From Cutibacterium equinum (GTDB lineage Bacteria > Actinomycetota > Actinomycetes > Propionibacteriales > Propionibacteriaceae): a stretch of DNA of 64,000 nt. Where the stretch lies: NCBI RefSeq assembly GCF_028021195.1, contig NZ_CP115668.1:62001-126000 (forward strand), in the 5' to 3' direction. Positions 1 to 64,000 of the stretch are shown here, piece after piece. The notes under the pieces are model-generated. The model searched no databases and had not been told where the DNA came from. It worked only from the letters and a program-made list of their open reading frames with translations. The position numbers and the translations under genes are program-made. Position 1 is the stretch's first letter; each line of letters opens with the position of its first letter.

Positions 1-434
1 AGGGAGCTCGCGACGAAGTTGACTCCGCTGCGCTGGCTGGGGCCCAGGCCCTCGCTGACACCGCCAAGACCCCGGAGACGAAGGCTGCCGCCAAGAAGGC
101 CAAGGCAGATCTCGAGCACTTAATGCGCGACAACACCCTCAAGTTGGCGACCCAGCTCGAGGAGGCCACCGGGCTGGAGTCGCGAGTGTCGATTCTGGGG
201 TACGTGCAGCGTGGCGGTATCCCCTGCGCCCACGATCGGCTGTTTGCCACTCGCATGGGAACCGTGGGTGCCAAGCTCGTCGACGACGGCGAGTTCGGCG
301 TCATGGTGGCTTCCCAAGGTGGAGAGACGACGACGGTGCCGCTCAAGGATGTCGGCGGCAAGGTGAGGTATGTGCCCTCCGACCATCCGTGGGTGAAGGC
401 TGCTCGCGACGTCGGCACGAGCCTCGGCGATTGA
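1..434 (+). CDS. pfkA: 6-phosphofructokinase, C-terminal part (5' end outside window)
   Basis: The reading frame is open from the window start (first whole codon at 3) to TGA at 432-434. The segment from about 175 on reads [20 protein letters not shown] followed by ATRMG and FGVMVA. This is the conserved C-terminal substrate-binding part of group A phosphofructokinases, which phosphorylate fructose-6-phosphate in glycolysis. Just before it, about positions 40-120 encode an Ala/Lys/Glu-rich stretch that looks like an insertion relative to compact bacterial PfkA. Longer PFKs, including the PPi-dependent enzymes of propionibacteria, carry insertions of this kind. The phosphoryl donor (ATP or PPi) cannot be decided because the donor-site residues lie outside the window. 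The gene converges with the regulator at 475 across a hairpin terminator. Confidence 0.9.
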
Positions 435-442
435 GAGTGTCA

Positions 443-462
443 CCCCTGGCCTGGGCCAGGGG
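443..462. terminator. Hairpin between convergent pfkA and regulator gene
   Basis: CCCCTGGC (443-450) and GCCAGGGG (455-462) form a perfect 8 bp stem with a CTGG loop, 8 bases after the pfkA stop. No T-tract follows on either strand. It sits exactly between two convergent genes, so a bidirectional terminator is the simplest reading. Confidence 0.6.
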
Positions 463-474
463 CGTGCGTGTCGC

Positions 475-1047
475 TCAGGCAGCGGTGTGGACGACGCACC
501 GCTGCCCAGGGTTGGCGTCAATGGCTGCCGACTTGCCTGTCACCCCTTCGACAACCCCGCAGTGCAGGGCACAGACCACCTGTGGGTGATCGCGGGCCAG
601 GTCAAGGAAGGGGCAGTGGCGCAGCACGATTCCGTCCTTGTCGGGGGCGGGGGAGAAACCCATGTCCTCCAGGACGGAGATGAGGTCTGTCCTACGGCGA
701 CGACCCCAGCGCTGACCAATGCGCGTGGCTGTCGCAGCGGGATCGTCGCTGGCGGCAACCTCCTCGACGAGCATCTGGGCCAGTAGCCGGTAGGCCCGTG
801 GCCCCTCGTTGGTGACGAGGGTGAAGACGGTGTGTGGCCGGCCTCGAGTGGCCCGGTGTCCGCGGGTGGTCTCCACTCGTCCCTGCTCGACGAGACGATC
901 GAGGTGGAAACGTGCCGTCGAGGGGTGAATCCCCATGTCAGCGGCGATCTGCGCGCTGGTGGCAGAGCCGCCGCGTCTCTGCAGGGCGTCGGCGACCTCG
1001 TCAATCCTCTTCTCAGACCCCGGGTCGACCAGGCTGGTGCCACTCAT
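475..1047 (-). CDS. HTH transcriptional regulator with four-cysteine C-terminal domain (COG2345/SufR-like)
   Basis: A 190-residue protein. Residues about 15-75 form a winged helix (TSAQIAADMGIHPSTARFHL recognition region). The C-terminal third carries four cysteines at 145, 159, 163 and 184 (HCPFLDLA, VVCALHC, QRCVVH). This resembles the cluster-ligand layout of SufR-type regulators, which sense [Fe-S] status, oxygen or NO. The start ATG overlaps the stop of the nitrite reductase fusion by 4 bases (ATGA), so it is the last gene of that operon and a likely autoregulator of it. A palindrome 5' of the operon (4937-4964) is a candidate target. Family membership is fairly safe. The bound cofactor and the signal are inference. 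Confidence 0.8.
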   Translation of the reverse strand: MSGTSLVDPGSEKRIDEVADALQRRGGSATSAQIAADMGIHPSTARFHLDRLVEQGRVETTRGHRATRGRPHTVFTLVTNEGPRAYRLLAQMLVEEVAASDDPAATATRIGQRWGRRRRTDLISVLEDMGFSPAPDKDGIVLRHCPFLDLARDHPQVVCALHCGVVEGVTGKSAAIDANPGQRCVVHTAA

Positions 1048-3794
1048 GACGTCACCTCGATGATCCCCTTGGCGCCACGCTCCATCTCCACGAAGGAGTG
1101 GTTGACGAAGGTGTAGCGGCCCGGCTCCTCGAAGACCATCTCGACGAAACCCCCTTGGGCGCTGGACAGGTCAAGGGCCTGGCAGCCCCCGCCCTCCGGA
1201 TTGCCACGCTTGAGGGTGTAGGCCCCCTCCTTGAAGACGGTATCGAACTGGGTTCCGACGACGTGGAAGGAACACCCGCGGCTCGGGCCCGCGGCCAGCA
1301 CCCAGATGCGCACCCGCTCTCCAACCTTGGCCTTGAGCGGCTCGAAGACGTACTGGTTGGCGTGACCGTTGAACATCGTCAGGTCCGGGGTTTCGTTGGC
1401 GATCTTGGCCATGTTGACCTCGGCCCCGTTGCGCTCGTCGAGGTAGGTCTCCGACTGCACCAGGTAGTACTCGCGATCGGCGCGCGGCAGGTCGTGCGGG
1501 GGCACGATGACGGCGCCGAACATGCCCGCAGCGATGTGGGCTGACATCGGCATGGTGGAGCAGTGGTAGAGCCACATCCCGGCGCGAGGCAGGGTGAAGG
1601 TGTAATCCAGTTCCTGGCCCGGGGCGATGGTGCGCATCACCTCGTTGGGGGAGACGGTCCCGGCGTGGAAGTCGAGGGAGTGACCCATCGTCCCCTTGTT
1701 GACCAGGTGTACCCGCATCTGGTCGCCAATTCGGGCGTGGATGACCGGGCCCATGTAGCGGCCGTTGTAGGTCATCGCGTCGATCGTGGTGTCCGGGGCG
1801 ATCTCCTGCACGGATTCCTCGACGGTCAGGGTCATCGCGTGGACGCGCCCGGCAAGTAGTGGGGGGACGACGGCGTCGCGGGTTGTCAACCCCTTGCCGG
1901 GGGCCTTCGTGAGGTCGATCTTGCGGCGAGGATCGGCCGAACCTGCCTGGTCGTCGTGCCCGCCGGCTGCTGAAGCCCCATTGACCTGGACCTGCAGCAC
2001 CATGCCCATCGACTTGTGGCCGACGATGGTGCACCAGCCCTCGAGCGGGCCGGTGATGACTCCGGCCTTGACGGTGGCGTGGTCTCCGGGTTCCAGGCGT
2101 GGCGAGTGAGCACCGTTGGCGAACTGCAGATCGTGGACCTGGTTGGGGTCCTTGTTGGTGATCTCGACGACGAGCTCGTCACCAGCCGGGACGCTGATGG
2201 TGCTCGGGTGGTATTTCATGGCCTCGGCGGTCACGCTGACCGTCGTGGTGTGGCCGGTGGGGGAAACCTGTCCGACCCCTGATGCCGGGTTGTTGGCGTC
2301 CAGACGGTGGCCGACGGCAGTGGCCGTCAGGGCGGTGGCCACACCCGCGCAGGCCCCGACGAAGGAGCGTCGGTTGGTCGGAGCGGTCGGAGCCGGGTCG
2401 ACGGTCTTGGTGGTGGTGCCGGCGACGGCCGAACGGTCCGGGGTCTGGGCGGTTGCCGGCTGTGGAGTAGCGGAAACGGCTGGCTTGTCTGACGTCGCTT
2501 CAGGGGACTGGCCTTGGTCGGCAGCAGCCTTCTGAGCCGCCATCTGGCGTGCCTTCTCCTTGAGCATGGGAACACCGGTGTGCACCATCGCTGCGGTGGC
2601 CGGCAGGAAGCTGGCCAGCCCGACGACCGCCATCGCGATGCCGATGCGATGAGTCCAGGTGCCGATGGCCAGCACCCACAGCAGGAGGCCAGCGTTGGTG
2701 ATGGTGGCCCGTAGCGACCCGAAGGCGTGCATCTTGGCATTGGTGGCTCGGACGATCTTCGGTCCGCCGCCCATGACCATCGGCATGAGGTAGCTCATGG
2801 CGCCGATGAGGAGCTGGAGCAGGAAACCGACGACCACCGGCACCGAGAGGGTGAAGATGTCGTCAGCCAGCAGCCCGGTGCCCTTGGAGGCCAGCTTCCA
2901 GGCCAGCCAGACCAGCCACACGAGCATCCAGCAGATGGCCGCGCCCATGGTGAATCCGGGGAAGTCTCGCGGCGGCTTGCTGACAGCACAGGCGACGAGG
3001 TCTCCCAGCACGAGGCATATACCGACGATGTAGGTCGTCACACCGACCGCGGCCAGCCACCACAGTCCGCACAGGGCACCCACGATGGTGACGGCGACCG
3101 CGGCGATCATGACGTACAGGGAGTACCTTCCGTGGCGATCCTGGGCGGGCTGCATCGTGGTGCGCAGCACGGTCGGCCACAAGGTGATGAGGGTGCCGAC
3201 GACGGTCAGACCGACGAATCCGAGCAGGTTGAGGGCCTGATGGGCGACGAGCAGACGAGCCCGCCACGGCTCGACGGGGGAAAAGGCCATGATCGCGCCG
3301 AGGGTTGCTCCCAGCGGCAGCAGGCAGGCGGCCGCGCAGTAAAACCTCACCGTCGAGTCGAAACGGCCGGGCAGAGCGTGGCGAACCTGGTGGGCCAGGG
3401 CGAAGGCGTACCAGGTGAGCATCGACCCGACGACGACGGCCCCCGCGACGGTCACCCACGGCCAGGCTGCCACCATGCCGATACACGTGACGACGATCCC
3501 TGCCGTGAGGAGTCGAATACGCAGAACCTGACGGTTGCGATCGGCCTCGGTGAGGTGGTTGTGCAGGATCGCCTCGGTGAAGTACTGCCCCCACACCATG
3601 ATCGAGGTCGTCGCGACACCGAGGGTGACCATGTGCACCAGCAGCCAGCGGGACTGTGGAATCCATGGGCTCACGATGGCCACGATGAGCAGGGCGGCCA
3701 GCCACCCGGAGACCGGACGGGACGCTTTGCGGTGCCAGCTGCGCTTATTTGTGTCTGGCTTGCGGCCGACTGGCGCGGACGTGATCTCAGGCAT
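1044..3794 (-). CDS. nirK: Membrane-anchored copper nitrite reductase fusion (polytopic domain + cupredoxin + CuNIR)
   Basis: 916 residues in three parts. Residues about 30-405 are polytopic membrane helices resembling NnrS/heme-copper-oxidase-like proteins. After a Pro/Ala/Thr linker comes a twin-arginine-like RRSFVG at 475-480 with a further hydrophobic segment. Residues about 515-606 are a cupredoxin with type 1 copper ligands H554, C588, H593 and M598 (or M596). Residues about 640-916 are a two-domain copper nitrite reductase. Its type 1 site is H705, C745, H753 and M758; its type 2 ligands are H710, H744 and H899; D708 and H844 match the catalytic Asp/His pair. It should reduce nitrite to NO on the outer face, with the cupredoxin as a tethered electron donor. 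GAGGAGG precedes the ATG. The gene overlaps the upstream NnrS-like gene by 8 bases. CuNIR identity is confident; electron flow from the membrane domain is inference. Confidence 0.88.
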   Translation of the reverse strand: MPEITSAPVGRKPDTNKRSWHRKASRPVSGWLAALLIVAIVSPWIPQSRWLLVHMVTLGVATTSIMVWGQYFTEAILHNHLTEADRNRQVLRIRLLTAGIVVTCIGMVAAWPWVTVAGAVVVGSMLTWYAFALAHQVRHALPGRFDSTVRFYCAAACLLPLGATLGAIMAFSPVEPWRARLLVAHQALNLLGFVGLTVVGTLITLWPTVLRTTMQPAQDRHGRYSLYVMIAAVAVTIVGALCGLWWLAAVGVTTYIVGICLVLGDLVACAVSKPPRDFPGFTMGAAICWMLVWLVWLAWKLASKGTGLLADDIFTLSVPVVVGFLLQLLIGAMSYLMPMVMGGGPKIVRATNAKMHAFGSLRATITNAGLLLWVLAIGTWTHRIGIAMAVVGLASFLPATAAMVHTGVPMLKEKARQMAAQKAAADQGQSPEATSDKPAVSATPQPATAQTPDRSAVAGTTTKTVDPAPTAPTNRRSFVGACAGVATALTATAVGHRLDANNPASGVGQVSPTGHTTTVSVTAEAMKYHPSTISVPAGDELVVEITNKDPNQVHDLQFANGAHSPRLEPGDHATVKAGVITGPLEGWCTIVGHKSMGMVLQVQVNGASAAGGHDDQAGSADPRRKIDLTKAPGKGLTTRDAVVPPLLAGRVHAMTLTVEESVQEIAPDTTIDAMTYNGRYMGPVIHARIGDQMRVHLVNKGTMGHSLDFHAGTVSPNEVMRTIAPGQELDYTFTLPRAGMWLYHCSTMPMSAHIAAGMFGAVIVPPHDLPRADREYYLVQSETYLDERNGAEVNMAKIANETPDLTMFNGHANQYVFEPLKAKVGERVRIWVLAAGPSRGCSFHVVGTQFDTVFKEGAYTLKRGNPEGGGCQALDLSSAQGGFVEMVFEEPGRYTFVNHSFVEMERGAKGIIEVTS

Positions 3795-4923
3795 GGTCCC
3801 TCCTCGTGGGGAGTGCAGCGTGTGGGCTGGCGGCTTTCAGATGTGCCTTGGGTCGGGTACGCGAACGAACATGGGTGGCGACGACGGCCACCAATGTCAG
3901 TAGACTGACGACGTTGACGGCCCCACCAGCCTGTACTGCGGCGGGACGGTCCAAGGCGTCACCGATCCCAATGCGCACCAACAGGGATGACTCGAGCAGG
4001 AAGGCTGGCAGCCAGAACCACGTCGTCCAATCCAGCCGGGTCTTGAGCACGGCGGGCAGGATGATCGGGGCGTGGCCGAGAATCATCCCCATCACGAAGC
4101 CCAGGAACACTGAGTGGACGACGGCGTCGTAGCCGCGCCCGGAGGTCAGCGGCCCGGTCACTGTCCAGATGAGACCAGCCAGACCGAGCCACAGGTAGCC
4201 GATCATGAGGAGCAGGCCGATATAGCCCGCCTGGCCGCCACGTTTCAGCCCGCCACGAGCGACGTCATGACGACACAGCCACCCCGCCAAAGCGACCAGG
4301 GTCAGACCGAGCACCCGGTATCCGATCTGCGGATTGGCAATCGCAACGAGGAGAGCGGCCACGACGGTCAGGCACAGGGCAGGCAGGGCGCGATTGCGGA
4401 TCATCGTCAAGCGGGACAGTTCCAGCCTCTCGCCACAGATCGTCAGGATGAGGTAGCAGGCCAACCATCCGACGACGTCAGGGACGTCAACCCCCGAGGT
4501 GAGCAGGGCGGCGGCACCGGCGGCGCACAAAGCCCCAGCGATCTGGATGACGGTGGCGTCGTCGTGACTGCGCTTCCACAGCGGGACGTAGATGCCCAGC
4601 AGGCCGAGCTGGGCCAGGGTGAGCAAGGCCAGGCCGATCCGGGGCGAAGCGACGGGTACGAGCAGAACGATGACGCCAAGCCCTGAGACCAACGGGACGA
4701 GGTAGGCGGGTTTCTTCCCCACTGCCACCGCCCGTTCCAGGCAGATGACGGTGCCGACGAAGCCAAGGACCATGAGCGGCCCATGCCAGTCCGACAGTCG
4801 CGACGACATCACCGGGGACCAGACGCCAAGGAGCAGCAAAGCGCCGTCAAGGCCGGCCAGGAGAGAGACTCCGGCCCCGACCATGAGCCAGGCGCGGCGC
4901 GATCCGGCGGAGGAAGGAGGCAC
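3787..4923 (-). CDS. NnrS-like polytopic membrane protein
   Basis: A 378-residue protein with roughly 10-12 hydrophobic helices. HGPLMVLGFVGTVICLERAV at about residues 43-62 and GHAPIILPAVL near residue 285 resemble motifs of NnrS/heme-copper membrane proteins found beside nitric oxide and nitrite metabolism genes. GTG start at 4923, with AAGGA about 8 bases upstream. It is the first gene of the operon with the nitrite reductase fusion (8 nt overlap) and the HTH regulator. A role in tolerance of NO made by the reductase, or in maturing its copper/heme centres, fits the context but is not shown by the sequence. Confidence 0.7.
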   Translation of the reverse strand: MPPSSAGSRRAWLMVGAGVSLLAGLDGALLLLGVWSPVMSSRLSDWHGPLMVLGFVGTVICLERAVAVGKKPAYLVPLVSGLGVIVLLVPVASPRIGLALLTLAQLGLLGIYVPLWKRSHDDATVIQIAGALCAAGAAALLTSGVDVPDVVGWLACYLILTICGERLELSRLTMIRNRALPALCLTVVAALLVAIANPQIGYRVLGLTLVALAGWLCRHDVARGGLKRGGQAGYIGLLLMIGYLWLGLAGLIWTVTGPLTSGRGYDAVVHSVFLGFVMGMILGHAPIILPAVLKTRLDWTTWFWLPAFLLESSLLVRIGIGDALDRPAAVQAGGAVNVVSLLTLVAVVATHVRSRTRPKAHLKAASPHAALPTRRDHA

Positions 4924-4936
4924 GGGCAGTCCTTTT

Positions 4937-4964
4937 CGATGAGTTATTCCTCAAAATATCATCG
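4937..4964 (-). promoter_or_regulatory. Palindrome upstream of nitrite reductase operon
   Basis: CGATGA (4937-4942) and TCATCG (4959-4964) are perfect inverted arms around an AT-rich 16 bp centre (ATT and AAT half-sites), an obvious AT island in GC-rich DNA. It ends 14 bases before the GTG start of the NnrS-like gene, where a -10 or leader would lie. It could be an operator for the HTH regulator encoded by the same operon. Confidence 0.4.
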
Positions 4965-5059
4965 TCGCGCGGACTCCCCCCCACCCGGCCCCTGCCATCA
5001 CGGTTACCTTCTGTGGTCTTGGCTGACGGCACGGGCGGGGTGTATTGGACCTCGGAGGT

Positions 5060-5341
5060 TTAGACGACTTTCACCGGGTGATCGGGGTGGTTGTCGAGCC
5101 ATCCCTTGATGAAGGCGCAGTCTGGGCGCACCGGCAGGTCCTGGGAAGCAATGTCGTCGAGGGCGAATTGGGCCAGGTCACTGCCGACCCCCTTGCCGCC
5201 GAAGGCGTCGAAAACCTCAGTGTGAGGCATGACGACGACGTCCCCCTCGCGCCGAAACTCGGTGAATCCGGCGAGCTCGCCGTCGACATGAGCCTCGTAG
5301 CGTGACTGCTGGTCGTTCTTGGTGACTGTGGTGTCGCTCAT
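5060..5341 (-). CDS. Small GNAT-family N-acetyltransferase (YidJ type)
   Basis: About 93 residues from the ATG at 5341. An upstream TTG at 5359 would add 6 residues and is less likely. The protein has the compact single-domain GNAT pattern: a beta-strand with [21 protein letters not shown], then [17 protein letters not shown], which is the acetyl-CoA pyrophosphate loop (G-x-G-x-G/S), then a C-terminal [14 protein letters not shown]. Members of this family are short and their substrates are generally unknown. It lies alone between the divergent catalase and the nitrite reductase operon. Confidence 0.8.
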
Positions 5342-5477
5342 GCCCCCATTGTCGGTCAATTGTGGCCCGCTTCCAGGTTGTTCGCAGGCCTTTCGCCGAT
5401 GGCGTCATCTCCTTGGAAGTGAACCGTGTCACGAGAGACTGTGGAAGACAGCACTCAACGAATATGGAGGAGTCGTC

Positions 5478-6929
5478 ATGCCCATCGATCCCAGCAAGCC
5501 GTCGACCACCACGAATGGTTCTCCCGCACCCAGCGACGAATACTCCCTGACCGTCGGTGCTGACGGCCCGGTGGTGCTGCACGACGCCCACCTGGTTGAC
5601 ACCCTGGCCCACTTCAACCGCGAGAACATCCCCGAGCGCAAGCCGCACGCCAAGGGATCGGGCGCCTTCGGGCACCTCGAGATCACCGCTGACGTCTCGG
5701 AGTACACCAAGGCCGACTTCCTGCAGAAGGGCCGCGAGACCCCGATGCTGGCCCGTTTCTCCACGGTTGCCGGTGAGCTCGGCAGCCCCGACACCTGGCG
5801 CGACGTCCGTGGATTCTCGCTGAAGTTCTACACCAACGAAGGCAACTTCGACATGGTGGGCAACAACACCCCGGTGTTCTTCATGCGCGACCCGATGAAG
5901 TTCCCGCACTTCATCCGCTCCCAGAAGCGGCTGCCGAACTCCGGCCTGCGCAGCCCCAACATGATGTACGACTTCTGGAGTCTCTCCCCGGAGTCGGCCC
6001 ACCAGGTCGCCTATCTCATGGGGCCGCGAGGTATTCCGCTCAGCTACCGCACCATGAACGGCTACTCCTCGCACACCTACTCGTGGGTGAACGCTGAGGG
6101 CGAGATCACCTGGGTGAAGTACCACTTCATCAGCGACCAGGGTGTGCACAACATGACCGCCGACCAGGCCAAGGCCATTGTTGGCGACCACCCGGACATC
6201 CACCGCGAGGATCTGTTCAATCACATTGCTGACGGCGACTACCCGTCCTGGACTGTCAAGGTGCAGCTCATGCCCTATGACGACGCCAAGGACTACCGCT
6301 TCAACCCCTTTGACATCACCAAGGTGTGGCCGCACAAGGACTACCCGCTGCACACCATCGGCACGTTCACCCTGGACCGCAACCCGGAGAACTTCTTCGC
6401 CCAGATCGAGCAGGCGGCCTTCTCCCCGTCCAACACCGTCGAGGGCACCGGTCTGTCCCCCGACCGTATGCTCATGGGCCGCGTCTTCGCCTACAACGAC
6501 GCCGCCCGCAACCGCCTGGGCGTCAACTACGACCAGTTGCCGGTGAATCGTCCGACCGTCGCGACGAATCAGTACACCTTCGACGGTCAGATGGCCTACG
6601 AGCATGCCGGGTCGGCCCCGACCTACGCCCCGAACTCCTACGGTCGCGATTACACCACCGGCCACCGAGCCGGGTCGGAGACTGCGTGGGAGGCTGATGG
6701 CGAGCTCGTTCGCGCCGCCCAGACCCTCCACTCCGAGGATGACGACTTCGGCCAGGCCCACACCCTGGTCCACGACGTCTTCTCCGATGCGCAGCGCGAC
6801 GAGCTGGTGGAGACCCTCGTCGACCTGCTGACCAACTTCGACATGGAGGAGCCGGTCATCGGCAACACCCTGACCTACTGGCGCAACATCGACGCCGGTG
6901 TGGCAGACAAGGTCGAGTCCTCGATGTGA
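5478..6929 (+). CDS. katA: Monofunctional heme catalase
   Basis: A 483-residue small-subunit (clade 3-like) catalase that disproportionates hydrogen peroxide. The distal histidine lies in [15 protein letters not shown] and the asparagine region in [34 protein letters not shown] is the conserved heme-pocket segment. The proximal tyrosine lies in [15 protein letters not shown] longer open frame exists upstream, but the ATG at 5478 has an ideal GGAGGAG (5466-5472) and gives the standard catalase N-terminus, so it is chosen. It is monocistronic and ends at the hairpin at 6950. Peroxide defence fits the adjacent nitrite/NO module. Confidence 0.96.
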
Positions 6930-6949
6930 TGGCGCTGTAACTGGCTGAT

Positions 6950-6981
6950 GGCCCCTGGGGAATCACCGTTCCCCAGGGGCC
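6950..6981. terminator. Bidirectional hairpin between catalase and the B12 operon end
   Basis: GGCCCCTGGGGAA (6950-6962) and TTCCCCAGGGGCC (6969-6981) form a perfect 13 bp stem with a 6 nt loop. It lies between the catalase stop and the stop of the last gene of the minus-strand operon, so it probably terminates both transcripts. No T-run follows. Confidence 0.75.
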
Positions 6982-6997
6982 ACCGTGTCATGAGCCC

Positions 6998-8743
6998 TCA
7001 GCGCTGGTTCGACCACACCTGCCACAGCCGGGAGAAGGGGCCATCCCCGTGGCGCAGCTGTTCGACAGGCCCGACCTCGATGATCCGGCCGTCCTCCATG
7101 ACCGCGATCTCGTCAGCCATGGCCACCTGGGACAGCCGGTGAGCGACGACCAGGGCGGTGCGTCCCTTGACGACCTCGAGGGCGGCCCGGTCGAGGGAAG
7201 CCGCTCCCGAGGTTCCAGCCTCCGCCGTCGCCTCGTCCAGGATGATGACCGGGGGATCGGCCAGCAAGGCTCGTGCCAACGCGACCTGTTGGGCCTGGGC
7301 CGGGGAGAGCCGAGTTCCCAATCGTCCCACCACCGTGTCGACACCATCAGGCAATGCCCCAACCCAGTCGGCACCAACCTGCTCCAGAGCCGCCACGACG
7401 GCCTGGCGAACCTGGTCCTCGGACCAGTTCTCAGCAGTGGCCGGCAACCCGAGGGCCACGTCGTCGAGAAGGCTGCCCGAGAAGGTGTGGATCTCCTGGC
7501 TGATGAGCACGGTTCGAGCCCTGCCGGGCGACATGACGACCTGGCCAGACCGAGGTTCCAACAGCCCCGCCACCAGCGCTGCGACGGTTGACTTGCCAGC
7601 ACCGGACTGCCCGACGAGAACCATGGTGTGACCGGCAGGAATGTCCAGGCTCACCTCGCGAACGACGTCCGGACCGTCCTGGTAGCCGAAACTCAGCCGG
7701 TCCACGTGCACCGAGGTCGGGCCGTGGTGTGTGTATTCGATGGCAGCCGGTTCCTCGTGGCGGGCGTGAATGACGCCGATCACTCGCTGCAGACACACCC
7801 AGGCGGCTTGCAGGTTGTTGAGGAACATCAGCAGGAACCGCACCGGGGAGAACAGTCTCAGCAGCACCAGGATTGCCGTCGCCGCAGCGCCGACACTCAG
7901 CCGGTCTCCGGTGACGAGGAGATACCCCGTCCAGGAGACGCCAATGGTGGCCACGGCCTCCCCGGCCAGCAGGCGGACGACCAAGGTGTTCCCGAGGAAC
8001 CGCCCACGCAGGTTCCAACGGATCGCCTGCCAAGACCCGGCCGCCACCGTGCGCGTGCGCAGGTTCTCCAGCCCGAAGGCCCGCACCACGTCAAGGCCGT
8101 GGATGGTGGAGAGAATGTGCTGGGACTGGGTCGTCGAAGCCCGCCTCTCAGCACGGTAAACGGGCGGAGCAGTGCGCAGGAACTCCCGGATCGCCAAGCC
8201 GTAGAGCACGGCAGCCAGAAGTACCGGGATGAAGAAGGCCGGGTGCAGGCTGGCCAGCGCGCCCACTGACACGATCACCATGATCATGGTGTTGACCAGG
8301 CGTGGGAGGGCACCATTGGCGGCGTCGCGCACTGCGGTGACGTCGTCGGAGGCGCGTGAGACGAGGTCAGCCGTCCCAGCCCTCTCCACTCGTTGCTGGT
8401 CGAGCCCCAGACCGGATTCGATCATCGCCTCCCGCAACCGGGTGACGATGGTGGTGAAGAAGGACGGTGTCAGGGTCTGGGCGGCACCATTGCAGATACC
8501 CGACCCGATGACCGCTGCCGCCATGACGAGGGCCGGGGTGAGCAGGGACGAGGGCGGACGATGGGCCCGGGCAGCGTCGATGATCCATCCGGTCGCCATC
8601 GGCACGGCCAGGTCCAACAGAGCAGCCGCCGTGGTGACCACGACTGCGCCGATGAAGTACCCGCGCACACCACGTGACGCCCGGTGGACCTCCTGGCGAA
8701 CCTGAGCGGCAGTGGCAAGTGGGAGCCAACGAGGGGTGCTCAT
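6998..8743 (-). CDS. Half-ABC exporter, catalytically competent subunit of a heterodimer
   Basis: A 581-residue fused transmembrane/ATPase half transporter. Residues about 28-320 hold six membrane helices. The ATPase domain has a canonical Walker A GQSGAGKST (378-386) and Walker B VIILDE with catalytic E504. Its signature motif is degenerate: LSPAQ (479-483) instead of LSGGQ. Its partner at 8740 has the mirror-image defects, so the pair should form one working composite ATP site. The ATG overlaps the partner's stop by 4 bases (ATGA). It is the last gene of the B12-riboswitch operon. Export of the product or intermediate made by the upstream rSAM and chelatase genes is an inference from position. 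Confidence 0.85.
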   Translation of the reverse strand: MSTPRWLPLATAAQVRQEVHRASRGVRGYFIGAVVVTTAAALLDLAVPMATGWIIDAARAHRPPSSLLTPALVMAAAVIGSGICNGAAQTLTPSFFTTIVTRLREAMIESGLGLDQQRVERAGTADLVSRASDDVTAVRDAANGALPRLVNTMIMVIVSVGALASLHPAFFIPVLLAAVLYGLAIREFLRTAPPVYRAERRASTTQSQHILSTIHGLDVVRAFGLENLRTRTVAAGSWQAIRWNLRGRFLGNTLVVRLLAGEAVATIGVSWTGYLLVTGDRLSVGAAATAILVLLRLFSPVRFLLMFLNNLQAAWVCLQRVIGVIHARHEEPAAIEYTHHGPTSVHVDRLSFGYQDGPDVVREVSLDIPAGHTMVLVGQSGAGKSTVAALVAGLLEPRSGQVVMSPGRARTVLISQEIHTFSGSLLDDVALGLPATAENWSEDQVRQAVVAALEQVGADWVGALPDGVDTVVGRLGTRLSPAQAQQVALARALLADPPVIILDEATAEAGTSGAASLDRAALEVVKGRTALVVAHRLSQVAMADEIAVMEDGRIIEVGPVEQLRHGDGPFSRLWQVWSNQR

Positions 8744-10512
8744 GACAGCATCTCGCGGTAATCTGCGCGGGCCAGCAGCTCACGGTGGGGTGCGCGGGCG
8801 ACCTCGCGACCGTCATCGTCGAGCGTGACCACCTCGTCCATACGGTCCAACAGGGCAGGGGAGGTGGTGGCGACGACGGTGGTGCGCCCCTGCCTCAACT
8901 CCTGCAATCGTTGCGCGATGGTGGCGGTGGTGACGGCGTCAATGCTTGTGGTGGGGTCAATGAGGACCAGACCGTCGGGGGAGTGCAGCAGGGCTCGAGC
9001 CAGGGCCAGACGTTGACGCTGACCACCGGAGACGTGGCGTCCGCCCTCCCCGACCTCGGTCTCCAGGCCGCGTGGCAGCACCTTGGCGACGGTATCCAGG
9101 GCGGCGGTGTCAATGACGGCATTGAGTTTGGCCACCGTCGTCTGGCGATCCAGCACGATGTTGGCCCGCGCGGAGTCGTCGAACAATTCGGGACGTCGCG
9201 GGGCCACCAACACCAGGCGCCTTCGCTGGGACGGGTTGAGGTTACTGCCCGGAACCCCGTTGAAAAGGGTTTGCGGACCGTGCTCGATGGCTTCTGCCAG
9301 TGCGTCGCACACGTGCTGAGGGGCGACGATCCCCAGATGGGTTCCGGCGGGGATGTCCAGGCAGAACTCCGGCTCCTCGACGACAACCCGTAGTGACACC
9401 GGGCCGTCTCCGGGAGTGGTGCGGGCCCCGTCGTCGGGGTGGACCTGCCAGGCGGCCGGACTGTCCCGCAGCTCACAGAACCTGTCCCCCGAAGCGTTGG
9501 CGCTGGCCAGCATGGTCGCGGTGTCGACACCCAGAGCCCGAAGCGGAGGCCCGAGGGTTTGCGCCAGACCCACCACGGTCACGAGGTCCCCGACACTGAT
9601 GTGACCCTTGAGAGTGAGCCACCCGGCGAGCACTGTGAGCGCCGTGATGAAAACCCCGACCGAAGCGTTGATGGTGCCGGTGTAGACCCCCTTGATGCGA
9701 CGGTTGCGCAGGGTGGCTGCCAGCCCTTGCTGACTCGCCGCACGGAATCTCGCGGTGGCGCGATGTTGAGCCGACAGGCCCTGGATGACACGCAGCCCGC
9801 TGGTGAGATCGGCGGCTGACCCAGCCACGGCGGCCTCGGCTCGTCGCTCCCGACGGGTACTGCGCTTGACCGGGGCGACGCCCTTGACCGACAGCACGAT
9901 GAGCAGCGGGACGATGCACACCGTCGCCACCACCAGCCAACCGTTGATGAGGGCCATCGCGATGAGCGCGCCCAGCAGGGTGACGACGTTGCCCGGTATC
10001 GACGTCAAGGCGATGAAGGCCCGAGACACCGCTCGAACATCGGTGACGACGACTGCCAGCAGGTCACCGGGAAGGCGGGACTTTCCGCCGACTCCTTCCG
10101 GGGCCGTGATGCGTTCAAGTGCTTGGACGCGAAGATCGTGCTCAGCCAGCCCAGCTCCGACATTGGTCTGCATGCGCACCGTCTGGGCCACCGCGCGGAC
10201 CACGTAGGCCAGCGCCACCAGGGCCAGCCATCCGGCCAGTGCGGCAGCGTTCGCGGCGACGACCCCGTCATCAATGGCGCGGCCCAGGGCCATCGGCACC
10301 CCGATATTCACCAGGCTGACGAAGGCGGAGGCGACTGAGCCAGGCAGCAGCCATCGTCTCCCGTCATGCGACATCTGACGGACCACGGCCCGGCCGTCGT
10401 GGACCTCGTCAACGTCGATGAGAGGAGAATCAATGGGTGGCGGGGTCTGCTTCGGGATGTGTGGCAGCCACCCCAGGGTCGGCTGCCAGTGCCGACGGGG
10501 AGTCCGTATCAC
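8740..10512 (-). CDS. Half-ABC exporter, degenerate-ATPase subunit of a heterodimer
   Basis: 590 residues from the GTG at 10512, which overlaps the ChlI-like stop as GTGA. A longer frame upstream would run through the ChlI gene and is rejected. Six membrane helices lie in about 55-330. The ATPase domain lacks a Walker A: its place (394-402) reads GIVAPQHVC with no GKS/T. It also lacks the catalytic Glu, reading LVLIDP (515-520). The signature VSGGQRQRLALARALL (494-509) is intact. It can therefore supply the signature half of the one good ATP site formed with the 6998-8743 subunit. Such asymmetry is known in heterodimeric exporters, but complete loss of Walker A is an extreme case. Confidence 0.83.
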   Translation of the reverse strand: MIRTPRRHWQPTLGWLPHIPKQTPPPIDSPLIDVDEVHDGRAVVRQMSHDGRRWLLPGSVASAFVSLVNIGVPMALGRAIDDGVVAANAAALAGWLALVALAYVVRAVAQTVRMQTNVGAGLAEHDLRVQALERITAPEGVGGKSRLPGDLLAVVVTDVRAVSRAFIALTSIPGNVVTLLGALIAMALINGWLVVATVCIVPLLIVLSVKGVAPVKRSTRRERRAEAAVAGSAADLTSGLRVIQGLSAQHRATARFRAASQQGLAATLRNRRIKGVYTGTINASVGVFITALTVLAGWLTLKGHISVGDLVTVVGLAQTLGPPLRALGVDTATMLASANASGDRFCELRDSPAAWQVHPDDGARTTPGDGPVSLRVVVEEPEFCLDIPAGTHLGIVAPQHVCDALAEAIEHGPQTLFNGVPGSNLNPSQRRRLVLVAPRRPELFDDSARANIVLDRQTTVAKLNAVIDTAALDTVAKVLPRGLETEVGEGGRHVSGGQRQRLALARALLHSPDGLVLIDPTTSIDAVTTATIAQRLQELRQGRTTVVATTSPALLDRMDEVVTLDDDGREVARAPHRELLARADYREMLS

Positions 10513-11501
10513 GCTTGCCCCGGACCGCCGACCGACTCGAGGGGGCGCCGCCTCATGCGGTGCGGCAGGACGAGCCGAGCGGCCTGGGAGAGGTCGTCGG
10601 CGGTGATGTCGGTGCGCCCGTTCCACGCCGCCAGGGTGCGCGCGGCCCTCACCATCATGATGTCGGCTCGGTGGCCGTCAACGTGCGCGTTGATGCAGGT
10701 GCGGGCGACCGTCATGAGGGTCTCGTCGTCGATGTGGACCTCCTTGACGAGCTCGGTGGCCCGTACGATCCTCTCGCTGAGCGTGTGGCCTTCCTGTTCC
10801 CACGTGCGAGAAAAACCAGCCGGGTCGTCCTCGAAGGCCGGCCGACGCCGGATGACCTCGATGCGCTTGTCAGGGTCGTCCTCCCCGCCGACGGTGACGC
10901 ACAGTCCGAATCGGTCGAGGAGCTGGGGACGCAGTTCCCCCTCTTCGGGGTTCATGGTGCCGACCAGGGTGAACCGTGCCGGATGGGTGATGCTGACCCC
11001 CTCACGCTCGACGGTGTTGACCCCCATCGCGGCCGAGTCCAGCAGCAGGTCGACGACGTGGTCGTCGAGGAGGTTGACCTCGTCGACGTAGAGGATCGCG
11101 CGGTGGGCCGCGGCCAGTAGACCGGGCTCGAAGCGGCGTCGGCCCTCGCGCAGGGCGGTCTCCATGTCGAGGGTTCCGGTGACGCGGTCCTCGGTGGCGC
11201 CGACCGGAAGCTCGACGACGGGCACCTGGACGGTGCGTGGCTCAGGCATGGGCTCGGGCAGGCCGAGCTCGGCGGCGTGGGCCGGGTACTTCTCGGGGGA
11301 CAGGTGGTAGGCGCCGGGAACCTCCTGGTGCTCCGGGAGGAGGGCTGCCAGGCCGCGCACCGCAGTGGACTTCGCCGTCCCCTTCTCACCACGGATGAGC
11401 ACCCCGGACAGATCGGGGCTGATCGTGGCGAGGATGAGGGCCAGCTTCATCTCCTGTTGTCCGACGATGGCGCAGAAGGGGTAGACGGGGCGTTGTGCCA
11501 T
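10509..11501 (-). CDS. chlI: AAA+ chelatase subunit, ChlI/BchI-like
   Basis: 330 residues from the ATG at 11501. A longer open frame extends into the upstream gene, but MAQRPVYPFCAIVGQQEMKL is the standard ChlI start. Walker A is GEKGTAKST (38-46), Walker B is ILYVDEVNLLDD, and GTMNPEEGELRPQLLDRFGL contains the sensor region. In Mg- and Co-chelatases this AAA+ subunit forms a ring with the ChlD/CobT-type subunit and drives metal insertion by the large ChlH/CobN subunit. It starts 1 base after the ChlD-like stop and two genes after CobN. No bacteriochlorophyll genes are visible, so cobalt rather than magnesium is the likely metal. Confidence 0.9.
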   Translation of the reverse strand: MAQRPVYPFCAIVGQQEMKLALILATISPDLSGVLIRGEKGTAKSTAVRGLAALLPEHQEVPGAYHLSPEKYPAHAAELGLPEPMPEPRTVQVPVVELPVGATEDRVTGTLDMETALREGRRRFEPGLLAAAHRAILYVDEVNLLDDHVVDLLLDSAAMGVNTVEREGVSITHPARFTLVGTMNPEEGELRPQLLDRFGLCVTVGGEDDPDKRIEVIRRRPAFEDDPAGFSRTWEQEGHTLSERIVRATELVKEVHIDDETLMTVARTCINAHVDGHRADIMMVRAARTLAAWNGRTDITADDLSQAARLVLPHRMRRRPLESVGGPGQA

Positions 11502-11502
11502 G

Positions 11503-13491
11503 TCAGCGGTCCTTTCGAGGTTGGGTCGGGTCGAGTTGGGAGACGACGTTGACGAGGTCGTCGGCACGTAGGTTGTCGATGCGCAGGCAGGGTCCGCCCA
11601 GGGCCGTCGCGATGTCGCTGGCCCGGGATAGTTGGATGCCTCGTGGGTCCTCGGTGTCGATGACCACCCAGCTGAGGCGTGGGTCGGTACCGATTGTGGC
11701 CGCCACCCGAATCGCCTCGTCAGTGGCCCGGGCGTTGGGTGTGCCGTCCAGGTCGACGTTGCCGCGTCCGTCGGTGACGAGCACCAGCAGCGGTCGCAGG
11801 CCGGGATCTTTGAGTAGCAGGGGCCTGACGATCTCACAGGCCTTGACGAGCCCTGCCGCCAGGGGAGTACGCCCACCGATGGGAAGCTCGGCCAGGCCAC
11901 GCTGGGCCACCTCGACCGAGGAGGTGACCGGAACCAGCACCTCGGCTTGGTTCCGACGGAAACTGATGAGGCAGACCCGGTCGCGTTTGACGTAGGCGTC
12001 GAGCAGCAGGGACAGGACAGCCCCCTTGGATGCGGTCATCCGGCCTCGCGATCCCATCGACCCGGAGGCGTCGACGACGAAGATGACGCAGGAGGCCGAC
12101 CGTCCGGTCCTCACCTTGGCTCGCCAGTCAGCCGGCTCGACGTGGACCGCCATCGCGGGGCGGTTGGGGTCGGCGCGGCGCGATTTCTGGTGGACCGCAG
12201 CGGCACGAAGGGTGGCGTCCAGGGCAAGGTCGTCGGGGACGGTCGTGGGGCGAGCCGAGATGTAACGGCCGCGTCGGTCCTTGCTGCGGGTGCGCAGTCG
12301 TCGTCCCGAGGCGCGACGGGCCAGACGATCCTGGCCGGGTTCCAGTGGTCGTACGGCGAAGGGGTCCCCGACGGCAGCGACCTGTTCCCCGGGCTGGTGG
12401 TCCTGGGAGTCTGGCTGGCGGTCCGACTGGTCCTGCCCATCGGTCTGGTCGCCAGGATCTGTGTGGTCATCGCGTTGCTGATCGTCCTGGCTGCCAGGTG
12501 GGGCGGCAGAACCCTCGTTCAGCGACCCGTTTTCCACATCGTCACTGCGACCCTGGTCGGGCTGGTCAGGCTGGTCGGGCTGGTCGGGCTGTTGGTCAGG
12601 TGACTCAGGCTGCTCTTGCTGGGGCTGTGGTGGCGGTGGCGGGTCGGAGGGGGTCTCGTCACGGCGACGATGCCGCAGCACCATCTCGCTGACCGCCAGC
12701 ACGTCGTCCTCGGTGGCGATCCCACGGCCGGCCAGGGCAGCGTGCGCACGGGTGGCCTCCGCCATGACGATGTCGGCCCGGTGGCCCGCGACGTGGTTGT
12801 GCCCGCACAGCGAGCAAATGAGTTCGGTGACGACCTCGTCGAGGCGTACCCCGCCGACCATCCCGCGGGCCTTCTCGATGGCGGCTGCCTGACGATCCTG
12901 GTCGTGCTGCCATTGAGCGAGAAAGGCTGCGGGGTCAGCGTCATGGGCGAGTCGGCGTCGCATGATCTCGGCGCGGGTCCGTGGATCGGCTTCGCCGTGT
13001 ACCTCGACGCACAGTCCGAACCGGTCGAGTAGTTGGGGTCGCAGTGCCCCCTCCTCCGGGTTCATCGTCCCGACCAGGACGAAACGGCTTGCCAGAGTAG
13101 CCGTCAGCCCCTCGCGCTCGACTCGCACGATTCCGGCGCAGGCGTCGATGACGAGGTCAACGAGATGGTCGTCGAGGAGGTTGACCTCGTCGACGTAGAG
13201 CACCCCGCCGTCGACCTCGCTCAGCAGCCCCGGTTGGAGCACCGGGCGTCCCGAGGTCAGGGTGGCCTCCAGATCGAGTCCCCCGACGAGGCGGTCCTCG
13301 GTGGTCCCCAGGGCCAACGTCCTCATCACGTGACTCGGCAGCAGTTCTGCCAGGCCACGCACCACCGTCGACTTGGCCGTGCCCTTTTCACCGCTGAGCA
13401 CGACTCTGCCGATGCGGGGGTTGACCGCACACAGCAGCAGTGCAAGTTTCGTCTCGTCCTGCCCGACGATGGCGGTGAATGGGTAGGTCAT
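11503..13491 (-). CDS. chlD: AAA+/VWA chelatase subunit, ChlD/BchD-like
   Basis: 662 residues in three parts. Residues 1-275 are a ChlI-like AAA+ domain with an intact Walker A GEKGTAKST (34-42) and VLYVDEVNLLDD (97-108). Residues about 281-375 are a low-complexity linker rich in Pro, Gln and Asp with a repeated PDQ unit. Residues about 465-655 are a von Willebrand A domain with MIDAS DASGSMG (474-480). Many ChlD subunits have lost the ATP site; this one keeps it. Its ATG overlaps the CobN stop by 1 base (TGATG), showing translational coupling. It should bridge CobN and the ChlI-like ring in a CobN-ChlID-type cobaltochelatase. Confidence 0.92.
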   Translation of the reverse strand: MTYPFTAIVGQDETKLALLLCAVNPRIGRVVLSGEKGTAKSTVVRGLAELLPSHVMRTLALGTTEDRLVGGLDLEATLTSGRPVLQPGLLSEVDGGVLYVDEVNLLDDHLVDLVIDACAGIVRVEREGLTATLASRFVLVGTMNPEEGALRPQLLDRFGLCVEVHGEADPRTRAEIMRRRLAHDADPAAFLAQWQHDQDRQAAAIEKARGMVGGVRLDEVVTELICSLCGHNHVAGHRADIVMAEATRAHAALAGRGIATEDDVLAVSEMVLRHRRRDETPSDPPPPPQPQQEQPESPDQQPDQPDQPDQPDQGRSDDVENGSLNEGSAAPPGSQDDQQRDDHTDPGDQTDGQDQSDRQPDSQDHQPGEQVAAVGDPFAVRPLEPGQDRLARRASGRRLRTRSKDRRGRYISARPTTVPDDLALDATLRAAAVHQKSRRADPNRPAMAVHVEPADWRAKVRTGRSASCVIFVVDASGSMGSRGRMTASKGAVLSLLLDAYVKRDRVCLISFRRNQAEVLVPVTSSVEVAQRGLAELPIGGRTPLAAGLVKACEIVRPLLLKDPGLRPLLVLVTDGRGNVDLDGTPNARATDEAIRVAATIGTDPRLSWVVIDTEDPRGIQLSRASDIATALGGPCLRIDNLRADDLVNVVSQLDPTQPRKDR

Positions 13492-16400
13492 CAGGCCAAC
13501 CCCAGGTCTGCCAAGTTGAGCCCACCGTCAGCGTTCATCGACGCCGATGCCGTCGGATCACCGGCCGGGTGCGGGTCGTCGGAGACCTCTTCGATGGTTC
13601 CCTCGATGTCGGCGTAGGTGTCCTGCAGCTCCTCGACGGTGCTGGGGTCGGCCTCCCAGACCTTGCGCTGGGCGGCGTCGAGGAGTTTGTCGACGATGTT
13701 GTGCAGGGCGTGCGGGTTGACTTCACGGAACCATTCCTGCATGGCGGGGTCGAGGGCGTATCGACGCGCCACCTTCTCCCACAGGCCGTCGTCGATGACG
13801 TCGGCGGTGGCATCCCAGCCGATGAGGATGTCGAGCACCTTGGACAGGTCCCCGGCCCCTTTGTACCCGTGACGTTGCAGGCCCTCGATCCACGACGGGT
13901 TGAGGATCCGGGAGCGCAGGATGAGTCTGGCCTCCTCGGTGGTCGTCCGTGTGGCTATCCGGGCCGGATCCGAGGAATCTTCCACGAAGGACATGGGTGC
14001 CTCGCCGCGCACCGTCGTCGCCGCGGCGATGAGTCCGCCGTAATAGTTGTAGAAATCGGTGCAGCTGAGCATGTCGTACTCGCGGGTGTCCTCGTTCTTG
14101 ACGGTGGCGTCCATCCGCGACAGGGCAGCGGTGAACCTCTCCGTCTCGACGTCTCCGAACACCCCTTCACCGTAAGCGTGGGAGGAAGCAGCGATGTAGG
14201 CCCGGCCCAGATCGGACTTGTCCTGCCATGCCTTGGTCTCGATGAGTTCCTCCACACCAGCACCGTATCCGCCGGGCGGGCAACCAAAGACCCGCAAGGT
14301 GGCCTTGCGACGAGCCTGCTCGACGTCGACCCCACGGGCGATCATGTCGGCGACGTCGGCCTCGACGTGGGCGCGCAGCAGGTTGTCCTCGTCAGCCTCC
14401 GGTAGGGCGGCGACCATCCGGACTGCCTGGTCGACCATCTCGACGAGGTTGGGGAAGGCATCGCGGAACAGTCCCGAGATGCGCGGGGAGACGTCGATAC
14501 GAGGACGCCCCAGCTCAGCCGGATCAATGATCTGCAGCCCGCTGACCAGGCCAGATGACGCCCAGACCGGCCGAACTCCCATGAGGTACAAGATCTTGGC
14601 GACGTCGGCTCCACCGCTACGCATATTGGCTGTTCCCCACACCACGATCCCGACGGTGCGCGGCCAGGGCTGGTTGGGGTGGGCCTCGGCGTATTCGGCA
14701 AGCAATTGGTCTGCCAGCTCGACCCCTTCCCGCCATCCCGTCGGGGTGGGCATGGTCTCGGGGTCAAGGGAGAAGAAGTTCCGCCCGGTCGGCAGGATGT
14801 GGGCGTTACCTCGGCTGGGTGCCCCCGACGGCCCGGGGGAGACGAATCCACCGTCCAAGGCGGTCATGATCGACTCGATCTCGTCCTGGGTGGCGTCCAG
14901 GCGCGGCATGAGGTCGGTCATGACCCAGGTGAGGGTCTTGACGACGTCACCTCGGTAGACACCGAGCTGCTCCCGGCACAGCTGGACGGCCAGGTCGTGG
15001 GCCTTGTCGGCGTCAAAACATCCGCCGCGGTAGCAGGAGACGACTGGGGCCAGCAGGTCGACGCACTGGTGGTGGGCCGCCGCCATGATCTCGCGCCCGG
15101 TCAGGCCCTGAGGCAGATCAGCGGTGACGGTGACCGGCTGGCCAGCCTTGGCACTGACCTCCTCAAGACTCGTCCCCCAGGCATCCAACACCGCCTCCCG
15201 CAGGGAGGGCACCTGGCCATTGGGATGACGGGTCAACTGGGCAACGTACTCCACCTCGGCGGCAGCGGGGTCGTCGTGGCCTGCCACGAGTTGTCCGAGC
15301 ACGTGCAGACCGTCGGAGATCTCGCGGTCCTGCAACTCGAGCAGGTGGTGGTGGACCTTGTCGAGCAGTGCGACGGGGTCGGTGTCGACATCCTCGGCGC
15401 TCAGACCCAGATCCGTGTCCAGACCGGCTTCGACGACGGCGTCCCACACCTGTTCGGCGACGAGACGGGCGCGCTCTGGGCTGTGCGACTGCGCCCCAGC
15501 GTGCTCGCGCAGGATCCGGTCGATCTGCGCGGTGGAGTCATACAGACCCGCCTGACGCATGGGCGGGGTGAGATGGTCGATGAGGGCGGCGGCGCTGCGT
15601 CTCTTGGCCTGGGTGCCCTCGCCGGGATTGTTGATGATGTACGGGTAGATGTTGACCATGCGGTCCAGGGCGAGCTCCGGGTAACACTCCTGCGACAGGC
15701 CCACCCCCTTGCCGGGAAGCCATTCCAGACTGCCGTGGGTGCCGACGTGGATGACGGCATCGGCCTTGAAGACGTCACGAATCCAGCGGTAATGGGCCAG
15801 GTAGTGATGCGGGGGAGGCAACACCGGGTCGTGGATGGCCGCATCCGTGACGGCCTCGAAATTCCCGCGCGGGGGCTGGATCGTCAGCAAGACATTGCCG
15901 TCGAGGTGACCGGCGAAGGAGAACTCGTCGTCATGGACGAACAGGGTCCCCGGATGCGGCCCCCAGTTGCGGTCCATGCACTCCCGCACGGATTCAGGCA
16001 GTGCCCGATACCACGGGCGGGAGGTCTCCAGGTCAGCGTGGGCCTCGGCGCGCTCGTGCATCTGCTCGGGGGTCAGCCAGCGCTGGTCACAGGTCAGACA
16101 GGACAGCAGCACCTGGGCGATGTCGTCGGCATGGTCGAACTGTTCGGGAACGTCATACCCCTCCTCGGCCATCCGGATGAGCAGCTGGCGCACCGACTCG
16201 AACGTGTCCAGGCCCGTTGCGCAGCCAATCCGGTCATTGCGCGGCGGATGGTGGTGGAAGACGATGGCGACCTTGCGCTGGCTGGCCGGCGTGCGGGCCA
16301 GACGCGCCCACGACAGTGCCAGCTCGGCCATCGCCTCGGGGCGTCCCGGTACCGGGACCATGCGGGGGACGGCGGCCCCGGTGAGTTCGTCGACCTCGTC

Positions 16401-17399
16401 GGCCTCCCGGGTCGCGAGGAACTTGGTGATGAGGGCCCCGTCAAACTCTGGCTGCGCGGCCTGGGTGGCGATGTCCATCGACCCCATGCCTTGGGCGGTG
16501 GCCTCCCACATTTCCCGTGGCGCGTAGGAGGTGAGGGCGTGCAACACGCTGACGCCAAGGTCAGGGTAGGCGTCGGCGTTGGCGGGGACACCAGCCGTCA
16601 TCGACATGCCGTGAACGTCGATGAGGGTGTCGACGACCCGGTTGCCCTCCTCATCGTGCAGCAAGGTTGTGAGGGTTTGGGCCATTCCCATATTCCCGCG
16701 CTGGTCGTCGGGCAGACGCAGGCAGAAGAAAGGAATGGTGTTGGCGTCACGATCCTCGATGGCCTCAACAAGGGCCTGGATGTGTGCGGTGTTGTGCTCC
16801 AGCCAGTAACTGCGCGGGAAGGTGATCCCGACGGTGGGACGGTCGGGGTCCAGATGGTGCTGGTACTCGGCCAGGCTGGTGAACAGACCGTGACGCGGGT
16901 GCCAGATTCCCTCGGTGGGAGCAGGGACGACATCAGGGACGGGCGTGTTCCCGCCATTGACACGGTCGACGAGGACACGAAGCGCCGCCTCGACGTTGTC
17001 CGGACCACTCATGGCCAGCAGACCGACGAGCCCGGTCCAGGTGCCGTCATCCAGACCGTCGGCCCAGTCCTGGGCGGCGAGGAGACCGTCGTCGTCACCG
17101 GAGGTGGGTTGGATGTGGATCCACGGCAGGGACAGCCCAGAGTCGCGACGGTCCTGCCATGCTTCGAGTAGGTCGGACCATGCTGGGCACGATCCCGTCC
17201 CGCCGTGGAGACTCAAGATGACGGCGTCGCTGCGAGCGGCGGCCCTGGCAAAGGCGCGAGACAGCTCCGGATCGGTGAGTTGGTCCTTGGTGCGCCCGAA
17301 GAGGGTGACGTCGAGGCCATCAGCTTTCATCCGTGAGAGGGCCTGGCTGACGAGGGTCAGTTCGCCTCCGGTGGCTGAGAAGAAGCACAGAGTAGTCAT
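13491..17399 (-). CDS. cobN: Cobaltochelatase large subunit CobN
   Basis: 1302 residues from the ATG at 17399, which overlaps the radical SAM stop (ATGA). The open frame continues upstream, but that part is antisense-like and lacks family character. The length matches the CobN/ChlH family (about 1250-1400). Recognisable features include HVGTHGSLEWLPGKGVGLSQ, EMFRDAFPNLVE-like RISGLFRDAFPNLVEMVDQA, and FGCPPGGYGAGV, all typical of CobN. CobN inserts cobalt into a corrin precursor with ATPase partners, here the ChlD- and ChlI-like genes. Propionibacteria are known to make B12 by the anaerobic route with a small CbiK/CbiX chelatase, so a CobN under B12 control suggests a separate substrate or a salvage role. 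Confidence 0.93.
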   Translation of the reverse strand: MTTLCFFSATGGELTLVSQALSRMKADGLDVTLFGRTKDQLTDPELSRAFARAAARSDAVILSLHGGTGSCPAWSDLLEAWQDRRDSGLSLPWIHIQPTSGDDDGLLAAQDWADGLDDGTWTGLVGLLAMSGPDNVEAALRVLVDRVNGGNTPVPDVVPAPTEGIWHPRHGLFTSLAEYQHHLDPDRPTVGITFPRSYWLEHNTAHIQALVEAIEDRDANTIPFFCLRLPDDQRGNMGMAQTLTTLLHDEEGNRVVDTLIDVHGMSMTAGVPANADAYPDLGVSVLHALTSYAPREMWEATAQGMGSMDIATQAAQPEFDGALITKFLATREADEVDELTGAAVPRMVPVPGRPEAMAELALSWARLARTPASQRKVAIVFHHHPPRNDRIGCATGLDTFESVRQLLIRMAEEGYDVPEQFDHADDIAQVLLSCLTCDQRWLTPEQMHERAEAHADLETSRPWYRALPESVRECMDRNWGPHPGTLFVHDDEFSFAGHLDGNVLLTIQPPRGNFEAVTDAAIHDPVLPPPHHYLAHYRWIRDVFKADAVIHVGTHGSLEWLPGKGVGLSQECYPELALDRMVNIYPYIINNPGEGTQAKRRSAAALIDHLTPPMRQAGLYDSTAQIDRILREHAGAQSHSPERARLVAEQVWDAVVEAGLDTDLGLSAEDVDTDPVALLDKVHHHLLELQDREISDGLHVLGQLVAGHDDPAAAEVEYVAQLTRHPNGQVPSLREAVLDAWGTSLEEVSAKAGQPVTVTADLPQGLTGREIMAAAHHQCVDLLAPVVSCYRGGCFDADKAHDLAVQLCREQLGVYRGDVVKTLTWVMTDLMPRLDATQDEIESIMTALDGGFVSPGPSGAPSRGNAHILPTGRNFFSLDPETMPTPTGWREGVELADQLLAEYAEAHPNQPWPRTVGIVVWGTANMRSGGADVAKILYLMGVRPVWASSGLVSGLQIIDPAELGRPRIDVSPRISGLFRDAFPNLVEMVDQAVRMVAALPEADEDNLLRAHVEADVADMIARGVDVEQARRKATLRVFGCPPGGYGAGVEELIETKAWQDKSDLGRAYIAASSHAYGEGVFGDVETERFTAALSRMDATVKNEDTREYDMLSCTDFYNYYGGLIAAATTVRGEAPMSFVEDSSDPARIATRTTTEEARLILRSRILNPSWIEGLQRHGYKGAGDLSKVLDILIGWDATADVIDDGLWEKVARRYALDPAMQEWFREVNPHALHNIVDKLLDAAQRKVWEADPSTVEELQDTYADIEGTIEEVSDDPHPAGDPTASASMNADGGLNLADLGLA

Positions 17400-18496
17400 G
17401 ATGCGGTCTCCAGACGGGCGAGGGTGTCGTCGATGAGGCAGGTCAGCGGGGTGCGAGTGTGGTCTGGGTCGGCGAGGGTGGTGGCCTCGACGCGCGAGGG
17501 GCAGTCGCCGGGGCAGCGTCCCGATAGGGCACAGCGGTGACACGGTCCGCGCAAGGTGTGGACGTCCTGGGAGAAGCGCTTCGTGAGCCGCTCCCAGTCG
17601 ACGTCGTAGATGGTTCCAGCCCGGGAAGCCGGGTCCCCGACGGATTGGGAGCAGGGGTAGACGCCACCGTCCGGGGCCACCGCCATCGATTCCCCGACAG
17701 CAGCGTGGCAGTAGGGGCGGTTGGACACCGACACTGGCAGCAGGGTCCGACCGGAGGGGTCGACGGTGGTCGGGGAGTTTGCTGGGCGGCGACGCAAAGC
17801 CGCGCGGACGGTTTCCAATTCCCGCCACACAAGGGGTTTGGCTCGCATGGCGTTGACCTGGGCGAGGCGTCGATGCAGGGCACTGATCCCGGCGACGACC
17901 GCTTCGTCGGAGGGGACGAGGTCGGCCCGACCGGCTGCGCTGCCGATACCCACCAGCGGGTCAAGGCCGAACCCGGTGACGTTGGGGAGCCCGCCCAGGG
18001 TGACGGCCAGCTCGTCGAGGTGGTCGACGTTGAGGGCCGAGAGCACCGTCGTCACTCGCACCGGGACGTCAGCCCGAGCCAGGGCGAGCAGACCCCGGAA
18101 GGTCCGGGCCGCCGAACCGCGGGCCCTTTCCTGCACCTGCGGTGGACCGTCAACACTTACCCCAACACGCACGCGAAGCCGTGTGAGCGTGGCAATCATG
18201 TCGTCGTCGAGGCGTGCCGCGTTGGTCTGGATACCGCAGGTGACCCGGCCACCCCGGATGCCAGCAACCCGCTCGGTGACGTGCTCGATGAGACCGGGCA
18301 CCAGGGTGGGCTCCCCACCGGCCAATTGCACGTGGGCCGGCTGCCCGGTGCTCCGAACCCCCTCGGCGACAAGGTCGAGGGCCGCATCGGCGACCTCGGT
18401 CGGCATTCGACCACCCCGACGATCCCGTCGGTAGCAGTAGGGGCAGGCCAAGTCGCAGGCGGCGGTGGGCCACAACACCAGGTAGCGGACGGTCAT
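17396..18496 (-). CDS. Radical SAM protein with SPASM domain
   Basis: 366 residues. The radical SAM cluster motif is CDLACPYC (C14, C18, C21), followed by AGGEPTLVPG (the GGE SAM-binding motif, about 59-68). A C-terminal SPASM domain has seven cysteines at 263, 282, 319, 322, 328, 332 and 353, the full set for two auxiliary [4Fe-4S] clusters. SPASM enzymes usually modify peptides (PqqE, AlbA) or activate sulfatases. No precursor peptide gene or peptidase is visible in the operon. The gene overlaps its neighbours on both sides by 4 bases, between the importer ATPase and CobN. The substrate is unknown; a corrinoid or tetrapyrrole, or a distant peptide, are both open. Confidence 0.88.
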   Translation of the reverse strand: MTVRYLVLWPTAACDLACPYCYRRDRRGGRMPTEVADAALDLVAEGVRSTGQPAHVQLAGGEPTLVPGLIEHVTERVAGIRGGRVTCGIQTNAARLDDDMIATLTRLRVRVGVSVDGPPQVQERARGSAARTFRGLLALARADVPVRVTTVLSALNVDHLDELAVTLGGLPNVTGFGLDPLVGIGSAAGRADLVPSDEAVVAGISALHRRLAQVNAMRAKPLVWRELETVRAALRRRPANSPTTVDPSGRTLLPVSVSNRPYCHAAVGESMAVAPDGGVYPCSQSVGDPASRAGTIYDVDWERLTKRFSQDVHTLRGPCHRCALSGRCPGDCPSRVEATTLADPDHTRTPLTCLIDDTLARLETAS

Positions 18497-19494
18497 GACC
18501 GGCTGTCTTCCCGCTGGCGGCCAACGAGATGATCATGCAGCTCGGACAGGGTTGCGACCATCTGGCCATTCACAGACCAACCACCGTCAGTGACAGTCAC
18601 CGTCACCCCGGCGTCGGCAGGGTCCTCAACCACCCAATATCCCGACCGTGTCAGGGTGTGGCGGGCCAGATCGGCGTCGGCCCCCGACCCCACCACCTGC
18701 GCCGTGGGGCGCCCCTCGTCCGACTGCCAGAAGGTGAGGGTGTGGAGGTCGAAGGCGATCCCCTCGGTGCGAAAAGCGTCCTCGAGGGCGCCGGCACGGG
18801 CCAGGTCCTCAGGCGCCCCCATCGTCACCTCAGTGCCGCGTCCAGCCACCCACAGGGTGTCGGCGTACCGCATCACCGGCTCGATGTCGTGGCTGCACAC
18901 CACGACGGCAATATCCCTTGTCGTACACACGTGGCGCAGCATTCCGAGCAGGGCGATACGGCCTGGCGGATCAAGGAAAGACGTCGGCTCGTCGAGCAGC
19001 AGGATGGACGGCTCCTGGGCCAGCGCCCGAGCCACCATGACCCGCTGACGCTGTCCGTCCGACAATTCCCCGACGAAGGCGTCGGCCAACTCGGTGGCAC
19101 CCACCGCAGCCAAGGACTCGTCGATGACGGCGTGGTCATGGGGTCGCAGTCGTCCCCCGATCCCGGAATGGGGATGACGTCCCAGCGAGACGATGTCGCG
19201 ACAGGTGAGGCGAGCCACCGAGATCCGGTCGGTCAACACCGTCGAGAGGGTCTGGGCGATCTGACGGCGCGACATCGTGGCGGTCGGGGTGCCGTTGAGG
19301 GACACCTCGCCTCCCAAAACCGGCTGCAACCCGGCCACTGATCGCAGCAGGGTTGACTTGCCGGCCCCGTTCGGCCCGACCAGCCCGACCATCCGGCCAG
19401 CCTCCACCGACCCCGTCACCCCGGAAAGCACCGTCGCGACATGGCGGCCCGAGGCGTACCCGACCGACAGATTGTTCAGGGCCAGCCCGGTCAT
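18493..19494 (-). CDS. ABC importer ATPase, BtuD/FecE-like
   Basis: 333 residues from the ATG at 19494 (ATGA overlap with the permease stop). The nucleotide-binding domain has Walker A GPNGAGKST (40-48), signature ELSDGQRQRV (143-152), Walker B ILLLDEP (164-170) and the switch His in VVCSHDIEP. A C-terminal extension of about 80 residues after position 250, beyond the usual ATPase end, has no motif I recognise. With the permease and the two binding proteins it forms a type II importer for a siderophore, heme or corrinoid. The cobalamin riboswitch makes a corrinoid or cobalt-containing substrate most likely. Confidence 0.9.
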   Translation of the reverse strand: MTGLALNNLSVGYASGRHVATVLSGVTGSVEAGRMVGLVGPNGAGKSTLLRSVAGLQPVLGGEVSLNGTPTATMSRRQIAQTLSTVLTDRISVARLTCRDIVSLGRHPHSGIGGRLRPHDHAVIDESLAAVGATELADAFVGELSDGQRQRVMVARALAQEPSILLLDEPTSFLDPPGRIALLGMLRHVCTTRDIAVVVCSHDIEPVMRYADTLWVAGRGTEVTMGAPEDLARAGALEDAFRTEGIAFDLHTLTFWQSDEGRPTAQVVGSGADADLARHTLTRSGYWVVEDPADAGVTVTVTDGGWSVNGQMVATLSELHDHLVGRQREDSRS

Positions 19495-20564
19495 GTCGCC
19501 TCCGCATTCCGATACCAACGGATGAGAATGATCATGACGACCGGGGCACCAAAGACCGCATTGACGGCATTGACGGGCAGGACGTCGTCGCCTGGCAACT
19601 GGGCCAGGATGTCGGCCATGAGGGCCAAGGAACCACCGGTGAGGATGCAACCGGGCAGCAGGTGGCGGTGATCTGCCGTGCCGAGCACCCCTCGGGTGAG
19701 ATGAGGGATGGCGATGCCGAGAAAGCTGATCGGCCCGCAGAAGGCCGTGGCCGCCCCGGCGAGGATGGCGGTGCTGGCTACCAGCAGGCAGCGCACCGCC
19801 TTGAGGTTCATCCCCATCGTCTGGGCGTACCGTTCCCCCAGTAACAGGGCGTTGAGGGGTTTGGCGAGGAAGAGGCTTGCCAGGATCATGACGACCATGA
19901 TCGGAACCATCACTTTGAGGTTTTCCCAGGTGACGCCGTGGTAGCTGCCGAACTGCCAGCGGGTGTACTGGGCGACCAGTTCAGGGCTGGCCCGTGACAA
20001 CAGGACGGTGACTCCCGAGGACACGAAATACCCGATCATGACGCCGAGCAGCAGCAGGATCGTCGAGGAGGTGATGAATCGTCCTGCCAGCATGACGATG
20101 AACAGGACGACGGCCGCCCCCAGGGCCGCCGCCACCATGATCAACAAGTCGGGTCCGATGCCCAGCCCGGAGGCAAAGGTCGCCGCTCCCACCGACGACG
20201 CCGTGCCGAGAACGACGAGGGCGACGCCGAGGCTGGCACCCGAGGAGATGCCGAGCACATAGGGGTCGGCCAGTGGATTGCGGAACAGGGTCTGCATCTC
20301 CAACCCGGCGATCCCCAGAGCTGCCCCGACGAGCAGGGCGGTGATGGTGCGCGGCTCCCGGACGTCATGGACGATCGTCAGGGAGACCGGGTCGACGTCG
20401 GTGCCCCCGGTGATGACCGTCATGACGTCATTGATGGGAATGTTCACCGATCCCAGAGCCAGTCCCGCGATCGCCACGAGCATGAAGATGACCGCGAGGA
20501 TCACGAAACGGACGGGCAGCGGCAGCCCTCGCCGCCGATGCGTCGTCCGCTGTGTCGTGGTCAC
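19491..20564 (-). CDS. ABC importer permease, BtuC/FecCD family
   Basis: A 357-residue FecCD-type permease with about ten helices. Family signatures are REPRTITALLVGAALGIAGL near residues 70-90, NPLADPYVLGISSGASLG near 115-132, and GPISFLGIAIPHLTRGVLG near 282-300. The GTG start overlaps the stop of the binding protein (GTGA). It should form the channel of the B12-regulated importer with the 18493-19494 ATPase. Confidence 0.92.
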   Translation of the reverse strand: MTTTQRTTHRRRGLPLPVRFVILAVIFMLVAIAGLALGSVNIPINDVMTVITGGTDVDPVSLTIVHDVREPRTITALLVGAALGIAGLEMQTLFRNPLADPYVLGISSGASLGVALVVLGTASSVGAATFASGLGIGPDLLIMVAAALGAAVVLFIVMLAGRFITSSTILLLLGVMIGYFVSSGVTVLLSRASPELVAQYTRWQFGSYHGVTWENLKVMVPIMVVMILASLFLAKPLNALLLGERYAQTMGMNLKAVRCLLVASTAILAGAATAFCGPISFLGIAIPHLTRGVLGTADHRHLLPGCILTGGSLALMADILAQLPGDDVLPVNAVNAVFGAPVVMIILIRWYRNAEAT

Positions 20565-21820
20565 TTGGCCGGTGCCTTCTTGTAGAAGGTGAACGTGTGG
20601 TTCTTACTGAGTTCGGGGTGCAGGATGGCCGACAGGTCTGCCAGCACCAGATCAGGCCGGACGACCCCGGTCTGCCAATAGTCGTTGCCGTGCTTCGGGT
20701 CGTCACGCAGGACGCCGTTCCAGACGTTGCCGTTGCGCACCGGCTTGAGGGTCTTCATGCGCGGATCGTCCTTGACGATGGTCGGGATCGACGCTTTCTG
20801 CGACTCGTTGATCTGGCCGTCGATCCAGAAGTCGGCGTCATGGGCCTTCTTGAGGATCGTCTCGGTGTCCAGTTTCGACGAGGTCACCCCGTGGACGTCC
20901 TTGAAGACGTACTCGCCGCCGGCGTCACGCAGGAACTGGATGGAGTAGTTCTCGTTGGACTTGATGTACCAGACTCCCTTGAATTGGTAGCCGTAGAGCA
21001 CGCTGGGTCGCGTCGTGACGTTGGCCGTCAGCTTGGTCGTCTCGTGGTAACGCTTGGCGATGTCGTCGTATTTTGCGTTGGCAGCCTTCTCGGCATTGAC
21101 GAAAAGTGCGTCGTACTTGATCCACTCAGCCCGTCCCAGCGGGGTGTTCTCGAGGAAGTCAGGCTCGGCGACCACCGGTGTGCCCATCTCCTTGACCTTG
21201 GCGAACTTGCTGGGGTCGTCGTGGCCGCTGATGATGAACAGGTCAGGGCGCAGAGCGGCCAGCTTCTCGGTGTTGACCTCGGTGGTCTCGTCCCCGACGC
21301 CGAAGTCAGCGACCTTGTGGTCTTTGAGGGCCTGACGGGTCTTCGGGTCACCGACCTTGTCCACGCTGGTCATTCCGACCACGGAGTCCAGCTTGTTCAT
21401 CATCTGGAACTTCATCGGCCCGGTGGTTGACCCGAGGGCAACCCTGGTGGTGGGAATGGTGATCTTCTGAGCCTGGGCGAGGTCCCCGTCCAGTTTTGGT
21501 TGCGGGGCACCGCACTGCACCAGGACGTACGTGGTCTCCTTCTTCGAGGTGTTCGACGGGGTTTTGACCGTCACCACCTTGTAGGACTTGTGATAGCTGA
21601 CGGTGAGGCCCCGGGCGTCACTGAACGTCGCCTTGTCGGGGAAGTAATCCTTCGAGGAGTCGAAGTCCTTGATGCAGCCTTGCTGGGCCTGCGAACTCGA
21701 GGACGCCTTGGAGGCTGAGTCCGAGTCCTTCCCGGTTGGGGAGGACTGTGAACAGCCGGTGAGGGTGGCGAGGGTCAGGGCGATCGCGGCCAGCCCCGCG
21801 ATCCGACGGTTGATGGTCAT
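20561..21820 (-). CDS. Substrate-binding lipoprotein 1 of B12-regulated importer
   Basis: 419 residues. The signal peptide ends in a lipobox LTGC (C at about 23), so it is a lipid-anchored binding protein. After a Ser-rich linker come CIKDF, SYHKSYKVVTV and YVLVQCGAPQPKL, then a class III periplasmic-binding fold (COG0614, BtuF/FepB type) including GVGDETTEVNTEKLAALRPD and DDIAKRYHE. It is a diverged paralogue of the next upstream gene (21869-23134), with the same N-terminal module. GGAG precedes the ATG. Ligand specificity is unknown; a corrinoid is suggested by the riboswitch. Confidence 0.88.
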   Translation of the reverse strand: MTINRRIAGLAAIALTLATLTGCSQSSPTGKDSDSASKASSSSQAQQGCIKDFDSSKDYFPDKATFSDARGLTVSYHKSYKVVTVKTPSNTSKKETTYVLVQCGAPQPKLDGDLAQAQKITIPTTRVALGSTTGPMKFQMMNKLDSVVGMTSVDKVGDPKTRQALKDHKVADFGVGDETTEVNTEKLAALRPDLFIISGHDDPSKFAKVKEMGTPVVAEPDFLENTPLGRAEWIKYDALFVNAEKAANAKYDDIAKRYHETTKLTANVTTRPSVLYGYQFKGVWYIKSNENYSIQFLRDAGGEYVFKDVHGVTSSKLDTETILKKAHDADFWIDGQINESQKASIPTIVKDDPRMKTLKPVRNGNVWNGVLRDDPKHGNDYWQTGVVRPDLVLADLSAILHPELSKNHTFTFYKKAPAK

Positions 21821-21868
21821 TCTTGTGCTCCAGTATTGAAATCACGCCGCACAGAGTGGGCGGAGGGC

Positions 21869-23134
21869 TCAGCCGAGTTTCTGGTAGTAGTACGGGGTGT
21901 ACCCGGACATGAGCTCGGGGTGGAAGATGTAGGTGAGGTCCTTGAGGACGACGTCAGGCTGGACGACTCCGGACTGCCAGAAGTCGTTGCCGGTGTCGGG
22001 AGCCGTTCGCTTGGTCGGGTTCCACACCTTGCCTGCCTTGAATGCCGACAGGTTGCCGTAGCGAGGGTTCTGCTTGAGGGCGTCAGCCTTGGAGTGCCAC
22101 GTGGTGCGGGCCATGTAGTTGCCGTTGAGCCAGAAATCAGCCATCGACCCGTATTTGAAGACGACCTCGGAATCAGTCGGGGTACTTCCCGTTCCGGTGA
22201 CGGCCTTCCCCATGGCGTTGGTGGCACCGGCGTCAGTCATGAACCGGACCATGTAGGAATCAGCGGCGGGCACGTACCACTGGCCCTTCGTCTCCTGGCC
22301 GACGAGAACACTGGGCTTGGCCGTGGCGTTCTTGGCCTTCTCCTCGACCTCGTTGTAGCGCTTGGCGATGTCGTCGTAGGTCTTGGTGGCATCCTTCTCC
22401 TTGTTGAGGAGGATGCCGTAGGTCTTCATCCATTCAGCCCGGGCCAAGGGATCGGACTCAAGGTAGTCAAGGTCTTGCAGTACGGGAATGCCTGCCGACT
22501 CGACCTGCTTGAACTCCTCGATGGCGGAACTGGCGGCCAGCACGACGTCGGGCTTGAGGGCGATGATCTTCTCCGGGTCGCTGGTCATCTGGGAGGATCC
22601 ATAGCTGGGGACGTGACGGGCCTCAAGGGCCTCGCGAGCCGGGCCGTGGTAAATCTGCTTGAGCTGGTTGACGCCGACGATGGTGTCCAACGAGTTGAGA
22701 GTCTGGAAGACCGGCACCTGCGTGGTGGAGGAAGCGGCAACCCTCTTGACCGGCACGTTGATGACCTTGGCCTTGGCGAGGTCACCGGTCAGGGACGGCT
22801 TGGGAGCTCCACACTGCAGCAGGACAAGGGTCTGTGCAGACTTCCCCTGGCCGAGCGTCATGACCTTGTAGGACTTGTGGTAGCTGACCTTCGCCTGCTT
22901 CGCCCCGGTGAAGGTCACCTTGTCGGGGAAGTAGTCCTGGTTCTTGTCGAAGGACCCCGACTTGATGCACCCGGACATATTGCCACCGGTATTGGCGGTG
23001 GTCGATGCTGCCGGCTTGTCGCCCGAGGTGGTCTTGTCGCCGGAGTTCGAGCATCCGGCCAGCGCGAGGCTGGGCGCAATGAGGAGGGTGATGAGGGCCG
23101 AGATCGTTCTCGGTGCGGTCTTCGAAGTACTCAC
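21869..23134 (-). CDS. Substrate-binding lipoprotein 2, first gene after the cobalamin riboswitch
   Basis: 421 residues from the GTG at 23134, preceded by AGGAAG. An upstream in-frame GTG at 23176 would put 14 residues through the expression-platform hairpin and is rejected. The signal peptide has lipobox LAGC. Like its paralogue it carries a module with CIKSG, YFPDKVTF, SYHKSYKVMT and LVLLQCGAPKPSLTGDLAKA, then a BtuF/FepB-like fold ending DVVLKDLTYIFHPEL. It is separated from the second binding-protein gene by 48 bases. Two binding proteins for one permease/ATPase pair suggest two ligands or two forms of one ligand. Confidence 0.88.
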   Translation of the reverse strand: MSTSKTAPRTISALITLLIAPSLALAGCSNSGDKTTSGDKPAASTTANTGGNMSGCIKSGSFDKNQDYFPDKVTFTGAKQAKVSYHKSYKVMTLGQGKSAQTLVLLQCGAPKPSLTGDLAKAKVINVPVKRVAASSTTQVPVFQTLNSLDTIVGVNQLKQIYHGPAREALEARHVPSYGSSQMTSDPEKIIALKPDVVLAASSAIEEFKQVESAGIPVLQDLDYLESDPLARAEWMKTYGILLNKEKDATKTYDDIAKRYNEVEEKAKNATAKPSVLVGQETKGQWYVPAADSYMVRFMTDAGATNAMGKAVTGTGSTPTDSEVVFKYGSMADFWLNGNYMARTTWHSKADALKQNPRYGNLSAFKAGKVWNPTKRTAPDTGNDFWQSGVVQPDVVLKDLTYIFHPELMSGYTPYYYQKLG

Positions 23135-23140
23135 GCGGTT

Positions 23141-23162
23141 CTTCCTGCGGTCATGCCGCAGG
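23141..23162 (-). promoter_or_regulatory. Hairpin overlapping the Shine-Dalgarno of the first operon gene
   Basis: On the minus strand CCTGCGG and CCGCAGG (23156-23162 with 23144-23150) pair around a 5 nt loop. The 3' arm overlaps AGGAAG (complement of 23141-23146), the ribosome binding site of the GTG at 23134. It lies about 20 bases after the riboswitch core. This is the expected layout for translational control by a cobalamin riboswitch. Confidence 0.6.
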
Positions 23163-23183
23163 AACCGTTGTGGCACGCGTGTC

Positions 23184-23346
23184 GTGTGCCCGGCAGACTC
23201 CTACGGCGAGAGTCGTTACTTGCCACTCCGCAGGGAGTCGACCGGACTGAGCTGTGAGGCATCACCGTTGCGCGACAGTGTCGGATTCCCACCGACTTCG
23301 CTCACTGAGGAGTGCCCCAAACCGAATCCGATATTGAGGCAACCGA
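23184..23346 (-). ncRNA. Cobalamin riboswitch
   Basis: Read on the minus strand, the leader contains GTCGGTGGGAATCCGAC, then ACTGTCGCGCAACGGTGA, then GCCGTAGGAGTCTGCCGG. The first two match the conserved core of cobalamin riboswitches (P5 stem-loop with GGGAAT, then the C-x-G-CGC-AACGGT segment). The third matches the 3' B12 box (AGYCAGGAGACCTGCC consensus). Order, spacing and orientation are correct. It lies between the CblS-like gene and the first binding protein, so it should repress the 16 kb operon when adenosylcobalamin is plentiful. Outer boundaries are approximate. Confidence 0.9.
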
Positions 23347-23479
23347 AGATTAACACCCCATGACACCGGCGATGAGCAGGGGGTATGGCATACGCACTTG
23401 GCCACGGATGGGCCCGGCCATGAGGTGGGAGGACACCTGACATTGTCCCGGCAGATCCGGGTCGTCACCTGTCGACGAT

Positions 23480-24268
23480 TCAGGACCCCGACGTCAGCCG
23501 GCCGATGATCTCCCATGGCCGTTCCGGAGCCACCACACCGCGCAGCTTCTCGACGTCACCCTCATCACAGGCCACCACGAGGCAGGTCGACGGCCCGCCG
23601 GAGTGGGCCAGGTCAACCTCGGTGTCGAGGAAGGTGGCCCGCAGCCCAGCAGTGGAGGCAAGCTGCTCGGCCTCCCACGCCACCCCGTGAGAACCCACCG
23701 GGACGCAGTCGTGAACCTTCCCCGAGGCCACCAGCTCGCGAACCTCCCCGACGGCCACGATCTCGCGTCGGCCAGGGGAAACGTCGTCGTCAGGGGCTGA
23801 GATGGGAGCGCCGATGCACACCAGGACGTCACCGTCATGGGCCTTGGGAAGTTCTCCTTCTGCCATGACGCCGATGATCGTCACGCCAATCCCGGTCTGG
23901 GTCGTCGCGACGTTGTCCTCCGTCGATCCCGTCACTGCGGAGGGGTCAATCCCGGCGGCGATCGCACAGCGTCGGAATTCCTCGATCATGGGACGTGCCG
24001 ACTCCTCGTCCTGGCACAGGGTGTTGACGAGGATGAGGGGACGGGCACCGGCGCACAGCACCTCCAGGAGGGGCACCCGCGCTCCCAGATGGGCGCACCA
24101 AACCGGGTCGGCCGGGTAGGAGTCGTCAGGACGTGGACCGATTCCGCCGATGGCGTCGCAGGCAATGACCAGACGAGATGCCGGGACGTCGGCCATGAGC
24201 AGGTCACGGCGCCTCGTGACGGGGAGTGGGGTCGAGGAGACATTCAGGACGGTCACGGTGTCATTCAA
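23480..24268 (-). CDS. cblS: AIR synthase-like protein, probable alpha-ribazole kinase (CblS family)
   Basis: 263 codons from a TTG at 24268; a GTG at 24256 is an alternative. RRDL, VIACDAIGGIG, ARVPLLEVLCAGARPLILVN and GSTEDNVATTQTGIGVTIIG are typical of the AIR-synthase-related family that includes CblS of Geobacillus and Listeria. CblS phosphorylates alpha-ribazole for the lower nucleotide loop of cobalamin. The gene is directly upstream of the cobalamin riboswitch and co-directional, which supports a role in corrinoid salvage. It could instead be another member of the ThiL/PurM-like superfamily, but the context favours CblS. Confidence 0.72.
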   Translation of the reverse strand: MNDTVTVLNVSSTPLPVTRRRDLLMADVPASRLVIACDAIGGIGPRPDDSYPADPVWCAHLGARVPLLEVLCAGARPLILVNTLCQDEESARPMIEEFRRCAIAAGIDPSAVTGSTEDNVATTQTGIGVTIIGVMAEGELPKAHDGDVLVCIGAPISAPDDDVSPGRREIVAVGEVRELVASGKVHDCVPVGSHGVAWEAEQLASTAGLRATFLDTEVDLAHSGGPSTCLVVACDEGDVEKLRGVVAPERPWEIIGRLTSGS

Positions 24269-24317
24269 CCGCGACCGCCCCGAAACTGCACTGTCAGGAT
24301 GTCAAGGCATCAGCGCG

Positions 24318-26102
24318 TCACGGCAGGATGTCCTCGTAGTAGGTGTTGCGCAGCAGCAACGACAGCATCCGACCGCCGGGCAGTTTGCCGTCGTTGAGAG
24401 TCTTGGCAGAGGCCAGCAGTGCGCGGATGTCGTACTGGGCAGGCCAAATCGGCGGGATGTCACGGTCCAGGTTGAGCAGACCGTACACGGCCATCATTGC
24501 GGTACGGGCCGAGCCCTCAGTGGTGAAGATGCAGTCATCCGGGGTTTCGACGAACTGGCCCAGGCAGGCCAGGTTGACGCAACCGTCGGGGATGACCTCC
24601 GGGCGATCTCCCTTGCCACGAGGCATGAAGAAGGCGGTGATCCACGGCATCGTCGCAATGCGAACCTTGGTGCGGGCCTTGATCTCTTCGAATTGGTCGA
24701 GCAGGCCGAAGTGGTAGCAGTACTCCTTGAGCAGCTCCTCGCCGGTGCATTCCAGCATCGACTTCTTGACGATGTCGCCCTTCTCGAACGGGTACAGGCC
24801 GTAGGCCCAGGCGACGCCCCAGTCCTTCGGTTGGCCGTGGAACTGCGGCTGACGGTTCATCGTCAGGGAGACACACCACGAGGAATCCTCGGCGGTGATG
24901 ATGCCGCCGGTGACCGTGCGGCCGGACAACGGATCGTTGCCCGTCAGCTCACGGATCTTTTGCAGGAACGGGTGGTCCTCACCGATGAAGTTGAAGCTGA
25001 TCGACTGCCACACCGTCTTGTCGGCATCGCTGCAGAAGACGTCGGGGCGACCGAACACGGGGGAGCGACGAACCAGGTTGCGCCACAGCTCCCAACCGGC
25101 GACCTCGTCCTTGTTGTAGGGGGCGGGATGGTCCATGTCACCGTAGCCGGTGCTCTCGGTGAGGGAACCATTCGTCACGAAGACAAGGTCCGTCGGGGCC
25201 ATGTCGATGCGGTGCTCGCCGCCATCCTTGTCGCGCCACAGGATGCCTCGGGCGACCTTGCGGTGGGCGGTGATCTCCAGGTCGACGTCGTAGACCAAGG
25301 TGTCGTACTGGAAATTCACACCTTGCTCGGTCAGCCACTTGACCAGCGGGACGACGAAGGAGTCGTACTGGTTGTAACGGCTGAAGCGCAGGCAGGACAG
25401 GTCGGAGAAGCCGGGCAGCAGATGCAGGAAGCGGTGCATGTAGCGCTTGAACTCGGTCAGGGACTGCCACTGCTCGAAGGCGAACATCGTCTTCCACAGC
25501 GTGTAGAAGGTGGAGTTCAGGAAGTCGTCGTCGAACCAGTCCTCAATGGACTTGTAGTAGGTGTCGGACTCCTTGGCCAGCAGGAGTTTGATAACAGCGA
25601 GCTGCCCCTTCTTGTTGATGCCCATCTTGTAGGCCGAGCGCTTCTGGCCCTGGTTGTTGATGATGCGGCAGTGGCTGACGTTCGGATCGTTCTCATTGAC
25701 GATGCGGAACTCGTCCATGACGCTGTAGGGCTCAGGCATCTCAAGTGCGGGGATGTCCTTCATAACGTCCCAGAAGCACTCGAAGTGCTGCTCCATCTCA
25801 CGACCGCCACGGGCGATGAAGCCCTTCTCCGTGTCGCCGTTACCGTCGAAGGCTCCGCCGGGCTGGTGCAGCTCCTCGAGGATTGTGATGTTCTCGGCTG
25901 GCATCTTCGCGTCGCGGATGAGGAGGACGGCTGCCGTCAGAGCAGCGATACCAGAGCCGACCAGGTACGCCTTGCGCTCAGCGATGCCGTCCGGGGGCAC
26001 GGGGTGGTTCATGGTGTAACGCCCAAGATCGTTATGGACGAAGGGGTTGCCATCCGGGCTGACCGGAAAGCTGCGCTGATAGATCTTTTGGAAGTTCGTC
26101 AT
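24318..26102 (-). CDS. ohyA: Oleate hydratase (MCRA family)
   Basis: A 594-residue flavoprotein of the myosin-cross-reactive-antigen family, which hydrates the cis-9 double bond of oleate and related unsaturated fatty acids to 10-hydroxy acids. The FAD-binding Rossmann motif GSGIAALTAAVLL lies near residue 49, then EELHQPGGAFDGNG and RGGREMEQHFECFWD, both family signatures. The length matches bacterial OhyA (about 565-640). A clear GAGGAG precedes the ATG. It is monocistronic. A perfect palindrome 27 bases upstream of the start is a probable operator. In a skin-type propionibacterium this would serve detoxification or use of host sebum fatty acids. Confidence 0.95.
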   Translation of the reverse strand: MTNFQKIYQRSFPVSPDGNPFVHNDLGRYTMNHPVPPDGIAERKAYLVGSGIAALTAAVLLIRDAKMPAENITILEELHQPGGAFDGNGDTEKGFIARGGREMEQHFECFWDVMKDIPALEMPEPYSVMDEFRIVNENDPNVSHCRIINNQGQKRSAYKMGINKKGQLAVIKLLLAKESDTYYKSIEDWFDDDFLNSTFYTLWKTMFAFEQWQSLTEFKRYMHRFLHLLPGFSDLSCLRFSRYNQYDSFVVPLVKWLTEQGVNFQYDTLVYDVDLEITAHRKVARGILWRDKDGGEHRIDMAPTDLVFVTNGSLTESTGYGDMDHPAPYNKDEVAGWELWRNLVRRSPVFGRPDVFCSDADKTVWQSISFNFIGEDHPFLQKIRELTGNDPLSGRTVTGGIITAEDSSWCVSLTMNRQPQFHGQPKDWGVAWAYGLYPFEKGDIVKKSMLECTGEELLKEYCYHFGLLDQFEEIKARTKVRIATMPWITAFFMPRGKGDRPEVIPDGCVNLACLGQFVETPDDCIFTTEGSARTAMMAVYGLLNLDRDIPPIWPAQYDIRALLASAKTLNDGKLPGGRMLSLLLRNTYYEDILP

Positions 26103-26128
26103 GATTCACTCCTCATACGACTTCGCCG

Positions 26129-26148
26129 GAAGTTCTCCGGTGAACTTC
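26129..26148. promoter_or_regulatory. Palindromic operator candidate of oleate hydratase
   Basis: GAAGTTC (26129-26135) and GAACTTC (26142-26148) form perfect 7 bp inverted arms with a 6 bp spacer, starting 27 bases upstream of the ohyA ATG. The size and symmetry fit a dimeric TetR- or GntR-type repressor. No such regulator is encoded next to it. Confidence 0.5.
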
Positions 26149-26164
26149 AACTGGTTCCACGATA

Positions 26165-26548
26165 GCGCTGATCGGGTCTGATGGAAGATCCCTTTTTTGA
26201 GTGTTTCGTATGAGGTGTCTTGGTGCGCGTCGCAGGGACTAGGGGCGTTATCCCTGGGGTAGCCGGATGTCTCGCCCCGTCTGGACGGTGTGTGCTGCGT
26301 CAGTGAGGAGCGTCAGGGTGTGAACCGCCTACGACAACATGCCGAAACAGTCCTTGCGACGGGTTTGCCGGTCATTCAAGGGAGCCGCGACGAGGCTCGA
26401 GTGTCGTGATCACGATCATGGTTTCCCCGCCCTGGACCTCGACATGCTGGATCTGGACGTGCCACCGACATCGGCGCTGCGATCTCATTCAAGATCTTGT
26501 GACCGAGGAAAAAGGCGTCGAGGACGAACCTGTCTCCTCGTTCAAACG
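26165..26548. other. Gene-free stretch between ohyA and the tRNA-Ala repeat
   Basis: No credible gene is seen: the short open frames lack ribosome binding sites and family motifs. The left part should hold the ohyA promoter. The right end is the chromosomal junction of the mobile element. Confidence 0.5.
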
Positions 26549-26583
26549 TGGAGCATAGGGGATTCGAACCCCTGACCTACTGC
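26549..26583 (-). repeat. attachment-site copy: displaced 3' end of tRNA-Ala
   Basis: 35 bases identical to the 3' end of the intact tRNA-Ala gene (30140-30174), covering the discriminator A, acceptor 3' strand, T arm and start of the anticodon arm. Beyond this the similarity continues imperfectly (tttcaaagcagcc against ttgcaaagcagcc). The encoded CCA is not present here. This marks one boundary of an integrated element. Confidence 0.85.
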
Positions 26584-26604
26584 CTTTCAAAGCAGCCGTC
26601 ACGC

Positions 26605-27512
26605 CTAGTCAGGAGACAACGGTACGGATTGGGTACGGTCCCTGGTTGTCATCATGGCGTCCATGCGATCCGCCACATCATCCAGCCCCCGATCCCACAG
26701 ATGCCCGTACAGGTCCAGTGTCATCGTCGCCGACGCATGCCCGCGCATCCGCTGCACGGTCTTGACGTCGGCCCCACTGGCGATGGCCAGCGAAGCAGCC
26801 GTGTGCCGCAGATCGTGGATACGCACCCCATCCCAGCCCAGCCGGTCACAGGCCGGACGGAACTGCCGACCCCGCCATGAATCCTCGTGCAGCCGCCCAC
26901 CACGTGCCCCGCGCACCAACGGCTCAGCCGGGTCGCGGGACAGATCGAGCATCGCCAGTACCGACGCAGGCACCGGCACATCGCGGCCCTGGTCAATCTC
27001 GTCGGCCAGAGCTCGCAGCTCGCCCATGCTCAACGGGTGCACGTCTCGGCGCACCTCGCGCGGTACTGACACTGACGCCAGATCGACCCTGCCAGCCAGC
27101 GCCCCCGGATGCACTGCAACACCTTGTGCTTGAGTGACGCCGACGCGGGGCCTTTGGCTGAGCGCAGCGACGCCAGCCACGCCTGCACGTCGGCGGCATC
27201 AACGTCTCCGGGCGCCACGTCCGCCCAGCGGTCACGCACATAGGAGGCCGCCAGCTCGGCTGCCGCGAAACCTTTGGGGCTCAGGCCGCGCTTCCCGTCC
27301 AGCCACACGCCCACCAACTCCCCGACAGTGCGCCCATCCTCGGGGCGCGGGGGCTTTGTCGTGAGCCGGATAGCGTGCAGCCGGTCGGCCTCGGCCTTGG
27401 TGCGGCATGCCGTCGACGGCCAACCCGGCACGACGACCCGGTAACGCTTCCCGCGACCATCACGCCGTGTCGGGTTGCCGTGACGGTCACGCCACAAATC
27501 CTGGACAGCCAA
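26605..27512 (-). pseudogene. Tyrosine recombinase/integrase, frameshifted and internally deleted
   Basis: The N-terminal part (27512 down to about 27095) has an AP2-like region (GNPTRRDGRGKRYRVVVPG) and the SAM-like core-binding domain. The C-terminal part (about 27095 to 26605) is in another frame and has HDLRHTAASLAI and GHASATMTLDLYGHL, the catalytic H-x-x-R, H and Tyr. The frames would join if a run of five G near 27088-27093 had one more G. After RALADEIDQGRD the sequence jumps straight to VPVPASVLAML, so the roughly 50-60 residues that should contain the first catalytic Arg (TGLRxGE region) are missing. The frameshift could be a base-calling error, but the deletion cannot, so the enzyme is inactive. 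Confidence 0.8.
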
Positions 27513-27521
27513 GTCACTGGC

Positions 27522-28163
27522 TCACGGTAGATGCTTGACCGCGTAGTCCGCCTGGGCCTTGGTGAATTGCTCACCGTACTCGCTCGCCAGCTGGTCGCGG
27601 ATCGCAGCCTTGGACATGTTCATCGTTTCCTGGTAGTCCTTGGCCATTGCCAGAGCGTTGGCGTTCCAGTCGGCGTCGACATTATCTACCGCGTACTGCG
27701 CTGCTTTAGCTGGGAACTTCTCACCATACTCGCTTGTCAGTTGGTCGTAAATGCCCTTTTTGGACATGAACATCGTGTCGCTGTAATCCTGGGCCATCGC
27801 TAGGGCGTTCTGGTATTCGATCGGAACATCGGCCTCTTCGGCGGAAGCTTCCTCAGTCTCCGCTGCGGTGGCGTCGACAGTCGCATCGGGCGCCTCCTCC
27901 TCAGTCGCTTCCGTACTCGCGTCGCTAGCCACGTCGGTCGACGCATCCTCGGATGTCGACGTATCCTCGACCTCCTGCGTCTCCGTAAGCACCTCTGAGG
28001 TTGAGGTGTCGCTCGGGCTGGCAGCGTTGTCGCCGTTGTCGCCTCCCGCAATAGATGCGAGGGCAATGATGGCAGCCACCACGATGGCGGCGCAGCCCCA
28101 ACCCTTCGCCTTCTTGCCCTTCTCGTTAGTGCTGGGACCCGTGGTGGGGTACTGGTTGGACAT
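27522..28163 (-). CDS. Membrane-anchored Ltp-domain protein (superinfection-exclusion type)
   Basis: 213 residues from the ATG at 28163 (GGGAG upstream); the longer frame is rejected. Residues about 18-37 are a single membrane helix. A long acidic Ser/Thr/Glu linker (about 45-115) follows. Two Ltp repeats (PF07553 type) come next: ALAMAQDYSDTMFMSKKGIY with QLTSEYGEKF, and ALAMAKDYQETMNMSKAAIR with QLASEYGEQF. The Ltp lipoprotein of phage TP-J34 blocks DNA injection by competing phages. The same domain here, inside a tRNA-borne element, suggests an exclusion role. Unlike Ltp it has no lipobox and is held by a helix. Confidence 0.82.
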   Translation of the reverse strand: MSNQYPTTGPSTNEKGKKAKGWGCAAIVVAAIIALASIAGGDNGDNAASPSDTSTSEVLTETQEVEDTSTSEDASTDVASDASTEATEEEAPDATVDATAAETEEASAEEADVPIEYQNALAMAQDYSDTMFMSKKGIYDQLTSEYGEKFPAKAAQYAVDNVDADWNANALAMAKDYQETMNMSKAAIRDQLASEYGEQFTKAQADYAVKHLP

Positions 28164-28216
28164 TGCTTCTCCCTCTTTCAACCTCGCTCGCATCATAAAT
28201 CTTGGACAGCCACCGG

Positions 28217-28744
28217 TCAGGCGGTACACGTCGGCTTGAGGGCCGACCGCTGAATCTGGGCTCGCGTGCCACCGGATGTGTCCAGCACGGCGACCCACTC
28301 CACGTCGGGCACCGTTGCACACGACATCAACATGACGTGATGCGCAATGGTCTTGGCCTCGTCGCGAGAGAGTTTCTCTTGGACGTGCACCTCCACGACT
28401 CCCTTCGAGCCGTCTGTCATGTCAGCGATGGCGCACGCCCACGCTATTTCAGTGCCGCAGGTGTCCTGAAAGCTCTTGACCATGAGATTCTCCAGGACCG
28501 ACGCCTTGACCTTCGGCGCGATCTGTGCGGCGCTCTGGCTAGGGCTCGCCGTCGGTGTCGTTGGCGATGGCTTCGGCGTTGTGGCCTGTGTCGTCTGAGA
28601 CGTCGTAGAGTCCGCCTTGATGGCCTTGTCGTCATGGCCTCCGCATGACCCGATGATGCCAACGAGGATGACGGCTATCACGATGAGCGCCAGGCATCCC
28701 TTCTTGGTGTTGCCGTCAACGGTCGGTGCATTTTTCTCGGACAT
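28217..28744 (-). CDS. Putative lipoprotein of the element, function unknown
   Basis: 175 residues. A basic start and hydrophobic segment end in IIGSC (possible lipobox, C near 34). A Thr/Pro/Ser-rich linker (about 47-75) and an alpha/beta domain of about 100 residues follow, with four cysteines that could pair outside the cell. The architecture (anchor, disordered linker, small outer domain) matches its neighbour at 27522, so both are probably surface proteins of the element. I recognise no family. Confidence 0.6.
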   Translation of the reverse strand: MSEKNAPTVDGNTKKGCLALIVIAVILVGIIGSCGGHDDKAIKADSTTSQTTQATTPKPSPTTPTASPSQSAAQIAPKVKASVLENLMVKSFQDTCGTEIAWACAIADMTDGSKGVVEVHVQEKLSRDEAKTIAHHVMLMSCATVPDVEWVAVLDTSGGTRAQIQRSALKPTCTA

Positions 28745-28757
28745 GTCCTATCTCTGC

Positions 28758-29159
28758 TCATGCCGCCGCGATGCGGCTCATGTGGTCACGCTCACCGGCA
28801 ATGATGCGTGCTAGTCGGGTGGTGAGGATGTCGTCTGTAACCCACCGGCTCAGGGCGGCATTCTCGGGTGTCGAGTCAGATATGGCGTCGGACATGGCAG
28901 TCAGGTCGGGTAGCAGCCATCGGGCTGTGGCGACCTTGACCCGCTCCTCGCATGCTGGCGGCTGGGCTGTCAAGAGGCCCCAGCCGAATGTGGGTCCGCT
29001 CGTGGGCCAGCGTCGAACGTCGTCCCCGCTGTGTGAGGCTGGCTGACAGCCAGATGGGCGTCCGTCGGTGGCTCCACGCCACCCGGCAGGCAGACCTCCC
29101 CACACGAGGTCGATGTGCGGCATGGTGCGTAGTTCAGCCCACGGGTCAGGCGGGGTCAT
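28758..29159 (-). pseudogene. ImmA/IrrE-type metallopeptidase, disrupted by two compensating frameshifts
   Basis: The start MTPPDPWAELRTMPHIDLVW and the end QPPACEERVKVATARWLLPD are in one frame. The central segment IWLSASLTQRGRRSTLAHER with TH, containing the zinc motif HERTH, is in another (roughly 29070 to 28975). The frames would join if one C were added to CCC near 29062 and one removed from CCC near 28975. As read, the open frame is continuous but the HExxH segment is replaced by nonsense sequence, so the product is inactive. It overlaps the repressor gene end by 14 bases. ImmA proteins cleave the element's repressor to trigger excision. Confidence 0.7.
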
Positions 29160-29640
29160 CGCCCCACTGCGCCTCCATGCGCTCCCGGTCGGTCGGGCCG
29201 GGGGCTTCATCAGCCGCCAGGCCCATCATGTCAAGGGATGCAACATCCCCTAGCAATGGGCTCTTCTGAGCCTCAGATCGCCGGTCATCACTGCTACCTC
29301 CTGCTTCCCGTGCCGCGAGAATGGCGTCCATGACGCCCTCGACGGCCTTCCGTTCCTCGGCGTTGAGCCGCTCGTACCGCTCCCATCCCCCAATGGGCGT
29401 GTATCCGGCCTCTGCCGATTTCACGTCATCAACGCTCACCCGGAGGATGGTCGACAGGTCCTCATAGGTTTGATCCCCACGAATGGACCGCTGCCGCCCT
29501 GTCGCCATACGACGCAGGGTCTCGTATGTGATGGCACCCTTGGGCAGGTTTGCCGCACGGTACATCGCGATGAGGCTCGGGGCGTTGAGGTCCCGTTGCC
29601 GGTTTGCGATGAGACGTTGGAGCGCTGTCACGTCATCCAT
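29146..29640 (-). CDS. Phage-type XRE/Cro-like repressor
   Basis: 164 residues. LQRLIANRQRDLNAPSL, ITYETLRRMATGRQRSIRGD and YEDLSTILRVSVDDVKSAEA make a helix-turn-helix DNA-binding domain of the type found in actinobacteriophage and ICE repressors. A Glu/Asp-rich tail follows. The gene overlaps the ImmA-like gene, the usual repressor/anti-repressor-protease pair. It probably maintained the integrated state. Its promoter should lie in 29641-29760. Confidence 0.75.
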   Translation of the reverse strand: MDDVTALQRLIANRQRDLNAPSLIAMYRAANLPKGAITYETLRRMATGRQRSIRGDQTYEDLSTILRVSVDDVKSAEAGYTPIGGWERYERLNAEERKAVEGVMDAILAAREAGGSSDDRRSEAQKSPLLGDVASLDMMGLAADEAPGPTDRERMEAQWGDDPA

Positions 29641-30136
29641 GATTGGCCCCTTGTGTCGTGGCGAACATGTTAGAAGGGTATCGCCTGCACAACTGAGTGC
29701 CGCCAGGTGAGGTCGCGAAAACCCGGTCCCACTAGGAACTGCACGCTACTGACTTGCCGGTACGAGCCACGACCACCATGGCCTATCGCCAGAGCGCGCC
29801 GACGACGCTCACTGCCGCAGACAGATCCAGCCCCGGTCACCGGATGCACACAGCAATTCGTATCGCTCAGCGAAATACCGAATGAGCGTTGAGCTTCCGA
29901 CGAAGGGCATTGCCCGGGTTCCCGGGGATGTCCCACACCCCAGGAGAGCATGACCGCCGGTACGGTTTGGGTACAGATCACCTGAGACCGTCCAGGCAAA
30001 CCCATAGTCGCAGTCGTACCCGGTACAGTCACATGACGACGCCCAGGGCCACCCCGTGCCACTACTGCCACATGATAAGGGCATAGAAAAGGGCCACCTG
30101 ACAAGCGGTAATGCTGTCAAAGTGGCCCTGACTAAG
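29641..30136. other. Gene-free end of the element
   Basis: About 500 bases between the repressor start and the intact tRNA. Open frames here show no family motif and no convincing ribosome binding site. It should contain the repressor promoter/operator. A divergent excisionase or cro gene would be expected in this position but is not recognisable. Confidence 0.45.
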
Positions 30137-30212
30137 TGGTGGAGCATAGGGGATTCGAACCCCTGACCTACTGCTTGCAAAGCAGCCGCGCTACCAACTG
30201 CGCCAATGCCCC
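30137..30212 (-). tRNA. tRNA-Ala (anticodon UGC)
   Basis: 76 bases including an encoded CCA. The 5' end GGGGCAT (30212 down) pairs with ATGCTCC. The third pair is G3:U70, the alanine identity element. The anticodon loop is CTTTGCAAG with TGC, and the T loop is GGTTCGAATCC. The discriminator is A. Its 3' end is duplicated at 26549, showing it served as the integration site of the adjacent element. Confidence 0.96.
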
Positions 30213-30270
30213 ATGGACTTGGACAGTCTAGAGGAAACTGGCCCGTTTCGGCGAGTCACGCACCTCCTAC

Positions 30271-31629
30271 CTACGACAGCATGTCGGTCGGGCTGACGAC
30301 GACTGCCTCCAGCCCACGCTCGGCCAGGGCCGGGGCCAGGTCCTCCGCCTTGCCGCAAATGCCGATCCGCCAGCCGTCCGGGTTGAGGAGCTGACGCCAC
30401 GCAGCGTTGGCCGACCATTCCTGGCCATCCGCCTGCACCGACGCCACTGCCGCCAAGTGATCGTCAACCCAGCTCGGCGCCAAACCAGCCCGGACCAGGG
30501 CCGCCACTTGGTGGGCCACCGCTCCGGCGGTGTCGTACTGCAGCGGGGCAATCCCCACCGAGTAGTCACGGGCGGCATCGACCTCGTCGTCACGCAGGTC
30601 GTCATCGGAGGAGAGAATGGTCAACGCCTCGGCGACGGCGTCAGCCCCGACCTCGGTCCGGAAGGACCCCGAGACCGTCGCCACGCCGCCGTCGGGCAGC
30701 GGACGAGCCGACATCCCAACCCCGTAGGACCATCCCTTGTCCTCGCGTAGCACCTGGTTGAGCCGTGACCCGAAGGTTCCGCCCAGGGCGCCGCAAGCCA
30801 CCTTGAGGGCTGCCCATCCCGGGTGGGCCCGTCCCACTGTCGCCTGTTGGATTCTCACATCGGCCTGCACGGCGTCGGGACGGTCGACGAGGATCACCTG
30901 CGGCCCACCATCCCGAGGCGTCGTCGAGGGGACCTCCGCCGGTGACTCGCTGGCGGTCCACTGCTCGAACACCGACAGGTCAAGGTCCTCGGCACCTTCG
31001 CCAGCGACCACGAGCACGGCGTCGCTGAGGGTCCAGTGCGCGGCCCAGAACTGCCGGGCTGCCTCGGCGTCGAGCTTCTCCACTGATGCGAGGGTGCCGA
31101 TAGTGGGCAGGGAGGACCGCGACCCCTCTGGCCAGAGAGCACGGGCTGCAGCCAGTCCGGCCAAGGCTGATCCACGCTGGCTGGTCTGAGCCAAAGACGC
31201 TCGGGCCACGTCGACCTGACGGGAGATGTCGGCCGGGGCGAGGCTGGTGGCCTTCAGCAGCTCGACGAAGAGTTCGGCGGCCACGTTGAACCTTGTCACA
31301 GGAACGTCGACACCGACGTGGCTGCCAGCCATCCCGGCCGACCCGTCATAGCTGGCCCCGATCGATTCCATTGCCTCGGCGAAGGCGGCATCAGGGTGCG
31401 GTCCGGTCGACTCGTCGGCAGTACGGACGACGAGTTCGGCAAGCCCCTCGAGGCCAGCAGGCTCAGCACCCAGGGGTGCATCCAACCCGATTTCCACCGT
31501 GATGATGCGCTGACCGGGCATCGGTACGCGCACCACCGTCAGGCCGGTCGACAGGGTGTCGATGATGCACGTGGGGAAGGACCACGGCGAGCCTGGGCGC
31601 ACCTTCGGGCGGTCATTGAGGGTCTTCAT
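30271..31629 (-). CDS. M16-family peptidase subunit lacking the zinc site
   Basis: 452 residues from the ATG at 31629 (AAGGAGG upstream, 1 nt overlap with the partner's stop). The fold is that of M16B peptidases, with GLDAPLGAEPAGLEGLAELV where active subunits have GHFGFAHLFEH, so the HxxEH zinc motif is absent. The C-terminal half has LNQVLREDKGWSYGVGMSAR, the conserved R-Y type substrate-binding segment. It is the inactive partner that helps form the chamber of a heterodimeric M16 protease with the upstream gene. The substrate is unknown. Confidence 0.85.
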   Translation of the reverse strand: MKTLNDRPKVRPGSPWSFPTCIIDTLSTGLTVVRVPMPGQRIITVEIGLDAPLGAEPAGLEGLAELVVRTADESTGPHPDAAFAEAMESIGASYDGSAGMAGSHVGVDVPVTRFNVAAELFVELLKATSLAPADISRQVDVARASLAQTSQRGSALAGLAAARALWPEGSRSSLPTIGTLASVEKLDAEAARQFWAAHWTLSDAVLVVAGEGAEDLDLSVFEQWTASESPAEVPSTTPRDGGPQVILVDRPDAVQADVRIQQATVGRAHPGWAALKVACGALGGTFGSRLNQVLREDKGWSYGVGMSARPLPDGGVATVSGSFRTEVGADAVAEALTILSSDDDLRDDEVDAARDYSVGIAPLQYDTAGAVAHQVAALVRAGLAPSWVDDHLAAVASVQADGQEWSANAAWRQLLNPDGWRIGICGKAEDLAPALAERGLEAVVVSPTDMLS

Positions 31630-32888
31630 CACGCCTCCTTGTGGATGACAGTCGATGCTTGGTCCGGGGAAAACCACCGTTTCGCGGCCTCGGCGACCTG
31701 ATCGGCGGTGATCGCACGCACCCGGTCGAGGTGGGTGTTGACGAGGTTGGCATCTCCCAACAAGGTCTCGTGCATGTTGAGCAGGTCAGCTCGTTCGTCG
31801 ACGACGGCCAAGGACTCCAACCACCCCCGTTCCACTTGGGCTCGGGCTCGCTCCAGCTCGGAGTTCAGCGGACCATTGGCGGCAAAATCGGCAATGATCT
31901 CATCGACGGCCCCGGTCAATTCCTCCTCGGGAACCCCCGGCTTGAGGTGGGCCGACACCAAGGCAGCCGAGGACCCCCGCGACAGGCCGAAGTCGTTCAT
32001 CGCGACCCCATCGACCAGGTGGCGCTCCCGTTCCAGGGTGCGGATGAGACGCGAACTCATCCCGGACCCGATGACGTCAATGGCCATCGCCACAGCGAGA
32101 CTGTCGGGGTCGGTGATGGGCGGGGTGGCCCAGGACCGGGTTACTGCGGTTCGCGGCACCGGGCGCTCGACGACCATCCTCGGGTTGTCGTGGCGAACGG
32201 GTCCCTGAATGCGCGTCGGGAGATCCCCCGTGGCAGCGGGCACTGCGCCCAGGTACTTTTCGGCGAGGGCCAGACCCTCGTCGGTCTCGACGCACCCGGA
32301 CATGACGAGAACAGCGTTGTCAGGCCGATACCAGGTGGAATGGAAGTCCGTCACGTCGTCAAGGCAGGCGGCGTCCAGATCGGGCACCGACCCGATGGTC
32401 GGGTGGCCGTAGGGGTGCGCCTGTCCGAATCGCCCATCGAGGAGCAGATCGAGCAGGTCGCCATAAGGGGTGTTGTCGTAGCGTTGCCGCTTCTCCTCCT
32501 TGACGACCTCCCGCTGGGTGGCGAGGTTCTCCTCAGTAACGGCCAGATGGGCCAACCGTTCGGCCTCCAACCACAACGCCAGTTCCAGGGCCCCGGCAGG
32601 AACCGTCTCGTAGTAGTTGGTGCGGTCGAAACTGGTCGACGCATTGGCCGATCCACCCACCGACTCAATGGTGGCCAGGTGTTCGCTCGACGCGATGCCA
32701 CTCGTGGTGCCAGAGAACATCAGGTGTTCGAAGAGGTGGGCGAAGCCGAAATGGCCGGCCTCCTCGTCAGCCGACCCCACCTGGTACCAGATGTTGACGG
32801 CGACTCCGGGCGAGGTGGTGTCCGGGTTGACGACCACGCGCATCCCGTTGTCGAGGGTCGTGCGGTGTAGCTGGAGGCCTTCTGACAT
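31629..32888 (-). CDS. M16-family zinc peptidase, active subunit
   Basis: 419 residues from the ATG at 32888 (another ATG at 32900 is possible). The inverted zinc motif is HLFEH (H51, E54, H55) in GHFGFAHLFEHLMFSGT, with the third ligand Glu in the downstream REVVKEEKRQR region. The C-terminal domain has RTLERERHLVDGVAMNDFGL. It pairs with the catalytically empty subunit translated from the overlapping downstream gene. There is no signal peptide, so it is a cytoplasmic oligopeptide-degrading or processing protease. Confidence 0.9.
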   Translation of the reverse strand: MSEGLQLHRTTLDNGMRVVVNPDTTSPGVAVNIWYQVGSADEEAGHFGFAHLFEHLMFSGTTSGIASSEHLATIESVGGSANASTSFDRTNYYETVPAGALELALWLEAERLAHLAVTEENLATQREVVKEEKRQRYDNTPYGDLLDLLLDGRFGQAHPYGHPTIGSVPDLDAACLDDVTDFHSTWYRPDNAVLVMSGCVETDEGLALAEKYLGAVPAATGDLPTRIQGPVRHDNPRMVVERPVPRTAVTRSWATPPITDPDSLAVAMAIDVIGSGMSSRLIRTLERERHLVDGVAMNDFGLSRGSSAALVSAHLKPGVPEEELTGAVDEIIADFAANGPLNSELERARAQVERGWLESLAVVDERADLLNMHETLLGDANLVNTHLDRVRAITADQVAEAAKRWFSPDQASTVIHKEA

Positions 32889-32927
32889 GGATCCGAGCAT
32901 AGGGGTAGTCGGTGACGCCGTGGGTCG

Positions 32928-33015
32928 GCTCGTGGTGGTGATGTGGTTTCTGAACCTTGGTGCTACCACCCGTGGTGGCACGACCCGCGGTCATCACCCC
33001 GATCACCACAGGTAG
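32928..33015 (-). repeat. Dispersed intergenic repeat, copy 1
   Basis: Read on the minus strand, 33015-32989 begins CTACCTGTGGTGATCGGGGT and is followed by GGTGGTAGCACC-type inverted segments. The core TGTGGTgATCGGGGTG recurs at 50491, 54131, 61266 and 61428. It lies between the M16 pair and the DUF5318 gene. Confidence 0.55.
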
Positions 33016-33133
33016 AGGGGAACACCCCGAAGACGTGAAGCCCCTGAAAGACGTGCAGCCCCCGAACCTTCCCCGCACCCAGGAGAACACCGCCTCCGCC
33101 GGGTCGTCGTCACCGCGCCGTACCCTGGAAGGT

Positions 33134-33553
33134 ATGCAGACGCAGCGAAACGTGGTGTCCCACGCCCTGCAACGCCGTCACACCCTGGAGGCGTTGCTCC
33201 GCCCCCAGGTCGACCTCAATGCCCCCACGGCATGTGACGCCGACCCCATGTTGGTGCGCGCCGCCATGCATCATGGAGAGCCCCTCGACCACGACTGCCC
33301 AGTCTGTGAGTCCCCGCGACTGGTTCTGCTGCGCCATGTCTTCGGCCACCAGCTGGGCCAGTACTCGGGACGTATCCGCACGCTTGACGAACTGGAGGAG
33401 ATGGAGCACCAGTTCGGTGAGTTCCACGTCTACGAGGTTGAGGTTTGCCCCGACTGCCTGTGGAACCACATCCTCGTCGACTACGTCCTGGGGGATGGTC
33501 GACGCCGTCGCCCACCTCGCCATCAGCCGACCGTGGAGGACATTTATGGCTGA
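33134..33553 (+). CDS. DUF5318 zinc-ribbon-like protein
   Basis: 139 residues, GGAAGG at 33127-33132. DHDCPVCESPRLVLLRHVFG and EVEVCPDCLWNHILVDYVLG contain two CPxC pairs that probably bind zinc. The family is restricted to actinobacteria and is commonly encoded beside the class A penicillin-binding protein gene, as here (8 nt overlap with the next start). The function is unknown. Confidence 0.85.
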   Translation: MQTQRNVVSHALQRRHTLEALLRPQVDLNAPTACDADPMLVRAAMHHGEPLDHDCPVCESPRLVLLRHVFGHQLGQYSGRIRTLDELEEMEHQFGEFHVYEVEVCPDCLWNHILVDYVLGDGRRRRPPRHQPTVEDIYG

Positions 33554-35891
33554 TCACAAACCTGCCAAGCGGCCAGCTCGCCGAGCAGCCCCCGCGTCCA
33601 GGGGTGCCGCCCGGTCGGCTCGTCCCGCAGCCCGGCCCAAGCGAGGCCGTCACGGCAAGTTGAAGAAGTTCTTGTGGGGCCTGCTGGTGACGATCCTGTC
33701 GCTGGCGATCATCGCGGTCGTTGGTGTCTTCGTCGCCTATCAACGCACCGAGCTGCCCGACCCCAACCACGACTTCCAGACGAACACATCGTTCATCTAT
33801 TACCGAGACGGCAGCCGGCTCGGCTCCTTCTCGGTACAGAACCGTCAGTCGATTCCGTATGAGTCGATGCCCGAGGACCTGCGCAATGCCGTCATCTCGG
33901 CCGAGAACCGCACCTTCTGGACAGACCCCGGCATCTCGGCCAAGGGCATGCTGCGCGCAGCGTGGACCATCGCTCGCGGTGGCGAGATGCAAGGTGGCTC
34001 GACGATCACCCAGCAGTACATCAAGGTGTTGTACCTGTCCCAGGAACGCACCATGAGCCGGAAGTTCAAGGAGCTCCTCCTCGCGGTCAAGATGGGGAAG
34101 GAGGTGTCCAAACAGGACATTCTTGCCGGCTACCTCAACACCATTTATTTCGGCCGCGGTGCCTATGGGGTTCAGGCTGCCGCGAAGGCGTTCTTCTACA
34201 CCGACGCATCCAAGCTCACCTTGTCCCAGTCAGCAGTGCTCGCCTCGGTCCTCAACAGCCCGGCGAACTTCGACCCCAGCGGGGGAGTGGCCGCCCGAGA
34301 GAGGTTGCTGCAGCGTTACCGGTATGTCCTTGACGGCATGCTCGAGGCCGGCAATATCACCCAGGCCCAGCACGATGAGGCTTACCGTGAGCTGCCGAAG
34401 TTCCCGAAGGTTCCCGACTACAACCGGTGGGCCGGAACCGACGGCTACCTCATGAAGATGGTTCATGACGAACTCATCGCGAAGGGATTCTCAGACCAAC
34501 AGATCAAGGGTGGCGGGCTCAAGGTGACGACCACTCTCGATCGCAAGGATCAGAAGGCAGCGGTGGCGGCCGGGCAGAAGTACAAGAAGATTGCAGGTCG
34601 CAACGCCGGCTCCAAGGGCGCCGAGAATCTTCATCCTGCCCTGGCCTCGGTCGACGTCAAGACTGGTGGTGTGTTGGCCATGTACGGCGGCGACGACTAC
34701 ATTTCCAACACCCGCAACTGGGCTCGCACCCCGCGACCAGCAGCGTCCACGTTCAAGACTTACGCGGTAATCGCGGGGATGCGCCACGGTTTCAGCCTGC
34801 GCTCCCGGTTGGAAGGCAACGCCTTCACGCCCGACGGCGACACGACCAAGGTCCGAAATGAGAACAACCGGAACTACGGCACCGTCAGTCTGCGTCGAGC
34901 CACCGCGAAGTCGATCAACACTGCTTTCGTCGACATGGTCTCGCGGATGAAGGACGGTCCGAAGGCTGTCGTCAAGGCCGCCAACGACGCCGGAGTTCCC
35001 AAGGGCACCGCATGGGATCTCAACAACCGAATCGCTCTGGGCACCGCCGAGGTGAGCCCGCTGGCCCAGGCTGGCGGCTATGCGACCATCGCCAATGATG
35101 GGAAGAAGGTTGCCCCTCACGTGGTGGACAAGGTGGTTGACCAGTCAGGCAAAACCGTCTACCACGCTCCTTCGCCGTCTCAGCGGGCTGTTGAGGCTGA
35201 CATCAGCCACGACGTCACGTACGCCTTGCAGTCGGTGGTCGAGGAGGGCACCGGTCGACTCGTGGCCGACTTTGACCATCAGGTGGCTGGTAAGACCGGT
35301 ACGTCCGGTGTCGGGGACACGGTGACAGCGGCCTGGTTCGTGGCCTATACCAAGCAGATCTCCACGGCCGTCATGTTCGTTGCAGGTGACAGCGGAAATG
35401 AGAACCTCGATCCTTACGCTCGCGAGGGGGCCAGTGGCTTCCACGGTGGTGATTACCCGGCGCGAACCTGGCTGGACTACATGAAGACGGCGATGAACGG
35501 GATGCCTCATAAGTCCTTCGCCGACCCGGAATGGGTGAATTTGTCGGGCAAACACTACGGTCAGACCGAGCGTCCGGAACTATCCGATGACGAGGATTCG
35601 TCGAAAACCCCCGACAATTCGAACTCCGATGATCCCGGGTCCCCGAATGAATCGTCGACCCCGACCCCCACGGTCTCGTCGACGCCGAGTTCCGAGCCCT
35701 CGTCGACTCCCGGTTCCAGGCCCTCGTCGACGGCCAGTCCCGAGCCTTCCAAGCCCTCTGCGGCGACGACCAAACCGACCCCTACCCGGCATCCAACCCG
35801 CACCATCAAACCGACGCACTCGGGCCGTCCGACTCCGCGAGATACGACGCGCGGCGGAGTCCGACCGGGCGTGGGCGAACACAATGGGTAG
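33546..35891 (+). CDS. ponA: Class A penicillin-binding protein (bifunctional PBP1)
   Basis: 781 residues from the ATG at 33546. A basic, Ala/Pro-rich cytoplasmic tail is followed by a membrane helix (about 43-65). The GT51 glycosyltransferase domain has catalytic E120 in SAENRTFW and GGSTITQQYIK (150-160). The transpeptidase domain has S401-T-F-K404, SIN at 456-458 and KTGT at 583-586. The last 150 residues are a low-complexity Ser/Thr/Pro tail, probably crossing the wall. It polymerises and cross-links peptidoglycan. The frame overlaps the DUF5318 gene, suggesting coupling. Confidence 0.96.
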   Translation: MADHKPAKRPARRAAPASRGAARSARPAARPKRGRHGKLKKFLWGLLVTILSLAIIAVVGVFVAYQRTELPDPNHDFQTNTSFIYYRDGSRLGSFSVQNRQSIPYESMPEDLRNAVISAENRTFWTDPGISAKGMLRAAWTIARGGEMQGGSTITQQYIKVLYLSQERTMSRKFKELLLAVKMGKEVSKQDILAGYLNTIYFGRGAYGVQAAAKAFFYTDASKLTLSQSAVLASVLNSPANFDPSGGVAARERLLQRYRYVLDGMLEAGNITQAQHDEAYRELPKFPKVPDYNRWAGTDGYLMKMVHDELIAKGFSDQQIKGGGLKVTTTLDRKDQKAAVAAGQKYKKIAGRNAGSKGAENLHPALASVDVKTGGVLAMYGGDDYISNTRNWARTPRPAASTFKTYAVIAGMRHGFSLRSRLEGNAFTPDGDTTKVRNENNRNYGTVSLRRATAKSINTAFVDMVSRMKDGPKAVVKAANDAGVPKGTAWDLNNRIALGTAEVSPLAQAGGYATIANDGKKVAPHVVDKVVDQSGKTVYHAPSPSQRAVEADISHDVTYALQSVVEEGTGRLVADFDHQVAGKTGTSGVGDTVTAAWFVAYTKQISTAVMFVAGDSGNENLDPYAREGASGFHGGDYPARTWLDYMKTAMNGMPHKSFADPEWVNLSGKHYGQTERPELSDDEDSSKTPDNSNSDDPGSPNESSTPTPTVSSTPSSEPSSTPGSRPSSTASPEPSKPSAATTKPTPTRHPTRTIKPTHSGRPTPRDTTRGGVRPGVGEHNG

Positions 35892-35900
35892 CCTGACCAC

Positions 35901-37442
35901 GTGACCATCCCCGATCCGAAAGACGACGCCGTGGCTTCCGACAGCCATGCCATCGCACGCCCGAATGGCGGGTTCACAGGGTACGCACCTCGCCGTGTCC
36001 TTGACGCCCCGAGGCGATCCCGTGTGTCTCAGTTGGGGCTGGATCGCCGTATTGGTGGGCGCATGGGACATCATGCCTGGCCTCGTGGCCTGTTCTTCGA
36101 CCCGGGCCCGTGGGCCATCATGAGCGCGATTGTGGTGTGGCTGCTCACCATCTACCGGGTCACGCCGTGTGTCCAGCATGTCGCGACCAAGGCCGTCGAC
36201 CCGTACCAGCGGCAGTGCTACTCGGACATTCCGACGATCTATCGGTCCTCGGGAATGGGGCACGGGGGATCGCTGTTCTCGAACCCCAACATCGCCCAAG
36301 CACCTCTCGTCACCGCTCTCATGGCCTTGTGTCGCCGTGTCGTGTGGGCTTTCGGCGCGAAAGTCTCCCCGAAGGCCACGGACCAGCAGATTCTCGACGC
36401 GGCCAACGCGTACTGGGGGGTGGCCCAGGTTGTGCTCTTCGTGGCCTTCTTGGCCGTCGTCATCTCCGTCATGCTGCTGGGGCGCGGGTCGGACGCCAAC
36501 ATTTCCATCGACGAGGAGGGCCGTCCGACCCAGGCCCGACGCCGTTCCTGGGACGCCTTCTGGGTGGTGCTGTGCCCAGCGGTCTACCTGGCCGGTCTCA
36601 TCGACTTCTCCATGGTGCCGGTCGCCCTGGCCACCACGTCGATGCTGGCCTGGGCCCGTCGTCGCCCGTGGTTGGCCGGGATCCTCATGGGTCTGGCCTG
36701 CGCGGGAAGTCTGCAGGCCGCGGTGGTGGCATTCGCCGTCCTGGTGTGTTGCCTGCGTGCCACCCGGCTGCCAGAGCTGGGGCGCTACCTGTTGTCGGGG
36801 TTCCTGGTGCTGGTGGCCTGTCACGTCCTTGCGGCCTGCCTGAGCCTGACGACCTGGTGGGCCTATGTGCGCTCGATCTTCTGGTCGGGCACCGGTCTGG
36901 GCACGATGTGGTACGTCATTCAGGACTCCTCGGGTGGGACGATCCCTGGGATCGGTTGGATTACCGGCGCCCTCACGGTGGGGGGTCTGCTCGGTCTGGC
37001 ATGGCTGTCGATGACGGTCCCGAGGCGTCCGCGGATCGCCCAGGTGGCGTGTGTGGCCCTGTTGATTTTCTTCATCACCAACAAGGTGTACTCGCCACAG
37101 TGGGTGCTGCTGCTCGTCGCGCTGGCTGCCCTGGCCCGTCCCGATTTCCGAGACTGGGCCGTCCTCATGGTGGGGGAGTGCTTCTACTCGCTGGCCGTCT
37201 GGGCCCATCTCGGTGGGCTGTCCCTGCCGGGCGGTTCTGACGCCGACATCGTCTACTGGACCTCCATCGTGCTGCGTCTGGCCTGTGAGATCTGGTTCGC
37301 ATGGGGGGTCCTCGATGACATCCGACGGCCATGGAATGACGTGGTGAGGGTGGATTATGCCGACGATCCCACCGGCGGTGTCCTGGACCACGCACCAGAC
37401 CCCGCCCCTCAAGGCGATCTCGCCACGGAGGCCACTCGGTGA
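35901..37442 (+). CDS. Polytopic glycosyltransferase, GT87/DUF2029-like
   Basis: A 513-residue membrane protein from GTG with about ten helices. FFITNKVYSPQWVLLLVALA near residue 390 is the signature of actinobacterial polyprenyl-phosphate-dependent mannosyl/arabinosyl-type transferases encoded downstream of ponA. A DxY-type luminal loop follows the first helix (KAVDPYQRQCYSDIP). It starts 9 bases after the PBP stop and ends overlapping the next gene (GTGA). It probably adds a lipid-carried sugar to a wall glycan outside the membrane; donor and acceptor are not evident. Confidence 0.8.
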   Translation: MTIPDPKDDAVASDSHAIARPNGGFTGYAPRRVLDAPRRSRVSQLGLDRRIGGRMGHHAWPRGLFFDPGPWAIMSAIVVWLLTIYRVTPCVQHVATKAVDPYQRQCYSDIPTIYRSSGMGHGGSLFSNPNIAQAPLVTALMALCRRVVWAFGAKVSPKATDQQILDAANAYWGVAQVVLFVAFLAVVISVMLLGRGSDANISIDEEGRPTQARRRSWDAFWVVLCPAVYLAGLIDFSMVPVALATTSMLAWARRRPWLAGILMGLACAGSLQAAVVAFAVLVCCLRATRLPELGRYLLSGFLVLVACHVLAACLSLTTWWAYVRSIFWSGTGLGTMWYVIQDSSGGTIPGIGWITGALTVGGLLGLAWLSMTVPRRPRIAQVACVALLIFFITNKVYSPQWVLLLVALAALARPDFRDWAVLMVGECFYSLAVWAHLGGLSLPGGSDADIVYWTSIVLRLACEIWFAWGVLDDIRRPWNDVVRVDYADDPTGGVLDHAPDPAPQGDLATEATR

Positions 37443-38626
37443 CGCGCACCGCAGCAGCGAGGTCGACGCGAGTCGCGAAGTCATTCACCCCCGCCGATGA
37501 CCGACACTTGGTGGCCCAGACATGGTTGGGCAGCCGAGGGATCCTGTGCATCGTCGCTGTGGTCGTCATGGCCGGGTATCACCGCACCTTCTCCCAAGTG
37601 ACGGGTAACTGGGACGTCCAGCACTTCATGTCCATCGCCCGCAATGGGTACGCCGATCCCCTCGAAATGGCCTTCTTCCCCGGTCTTCCAGCACTACTCA
37701 GGGCCGGCAGCCTCATCGGTGTGCCGATGGAGGTCACCGGAGTCCTGCTCGGCCTGGTCGGATCGGCCTTGGCGGCGTGGGCGCTGTTTCGTATCGGCGG
37801 GACGGTTCCGGCGTGCTTGTGGCTGATTGCTCCCCCCGCAGTCTTCACTGTCGTCGGCTACACGGAGTCCCCGTTCTGCGCTGCCGCGTTCTGGTCCTGG
37901 GAGCGTGCTCGGGCCGGAAAATGGTGGCCGGCGTCGTTGCTTGCCGGATTGGCATGCACGTTCCGGGTGTCGGGGCTTTTCCTCGTCGGTGCCCTGGCTG
38001 TGTTGGCGGTTCTTGGCGACGGTGATCAGTCTCGCCCCACCAGCCAGGCCGCTCGACGCCGACGCATGACCGAGATCGTCAATCGACTCTCGACCCTGCT
38101 GGTGCCGGCTGCTGTCCTCGCGGCCTTCGTGGTGTGGTTGCATAGGTTGACAGGCTCGTGGACAGCGTGGACCCAGGCGCAGACCAACGGGTGGCAACGC
38201 GGTTTCACCACTCCGGTGGAGACCTTGAGAAATACTTTTCCTGCGACCCATCCCGAGACATGGAAAACTCCCTTCGGCGCCGATGCTGCCGGTGTGGCGA
38301 CGATGTTTCGGCTTGAGCTGGTCTCGGTCGCCCTGGGCGTCCTCGTTTTCATCTACTGCCTGATCCGTCGTCGCTGGGCGTCGGCATCCTGGGTTGGTAT
38401 CCAAGTCGTCGCCTTCTCGATCGGGCACTGGTACATGAGCGTCAACCGTGCCACCCTGTTATGGTTCCCACTCTTCGTCGCCCTGGCTGAGATTGCTCGT
38501 GGCCCGTCCAAACCGCCCGGTCTGGTGTTGCTGTGGCGCGGAATCATGGGCATCGTCGTCGTCGTTGATCTGGCCGTCATGGCGTGGTGGGGCTGGCGGT
38601 TCTTCACCGGGGGGTGGGCCAGTTGA
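37439..38626 (+). CDS. Polytopic mannosyltransferase-like protein (PIG-V/GT-C type)
   Basis: 395 residues, GTG start overlapping the previous stop. After the first helix comes NWDVQHFMSIARNGYADPLE, then FFPGLPALLR. This W/D-x-x-H/F-x-x-I-A-x-x-G-Y pattern is typical of the first luminal loop of PIG-V-like GT-C mannosyltransferases. About nine to ten helices are present. It lies in a tight run ponA, GT87, this gene, ligase-like gene, so a role in surface glycan or lipoglycan assembly is likely. Confidence 0.72.
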   Translation: MTRTAAARSTRVAKSFTPADDRHLVAQTWLGSRGILCIVAVVVMAGYHRTFSQVTGNWDVQHFMSIARNGYADPLEMAFFPGLPALLRAGSLIGVPMEVTGVLLGLVGSALAAWALFRIGGTVPACLWLIAPPAVFTVVGYTESPFCAAAFWSWERARAGKWWPASLLAGLACTFRVSGLFLVGALAVLAVLGDGDQSRPTSQAARRRRMTEIVNRLSTLLVPAAVLAAFVVWLHRLTGSWTAWTQAQTNGWQRGFTTPVETLRNTFPATHPETWKTPFGADAAGVATMFRLELVSVALGVLVFIYCLIRRRWASASWVGIQVVAFSIGHWYMSVNRATLLWFPLFVALAEIARGPSKPPGLVLLWRGIMGIVVVVDLAVMAWWGWRFFTGGWAS

Positions 38627-39987
38627 GGCTCGAATACGTGCACAAGGTGTGGGCTCTGCCGACGCTTGAGAAGATCGTCGTGGTCGGCGTCGTGGTCGCA
38701 TTGTTCGCGATGCAGCTCATTGACACCCGTCACGGGCTGTGGACCCCCTGGATAATCTCGATTCAGCTTGTCGGGTGCGCCATCGTGACTGTCTGTCTGG
38801 CCCCGGCAGCATGGCGACGACGTCATTCCATGAGTCGAATTGGCTGGATCTTCATCGTCGAGATCGCGACGATCATGGTGTGGGCCTTGGTCTCCTCGAT
38901 GGTGTCCCCGAAGGCCCGCGTGTGGCGGACGACGGTGCCACGCATCCACCAGGTCATGCCACCTGTGACAGCTTTGGTCACCTTGATGGCCGCGTTGGCA
39001 ACGGTGCTTGTCCTGTCTCGTCCTGCTCGGCGGTTGATGGCCCTCGGAGGGTCTGCTGCGGTGCTTCTCGGCGCTCTCGTGGACTGGCCGGTTCAGGCGT
39101 CCATCCACCACAGCCCCAGGCTGGCCAGCGCGATGGGGGGCTCGGCGGTTCTCCACGTCGCGATCATGTTGGCGGCTGGTGTCTTCTTCGACGCCTCGCG
39201 GGTGGCTCGCACCCGTCAGCGACGCCTTGCCCTGGCCACGGTGGGGTGTCTTGGCGTCGGCCTGACAATCGCCACCGGGTCGCGTGCTGCCCTCATCGTG
39301 CTGTTCATCTTCGGGGCTTGGACACTGGCAGCCTGGGGACGCCAGCATCCCCGGATCGTGGGTGGTCTGGCGGCGGCTGGAGCGGTGATGTTGGCCGTCC
39401 TCTTCATCTGTGTCCCCGATCTGCACCGTCTGACCACGTGGACCTCCCCGGCGCGTCTCCATGCAGCTGCGGTGGGGTGGAATGCGGTCTCCAGTTCCTG
39501 GACATACCTGCTTGTCGGGGTGGGGTCCGGCAGGGTCTTCCCGTGGTATTCCATCGAGGACAAGTTCATTGCGGCTCCGGGAGCCGGAATTATCGGAACT
39601 CCGTTCGGAGTTGCCCTCAATTCTGCCCACTCAAACTTCGTTGTGGTGCTCACGGAGTTGGGCGTCCTGATGTTCTTGGTGCTGTGTGCGGCTGTCGTCG
39701 TGGTGTGGGCCAATGCCTGGCATGACGTGCATCGTCGCTCGGCCTGGGCTGTGACGTCAATGGTTTTGGCTGCCACGACAGCCGCTTGGGTCTTTGACAC
39801 CTATTTGCTGAAGAACTTCGCGCTCTCGACGTGGTGGTGGCTCATTGCTGGTTGTGTGCTGGCCTCTCACGGCTGCGATGGGGAACGAATTGGTCCGGTG
39901 GCAGCCTCGCTGGAAAACCCCGGCACTGGTGAGTCACGCAGCGGGAACGCAACCAGCGGTGAACCCGACACCAAGGATGCCGAGTAG
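38623..39987 (+). CDS. O-antigen ligase/polymerase-like membrane protein 1
   Basis: 454 residues from a TTG at 38623 overlapping the previous stop (TTGA), or 449 from the GTG at 38638. About ten helices. TGSRAALIVLFIFGAW and the large outer loop with GSGRVFPWY, ending NSAHSNFVVVLTELGVLMFL, match the Wzy_C family, which polymerises or ligates undecaprenyl-linked glycans. It closes the ponA-led gene run. Three further paralogues lie at 42842, 47223 and 57712. Confidence 0.8.
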   Translation: MRLEYVHKVWALPTLEKIVVVGVVVALFAMQLIDTRHGLWTPWIISIQLVGCAIVTVCLAPAAWRRRHSMSRIGWIFIVEIATIMVWALVSSMVSPKARVWRTTVPRIHQVMPPVTALVTLMAALATVLVLSRPARRLMALGGSAAVLLGALVDWPVQASIHHSPRLASAMGGSAVLHVAIMLAAGVFFDASRVARTRQRRLALATVGCLGVGLTIATGSRAALIVLFIFGAWTLAAWGRQHPRIVGGLAAAGAVMLAVLFICVPDLHRLTTWTSPARLHAAAVGWNAVSSSWTYLLVGVGSGRVFPWYSIEDKFIAAPGAGIIGTPFGVALNSAHSNFVVVLTELGVLMFLVLCAAVVVVWANAWHDVHRRSAWAVTSMVLAATTAAWVFDTYLLKNFALSTWWWLIAGCVLASHGCDGERIGPVAASLENPGTGESRSGNATSGEPDTKDAE

Positions 39988-40034
39988 GCAAGTGCCGTGG
40001 CGTGGTGAGCCGCCGCTCTATACCGAAACCTCCG

Positions 40035-40082
40035 GGCACAAACAATTCCCGGCACGAACAATTCCCGGCACACACAATTGGA
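40035..40082 (+). repeat. Three tandem 16 bp repeats
   Basis: GGCACAAACAATTCCC (40035-40050), GGCACGAACAATTCCC (40051-40066) and GGCACACACAATTGGA (40067-40082) follow each other without spacers. They lie in the roughly 155 bp gap between the convergent ligase-like and Wzz-like genes. They are too few and too short for CRISPR. No function is evident. Confidence 0.7.
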
Positions 40083-40142
40083 CACACGAGGTGGCGGTCG
40101 CCGGGAACCAGCAACCGCCACTCAGAGGTCGTCCAGACCTGC

Positions 40143-41396
40143 TCACTTCTTGCGAGCCAACACCACACCATCCAGGTGCGCGTGGCACATCGACAACAAC
40201 TCGAGGTGGTCGCTGAGCTCGCGCCGCGAGGTCACTGCCTCGCCCACGACGACGACCGTCGAGGTGGTCCTGGATGCGACGGTGAGGGAGTCGGAGGCCT
40301 CGAACCCTGCCGACGCGTTGACGATCACGGTGTCGTAATGAGAACCCAACTCGTTCAACAGAGCCGTCAGCTTCTCGCCGCTCAGCAACTCGCCCCCATT
40401 GGCGGTGGCAGTTCCCGACGGGATGAAGTCGGCCTGGTCGGCCTTGCCTGTGACGAGGACCTCAGCGTCATCAGCGCGGCCGGCGAGCAGATCAGACAGG
40501 CCAGCAGTGGAACGGTCCAGGCCGCGTGCCTGTGTCGCGCTGCCCTGGGCCAGATCGGCGTCGACGAGCACCGTCTTCGTCCCGGTGCGGGCCAGGCTGT
40601 CGGCGACAGCTGCGGCGATCGCTCCAGCCTGGGTGCGCTGTGAGCTGGGGCACAGGGAGACCGTACGGATGCCGTCTCGTGACGGCATGAAGGAGATGTT
40701 GTGGGCCAGCGGAGTGATCTCTCCGGCCGTCGGGGCTGGCGAGACTCGGCCCAGAACCGAGGAATCGACGACCTCGGCGACGTCTTCAGGTGTGTGGATC
40801 TTGGTGCTGAGGATGGCCCGGACGAAGAGGTAGATGAGCCCGACAAGGATGCCGATGAGCACACCGACGACGGTGCTCTTGGCCAAGGAGTGTTCACTTC
40901 CCTGCACTGGAGAGGTTATCACGGTCGCCTTGGAGATGGACAGGATGGGCTTGTTGTTGCCGACCTTCGGCACCTGGGAGACGGCCTTTTCAAGGTGCGT
41001 GACCATGGTGTCGACGACCTTCTTGGTGTCGGCCTCGTTGTCCCCGGAGTAGATGATTTGCAGGAACATCGGGGAAGAGGTCACCTTGATTGCCTGCTCC
41101 AGTGTCTTTGAGGACACATACGGGTCCAGGCTGGCGCCGAGGGGCTCCAGCACTGCGGCCGAAGTGAGGTAGTCAGCGTAGGAGTCGATGAGATTGGTGG
41201 TGTATTCCGAGGCTGTCGACGGGTTTTGGAAGGTGTCGAAGGCCTCGGAGGTGAACAAGACGTCGGCCTCGGTCTCGTAGCTGGCATGGGACATGGCGTA
41301 GTGGCCGGCTCCGGCTGCGACGGCGACGATGACGGCGACAATCGCCGATGAGGCCAGGAAATGGCGCGCGTTCCGGAACACTGTACGTAGCTGCAT
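40143..41396 (-). CDS. Wzz/CapA-type chain-length protein fused to a degenerate BY-kinase-like domain
   Basis: 417 residues. Residues about 15-35 and 170-195 are membrane helices flanking an outer domain of the Wzz type (YETEADVLFTSEAFDTFQNP with SEYTTNLIDSYADYL). After the second helix comes a cytoplasmic MinD/BY-kinase-like domain with KTVLVDADLAQGSATQARGL (Walker A') and YDTVIVNASAGFEASDSLTV (Walker B place). The Walker A place reads CPSSQRTQAGAIAAAVA, with no GKT/S, and there is no C-terminal tyrosine cluster. It probably sets polysaccharide length as a scaffold rather than as an active kinase. It is divergent from the GT4 gene at 41478. Confidence 0.78.
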   Translation of the reverse strand: MQLRTVFRNARHFLASSAIVAVIVAVAAGAGHYAMSHASYETEADVLFTSEAFDTFQNPSTASEYTTNLIDSYADYLTSAAVLEPLGASLDPYVSSKTLEQAIKVTSSPMFLQIIYSGDNEADTKKVVDTMVTHLEKAVSQVPKVGNNKPILSISKATVITSPVQGSEHSLAKSTVVGVLIGILVGLIYLFVRAILSTKIHTPEDVAEVVDSSVLGRVSPAPTAGEITPLAHNISFMPSRDGIRTVSLCPSSQRTQAGAIAAAVADSLARTGTKTVLVDADLAQGSATQARGLDRSTAGLSDLLAGRADDAEVLVTGKADQADFIPSGTATANGGELLSGEKLTALLNELGSHYDTVIVNASAGFEASDSLTVASRTTSTVVVVGEAVTSRRELSDHLELLSMCHAHLDGVVLARKK

Positions 41397-41477
41397 CCAA
41401 CGACCGATCTGTCAGGGGTGGAGGTGTGTATAGGCTGGAACAACCATATCCCGTAGGACAACCAAGGAGCATCAGCC

Positions 41478-42845
41478 ATGCGACGATCCGGCACACATTG
41501 TCTGGCACGCGCGCGGCAGTGGCTCGCGCACCGGGTTCGTCATGGTCGCCTTTCTCAAGCAGATGGAGGGCGGCCGACCACCGGACGCCACGACAAGCCG
41601 CTGGTTGTGTTGGTGACCTCCCGGTTCCCTTACGGGTCTGCCGAGCAGTTCATTGTCGCGGAATTGCCTCACTGGGTGGGATGCGACATCGACATGGTCA
41701 TCTTGCCGGAAAAGAACGACACGCCGAATATCCGCCCCCGTGATCTTCCCGACGGTGTCAGCCTCGACACCCGATTGCTGAGGAAGTGGGGCAGCAGGAA
41801 AGGGCGTGCGCTGTCAGTTCTCGATGCCCTGACATCGGTCATCTTCTGGCAAGAAGTTCGCGACCTCGCGCGTTTGGGTCGGCTGGACCGTTCTCGCCTC
41901 GGGTTCGCCCTACGGTCCTGCGCCCAGATCACCATGGTCCGACGCACCCTGACCGAACTGTCCAGAGAACACGGTGGGATCGATCTCGTCTACACCTACT
42001 GGCTGGCCGTCTCGACCGTCGGCGCAGCGCTGGCGAAGAAGCAGGGGGCGGTGCGCCACGTGGCATCGCGGGCCCACGGTAGTGACATCTACGAGGATCG
42101 TCACCCCCTGCACCATCATCCTGCGGTGCGTCGCATCGTTGACGAGGTCGACCTGCTGGCCCCGATTGCCGCCGATGGCGCCCAATTTTGTATCGATCGC
42201 TATGGATTTGATGACGACCATGTGATCGTCAGCCGGTTGGGTGTCGACATCCCCTCGCGCGACGAGTGGTGCCGGCCCAGCCCCGACGGCGTCTTCACCG
42301 TCTTCTCCGTCAGTACCATGACGCCTTTCAAACGGCTTTCCCTGCTCATTGACTCGCTGGCGGAACTGTCGGCGCGTTGCGGATCGACGACCCTGCGCTG
42401 GGTCCACGCAGGGCAAGGACCTCTCCACGACGAGCTTGCCGCCCAGGTTGCCGAGAAGCTCGAACCCCGTGGGGTCGAGGTGGAATGGCTGGGTCAGCTC
42501 GGACACGAGGAGCTCTTCGAGTGGTATCGGACCCACTCGGCCGACGTGTTGGTCAACACCAGTTCCTCTGAGGGCATCCCGGTGTCCATGATGGAGGCGA
42601 TGGTGCGCGGTGTTCCGGTCATCGGTACCGATGTGGGCGGAGTTCGTGAGATCCTTCCTCCGGACTGGCTGATGGTCTCCGATCCGTCAGCCTCAGAGGT
42701 GGCTGAGTTCATCGCGGCGCGGATGGATGACGCCAAGTCCGACCGGACTCGTCAGGAGGTGGCCCGTTTGGTGTCCGAGAAGTACGACGCCGCCCGCAAC
42801 TTCGACGTCTTCGTCGAACGAATGCTGACGGTGGCGCAGGCATGA
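41478..42845 (+). CDS. GT4-family glycosyltransferase
   Basis: 455 residues with AAGGAGC upstream. The N-terminal basic stretch is followed by a GT-B fold. VSTMTPFKRLSLLIDSLAEL and HAGQGPLHDELAAQ are donor-domain segments, and NTSSSEGIPVSMMEAMVRGV with the ESG-like EG-x(7)-E motif is the nucleotide-sugar-binding signature of GT4 retaining enzymes. Its stop overlaps the ligase-like gene at 42842 (ATGA), so it works in the same polysaccharide pathway. The sugar is unknown. Confidence 0.88.
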   Translation: MRRSGTHCLARARQWLAHRVRHGRLSQADGGRPTTGRHDKPLVVLVTSRFPYGSAEQFIVAELPHWVGCDIDMVILPEKNDTPNIRPRDLPDGVSLDTRLLRKWGSRKGRALSVLDALTSVIFWQEVRDLARLGRLDRSRLGFALRSCAQITMVRRTLTELSREHGGIDLVYTYWLAVSTVGAALAKKQGAVRHVASRAHGSDIYEDRHPLHHHPAVRRIVDEVDLLAPIAADGAQFCIDRYGFDDDHVIVSRLGVDIPSRDEWCRPSPDGVFTVFSVSTMTPFKRLSLLIDSLAELSARCGSTTLRWVHAGQGPLHDELAAQVAEKLEPRGVEVEWLGQLGHEELFEWYRTHSADVLVNTSSSEGIPVSMMEAMVRGVPVIGTDVGGVREILPPDWLMVSDPSASEVAEFIAARMDDAKSDRTRQEVARLVSEKYDAARNFDVFVERMLTVAQA

Positions 42846-44182
42846 CGACGATGGCTCAGCGGGCTGGTCTCCCAAGCTCCCAGCCTTCCCGGGCCGCAGT
42901 GTGGTTCGTGAAGTTCCTCCTCATCCTGTTGCCGTTCGCCTCGGCGTGGGCGTCGACGACCACCATTGCCGGGTTGCCCCCGGTACGTCTGCTGGTTGTC
43001 GTCTTGGTCCTGGCAGCTCTGGCGGCGCGTCCCCGGGTCGAGATCGTCTCCCAGGTACTCATCGCCGTTGGCATGTTCTGGATCGCGATGGGCGTGTTCC
43101 TCATGAGGGATGCCGAGGGGTTCAAGGAGATTCTGGGAGTTCTCGTCGGCCTGTTGACGATGATTTCCGTGACCCTCGTCGGTCACGAGTTGTCATGGAT
43201 CATCCTCATGTGCCGGGCGTGGCTTGGTGGCGTCATCATCGCGATCCTGCCCGGCCTGTATGAGATCGCCACGGGCACGCACATGCCGAACTACCGCTTG
43301 GGTGCCCCCGCCTATGTCCGTAAAACGGCAACCGACATTGCCTCCTTCATGGTCAACCCCAACCTCTTCGCCTACTTCCTCACGGCCGGCATGGTGGCGC
43401 TCATTGTTGGATGGCAGCTCGAGAAAGGCTGGCTGAGGTGGGCCTACTTCAGCGTCGCCCTCCTCGTGCCACCGGTGACCTGGTTCACCGGGTCTCGACT
43501 CTGCTTGGCGGCCTGTGTGGTGCTGTTGGCCTGGATGTGCGTGCGCTCCCGGGTCCTGACGATGATCGCAGCCATCGGGGCATGCGCGGGTGCCGTTGTC
43601 GTCATCGCTGCTGGGATGATTCCCCAGCTCATCGACGCCTACAACACCTTCATCGTCAACCTCAACTCGAACTCCGGTCAGACTCGTCTGCACCTGTACC
43701 AGAACGCTGGATGGATGTTCGTCAACACCAAGGGTGTCGGTATCGGACCGGGCCGCTACACGCAGGAGGTCGCTGGGGCGCCGTGGCGCACTTACGGTGC
43801 GATCGATCCGCACAACGGTTTCACCGAGGTCTTCGTCGGCTACGGCATGCTTGTCGGCGTCATCCTTGTCGCCCTGGCCCTCGCTGCCCTCATCGCAGCC
43901 ATCCGCCGTGCTGGCGGACGCCCCGGCTACACCGAGACGGTCCTGCTGCAGGCGGTGGGTGTGAGCCTGTTGCTGTGCCCAGTGCTTGCCATGGCCAACA
44001 GTTCCTACCTCAAGGCCCCGGTCGTCTGGGCCCAGATGGCCACCATCGCGCTGTGGTGCCAGTACCTGCTCCGGCCCGACCTCATTGTGCACAGGTCTGC
44101 GCGGTACCAGATCGACGGCCAGCGACGCCTTCCGCGTCGGCGTCGGGTCCTGGCCCGCGCCATTTCTGCCGACCAGAAGTGA
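42842..44182 (+). CDS. O-antigen ligase/polymerase-like membrane protein 2
   Basis: 446 residues, about ten helices. FTGSRLCLAACVVLLAWM and the outer loop with GIGPGRYTQEVAG, then DPHNGFTEVFVGYGMLVGVI, are Wzy_C-family features. It is coupled to the GT4 gene. It should polymerise or transfer undecaprenyl-linked glycan outside the membrane. It is clearly distinct in sequence from the three other paralogues in the locus. Confidence 0.82.
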   Translation: MTTMAQRAGLPSSQPSRAAVWFVKFLLILLPFASAWASTTTIAGLPPVRLLVVVLVLAALAARPRVEIVSQVLIAVGMFWIAMGVFLMRDAEGFKEILGVLVGLLTMISVTLVGHELSWIILMCRAWLGGVIIAILPGLYEIATGTHMPNYRLGAPAYVRKTATDIASFMVNPNLFAYFLTAGMVALIVGWQLEKGWLRWAYFSVALLVPPVTWFTGSRLCLAACVVLLAWMCVRSRVLTMIAAIGACAGAVVVIAAGMIPQLIDAYNTFIVNLNSNSGQTRLHLYQNAGWMFVNTKGVGIGPGRYTQEVAGAPWRTYGAIDPHNGFTEVFVGYGMLVGVILVALALAALIAAIRRAGGRPGYTETVLLQAVGVSLLLCPVLAMANSSYLKAPVVWAQMATIALWCQYLLRPDLIVHRSARYQIDGQRRLPRRRRVLARAISADQK

Positions 44183-44307
44183 GTCCCCGCACATCTGAGA
44201 GCCGATATCCGGTGGCGTGTCAGGGGTGCTGGGAGTGGCCCTGTCAACACCGTGCTCCGGGCACGAGTAGGCTTGCCACGATGCAACCGGCATGAAAGGC
44301 GTCCCAC

Positions 44308-44925
44308 ATGGGTGAACCACGGATCATCGACACCGCCGATCTGGACGACGGTGTGACCATCGGCGACGGTTCGTCGATCTGGCACCTCTCCCAAGTCCGC
44401 AGTGAAGCCGTCCTCGGACGCAACGTCGTGGTGGGCCGTGGTGCCTACATCGGAGAGGGGGTCCACGTCGGCGACAACTGCAAGATCCAGAATTACGCGC
44501 TGGTCTACGAGCCCGCGAAGCTGGAGGACGGGGTCTTCATCGGCCCTGCGGTGGTTCTCACCAACGATCACTTCCCGCGCGCCATCAACCCCGACGGCTC
44601 CCTCAAGTCGGCTGACGACTGGGAGCAGGTGGGCGTGACATGCAAACGTGGCTGCGCCATTGGTGCCCGCTCGGTGTGCGTCGCCCCTGTCACCATCGGT
44701 GAATGGGCCACGGTGGCAGCCGGATCGGTCGTCACCAAGGACGTCCCGGCCTACGCCCTCGTAGCTGGCGTTCCGGCCCGGCGGATCAAGTGGGTGGGTC
44801 GTTCTGGCTTCCCGCTGGACCCCGACGGCGAGAACACCTGGATCGACTCGCGTACTGGAGACCGGTTCGTCGAGGATCCCGAGACCGACACGCTGACCCT
44901 CGTCAGCGAGGGCGAGCAGGCCTGA
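44308..44925 (+). CDS. wbpD: UDP-GlcNAc3NA N-acetyltransferase (WbpD-like left-handed beta-helix)
   Basis: 205 residues made of hexapeptide repeats ([LIV]-G-x4), for example [35 protein letters not shown] and [20 protein letters not shown]. The catalytic His region is [20 protein letters not shown], typical of WbpD/WlbB, which acetylate the 3-amino group of UDP-2-acetamido-3-amino-glucuronate with acetyl-CoA. It is followed by WbpE- and WbpB-like genes, so the assignment is strong. The C-terminal 35 residues form an extra tail. Confidence 0.88.
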
Positions 44926-45010
44926 GGCCGTCGTCCCCATCCATGCCCTTCGTGGGTGCCACGGCGCCCACAAACCAGACATCCCGTACGAACAGTTAGG
45001 AGCTTTCAAC

Positions 45011-46123
45011 GTGACAGCCCAGTTCATTCCTCCTGCCAAGCCGATCCTTGGTGACGACGAGCGCAAGGCCGTCGACGAGGTCATCGCCTCTGGCATGGTC
45101 GCCCAGGGTCCCCAGGTCCACGCCTTCGAGGAGGAGTTCTCCTCCCAGGTCGTCGATGGGGTCCACTGCGTGGCCGTCAACTCGGGCACCTCCGCCCTGC
45201 ACATTGGTCTGCTGGCATCCGACATCGGTGCGGGCGACGAAGTCATCGTCCCCTCCTTCACCTTTGCCGCCACCGGCAACTCCGTCGCCCTGGCCGGGGC
45301 TACGCCGGTCTTCGCCGACGTCGACCCGGTGACCTTCAACCTGGACCCGGCCTCCATCGAAGCCTCCATCACCGACAAGACCGCCGCGATCATGCCGGTG
45401 CACCTCTACGGCCTTCCCGCAAACATGCCGGAGATTCTCAAGATCGCCGAGAAGCACGGCCTCAAGGTCTTCGAGGATTCCGCCCAGGCTCACGCCGCCA
45501 GCATCGACGGCAAGCACGTCGGTACCTTCGGTACTTTCGGCGCTTTCTCCTTCTACCCGACCAAGAACATGACCTCAGGTGAGGGCGGCATGATCACCAC
45601 CTCCGATCCTCAGGTCGCTCGCAAGGCCGCCATGATTCGCAACCAGGGCATGGAGAAGCGCTACGCCAACGAGTACGTCGGTCTCAACAACCGCATGACC
45701 GACATTCACGCCTCCATCGGTCGCGTTCAGCTCACCAAGCTGGCCGGCTGGACGAAGACCCGTCAGGACAACGCGGCCTTCCTGTCGGAGAACATCACCG
45801 AGGTCGTCACCCCCGTCGTCCCGGAGGGTTACGTGCACGTGTACCACCAGTACACGATTCGTCTCGAAGGAGCCACCGGGCAGGAGCGCGACCGCTTCGT
45901 CACCGCCCTCAAGGAGGAGCATCAGGTTGGTTCGGGCGTCTACTACCCGATCCCGAACCACCGTCTGCCGTCGCTGGCCCCCTACGCCCCCGGCCTCGAG
46001 CTGCCGAACACCGAGAAGGTTGCCGCCGAGTGCGTGTCACTGCCGGTCCACCCCTCCCTGTCCCAGGCTGACCTCGAGCGCATCGTCGCCGGTGTCAACG
46101 CTTGTGCGAAGGCAGGTGCCTGA
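45011..46123 (+). CDS. wbpE: DegT/DnrJ/EryC1/StrS aminotransferase (WbpE-like)
   Basis: 370 residues from GTG with TTAGGAGC upstream. PLP enzyme of the sugar aminotransferase family. The Lys forming the internal aldimine lies in SFYPTKNMTSGEGGM. VNSGTSALHIGLLASDIGAG and FEDSAQAHAA (the PLP-binding Asp) are also conserved. WbpE transfers an amino group from glutamate to C3 of UDP-3-keto-GlcNAcA. It overlaps the WbpB-like gene by one base (TGATG), in keeping with the known coupling of the two reactions. Confidence 0.9.
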   Translation: MTAQFIPPAKPILGDDERKAVDEVIASGMVAQGPQVHAFEEEFSSQVVDGVHCVAVNSGTSALHIGLLASDIGAGDEVIVPSFTFAATGNSVALAGATPVFADVDPVTFNLDPASIEASITDKTAAIMPVHLYGLPANMPEILKIAEKHGLKVFEDSAQAHAASIDGKHVGTFGTFGAFSFYPTKNMTSGEGGMITTSDPQVARKAAMIRNQGMEKRYANEYVGLNNRMTDIHASIGRVQLTKLAGWTKTRQDNAAFLSENITEVVTPVVPEGYVHVYHQYTIRLEGATGQERDRFVTALKEEHQVGSGVYYPIPNHRLPSLAPYAPGLELPNTEKVAAECVSLPVHPSLSQADLERIVAGVNACAKAGA

Positions 46124-47115
46124 TGGCGAATCTGCGCGCCGGCATGGTCGGCATCGGCTCGATGGGCAAGAACCACGTCCGCAACCTGCGCGCCATCGAC
46201 GGCGTCGACCTGGTTGCGATTGCGGACGCCTCCGGCAAGGACCCGTTCGGGGTCGCCGGTGATCTGCCCATTCTTCCCGACGTCGACGCGGTCATCGAGG
46301 CTGGAGTCGACTACTGCGTCGTCGCCGCCCCGACCAAGTTCCACGAGGAGATCGGTCTCAAGCTGGCAGAAGCGGGGGTTCACGCCCTCATCGAGAAGCC
46401 ACTGGCCTACGACACCGCCTCCGCCACCCGTCTGGCTGAGGCCTTCGAGAGCAAGGGTCTCATCGCCGCCGTCGGTCACATCGAGCGGTACAACCCGGCC
46501 CTGCAGTCGCTGCGCAAGCGTCTGGAGAACGGTGACCTCGGCGAGGTTTACCAGGTGGCCACCCGCCGTCAGGGCCCGTTCCCGGCTCGTATCGCTGACG
46601 TCGGCGTCGTCAAGGACCTCGCCAGCCACGACATCGACCTCACCGCATGGGTCACCCAGCGTGAGTTCGAGCTGGTTGCCGCCCGCAGCATCTTCAAGGC
46701 TGGCCGCGCCTACGAAGACATGGTTTCGGCGACCTGCCAGCTCTCCGGTGGGCTCATGAGCAACCACCTCGTCAACTGGCTGACCCCCTCCAAGGAGCGT
46801 CGCACCTTCGTGACCGGCGAGAAGGGCATGTTCGTCGCGGACACCCTGACCGCCGACCTCGCCTTCTACTCCAACGCCAAGGTTGCGACGGTGTGGGACG
46901 AGATCGCCAACTTCCGTGGTGTTGCCGAGGGTGACGTCACCAGATTCGCGATCCCCAAGCCTGAGCCGCTGCGCACCGAGCACGAGACCTTCCGTGACGC
47001 CGTGCTGGGCAAGGATTCCGACATCGTGACGATGGCCCAGGGCGCCAAGGTTGTCCAGGTCTGCGAGGCGATGATCACCTCCGCATCGACCGGGGAGTTC
47101 GTCAAGATCTCCTGA
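46123..47115 (+). CDS. wbpB: Gfo/Idh/MocA oxidoreductase (WbpB-like)
   Basis: 330 residues. N-terminal Rossmann motif GMVGIGSMGKNHVRNLRAI and the EKPLA motif at about 93-97 (the conserved Lys of this family). AAVGHIERYNPALQSLRK is typical of nucleotide-sugar 3-dehydrogenases such as WbpB/WlbA. It oxidises C3 of UDP-GlcNAcA with NAD for the WbpE transamination. A strong hairpin terminator follows 13 bases after the stop. Confidence 0.88.
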   Translation: MANLRAGMVGIGSMGKNHVRNLRAIDGVDLVAIADASGKDPFGVAGDLPILPDVDAVIEAGVDYCVVAAPTKFHEEIGLKLAEAGVHALIEKPLAYDTASATRLAEAFESKGLIAAVGHIERYNPALQSLRKRLENGDLGEVYQVATRRQGPFPARIADVGVVKDLASHDIDLTAWVTQREFELVAARSIFKAGRAYEDMVSATCQLSGGLMSNHLVNWLTPSKERRTFVTGEKGMFVADTLTADLAFYSNAKVATVWDEIANFRGVAEGDVTRFAIPKPEPLRTEHETFRDAVLGKDSDIVTMAQGAKVVQVCEAMITSASTGEFVKIS

Positions 47116-47128
47116 CGCATCGCTCATG

Positions 47129-47159
47129 ATCGGGCCGGGTCATCGAGGCCCGGCCCGAT
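47129..47159 (+). terminator. Terminator after the wbpD-wbpE-wbpB run
   Basis: ATCGGGCCGGG (47129-47139) and CCCGGCCCGAT (47149-47159) form a perfect 11 bp stem with a 9 nt loop, followed by a short T-rich stretch (tgtgttcc). Confidence 0.8.
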
Positions 47160-47222
47160 TGTGTTCCCCGATACCTTCGGTCTGGGTGCAGCAGCTGAGT
47201 CACCGGCGGCTTTGACGGTAGG

Positions 47223-48593
47223 GTGGCGGATATCTTTGGTCACCACGAATCCCCCAACGGCCCACGGGTCGTGACGTCATGGCGCTCGGCCGACCCCGCC
47301 CAACGGTTCAGCGGGGCGGCCGAGGTTGTTGTCGCATGCCTTTTTCTCACGTGTACCTATGTCACGGTCAGTCAGCCACTGTTCGGCAATGGCGCGTACC
47401 CGCTGATGCTCCCCCTCTTCGGGGTAGCTGCTGTGGTGCTGGAGGTGTTGTGCATCGTCAGGGATGCACGGGGGATACCCACGCCGCGTGAGTGGTCCGG
47501 TCCCCTCACCGTCGTGGTGGGCAGTTTCGTGGCGCTGTTGGCCTGGGCTGCGGCCTCGATCCCCCTCCATGACCATGTCGTCTACGACGATTCCATGGGG
47601 ATCATCAGGGACGTGCCCCTCTATGCCCTCGTCGTGCCCCTTGCCGAGGCGACGATGACGATTCTCGTCGCGGTTTTCGCGTGCCGACTCATCGTGGTGG
47701 ACAACCTCGAAGCAGCGTTGTGGCGACTGTCCATGCTGATGGCGGTCGCGAACCCCATTGGGCTGGTCAGCGAATCCGCGGCAGGTCATACGGTGGGATG
47801 GCGAGTCGCCACCAAGCTCGGTGGTGCCGCAGTCTTCCACGTGCTGCTGATCCTCGCGCTGGCCGTTGCCGTCGACGCCGTCATCGCTGACCGTCATCGG
47901 GTCATCTCCAGCCTGGCCGTCGTCAGCCATGTGGGCTGTCTGGCGCTGTCCGGGTCTCGTGCCGGGACCATCTGCCTGGCCCTGTTCGTCGTCGGTCTAC
48001 TCGTCTTCGGACGCTCTCAGAGCACGAGAACGCGCAAGCAATGGGCCATCCTTGCGACCGCGGGTACAGCGGGGGCCGGAGTCGCCATCTGGCTCGTGTC
48101 GACGCTGCGGACGGGCTCCCTGGTGGACCCAGATCGTGCGAAGACCTGGGCCTTGGTGGGGCGTCTCGTCCTCACCTCACCGAGTCGTTTCCTGGCGGGA
48201 ACCGGCTACGGGACCATCTGGCCGTGGTTCATCCTTGAGTCCACCTTCATGCCCGGGTCCTCCCACGGGATGCGCCAGACCCTGTACGGTCACAGCCTTC
48301 CGCACGCTCACAGCCTGGTCGCCCAGGTGATGGGGGAACTCGGGGTGATTGGTCTTGCCCTGCTGCTGGTCAGCCTGGGCACCGTCATCGCAGTGTGCGT
48401 CAAGGGGATTCGCGGGGATTACCGGGTGCTGTGCCTCGGAGTGCTCGCAACGTTCCCCGCCTTCCTGATGGACACATATCTCATCAAGAACTTCCCGGTC
48501 GCGCTGTTCTGGTGGTTCTTCACTCTGGTCGTGTGCCGACTCGTGACGACCGCTGAGAAGGATTCTCGCGAGGACGTGCGTTCCGACCGCTGA
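47223..48593 (+). CDS. O-antigen ligase/polymerase-like membrane protein 3
   Basis: 456 residues from a GTG; no clear ribosome binding site, so the start is uncertain. About ten helices. SGSRAGTICLALFVVGLLV, then an outer loop with GTGYGTIWPWF and HSLPHAHSLVAQVMGELGVI, ending VALFWWFFTLVVCRL. This layout is closest to the 38623 paralogue (both have a DTYL(I/L)KNF segment near the C-terminus). It stands alone between the wbp terminator and the broken peptide transporter. Confidence 0.78.
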   Translation: MADIFGHHESPNGPRVVTSWRSADPAQRFSGAAEVVVACLFLTCTYVTVSQPLFGNGAYPLMLPLFGVAAVVLEVLCIVRDARGIPTPREWSGPLTVVVGSFVALLAWAAASIPLHDHVVYDDSMGIIRDVPLYALVVPLAEATMTILVAVFACRLIVVDNLEAALWRLSMLMAVANPIGLVSESAAGHTVGWRVATKLGGAAVFHVLLILALAVAVDAVIADRHRVISSLAVVSHVGCLALSGSRAGTICLALFVVGLLVFGRSQSTRTRKQWAILATAGTAGAGVAIWLVSTLRTGSLVDPDRAKTWALVGRLVLTSPSRFLAGTGYGTIWPWFILESTFMPGSSHGMRQTLYGHSLPHAHSLVAQVMGELGVIGLALLLVSLGTVIAVCVKGIRGDYRVLCLGVLATFPAFLMDTYLIKNFPVALFWWFFTLVVCRLVTTAEKDSREDVRSDR

Positions 48594-48828
48594 TTTGTGC
48601 GGGAGATCGCGCGCCTCCCGTGGTTTTTCCTGGGGTGAGTAAACGGATGGTACGACTGCGTACTAGCCTGAATCCGTCGTCAACCCATATCAGTGACGAT
48701 GACGTCGCCAGGTCATGGATGTCGATGCCGCGCCTGGGCAGGTTGGCTTTCCGGGGTGCCGGGGAGGTTGTGAACCCGCTACTCAGACGGACTCGTCATG
48801 CCCAGACCATGGGAAAGGAAAGAATCAG

Positions 48829-50429
48829 ATGTCCGTCGAGCCATTGGATATAGATGCCGAAGGCGTCACCCCATCTGGAAAGGCGAGGGGGTTCAGACCC
48901 AGCACTTGGTGACCGGCCCCTCACGCGACGACACGTCATTCCTCGGACATCCTGGCGGACTGCCATGGATGCTCCAGGTTGAGATGTGGGAGCGATTCTC
49001 CTGGTTCGGGATGCGGGCCATCCTCGTCTACTTCATCACCGACACTCTTGTGAATGGCGGCCTCGGCCTACCGGTCAATGCCGGTCAGGTGGTGATGGCG
49101 TCCTACGGCGCCGCGGTGTTGCTCATGACGATCCCCGGCGGCATCTTCGCCGACCGGATCCTCGGTCCGTGGGTCTCCACCCTCTGGGGCGGGCTCATCA
49201 TCATGACCGGCCACGTCATCCTGGCCATACCTCAGGTGGTGACCTCGTGGATCGGCCTCATCTGTATCGCCATCGGTACCGGCTTCATCAAGCCGAATCT
49301 GTCGACGGTCGTCGGTGGCCTCTATGACGAGGGCGATCCGCGTCGCGACCAGGGCTTCCTGTACTTCTACATGTCGATCAACATCGGCTCCCTCATCGCC
49401 CCGCTCGTCACCGGCCTGCTCAAGGACCACTACGGGTACCACGTCGGATTCATCGCGGCAGCCATCGGTATGGCCCTGGCCCTCGTGGCCTTCTTCCACG
49501 GTCGTTCCAAGCTGCGCGACTTCGCCTTCGACATTCCCAATCCGCTCGCCCCGGGTGAGGGACGCCGCATGGTCCTCAGGACCCTGGGAATCATCGCGAT
49601 CGGTGCTGTACTCGTCATCGGGTTCAAGGCCCTGCTGGGAGAGTGGACCTCGGCTATCGCCTACTCGCTGTTCACCTTCGCCACCGTGACGGCTCTGGGG
49701 TACTTCCTGACGATGTTCCGCTCCCCGAAGGTCACTGAGCGGGAGCGTGGTCACCTGTGGGCCTTCGTCCCGTTGTGGGTGGGGCAGGTGCTCTTCGTCA
49801 TGATCTTCGAGCAGGCAGCCGGAAAGATGGCCACCTTCGCCAAGGACAACACCAACGGTCACATCGCTGGTTCCGTTCTCCTCAAGCCCGAGCAGTACCA
49901 GATGATCAACCCGGCAGCCGTGCTCATCCTTGCCGGTCTGTTGGGCATGTGGTTCCGGAAGCGGGAGGGGAAGTTCCCCAACACCCCGTAGAAGTTCGCG
50001 ATCTCGGTGTTCATCATCGGGCTGACGGCTCTCATGATGGGATTCGGGTTCCAGATCTGGCCAGGCGGGGACAAGCTCGCGCCGTGGTGGTTCCTGGCCG
50101 TCGTCTTCGTCATCCAGACCGTCGCCGAGCTGTTCATGAACCCGATTGGCCTCTCGACGGCCACCAAGCTGGCCCCGAAGAAGTTCGCCTCCCAGAACAT
50201 GACCCTGTGGTTGCTGGCGGCGGCCTGCGGCCAGGGCCTGGCGTCGGTGACAATCGAGCGAACCAAGAATCTCGGTGACGTGGTGTTCTACTACGGCCTG
50301 GGCATCGTGACGATCGTTGTCGCGGTGGTGCTCTTCGCCATCGCCCCGTGGACGCAGTCGAAGATGGAGGACGTCGATCAGGCGCCCCAGGACGAGGCCG
50401 GGGTCACCCCGGAATCTGAAGGTCACTGA
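48829..50429 (+). pseudogene. POT-family proton-coupled peptide transporter, disrupted
   Basis: The native start is the ATG at 48829 with AAGGAAAG upstream (MSVEPLDIDAEGVTPSGK). The frame is lost near 48887, where a run of five G would need one more G to continue into TQHLVTGPSRDDTSFLGHPG and WMLQVEMWERFSWFGMRAIL, the POT N-terminal signature. The long middle part then ends at an in-frame TAG (49989-49991) within GKFPNTP. The rest, starting KFAISVFIIGLTALMMGFGF and ending in NPIGLSTATKLAPKKFASQN, continues in the same frame to 50429. CAG to TAG is the simplest change. With two separate lesions the gene is probably inactive, unless a downstream start and amber readthrough are used. Confidence 0.85.
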
Positions 50430-50490
50430 TCCGTCGGTGGGGGCGGGCCCATCGGGGGCACTCATAAGGTAACGGGCGGGCCCCATGTCG

Positions 50491-50540
50491 TGTGTGGTAA
50501 TCGGGGTGCTGATGGCTCCTGGTGCCATTCCCGGTGGCAG
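50491..50540 (+). repeat. Dispersed intergenic repeat, copy 2
   Basis: Starts TGTGTGGTAATCGGGGTGCT and continues into a GGTGCC/CGGTGGC-type inverted segment. It shares the TGTGGTRATCGGGGTG core with the copies at 32928, 61266 and 61428, and a shorter match with 54131. Confidence 0.5.
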
Positions 50541-50618
50541 TCGGCCTCGTCAGCAACCGATCTTCCACCAGTGTCGCGGCCCGTTGTGAAAATCCAGCCG
50601 TGGGTGTCGAAGACACGG

Positions 50619-50651
50619 CGAGGGCCGCTGCCATCGTGACAGCGGCCCTCG
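50619..50651 (-). terminator. Terminator of the fructose PTS operon
   Basis: CGAGGGCCGCTG (50619-50630) and CAGCGGCCCTCG (50640-50651) form a perfect 12 bp stem with a 9 nt loop, starting 10 bases after the ptsH stop. Confidence 0.85.
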
Positions 50652-50660
50652 TGGTCGGGA

Positions 50661-50918
50661 TCAGGCGTCGAGGTCGGACTCGATGAGATCAGCGATGGTG
50701 TTGACATCATCCTCGTTGTCACCGGAGACCGTGACCGCATCGCCGGCGCCAGCACCGAGGGTCATGATGAGCAGCACGGATTTGGCGTCGACCGGCTCGC
50801 CTCCCTCGGTGGCCAGGGTGACGGTGGAGCCGAGTTTGGCAGCCTCCTGGGAGATGACGGCGGCGGGACGTGCGTGGAGGCCGACGGAGGATCCGACCTT
50901 GACGATTCTGCTGGCCAT
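50661..50918 (-). CDS. ptsH: Phosphocarrier protein HPr
   Basis: 85 residues. SSVGLHARPAAV contains the phosphorylated His of HPr. VDAKSVLLIMTLGAGAGD contains the Ser that HPr kinase modifies in Firmicutes. It carries phosphate from enzyme I to the fructose EIIA domain encoded just upstream. The spacer to fruA holds a 10 bp tandem repeat. Confidence 0.96.
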   Translation of the reverse strand: MASRIVKVGSSVGLHARPAAVISQEAAKLGSTVTLATEGGEPVDAKSVLLIMTLGAGAGDAVTVSGDNEDDVNTIADLIESDLDA

Positions 50919-50940
50919 GATGGTGTTCCTTTCCGAGTTG

Positions 50941-50980
50941 TGTGGTTCGGCGTGGTTCGGTGTGGTTCGGTGTGGTGATG
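50941..50980 (-). repeat. 10 bp tandem repeat between fruA and ptsH
   Basis: TGTGGTTCGG, CGTGGTTCGG, TGTGGTTCGG and TGTGGTGATG follow one another: three near-identical 10 bp units and a half unit ending at the fruA stop. The array fills most of the 62 bp spacer upstream of the ptsH ribosome binding site. Confidence 0.75.
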
Positions 50981-52975
50981 TCAGGCGGTGGCCTCGGCCT
51001 TGCGCTTGGCTGAGGCTTTGAGGATGGTCACGAGCAAGGCTGCCACGATGGTGCCGACGACGATGGCCAGAATGAATGCCCAGACCCGGTCGATGGCGAA
51101 GAAGACGAAGATCCCGCCGTGGGGAGCCTTGGATGCCGCCCCCAGCGCCATCGACAGGGCGCCAGTGACCGCTCCGCCGACCATCATCGAGGGGATGACA
51201 CGCAACGGGTCAGCAGCGGCGAAGGGGATGGCCCCCTCAGAGATGAAGGAAGCCCCCAGCAGCCAAGCAGCGGTGCCGTTGTCACGCTCGGCCGGCTGGT
51301 AAAGCTTGGGCCGCAGGGTCGTCGACAGGGCCATGGCCAGGGGTGGAACCATCCCGGCCGCCATCACGGCAGCCATCACTTTGAGGGATCCAACATTGGT
51401 GACGGCAAGGTTGGTCGTCGCGAAGAGGTAAGCAGCCTTGTTGATGGGCCCACCCAGATCGGAACACATCATGAGACCCAGGACGATCCCGAGAATGACA
51501 GCCGATGCTCCGCTCATACCGCCCAGCCAATGATTGAGAGCGCTGGTGAGGGCAGCCAGCGGACGGCCAAGGACCACGTACATCAGGCCGCCGGCTATGA
51601 GGGATCCGACGAGCGGGATGATGACGACCGGCATGAGGCCACGCAGCCAACGTGGCGGGTTGAGGCGGGTAAACCAGTAGGCAACGAGGCCGCCGAGTAG
51701 ACCGCCGACAATGGCTCCAATGAATCCTGCCCCGGTGACTCCCGCGACGGCACCAGCCACGAAGCCGGGTGCAATGCCCGGTCGATCAGCCAGACCGAAA
51801 CCGATGTAGCCGGCCAGCGCGGGCAGCAGGAACCCGAAAGCCGCCTGACCGACGGCGAAGAGGACTGCGCCGATGTAGGTCATGGTGGCCGACCCTCCCA
51901 GGGCATGGGCGGTGGGTGCCGGAAGGTTGTTGAAGGTGTTGTGGAGGGCGATGGTCATGCCGTCCTTGGCGATCTCGTACCCGCCGAAGAGGAATCCCAG
52001 GGCGATCAGCAGACCACCTGCGGCGACGAACGGGATCATGTACGACACACCCGTCATGAGGGCCTGCTGTATGCGCTTTCCCCAGCCGATCTGGGAACCG
52101 GCCTGCTCGGTCTGCTGAGCCTCCCCGTTGCCCGCTGGGACGCGGTGGGCATGGGGATTCGTGGCCGCTGCGACGGCCTCGGCGACCATTTTTTCGGGCT
52201 CGTTGACGGCGCGTTTCACCCCGGACTCGATGACCGGCTTGCCGGCGAAACGCTCCCGGCCCTTGACACCGACGTCAGTCGCGAAGATGACGGCGTCAGC
52301 AGCCTCGATGTCGGCCGCACTGAGGGGAGCGGTGGCGGTGGAACCTTGGGGCTCGACCTTGACGTCAACCCCCATCTCCTTACCGGCGGCCGTCAGGTAG
52401 TCAGCGGCCATGTAGGTGTGGGCAATGCCGGTCGGACAAGCCGTGATGGCGACGATGTGGGTGACGGGAGGCTGCCCGGGAGGCTTCTGCGCGATGGCGG
52501 TTGCCGGTGCGGCTGAGTCTTCCTTGGGCTCGACGACCCCGCCGATGAGGTCAACGACGGTTTGGGCATCAGGGGCCTGGCGCAGTTGATCAACGAACTC
52601 GGGCTTGACGAGGGCTCGGGCCAACTTCGTGAGGAGCTTCATGTGGTCGGCGCCGCCGTTTTCGGAGGCGGCAATCATGAAGACGAGGTCGGCGGGGCCG
52701 TCAGGTCCGTCGAACTCAACCGCAGGGGACAGGCGGGCGAACCCGAGCGAGGGCTGGGTCACCGCGGCGGACCGGCAGTGGGGGATCGCGAATCCGCCGG
52801 GCATGCCGGTCGGGCTCGTGGACTCGCGCTCCAGGGCGTCATGGGCCAGACCGTCGGCGTCGGCGCGCCCGGCCTGAGCGATGATTCCGGCGACCGAGGT
52901 GATGACCTCGGTCTTGGTCGAGCCCAGGTCAGCGTCGAGGGATACCAGTTCTGGGGTGATGAGAGGGGCGTTCAT
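50981..52975 (-). CDS. fruA: Fructose PTS transporter EIIABC
   Basis: 664 residues in A-B-C order. EIIA (about 1-145) has the phosphorylated His in GGFAIPHCRS. EIIB (about 175-270) has the phosphorylated Cys in AITACPTGIAHTYMAA. EIIC (about 305-655) is the membrane channel, with FISEGAIPFAAADPLRVIPS and GGIFVFFAI. It imports fructose as fructose-1-phosphate, which FruK then uses. It starts 13 bases after the fruK stop. Confidence 0.96.
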   Translation of the reverse strand: MNAPLITPELVSLDADLGSTKTEVITSVAGIIAQAGRADADGLAHDALERESTSPTGMPGGFAIPHCRSAAVTQPSLGFARLSPAVEFDGPDGPADLVFMIAASENGGADHMKLLTKLARALVKPEFVDQLRQAPDAQTVVDLIGGVVEPKEDSAAPATAIAQKPPGQPPVTHIVAITACPTGIAHTYMAADYLTAAGKEMGVDVKVEPQGSTATAPLSAADIEAADAVIFATDVGVKGRERFAGKPVIESGVKRAVNEPEKMVAEAVAAATNPHAHRVPAGNGEAQQTEQAGSQIGWGKRIQQALMTGVSYMIPFVAAGGLLIALGFLFGGYEIAKDGMTIALHNTFNNLPAPTAHALGGSATMTYIGAVLFAVGQAAFGFLLPALAGYIGFGLADRPGIAPGFVAGAVAGVTGAGFIGAIVGGLLGGLVAYWFTRLNPPRWLRGLMPVVIIPLVGSLIAGGLMYVVLGRPLAALTSALNHWLGGMSGASAVILGIVLGLMMCSDLGGPINKAAYLFATTNLAVTNVGSLKVMAAVMAAGMVPPLAMALSTTLRPKLYQPAERDNGTAAWLLGASFISEGAIPFAAADPLRVIPSMMVGGAVTGALSMALGAASKAPHGGIFVFFAIDRVWAFILAIVVGTIVAALLVTILKASAKRKAEATA

Positions 52976-52988
52976 CGGTTCTCCGATC

Positions 52989-53939
52989 TCACAGGTGGGC
53001 GAGGCTGACGTGGACGGCGTCGGCCTGGGATGGGGTTGGCATGGTCGACCCCGGGAGGGCTGCGGCAGCCGTGCCCCAGGCGACGGCGGTGCGCAGACAG
53101 TTCTCGGGCTGGTCTCCGCGAGTTCGGGCCAGCAGGAATCCGGCCAAGGAAGAGTCCCCGGCGCCGACGGTCGACTTCACCATGATTGGGTCGGGCCAGG
53201 CGTGCCAGGCGTCCGTTTCGGTGATGAGCAGGGCGCCCGCACCACCGAGAGTCACCAGCACCTCCGTGATGCCGTGCAGGCGTCGGGCGGCAGCGACGAC
53301 ATCGTCGAAGTGACCCCGTTCGGCGGCGGTCTCCAAGGCTTCGCCGTCGATCCCGCAGAGCTGGCCAAGTTCCACGGAGTTGGGCTTGACAAGGTCGGGA
53401 GCTGACTCGGGAAGTTCTGCAGACAGCTCTTGCAGGGGCTCGTCCGAGGTGTCGACGGCGACCTTGACGTCGGTTTCGTGCAGGCGACGGGTCATGGTGG
53501 CGTACCAGTTTGAGGGAACGCCGGGGGGCAGGGAACCGGACAGGACGACCCACTCGGCGCCGGTTGACCTCTCGAGGATGACTTCCTCGATGGCGGTCAA
53601 TTCGTCGGGCGTGAGTACGGCTCCTGGCTCATTGATCTTGGTTGTGGTGCCGTCGGGTTCGGTGATGGTGAGGTTGGTCCTCGTCGGCGCGCAGATTGGG
53701 ACGGCGACGTGCGGCAGCTTGTCCGTGGCGAGGCCGGTGACCAGTCGGTCCTTGGCTCCCGCCGGTATGACCGCGCAGGTGTCGACCCCGGCCCCCCACA
53801 ACACTCGGGAGATGTTGACCCCTTTGCCGGCAGGGACCTCAGTGGCGTTGCCGAGTCGGTTCACCTGGCCGCGCCGCAGCGGCCCGGGTAAGGATGCAGT
53901 GCGGTCGATGCTCGGGTTAAGCGTGACAGTGACGATCAC
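52989..53939 (-). CDS. fruK: 1-phosphofructokinase
   Basis: 316 residues from the GTG at 53939, with AAGGAG 7 bases upstream. The longer open frame adds about 30 residues without family similarity. VTVTLNPSIDRT is the PfkB-family start, and STVGAGDSSLAGFL near residue 250 carries the anion hole and catalytic Asp. It phosphorylates fructose-1-phosphate to fructose-1,6-bisphosphate. It is in an operon with fruA and ptsH. Confidence 0.94.
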   Translation of the reverse strand: MIVTVTLNPSIDRTASLPGPLRRGQVNRLGNATEVPAGKGVNISRVLWGAGVDTCAVIPAGAKDRLVTGLATDKLPHVAVPICAPTRTNLTITEPDGTTTKINEPGAVLTPDELTAIEEVILERSTGAEWVVLSGSLPPGVPSNWYATMTRRLHETDVKVAVDTSDEPLQELSAELPESAPDLVKPNSVELGQLCGIDGEALETAAERGHFDDVVAAARRLHGITEVLVTLGGAGALLITETDAWHAWPDPIMVKSTVGAGDSSLAGFLLARTRGDQPENCLRTAVAWGTAAAALPGSTMPTPSQADAVHVSLAHL

Positions 53940-54021
53940 GGGGGACTCCTTCGTCGCATCTCCCAACAGCCCCTCGGGGATGAGTAACCCTTCAATGTTG
54001 GGATGTGTGACACGGTAGTCC

Positions 54022-54058
54022 ATAAACACAGACGTAGCAACAGGAAAACACGAAAACC
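54022..54058 (-). promoter_or_regulatory. Candidate FruR operator upstream of fruK
   Basis: Two AAACAC half-sites (54024-54029 and 54046-54051), the second followed by GAAAAC (54052-54057), lie about 85-120 bases upstream of the fruK start in AT-richer sequence. DeoR-type regulators often bind such direct repeats. The assignment rests on position only. Confidence 0.3.
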
Positions 54059-54130
54059 GACATTTGCGGTTGCGGGTGTGCCGGGGCGCCCGGAGTGGTG
54101 GTGTTCCCAGCCGGCCAGGAAGCGGGTCGT

Positions 54131-54190
54131 GGTGTGGTAATCGGTCGTATGAATGGGGATGCTGCCACCTGGGGTGGCGCGTGCCAACAT
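54131..54190 (+). repeat. Dispersed intergenic repeat, copy 3 (diverged), in the fruK-fruR gap
   Basis: The stretch starts GGTGTGGTAATCGG and runs into CTGCCACC/GGGGTGGC, which can pair. It is a weaker relative of the other copies. The rest of the roughly 300 bp between fruK and fruR shows no gene. Confidence 0.4.
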
Positions 54191-54327
54191 CAGCAACTCA
54201 AACACCACGCCCGGTGCGGGTATGCGTCGGGGCGAACCGAGAGGAGAAGGTTTGCGGGTGTTCCGAGAGGAGGGCTGCCGGTGCCCTAGGGGGAGGCGAG
54301 CTGAGGGCGGGCCGACAGGACGGGGAT

Positions 54328-54352
54328 GCCGGGGGCCCAGGAATGGCCCGGT
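54328..54352 (-). terminator. Weak hairpin after the DeoR-family regulator
   Basis: GCCGGGGGCC and GGCCCGG can pair with one bulge around a short loop, starting 5 bases after the regulator stop. There is no T-run. It would separate the regulator transcript from fruK. Confidence 0.35.
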
Positions 54353-54356
54353 GACC

Positions 54357-55118
54357 TCAGGCGATGACGATCTCGACGCCGGACTTCTGCAGCATCTCAA
54401 CCTGGCGCGGGGTTATGCCGGAATCGGTGATAATGACGTCCACGTCGCCCAACTCGGCAAACCGCATCGTTGACTCTGCCCCCATCTTTCGGGAGTCGGC
54501 CAACACGACGACGTGGTGGGCACTTGCGATCATCGCCGCTTTGGTAGCGACCTCGTCGGAATCAGGGGTGGACAGGCCTTGTTCCGAAGAGATGCCGTTG
54601 GTGCCCATGAAGGCGACGTCAACGCGCAGCCGCGAAATGGCGTCGACATTTCCGACGGTGGCCTGGGTCGTTGGGCGTAGTCTCCCTCCCAACAGGTGCA
54701 CGTCGCAGGAGCTGTGAGTGGCCATTGTGCTGGCGATGGGCGATGAGTTCGTGAAAACGGTGAAGTGCCTTGTGGGGGGCATGATTGCAGCGAGGCGACC
54801 GGTCGTCGATCCAGCGTCGAGGATGATTGATCCGTTGTCGGCAGGCAAGTGGGACAACGCCGCCCTGGCGATCTGTTCCTTCTGGCTCACCGCTGAGGAA
54901 TCACGGGTGTCAAGAGGCTGATCGCCCAACAGGTCGAACTCGATCGGAATGGCGCCACCATGGACACGTCGGAGCATCTTCTGGCTGCACAGGTGATCGA
55001 GGTCGCGGCGAATGGTCTCGGGAACGACCCCGAGGGCGGCGGACGCATGAGACACCGACACTCGGCCAGTTTCACGGGCGGTGTCGATGAGCCACTTGTG
55101 TCTCTCGGCGGGATACAC
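54357..55118 (-). CDS. fruR: DeoR-family repressor, probable fructose operon regulator
   Basis: 253 residues from a GTG with GAGGAGG upstream. The N-terminal winged helix has VSHASAALGVVPETIRRDLDHL followed by RVHGGA, the DeoR signature. The C-terminal sugar-phosphate sensor (about 80-250) has LDAGSTTGRLAAIMP, FTNSS and GTNGISSEQGLSTPDSDEVA. Its position upstream of and co-directional with fruK, fruA and ptsH makes fructose-1-phosphate the likely effector. Confidence 0.88.
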   Translation of the reverse strand: MYPAERHKWLIDTARETGRVSVSHASAALGVVPETIRRDLDHLCSQKMLRRVHGGAIPIEFDLLGDQPLDTRDSSAVSQKEQIARAALSHLPADNGSIILDAGSTTGRLAAIMPPTRHFTVFTNSSPIASTMATHSSCDVHLLGGRLRPTTQATVGNVDAISRLRVDVAFMGTNGISSEQGLSTPDSDEVATKAAMIASAHHVVVLADSRKMGAESTMRFAELGDVDVIITDSGITPRQVEMLQKSGVEIVIA

Positions 55119-55280
55119 CGGCCCTCCTCAATGAAAGCTCCCCAGTGCCAACTGGCTAAAATACCTAGTCACACAGATGATGCGGGCATGACTGCGATGG
55201 CGGGAGCATAACACGAACTCGTTGCGGTGGTCGGCCCGGATACACTGGCGGGGTATCCGCGAATCCCAAGGAGTTCAGGA

Positions 55281-56579
55281 ATGAAAATTGCCGTCGTCGC
55301 CATGGGCAAGATCGGGCTTCCCCTGGCCGTGCAGTTCGCCGAGAAGGGTCACGACGTCATCGGCGTCGACGTGCAGCAGCGCGTCGTGGACGAGATCAAC
55401 AAGGGTAACGAGCCCTTCCCCGGTGAGGCCTACCTCGACGAGAAGCTGAAGAAGCTCGTCCCGGCTGGCAAGCTCACCGCCACCACCGACTACTCCAAGG
55501 CGATTCCTGGCGCCGACGCGATCGTCCTCGTCGTCCCGCTGTTCGTCAACGATGAGACGTGGGAGCCGGACTTCGGCTGGATGGAGTCCGCAACCAAGTC
55601 GCTGGCCGAGCACCTCACCCCCGGCACCCTCATCTCTTACGAGACCACCCTGCCGGTCGGTACCACCCGCAACCGGTGGAAGCCGATGATCGAGGAGATC
55701 TCCGGCCTGACCGAGGGCAAGGACTTCCACCTCGTCTTCTCACCCGAGCGCGTCCTCACCGGCCGCGTCTTCGCCGACCTGCGTCGCTACCCGAAGCTGG
55801 TCGGTGGTCTGAGCGACGAGGGCACCGCCAAGGGCATCGAGTTCTACCAGCAGGTCCTCGACTTCGACGACCGTGACGACCTGCCGCGCGCCAACGGCGT
55901 GTGGGACATGGGCACCGCTGAGGCTGCCGAGATGGCCAAGCTCGCCGAGACCACCTACCGTGACGTCAACATCGGCCTGGCCAACCAGTTCGGCAAGTAC
56001 GCTGCCGCCAACGGGATCGACGTCTACAAGGTCATCGACGCCTGTAACTCGCAGCCCTACTCCCACATCCACCGTCCGGGCATTGCCGTCGGCGGCCACT
56101 GCATCCCGGTTTACCCGCGCCTCTACCTGTGGACCGACCCGGACGCCACCATTGTCCGTACCGCCCGCGAGGCCAATATGACGATGCCGCAGTACTGCGT
56201 CGACCAGGCCGCCTCGGTGCTGGGTGACCTGTCCGGCAAGAAGGTCGTCGTCCTCGGCGCCTCCTACCGTGGCAAGGTCAAGGAGACCGCCTTCTCCGGG
56301 GTGTTCCCGACCGTCGAGATCCTGGCCAAGGCCGGTGCCGACGTCAGCGTCCACGACCCGATGTTCACCGACGAGGAGCTCGTCAAGTTCGGCTTCAAGG
56401 CCTACCACGTGGGCGACCCCGTCGACGGAGCCCTCCTGCAAGCCGATCACCCCGAGTACGCCGAATTGACCCCGGCCGATCTGCCGGGCATCAAGGTTCT
56501 CGTTGACGGCCGCCACGTTGTCGACCCGGCCAAGTGGGACGGCGTCGAGGTTGTCGTCGTCGGTGACGGGGAGGCCTGA
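55281..56579 (+). CDS. wbpA: UDP-N-acetyl-D-hexosamine 6-dehydrogenase (WbpA/WecC family)
   Basis: 432 residues, AAGGAG at 55268-55273. Rossmann start IAVVAMGKIGLPLAVQFAEK, catalytic Cys in GIAVGGHCIPVYPRLY, and the central KLAETTYRDVNIGLANQFGK with the conserved Lys. It oxidises C6 of UDP-GlcNAc (or UDP-ManNAc) to the uronic acid using NAD. With WbpB, E and D at 44308-47115 and WbpI at 59032, UDP-GlcNAc is the likely substrate. It leads a run of five genes. Confidence 0.9.
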   Translation: MKIAVVAMGKIGLPLAVQFAEKGHDVIGVDVQQRVVDEINKGNEPFPGEAYLDEKLKKLVPAGKLTATTDYSKAIPGADAIVLVVPLFVNDETWEPDFGWMESATKSLAEHLTPGTLISYETTLPVGTTRNRWKPMIEEISGLTEGKDFHLVFSPERVLTGRVFADLRRYPKLVGGLSDEGTAKGIEFYQQVLDFDDRDDLPRANGVWDMGTAEAAEMAKLAETTYRDVNIGLANQFGKYAAANGIDVYKVIDACNSQPYSHIHRPGIAVGGHCIPVYPRLYLWTDPDATIVRTAREANMTMPQYCVDQAASVLGDLSGKKVVVLGASYRGKVKETAFSGVFPTVEILAKAGADVSVHDPMFTDEELVKFGFKAYHVGDPVDGALLQADHPEYAELTPADLPGIKVLVDGRHVVDPAKWDGVEVVVVGDGEA

Positions 56580-56581
56580 GT

Positions 56582-57715
56582 ATGTCCCTTGCCCGTGTCT
56601 GTCACGTCTCCACCGTCCACAACCCGCGCGACGGCCGCATTTTCCGCAAGGAGTGCGCCAGTCTCGCCAGGCGCGGTGCCGATGTCTGGTTCATCGGTGC
56701 CCAGGACGGTGAAGAGATCGTCGACGGGGTGCACGTGGTGGGAATCGGCAAGGCCACCAATCGCATCGACCGGTTGACTCGCCGTCAGGCCAAGGTGTGG
56801 AAGGCCCTCGACCGGGTGAACCCCGATCTCGTCCACATCCACGACCCCGAGCTCATCCCGCTGGTGTGGGCCTGGAAGACGTTGCGTGGGCGGGCTGCCG
56901 TGTTTGATGCCCATGAGGACCTCGTTGCCCAGATCGACGGCAAGGAGTATCTGTCGCCGAGGGTCAAGCCGGTGGCTCGCGCGGTCGCCAAGGCCCTCGT
57001 CACCATGGCTGACAAGGGGTTTGACGGTGTGGTCGCGGTGACCGACGGGGTCGCTGAGGATTTCAGCCACCGTAACCTGAAGCTGGTCCACAACTACCCG
57101 CTGCTGTCGAGCTTCGACACCACGGTGGAGGGACAGAAGGTTCCCGGCCAGATCGTCTACGTCGGAATGCTGTCCAAGGGGCGCCAGACCGACAAGATGT
57201 TCGCCATGATGGACCTGATGGACGGTGATGCTCGTCTCGTCATCGCCGGCAAGCAGGACCCCGAGGTCGCCTACCTCTTCGACGAGCTCGACAAGCATCC
57301 GCGAGTTGACTACCGCGGCTCCATTCCGGTCGACGAAGTCCCCAGCCTGCTGGGTTCCTCGGTCATCGGACTGGTGTTCCTCGAGCCCCTGCCGAACTAT
57401 GTCAACTCGCTGCCCACCAAGCTCTTCGAGTACATGGCGGCCGGGATCCCGTTCATCTCGACCGACCTGCCGTTCCTGGTCAACATGCTCGAGAAGTGGG
57501 ACTGCGGAGTCTTCGTCGACACGTCACGCGACGCCAAGGCTGCGGCCGAGGCTGCCAAGGAGTTGCTGGCTGATCCGCAACGCTGCAAGCGTCTCGGTGA
57601 GAACGGGCGACGCGCCATCGCCGAGGAATTCAACTTCGAGGCTGACGCTGACGCTCTCATCGCAGTCGAGCAGCGCGCTCTCAAGCGTCAGGACTCCCAG
57701 ATCGTCGAGGCATGA
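56582..57715 (+). CDS. GT4-family glycosyltransferase, paralogue of 60099
   Basis: 377 residues. LVHIHDPELIPLVWAWKTLR and AVFDAHEDLVAQI in the acceptor domain, then GLVFLEPLPNYVNSLPTKLF and EYMAAGIPFISTDLPFLVNM in the donor domain with the conserved Glu. The same unusual segments recur in the 60099-61220 gene, so the two are paralogues and may add successive similar sugars. The stop overlaps the ligase-like gene (ATGA). Confidence 0.88.
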   Translation: MSLARVCHVSTVHNPRDGRIFRKECASLARRGADVWFIGAQDGEEIVDGVHVVGIGKATNRIDRLTRRQAKVWKALDRVNPDLVHIHDPELIPLVWAWKTLRGRAAVFDAHEDLVAQIDGKEYLSPRVKPVARAVAKALVTMADKGFDGVVAVTDGVAEDFSHRNLKLVHNYPLLSSFDTTVEGQKVPGQIVYVGMLSKGRQTDKMFAMMDLMDGDARLVIAGKQDPEVAYLFDELDKHPRVDYRGSIPVDEVPSLLGSSVIGLVFLEPLPNYVNSLPTKLFEYMAAGIPFISTDLPFLVNMLEKWDCGVFVDTSRDAKAAAEAAKELLADPQRCKRLGENGRRAIAEEFNFEADADALIAVEQRALKRQDSQIVEA

Positions 57716-59001
57716 CTCGGATTCTCATCCGTGTCTTGGTGGCCCTGCTGCCGCTGACGGTGCTCTTCGGCACCTATGCGGCAGTGGGGCCCTTGACGTC
57801 CTTCCGGGCGGTCGTGGCCGTGCTGGCCGTGGTGGCCCTCGCCAAGGGGACGTCGTGGCCGCGTCAGTGGCCGCTGATCATCGTTGGTGCTGCGTGGGTG
57901 GTCGTCGGTGTGGTGTCCGGGCTTGTCGTGTCCTGGACGCCGGCCTGGGGAGATCTCGCCAACCTTGTCGTGGGGTTGGTGCTGGTGTGGGCCCTGTCTC
58001 GGGTCAGGAGCGACGACACCCTGGGTGACCTGACCGTGGGGTGGGAGGTCGCCATCCTCATCAGCCTGCCGATCGCGGTGTGGGAGCACCGGACGACGCG
58101 ACACCTGCCGCAGTTCATCGACGGTCTGTGGCGTGGCCGACCTCTGGTGTATCCGTTGCCGGGCACCTTCTTCCCGAACCCGAACTACTACGCCCTGTTT
58201 CTCGTGCTTGGGCTGGGGCTCATCGTGTGGCACGCCATGGTCACAGGCGGTTGGCAACGCTGGTGCCACGTCGTCATGGCCCTCGCCAGCGTCTACCTGT
58301 TGTGGCTGACGGGGTCGAAGCTTTGCCTCATGGGTGCGTTGTTGATGGCCATTGGCGCAGCTTTGACGTGGAAATACGGTCGGATGGCCGTCGGTGTGGT
58401 TGCGGTGGTCGTCGCGGTCCTGGCGCTCGGACCAGGTCGGGCGAGGCTGCTCTCGGCGTGCAATGACGTCGTCGCCGTGGTCATGCACCACGCCAATCTC
58501 GGCTCGCACTCCTGGCCGGTCAGGCTGTCGCTGCTTGGCTTCGGCCTGCACATCATTGGGACGCACCCGCTGCTAGGGGTCGGACCGGGTGGGTTCGCTC
58601 ATCTGGCCCGTCACCCTGGTGTGTATTCCCTGCACCACAAGACCAATCCCCATAACGGACTCATCCATGTGGCCTGCGACTACGGTGTTGTCGTCGCTGC
58701 TGTGCTCGTCGTGGCGTGGGTGTGGGGGATTGTCCGTGGGTTCCAACGGTGTGCGCATCACCCGGGACACACCCGCCAGATCGCCAGGCTGTACATCGCG
58801 ATGATGTTTGCGGTACCGGCACTCATGATGGCCAACAGCGTCTTCGTCGGGCCCAACGTCGTCGCCCTGTGGATGGCCGTGCTCGTCCTGCTTGACACCA
58901 TGGTCGGGCCGCAGGAGAACGTGAAGCCCAAAAGACCCATGACGGTGGCTGATCGGGCCACGAACCGGGTTGTCGGCGGCGGAGACGATAGGCTGGGCTG
59001 A
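57712..59001 (+). CDS. O-antigen ligase/polymerase-like membrane protein 4
   Basis: 429 residues, about ten helices. TGSKLCLMGALLMAIGAAL, then the outer loop with GVGPGGFAHLARHPGVYSLH and NPHNGLIHVACDYGVVVAA, match Wzy_C proteins and resemble the 42842 paralogue most (G-P-G-x-Y/F, PHNG). Coupled to the upstream GT4 gene, it probably acts on the glycan built by this gene run. Confidence 0.8.
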   Translation: MTRILIRVLVALLPLTVLFGTYAAVGPLTSFRAVVAVLAVVALAKGTSWPRQWPLIIVGAAWVVVGVVSGLVVSWTPAWGDLANLVVGLVLVWALSRVRSDDTLGDLTVGWEVAILISLPIAVWEHRTTRHLPQFIDGLWRGRPLVYPLPGTFFPNPNYYALFLVLGLGLIVWHAMVTGGWQRWCHVVMALASVYLLWLTGSKLCLMGALLMAIGAALTWKYGRMAVGVVAVVVAVLALGPGRARLLSACNDVVAVVMHHANLGSHSWPVRLSLLGFGLHIIGTHPLLGVGPGGFAHLARHPGVYSLHHKTNPHNGLIHVACDYGVVVAAVLVVAWVWGIVRGFQRCAHHPGHTRQIARLYIAMMFAVPALMMANSVFVGPNVVALWMAVLVLLDTMVGPQENVKPKRPMTVADRATNRVVGGGDDRLG

Positions 59002-59031
59002 CGTACGGTACGCGGCCAGGAAGGTTCATCA

Positions 59032-60099
59032 ATGCGCGTCGTGAGCATCGTCGGGGCTCGTCCCCAGTTCGTGAAGTTGGCCCCGGTGGCCAAGGCCTTC
59101 GCGGCCGAGGGAATCGACCACAAGATCATTCACACCGGGCAGCACTACGACGTCAACATGTCCGACTCCTTCTTCATCGAGCTCGGCATCCCGAACCCGG
59201 ACCTGCACCTGGGCGTTGGTGGCGGCTCCCATGGCGTCATGACCGGCCGGATGCTCGAACAGCTCGACCCTGTGCTGGAGGAGATGAACCCGGATTGGGT
59301 GCTCGTCTACGGCGACACCAACTCGACCATCGCCGGCACGCTCTCGGCGGTCAAGATGCACCTGTCGGTGGCTCACCTTGAGGCCGGCTTGCGTTCCTTC
59401 AACCGCCGCATGCCTGAGGAGCACAACCGGGTCCTCACCGACCATGCCGCTGATGTGTGCCTGGCCCCGACCGAGGTGGCCATGAAACACCTGGCCGACG
59501 AGGGGCTGGCGGACCGTTCGGTGCTCGTCGGTGACGTCATGACCGATGTCTGCCTGCAGGTGCGCGACTCCGTCCTTGCCGACCCGCGCCCAGTGCCCGG
59601 CGTGAAGGAGGGCGAGGAGTACGTCATGGCGACGATCCATCGCGCCGACAACACCGACGATCCCGGGCGTCTGTCCCGCATCCTCGACGCCCTCGGCGGC
59701 TTGGACCGTAAGGTCATCCTGCCGGTGCACCCGCGGCTGCGCGCCCGCGCCGAGGCCGATGGCATCACCATCGCTCGCGGCAACCTCACCACCATCGACC
59801 CGCTGGCTTACCCTGACATGGTCAATGCCGTCACCCATGCCGCCGGCGTCATCACCGACTCGGGCGGCCTGCAGAAGGAGGCCTTCCTGCTCGGCACGAT
59901 CTGCACGACGGTGCGTACCGAGACCGAGTGGGTGGAGACCGTCGAGAACGGCTGGAACGTGCTTGATCCCGACGCCGAGCACCTTGCCGACTACGCCACT
60001 CGTCGGCACCCGGAGGGCGATCCCGGCCACCCGTACGGTGACGGCAAGGCTGCTGCCACCGTCGCCAAGGTACTGCTTGAGGCCGGCAAGAAGAACTGA
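59032..60099 (+). CDS. wbpI: UDP-N-acetylglucosamine 2-epimerase family (WbpI/WecB-like)
   Basis: 355 residues, AGGAAGG upstream. SIVGARPQFVKLAPVAKAF, HTGQHYDVNMSDSFFIELGI, HLEAGLRSFNRRMPEEHNRV and ITDSGGLQKEAFLLG are signatures of the hydrolysing/non-hydrolysing UDP-GlcNAc 2-epimerases. In the presence of WbpA, B, D and E the expected substrate is UDP-GlcNAc3NAcA, giving UDP-ManNAc3NAcA. A plain WecB role (UDP-ManNAc) is the alternative. Confidence 0.88.
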   Translation: MRVVSIVGARPQFVKLAPVAKAFAAEGIDHKIIHTGQHYDVNMSDSFFIELGIPNPDLHLGVGGGSHGVMTGRMLEQLDPVLEEMNPDWVLVYGDTNSTIAGTLSAVKMHLSVAHLEAGLRSFNRRMPEEHNRVLTDHAADVCLAPTEVAMKHLADEGLADRSVLVGDVMTDVCLQVRDSVLADPRPVPGVKEGEEYVMATIHRADNTDDPGRLSRILDALGGLDRKVILPVHPRLRARAEADGITIARGNLTTIDPLAYPDMVNAVTHAAGVITDSGGLQKEAFLLGTICTTVRTETEWVETVENGWNVLDPDAEHLADYATRRHPEGDPGHPYGDGKAAATVAKVLLEAGKKN

Positions 60100-61220
60100 T
60101 GACCGGTTCTCCCCGAACGGGCCGGGTGGTGTCCTTGTCCACGGTGCACCACGGCCATGACAACCGAGTCTTCAACAAGGAGGCCCGGGCTCTGGTCGGA
60201 GCCGGCCACGACTATCACCTCGTCATCTCCGCTGAGCATGACGGGGTCGACCAGGGTATCCCGGTCGTTGCTTTGCACCGTGAGGAGGGGCGAGTCCGTC
60301 GTCTGGTCGTCAGTCAGCGGGAGGCCTGGCGACACCTGCAGGTCCTCCAGCCCGAGGTACTTCACATCCACGATCCTGAGCTCATCCCGTTGGCGCTGCT
60401 GTGGGGCCGTCGTCACCACTGCAAGGTCATCCACGACGCTCACGAGGATCTCATCGGCCAGGTCGACACCAAGCCGTATCTGGGAAAGGTGACGCGACCG
60501 CTGGCCCGGTTGGCTGCGCGGGGTCTCGTGGGGTTGGCCGACCGTGGGGCTGATGCCGTCGTTGCGGCGACCCCGACGGTGGGCCAGAGATTCCATCACG
60601 CCCCGGTGACGGTGGTGCGCAATTACCCGTGGCTGGGCAATTACGACGTGACGCCTGACCCGGTGCCGGGGAGGCTGGTTTACGTCGGGGATCTGTCGGA
60701 GGAGCGCAAGCTCTCCTTTATGATCGAGGTGACGCGCAGGGTCCGTCAGCAGGTACCGCAGGCTCACTTGGTGCTGGCTGGGCGAGTGCTGCCGCGTTGT
60801 CAGAACACCGTCGACCGCGCTGTGGGGCAGGGCTTCGTCACGCATCTGGGGCTGGTTGGACCGACTGAGGTGCCGCAGGTGTTGGCCAGCGGTCAGGTGG
60901 GGCTCGTGTTCCTCAAACCGCTGCCGAACTACGTAGCATCCCTGCCGACGAAGCTGTTCGAGTACATGGCTGCTCAGGTGCCGTTCGCGGCGTCCGACTT
61001 CCCGGCATGGCGGGAGATGTTCGATGGTTACGGTGCCGGAGTCTTTGTTGACACCGAGAACGTCGCCGCGTCCGCCGATGCCGTTGCTGCCTTGTTGTCC
61101 GATCCGCAGCGCTGCCGCGAGATGGGTCAGGCTGGGCGTCGAGCCGTCGAGTCGGGGCTGAACTTCGAGTCCCAGGCTGAGGCATTGACAGGGCTCGTTT
61201 CTCGCCTGCTCGAGGGCTGA
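60099..61220 (+). CDS. GT4-family glycosyltransferase, paralogue of 56582
   Basis: 373 residues, ATG overlapping the epimerase stop by one base. VLHIHDPELIPLALLWGRRH, VIHDAHEDLIGQV, GLVFLKPLPNYVASLPTKLF and EYMAAQVPFAASDFPAWREM align with the 56582 paralogue. It ends the second polysaccharide gene run. The epimerase is translationally coupled to it, which hints that it uses ManNAc3NAcA as donor sugar. Confidence 0.87.
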   Translation: MTGSPRTGRVVSLSTVHHGHDNRVFNKEARALVGAGHDYHLVISAEHDGVDQGIPVVALHREEGRVRRLVVSQREAWRHLQVLQPEVLHIHDPELIPLALLWGRRHHCKVIHDAHEDLIGQVDTKPYLGKVTRPLARLAARGLVGLADRGADAVVAATPTVGQRFHHAPVTVVRNYPWLGNYDVTPDPVPGRLVYVGDLSEERKLSFMIEVTRRVRQQVPQAHLVLAGRVLPRCQNTVDRAVGQGFVTHLGLVGPTEVPQVLASGQVGLVFLKPLPNYVASLPTKLFEYMAAQVPFAASDFPAWREMFDGYGAGVFVDTENVAASADAVAALLSDPQRCREMGQAGRRAVESGLNFESQAEALTGLVSRLLEG

Positions 61221-61265
61221 TCTTCCGGGTTCCGATGTGGTCGTCGCATGGCCCCGCCCCGACCC

Positions 61266-61308
61266 GTGTGGTGGTGATCGGGGTTGTGGGTGGGGGTGTT
61301 GCCAGTTC
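61266..61308 (+). repeat. Dispersed repeat copy 4 (43 bp exact duplicate of copy 5)
   Basis: 43 bases beginning GTGTGGTGGTGATCGGGGTT, identical to 61428-61470. Between the two copies are inverted relatives such as ATCACCACCGCGGTG, so the region can fold. No gene is present from 61221 to 61586. Confidence 0.8.
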
Positions 61309-61427
61309 TCGTGACAGGCTGGTGTGTCATCACCCGGATCACCACCGCGGTGACCATGACCTACCCGGCTGGCCGACTGTTCCTGTGACCACCACCGCCT
61401 ACCCACCTGACTGACCACCCCCTACCT

Positions 61428-61470
61428 GTGTGGTGGTGATCGGGGTTGTGGGTGGGGGTGTTGCCAGTTC
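61428..61470 (+). repeat. Dispersed repeat copy 5
   Basis: Exact 43 bp copy of 61266-61308, 162 bases downstream, preceded by CCTACCT, which also flanks the copy at 33015 on the opposite strand. Confidence 0.8.
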
Positions 61471-61586
61471 AGGGAGCAGGGTCCCGCGTCACGAGGCGGT
61501 TGTCCACAGGGGGTTTGATGGCCCCAACCGTGGTTGTCCACAGATGTGAGATTGCCTGGCGGAAATCGGTTGGTCTGCCGATAACT

Positions 61587-62540
61587 ATGGTTGTGAGAAC
61601 CCTTCAAGAACGACTCGATCAACGCGGCGTGGCCCGTATCCATCGTCACAGCTACATCCGAGGCCAGGCCGACCGGGCAGTAGCTCGAGGAGACGCTGTG
61701 CGTATCCTGCCTGGCGTGGTCGCCGCCACAGCCCTGGCCAGACAACCCACCACGATCATGCAGGCGTTGCTGTTATGGCACCGCGACGTCGTGATCGTTG
61801 GCAAGGCCGCCCTTGTGCTGCTGGGGATGACGGCTCCTGGCACCACCAGACCCATGGATTTTCGAACCATCGATGAGGTTGAGGCGTTTTCCTCCACGCG
61901 CCGGGTGGCCCGCCCCGGTATTCGCGTGCATCGTTGGCATGTGCCAGGCCGGTTCATCACTGAGCGGCAACGGGTCCGCATCGCCACCGCTGAAGTATCC
62001 GTCCTCGTCCTGGCGATCCAGGGGCAGTGGGAGTGGGTCTGTGAAGCCCTTCGCCAACGGATCGTCACCCCCGAGTCATGTCGGCGGGCCCGTAAAAGCC
62101 TGACGGGCCGCTATCCCAAAGCCCAGGTCGAGGCCGCGTTGGCTGATATTGATCTCAACGCGTGGTCGGTTCCGGAGTTGGAGATGGCCCGAATGTTGCG
62201 TGCGGTGGGAGTGAGGGGTCATAAACCCAACCGGAAAGTGTGGGCAGGGGACCGCTCGTATTACCTGGATCAGGCCTTCGATGCTGAGAAAGTCGCGGTG
62301 GAGATTGATGGGCGGTCTGTGCACGGCACCGTTGAGGGATTCGAGGAGACGATGATGAGGTCGGCTCACCTGGACTGTCATGGCTGGAGGGTGCTCCACG
62401 TCACCCCGACCATGATGCGCAGGAATCCAAGGTTCGTGCTGGACTGGCTGGCCTCCCACCTCCACCGACGCCACCGACCCAGAACCATGTTCACCGAACC
62501 CGTCCTACGACAGATCATGGGCGGTGCCACGCCAGCCTGA
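61587..62540 (+). CDS. DUF559-type endonuclease-like protein with AbiEi-like N-terminus
   Basis: 317 residues from the ATG at 61587. An upstream extension through the repeat is rejected, and no clear ribosome binding site is visible. The N-terminal part (about 1-60) resembles the AbiEi/type IV antitoxin winged-helix proteins of actinobacteria (LDQRGVARIHRHSY with ILPGVVAA). The C-terminal part (about 195-300) has YYLDQAFDAEKVAVEIDGRS and a later GWRVLHVTPTMM. This matches the Vsr/DUF559 restriction-endonuclease-like fold (D, then E-x-D/G). It is a common orphan gene in actinobacteria. A role in DNA repair or defence is possible but unproven. Confidence 0.7.
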   Translation: MVVRTLQERLDQRGVARIHRHSYIRGQADRAVARGDAVRILPGVVAATALARQPTTIMQALLLWHRDVVIVGKAALVLLGMTAPGTTRPMDFRTIDEVEAFSSTRRVARPGIRVHRWHVPGRFITERQRVRIATAEVSVLVLAIQGQWEWVCEALRQRIVTPESCRRARKSLTGRYPKAQVEAALADIDLNAWSVPELEMARMLRAVGVRGHKPNRKVWAGDRSYYLDQAFDAEKVAVEIDGRSVHGTVEGFEETMMRSAHLDCHGWRVLHVTPTMMRRNPRFVLDWLASHLHRRHRPRTMFTEPVLRQIMGGATPA

Positions 62541-62869
62541 ACCGCCACTCATCACCTGGTCATAGCAACACACCAGCCCACCTCATCATGGGCCATCCCA
62601 CAGGTGCCGACCTCGACACCCCTGCCCGACGTTCACCACACCGCGCTATGGAAAACCAGGCGCTGATAACCCCACCAACACCAAGACACACCACCATCAA
62701 CCACTAGAAACCCCAACACCACAGGAGAAGGAAAGTACCTCTCATGGTTCGAGGCGCGGGTCATGAGATGCGCGGGAGCAAGGGCCACTGCCTTGTAGCG
62801 GAGACCCACCACCGACAGTCATGGTTCGAGGTGCGGGGCACGAGACTCCGACCTGCTGGCCCACGGAAA
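62541..62869. other. AC-rich gene-free stretch with a 26 bp imperfect direct repeat
   Basis: The first 200 bases are strikingly rich in A and C on the plus strand. CATGGTTCGAGG-N-GCGGG-N-CA-N-GAGA occurs at 62743-62768 and 62820-62845 with three mismatches. An open frame starting at 62744 has a fair ribosome binding site but overlaps the small gene and terminator on the other strand and has no recognisable family. Confidence 0.5.
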
Positions 62870-62905
62870 ACGGTGGGGGCAACGCTTTCGCGTCACCCCC
62901 ACCGT
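62870..62905 (-). terminator. Terminator after the small membrane protein gene
   Basis: ACGGTGGGGG (62870-62879) pairs with CCCCCACCGT (62896-62905). Inside the loop ACGC and GCGT form a second stem around TTTC. It lies 10 bases after the stop of the minus-strand gene. Confidence 0.75.
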
Positions 62906-62914
62906 CAGGTGTTG

Positions 62915-63208
62915 TCACTTGTAGGAGTAAAAGGCCGGGGCGGTCGACACACGACCGGTGCCACCCATCGGGGTGGCGTGGCCATCAGCTCGCGGATCGC
63001 GGCGGGAAGCCCTCCGGCCACCTGAAGGCGTGCGCTTGGACAGGTCCTCGAACAAGGACGGGTCGTGGGATCCCGTCTTCTTGTCCTTGGATCCCTTGCG
63101 TCCTGCGATCAGCGCGATCCCGACGATGGCGACTGCGGCCACCGCGACGGCAACCAAGGAGCCCTTGTCGGTCTGTTCAGGATTGTTCTGTGATTTCCTC
63201 GCGCGCAT
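62915..63208 (-). CDS. Small single-helix membrane protein
   Basis: 97 residues from the ATG at 63208. One hydrophobic helix (about 18-36, SLVAVAVAAVAIVGIALIAG) is followed by a basic, polar tail of about 60 residues. It lies 3 bases after the NDH-2 stop and is probably co-transcribed with it. No family is recognised. Confidence 0.6.
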   Translation of the reverse strand: MRARKSQNNPEQTDKGSLVAVAVAAVAIVGIALIAGRKGSKDKKTGSHDPSLFEDLSKRTPSGGRRASRRDPRADGHATPMGGTGRVSTAPAFYSYK

Positions 63209-63211
63209 CAC

Positions 63212-64000
63212 TCACTTCTTCCCGTCGATGGGCTTGGCGCCCTTCTTGTCATCGTCGCGCAGAGCGTTGTCGTTCTTGTCTTGCTTGCCTTCCTCGGTGA
63301 GGATGTCGCCGACGATCGCTCCGGCCTCACGATGGAACGCGATGTAGCGAGCACCAAGGTTGATCATGGCCTGCAGACGGTTACGTCCGCCCAACAGGGT
63401 GTAAATGTGCACCGTCACCCAGGTCAGCCATGCGCCGATACCGGTGAACTTCAGCTTCTCGGACAGCTGGACGACAGCCGAGTTGCGGCCGATCGTCGCC
63501 ATGGTGCCCTTGTCGTGGTACTCGAACTTCTCCAGCGGCTCGCCGAGTTCGAGATGGACGATCTGACGGGCGACGCACTCGCCACCCTGGATGGCGGGCT
63601 GAGCCAGCTGAGGCTTCGGATCCTCGGTGTTGATGGCACCGTCGCCGACGGCGAAGATGCGATCCTGCCCGTTGACGCGGAGGGTGCCGTCGGTGGCGAT
63701 ACGCCCGCCGCGTCCCTGCTCGAACCCCCAGTCGGCCACGGCCTTGTGGGCGCCGACGCCGGCAGCCCAGATGACCATGTCCGCGGGAAGAGTCTGGCCG
63801 TCCTTGAGAAGCACGGAATCCTCGCGCACCTCGGCGATGGCGGTCTTGGTGCGCACATCCACGCCGCGCTTTTGCAGCTGACGACGGGTGTAATGGCGCA
63901 GAGCCGGATCGAACGGCATGAGGAGGTGGTCAGCCATCTCGACGAGGGTGACGTGGACGCGGTCAATGGACACGTCCGGGAAGATTGCCGGAATGCCGAT
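63212..64000 (-). CDS. ndh: Type II NADH dehydrogenase, C-terminal part (5' end outside window)
   Basis: The frame is open to the right window edge. Present are the second Rossmann region (VHVTLVEMADHLLMPFDPAL), the substrate/FAD segments VIWAAGVGAHKAVADWGFEQ and DRIFAVGDGA, the quinone-site segment QLAQPAIQGGECVARQI, and the C-terminal membrane-binding helices (GAWLTWVTVHIYTLLGGRNR). NDH-2 oxidises NADH and reduces quinone without proton pumping. Confidence 0.93.
   Translation of the reverse strand: MGIPAIFPDVSIDRVHVTLVEMADHLLMPFDPALRHYTRRQLQKRGVDVRTKTAIAEVREDSVLLKDGQTLPADMVIWAAGVGAHKAVADWGFEQGRGGRIATDGTLRVNGQDRIFAVGDGAINTEDPKPQLAQPAIQGGECVARQIVHLELGEPLEKFEYHDKGTMATIGRNSAVVQLSEKLKFTGIGAWLTWVTVHIYTLLGGRNRLQAMINLGARYIAFHREAGAIVGDILTEEGKQDKNDNALRDDDKKGAKPIDGKK

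Follow-up and report, generated by a model that had tools for sequence, protein, structure and literature searches.

A radical SAM/SPASM gene co-inherited with one CobN subfamily lies in a predicted Cutibacterium operon that most likely takes in and metallates a B12-like ring

Comparative genomics of B12 elements was reportedly carried out by Rodionov and co-workers (2003). Radical SAM enzymes that act on tetrapyrroles include NirJ, AhbC, and AhbD, and CteB and the anaerobic sulfatase maturases act on Cys or Ser residues of peptides or proteins. Operon-2 of Dehalobacter restrictus combines a cobalamin riboswitch, a FepBCD/Btu-type importer, CobN, Mg-chelatase subunits, and two CbiZ; in the accessible part of the report, corrinoid starvation raised its transcript 346-fold and its proteins on average 46-fold (PMC4285132). 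Single components resemble the corrinoid importer BtuFCD, the aerobic cobaltochelatase CobNST, and the heme de-chelatase HmuS of the CobN superfamily, a superfamily in which, according to the accessible part of the HmuS paper, no reliable annotation is possible outside a few clusters (PMC12583661).

Here we analyzed a 64,000-nt stretch of the Cutibacterium equinum genome (NZ_CP115668.1, positions 62,001 to 126,000; the window), which carries a predicted operon of ten co-directional genes on the minus strand (Table 1). Two lipoprotein substrate-binding proteins (SBPs), a FecCD permease, and an ATPase are followed by a radical SAM/SPASM enzyme (rSAM), CobN, a ChlD-like and a ChlI-like subunit, and two ABC half-transporters. 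Recomputing the junctions confirmed the tight packing claimed in the original prediction, with a 48-nt spacer between the SBP genes, a 1-nt gap between ChlD and ChlI, a 1-nt overlap between CobN and ChlD, and six 4-nt overlaps. As also proposed, the unit closes with a strong hairpin; on sequence reading it has no T-run, and a catalase gene on the opposite strand ends at 6929. The operon contains neither a sulfatase gene nor a precursor peptide gene for RiPP maturation, and its longest inter-gene spacer of 48 nt leaves no room for the latter. A tRNA-Val predicted by ARAGORN within the last gene was rejected, being without Rfam support.

Table 1. Features of the predicted operon and its flanks (window coordinates)
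Feature	Position	Strand	Evidence
Predicted operon, ten co-directional genes	23134-6998	-	ORF reading, Pfam/NCBIfam families
AdoCbl/cobalamin riboswitch aptamer core (predicted)	23225..23313	-	RF01482 38.7 bits, E 2.8e-5, relaxed threshold
RBS-pairing hairpin of first gene, likely expression platform (translational control)	23137..23166	-	sequence read; MFE and centroid folds
SBP1, lipoprotein substrate-binding protein, 421 aa, GTG start	21869..23134	-	PF01497 E 1.1e-22 (longer ORF); lipobox read
SBP2, lipoprotein substrate-binding protein, 419 aa	20561..21820	-	PF01497 E 8.8e-21; lipobox read
FecCD/BtuC-type permease, 357 aa	19491..20564	-	PF01032 E 6.3e-74; best NCBIfam BtuC 187 bits, cut-off 334
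Import ATPase, 333 aa	18493..19494	-	PF00005; best NCBIfam corrinoid ABC ATPase 177 bits, cut-off 537 (both on longer ORF)
rSAM/SPASM enzyme, 366 aa	17396..18496	-	PF04055; SPASM TIGR04085 above cut-off
CobN subfamily chelatase subunit, 1302 aa	13491..17399	-	TIGR02257 899.8 bits, cut-off 822.05 (longer ORF)
ChlD-like AAA+/VWA subunit, 662 aa	11503..13491	-	TIGR02442 750 bits, cut-off 779; VWA_2
ChlI-like AAA+ motor subunit, 330 aa	10509..11501	-	TIGR02442 480 bits, cut-off 779; TIGR02030 398 bits, cut-off 467 (longer ORF)
ABC half-transporter, degenerate Walker A and degenerate Walker B, 590 aa	8740..10512	-	PF00664 (longer ORF); motifs read
ABC half-transporter, intact Walker A/B, degenerate signature LSPAQ, 581 aa	6998..8743	-	PF00664, PF00005; motifs read
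Strong hairpin after last gene, between convergent genes	6949..6982	-	-40.6 kcal/mol; z -3.93 for the 71-nt stretch folded

The original prediction knew of no characterised system with this exact gene set; riboswitch (in the window below the Rfam cut-off), importer, CobN, and Mg-chelatase subunits are shared with Dehalobacter operon-2, so that overlapping content is already published. However, we found no CbiZ (PF01955) in the window operon or genome, and the term "radical SAM" is absent from the main text of the Dehalobacter paper, whose accessible part mentions no exporter (PMC4285132). Among these operons of overlapping content, a B12 response is known by measurement only for that of Dehalobacter.

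A new finding is that inheritance of the rSAM/SPASM gene goes together with that of one CobN subfamily. We searched across genomes, as the original prediction had suggested; of 297 from one phylum, 16 had the rSAM, and these were exactly the ones with this CobN subfamily. Among 396 Actinomycetota both were present in the same 2, and some CobN (E 1e-150) in 57. The rSAM search in 394 genomes of the class (E 1e-40) gave 2 matches, both from this genus, in which 2 of 9 genomes lack the gene; plasmid-borne copies gave no match at E 1e-20. Orthologues of rSAM and CobN were found in Thermodesulfobacteriota and one distant actinomycetote, and a system unique to the genus was rejected because orthologues occur in other phyla.

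What accompanies these genes outside the genus varies from locus to locus: importers of the corrinoid type, cobalamin riboswitches, TonB receptors, and CbiZ, an amidohydrolase that remodels corrinoids. In the sampled phylum, 11 of the 16 stretches fetched around rSAM have a cobalamin riboswitch above cut-off; the five without include L029 (= G811), where none appears even at E 0.1. G475 has a candidate riboswitch upstream at 30.5 bits (cut-off 31.5), and there CbiZ adjoins the operon. Counted by Pfam, CbiZ is present in 7 of the 16 stretches (G810, G811, G847, G991, G1030, G1086, and G1091) and was not seen in the other nine; in G1086 a single gene fuses an SBP to CbiZ. L085 and L089, which joined the CbiZ cluster by single linkage through such a fusion, were rejected as CbiZ since they are SBPs. 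This company of CbiZ, importer, TonB receptor, and riboswitch fits the salvage or remodelling role proposed earlier, and remodelling in C. equinum would proceed without the usual enzyme because CbiZ is absent from its genome.

The claim that a B12 riboswitch precedes the genes stands as to conservation within the genus and falls short at the Rfam gathering scores, which are reached neither for AdoCbl (RF01482, cut-off 50 bits) nor for RF00174 (27.1 against 31.5 bits); the only match in the window at Rfam cut-offs is a tRNA. The element could be aligned across 7 Cutibacterium genomes, among them the window genome. Four of the five sister loci scanned (L022 was left out) score 38.9-46.6 bits, all below 50, and L021 gave no match. 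The arms of the RBS-pairing hairpin are largely kept in the 7 genomes and are weaker in G006. A conserved core upstream of the start site, together with this hairpin, identifies the element as a predicted cobalamin riboswitch.

The window CobN passes the equivalog cut-off, and its match to HmuS (373 bits) is weaker than those to solved CobN (729 and 641 bits). A tree built from 49 CobN rows places all 20 from rSAM loci in one group; L064, which repeats the gene of L035, was removed along with L086 and L109, the L088 CobN (788 aa) was below the 850-aa limit, and the stretches fetched for L087, L091, and L095 contain no CobN. The sampled subfamily carries S-C-T-D in 25 of 25 members, whereas ordinary CobN mostly has D-S-D-D and HmuS S-L-D-H. 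S1112, C1113, and T1114 are thus present in all 25, and S1112 and T1114 in none of 45 other CobN (these counts leave out L137). L062 was counted among rows without adjoining rSAM; it lies in G475, whose rSAM is elsewhere. C1040 was dropped as an rSAM-linked cysteine, being conserved in 24 of 25 and missing in L090 although rSAM is present. Compared with aerobic CobNST, which is likewise of the TIGR02257 type, the window system has a ChlI/ChlD-like motor, another active-site motif, and an rSAM partner, and its operon contains no other gene of the late-insertion pathway.

Taken together, the operon most likely takes in a B12-like ring and puts metal into it. The specific reading we favor, which we hold at about even confidence, is corrinoid salvage under B12 repression, in which the rSAM-tied CobN would (re)insert cobalt with energy from ATP. 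At low AdoCbl the riboswitch, judged from its sequence, would permit translation of the first gene. The SBPs and the FecCD-type ABC importer would then take up a corrinoid or another corrin-like ring, as suggested by their families and gene company, including the SBP-CbiZ fusion in a relative. CobN and the ChlI/ChlD AAA+ motor would insert cobalt at the expense of ATP; the CobN-type protein, the presence of the motor, and the absence of the HmuS residues point to insertion. The rSAM may ready the ring or modify the chelatase, and the metallated ring would join the cell's own CbiX-based pathway. Each of the 9 genus genomes searched encodes a CbiX-type chelatase at another place (C1:420456-421187 in the window genome), which makes the operon unlikely to provide the main B12 chelatase and agrees with the original prediction on this point.

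Salvage is supported by conservation of the riboswitch in the genus, by CbiZ and riboswitches in relatives, by the tie between rSAM and this CobN subfamily, by the stronger match of the window CobN to solved CobN than to HmuS, and by the Dehalobacter induction. It is weakened by the absence of CbiZ here, by the nine stretches in which CbiZ was not seen, by the five stretches without a riboswitch above cut-off, by the window riboswitch scoring below Rfam cut-offs, and by the two genus genomes without rSAM. ChlI/ChlD gave no match near CobN in several loci, and the importer resembles BtuFCD in its fold families and best NCBIfam models but scores well below their cut-offs, and its corrinoid ligand is putative; both points weaken the reading further. 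Metal-free corrinoids, to our knowledge, are not common, and these bacteria carry CbiX, which also counts against it.

A somewhat unlikely alternative is cobalt harvest, in which corrinoids or cobalt porphyrins would be imported, CobN-ChlID would strip the metal as HmuS does, and the exporter would discard the empty ring. The order import, chelatase, export fits this scheme. In a sister species (G003), a parallel operon encodes ChlD/ChlI, an SBP nearest to IsdE (96.5 against 298.65 bits), and a ChlH/CobN-like protein with an HmuS-like D-L-D-H-Y-F-E motif, and for this reason the same layout may serve heme. The window CobN shares the first His motif with HmuS, but its second motif reads L-S-C-T-D-F-Y-N rather than L-S-L-D-H-x-x-E. 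Residues 1111-1122 are LSCTDFYNYYGG and depart from the HmuS motif LSLDHxxEFMGG, with Asp and Asn at the positions of His-1209 and Glu-1212 in a comparison with the published motif rather than a sequence alignment (PMC12583661, accessible part). An HmuS-type de-chelatase was rejected on this basis. Moreover, HmuS works without ATP according to the same source (PMC12583661), whereas the window has an ATP motor; there would be little point in destroying corrinoids under low B12, and several relatives have CbiZ alongside the operon.

The rSAM carries CxxxCxxC and SPASM cysteines (TIGR04085, 39.7 against 27 bits), and C14, C18, C21, C263, C282, C319, C322, C328, C332, and C353 are invariant in 11 of 11 orthologues. 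Comparison with other bacteria suggests that it is a fixed partner of this chelatase. Its target is quite possibly the ring, perhaps the chelatase or its assembly, and with little likelihood something else. By profile comparison, the solved proteins closest to it are 5wgg, which we take to be CteB, and anaerobic sulfatase maturases, which share the radical SAM core and SPASM domain; the window operon, unlike those systems, has no sulfatase or precursor peptide gene. This kinship, and CobN as genomic partner in 16 of 16 genomes, would fit an rSAM that modifies active-site S1112 or C1113 of a CobN inactive without it, which we consider improbable. S1112 distinguishes the 25 members from the 45 others and also occurs in the two sister-type CobN having that stretch. 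However, C1113 is replaced by Ser in L146 and L147 despite their rSAM neighbors, Cys occupies this position in 14 of 45 unpaired CobN, and radical SAM enzymes act on tetrapyrroles too. A Ser corresponding to S1112 stands in the published HmuS motif too, and the residue by itself is therefore no marker of an rSAM partner (PMC12583661, accessible part). Our literature search found no paper joining a cobaltochelatase with SPASM.

The last two genes, by motifs read by eye, encode a heterodimeric type IV ABC transporter with one degenerate ATP site. Under the salvage reading it would most likely clear a by-product or unusable ring. The original prediction had given export of a cobalt-bearing compound as its example, which we regard as hardly plausible. 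The two half-exporters do co-occur with rSAM and CobN in each of the 7 Cutibacterium copies, that of G002 having additional stretches, but in no other locus examined. Similarity matches place an unrelated ABC-2 pair, Pfam-confirmed in L029, next to CobN in several other loci; L028 and L061, in which not every open frame was identified, gave no match to either pair. The predicted B12 repression and the company of CbiZ also point to supply rather than secretion. Heme or porphyrin uptake with an incidental B12 switch is the least plausible reading: the SBPs are weakly IsdE-like (40.2 and 18.6 against 298.65 bits; only one SBP gene is present in 2 of 6 sister loci) and the superfamily includes ChlH and HmuS, but CobN reaches its equivalog cut-off and cobalamin riboswitches and CbiZ recur in relatives.

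In at least two phyla, one CobN subfamily is now linked with B12-type control and with one particular radical enzyme; the link predicts a chelatase matured by radical chemistry or else a novel reaction on corrins. We know of no protein-modifying radical enzyme for a tetrapyrrole chelatase; if maturation took place, a modified S1112 or C1113 would give CobN a new metal- or ring-handling group. Culturable Cutibacterium offers a way in to this system. Within skin and anoxic communities, how vitamins are shared is shaped by the salvage of B12-type rings.

We re-examined the sequence and found that the ten genes, the gene order and all junctions match the original prediction. Family-model searches, several of which used ORFs longer than the gene itself, assign the products in operon order to two Peripla_BP_2 lipoproteins, a FecCD permease, an import ATPase, a radical SAM protein with a SPASM domain (rSAM), CobN, a ChlD-like and a ChlI-like protein and two ABC half-transporters. 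As judged by eye, the first half-transporter lacks Walker A and its Walker B is missing the Glu, and the second has both Walker motifs with a poor signature, so the pair may plausibly be a heterodimer with one dead ATP site. A catalase gene is the opposite-strand neighbor at the operon's end. The predicted terminal hairpin is present but lies between convergent genes and has no T-run. The coordinates of individual features are collected in the table.

Coordinates of features in the window and in related loci
Sequence	Position	Strand	Feature
Window	7143-7232	+	tRNA-Val called by ARAGORN inside the last gene, without Rfam support; probably spurious
Window	23137-23166		Leader hairpin
C1 (contig of the window's genome)	794057-794749		Second CobN-like remnant, open frame of 272 aa
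L029 (Syntrophaceae genome)	2813-6338		Fused NifH/NifD homologue and NifK homologue within the operon
L083 (genome G1086)	2572-4587		Single protein joining a Peripla_BP_2 substrate-binding domain to CbiZ
L154 (sister species G003)	4561-14608		Parallel operon: IsdE-like substrate-binding protein (SBP), permease, ATPase, ChlH/CobN-like protein, small lipoprotein, ChlD, ChlI

The predicted cobalamin riboswitch is borne out as a conserved riboswitch-like leader, with a core retained across seven Cutibacterium genomes. However, the window holds no cobalamin riboswitch match at the Rfam cut-off, and the AdoCbl riboswitch model reaches 38.7 bits only at a relaxed threshold. Scans of five of the six sister Cutibacterium loci (L017-L021) gave AdoCbl scores of 38.9 (L017), 41.1 (L018), 46.6 (L019) and 43.7 bits (L020), all below the cut-off of 50, and no match in L021. 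We predict that B12 represses the operon. Because the ribosome-binding site sits within the leader hairpin when the leader is folded, control is probably translational.

Of 57 genomes searched at E 1e-20, nine belong to the genus and seven of these have rSAM, counting the window's own (2.51 Mb, single contig); the remaining 48 gave no match. The closest rSAM among the named genomes returned is that of Cutibacterium avidum (89% identity). Gene order is conserved across the six fetched sister loci, two of which have a single SBP gene, and in the copies of genome G002 both the rSAM gene and the exporter genes contain additional stretches. All nine genus genomes encode the small class II chelatase CbiX elsewhere. 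The operon is therefore probably not needed for the cell's own B12, in line with the earlier view that it is not the main B12 pathway.

To follow rSAM and CobN beyond the genus, we used 297 genomes from the phylum of the Syntrophaceae genome that holds L029. The rSAM profile matches 16 genomes at E 1e-60 (at most six candidates scored per genome), and the window's CobN matches 37 at E 1e-150 (at most two candidates). The strong CobN group, defined by a line at 883 bits that was set after the scores were seen, comprises 16 genomes; it includes G991, whose CobN gene was reported as two pieces and scores 1244 bits as one ORF. These are exactly the 16 genomes with rSAM. If genomes were independent, such a coincidence would have a chance of about 1e-26; they are related, and the figure serves as a yardstick only. 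The CobN of G1079 is a weaker match (40%), and none of the remaining 20 genomes exceeds 703 bits. The pairing seems to extend beyond the 16 genomes: the G1079 CobN is immediately followed by an rSAM of greater divergence and a CbiZ match, G826 has a second CobN right behind a divergent rSAM, and in G983 an rSAM fragment and a second CobN are some 3 kb apart. Among 396 Actinomycetota, rSAM occurs in two at E 1e-50 and some CobN in 57.

In 12 of the 16 genomes, the strong-group CobN lies inside the stretch fetched around rSAM. The rSAM neighbor in L086 is another CobN type; the fetched stretches of L087, L091 and L095 contain no CobN, and the strong-group gene lies elsewhere in those genomes. 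Eleven of the 16 stretches have a cobalamin riboswitch at the gathering cut-off, and seven have the corrinoid-remodelling amidohydrolase CbiZ by Pfam. Pfam also finds TonB receptors in L084, L086, L089 and L093, and a TonB receptor cluster covers 10 of 19 compared loci. ResB-like genes (L090 and L092 by Pfam, L088 by similarity) and CcsA-like genes (L092 by Pfam, L088 by similarity) also occur within rSAM-CobN loci.

A contig scan of named genomes, relying on two strict peptide patterns, returned at least eight loci, four from Cutibacterium and four deltaproteobacterial. L028 and L029 share the order SBP, permease, ATPase, C-N hydrolase, rSAM, CobN, ChlD, ChlI, CbiZ. In L029, NifH/NifD and NifK homologues, which perhaps serve ring reduction, separate SBP from permease. 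A cobalamin riboswitch scoring 115.8 bits is present in L028, and even a search relaxed to E 0.1 gave none in L029. In G475, which belongs to a different class of Actinomycetota, the genes run SBP, permease, ATPase, rSAM, CobN, ChlD, ChlI, and a CbiZ gene in convergent orientation closes the set; its leader scores 30.5 bits against a cut-off of 31.5. L033 and L063, from two genomes that share a further actinomycetote family, carry a CobN of another type (38-39% identity), behind which lies a gene pair resembling the L029 ABC-2 pair; in L063 a cobalamin riboswitch of 111.8 bits precedes the genes, and the fetched stretch has no rSAM match.

In a 49-row CobN tree, a branch with full support separates the 20 rows from rSAM loci from all the others, and the second CobN of G475 groups with ordinary CobN. 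The other rows are all Actinomycetota, a limit that the CobN search of the 297 genomes partly fills. S1112 and T1114 (window CobN numbering) are invariant in 25 subfamily members and absent from 45 others. C1113 is likewise invariant in the 25 and occurs in 14 of the 45 others, those of a Cys-rich type; C1040 is present in 24 of 25. The rSAM-less CobN-like proteins of the sampled phylum (L131-L145, 14 rows aligned) mostly have a Cys-rich G-C-C-C in the active-site loop and represent a further type. By motif comparison only, the S1112-T1114 loop corresponds to the loop of the heme de-chelatase HmuS with His-1209 and Glu-1212. The Ser is common to both, whereas Asp and Asn take the His and Glu places in the window's CobN.

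The radical and SPASM cysteines of rSAM are invariant in 11 orthologues. Among solved structures, profile comparison places it nearest to 5wgg and to anaerobic sulfatase maturases. The top NCBIfam model is PapB (99.9 bits against 340 needed), with the tetrapyrrole enzyme NirJ lower (39.6 bits); among the best 25 models listed, no named family cut-off is passed except that of the SPASM domain. A peptide or protein is about as probable a target as the ring.

We predict that the operon's importer takes up corrinoids, that the CobN chelatase inserts cobalt and that rSAM acts alongside CobN. The absence of CbiZ from the window's genome and from 9 of the 16 rSAM stretches counts against this salvage reading, as do the sub-threshold riboswitch score and importer scores below cut-offs. 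Metal removal by the operon is a less likely alternative, which gains from the parallel operon of the sister species G003, since that operon resembles a chelatase-containing heme uptake system. Its ChlH/CobN-like protein of about 1300 aa has an HmuS-like D-L-D-H-Y-F-E motif but over its full length scores higher against ChlH (426 bits) and CobN (389 bits) than against HmuS (302 bits).

The nearest experiment concerns a Dehalobacter restrictus operon that combines a riboswitch, a Fep/Btu-type importer, two CbiZ genes, a CobN and subunits of Mg-chelatase, for which a 346-fold transcript and an average 46-fold protein increase under corrinoid starvation are reported (PMC4285132). Earlier mapping of C. 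acnes riboswitches put them in front of ABC transport genes, among others, in a text that does not name the window's operon (PMC9600381). B12-switched importers accompanied by CobN and Mg-chelatase subunits are a known kind of system, whereas the literature searched contained neither the rSAM-CobN pairing nor the subfamily signature, nor its distribution across two or more phyla. The SBP-CbiZ fusion of G1086 directly links the importer and a corrinoid amidohydrolase.
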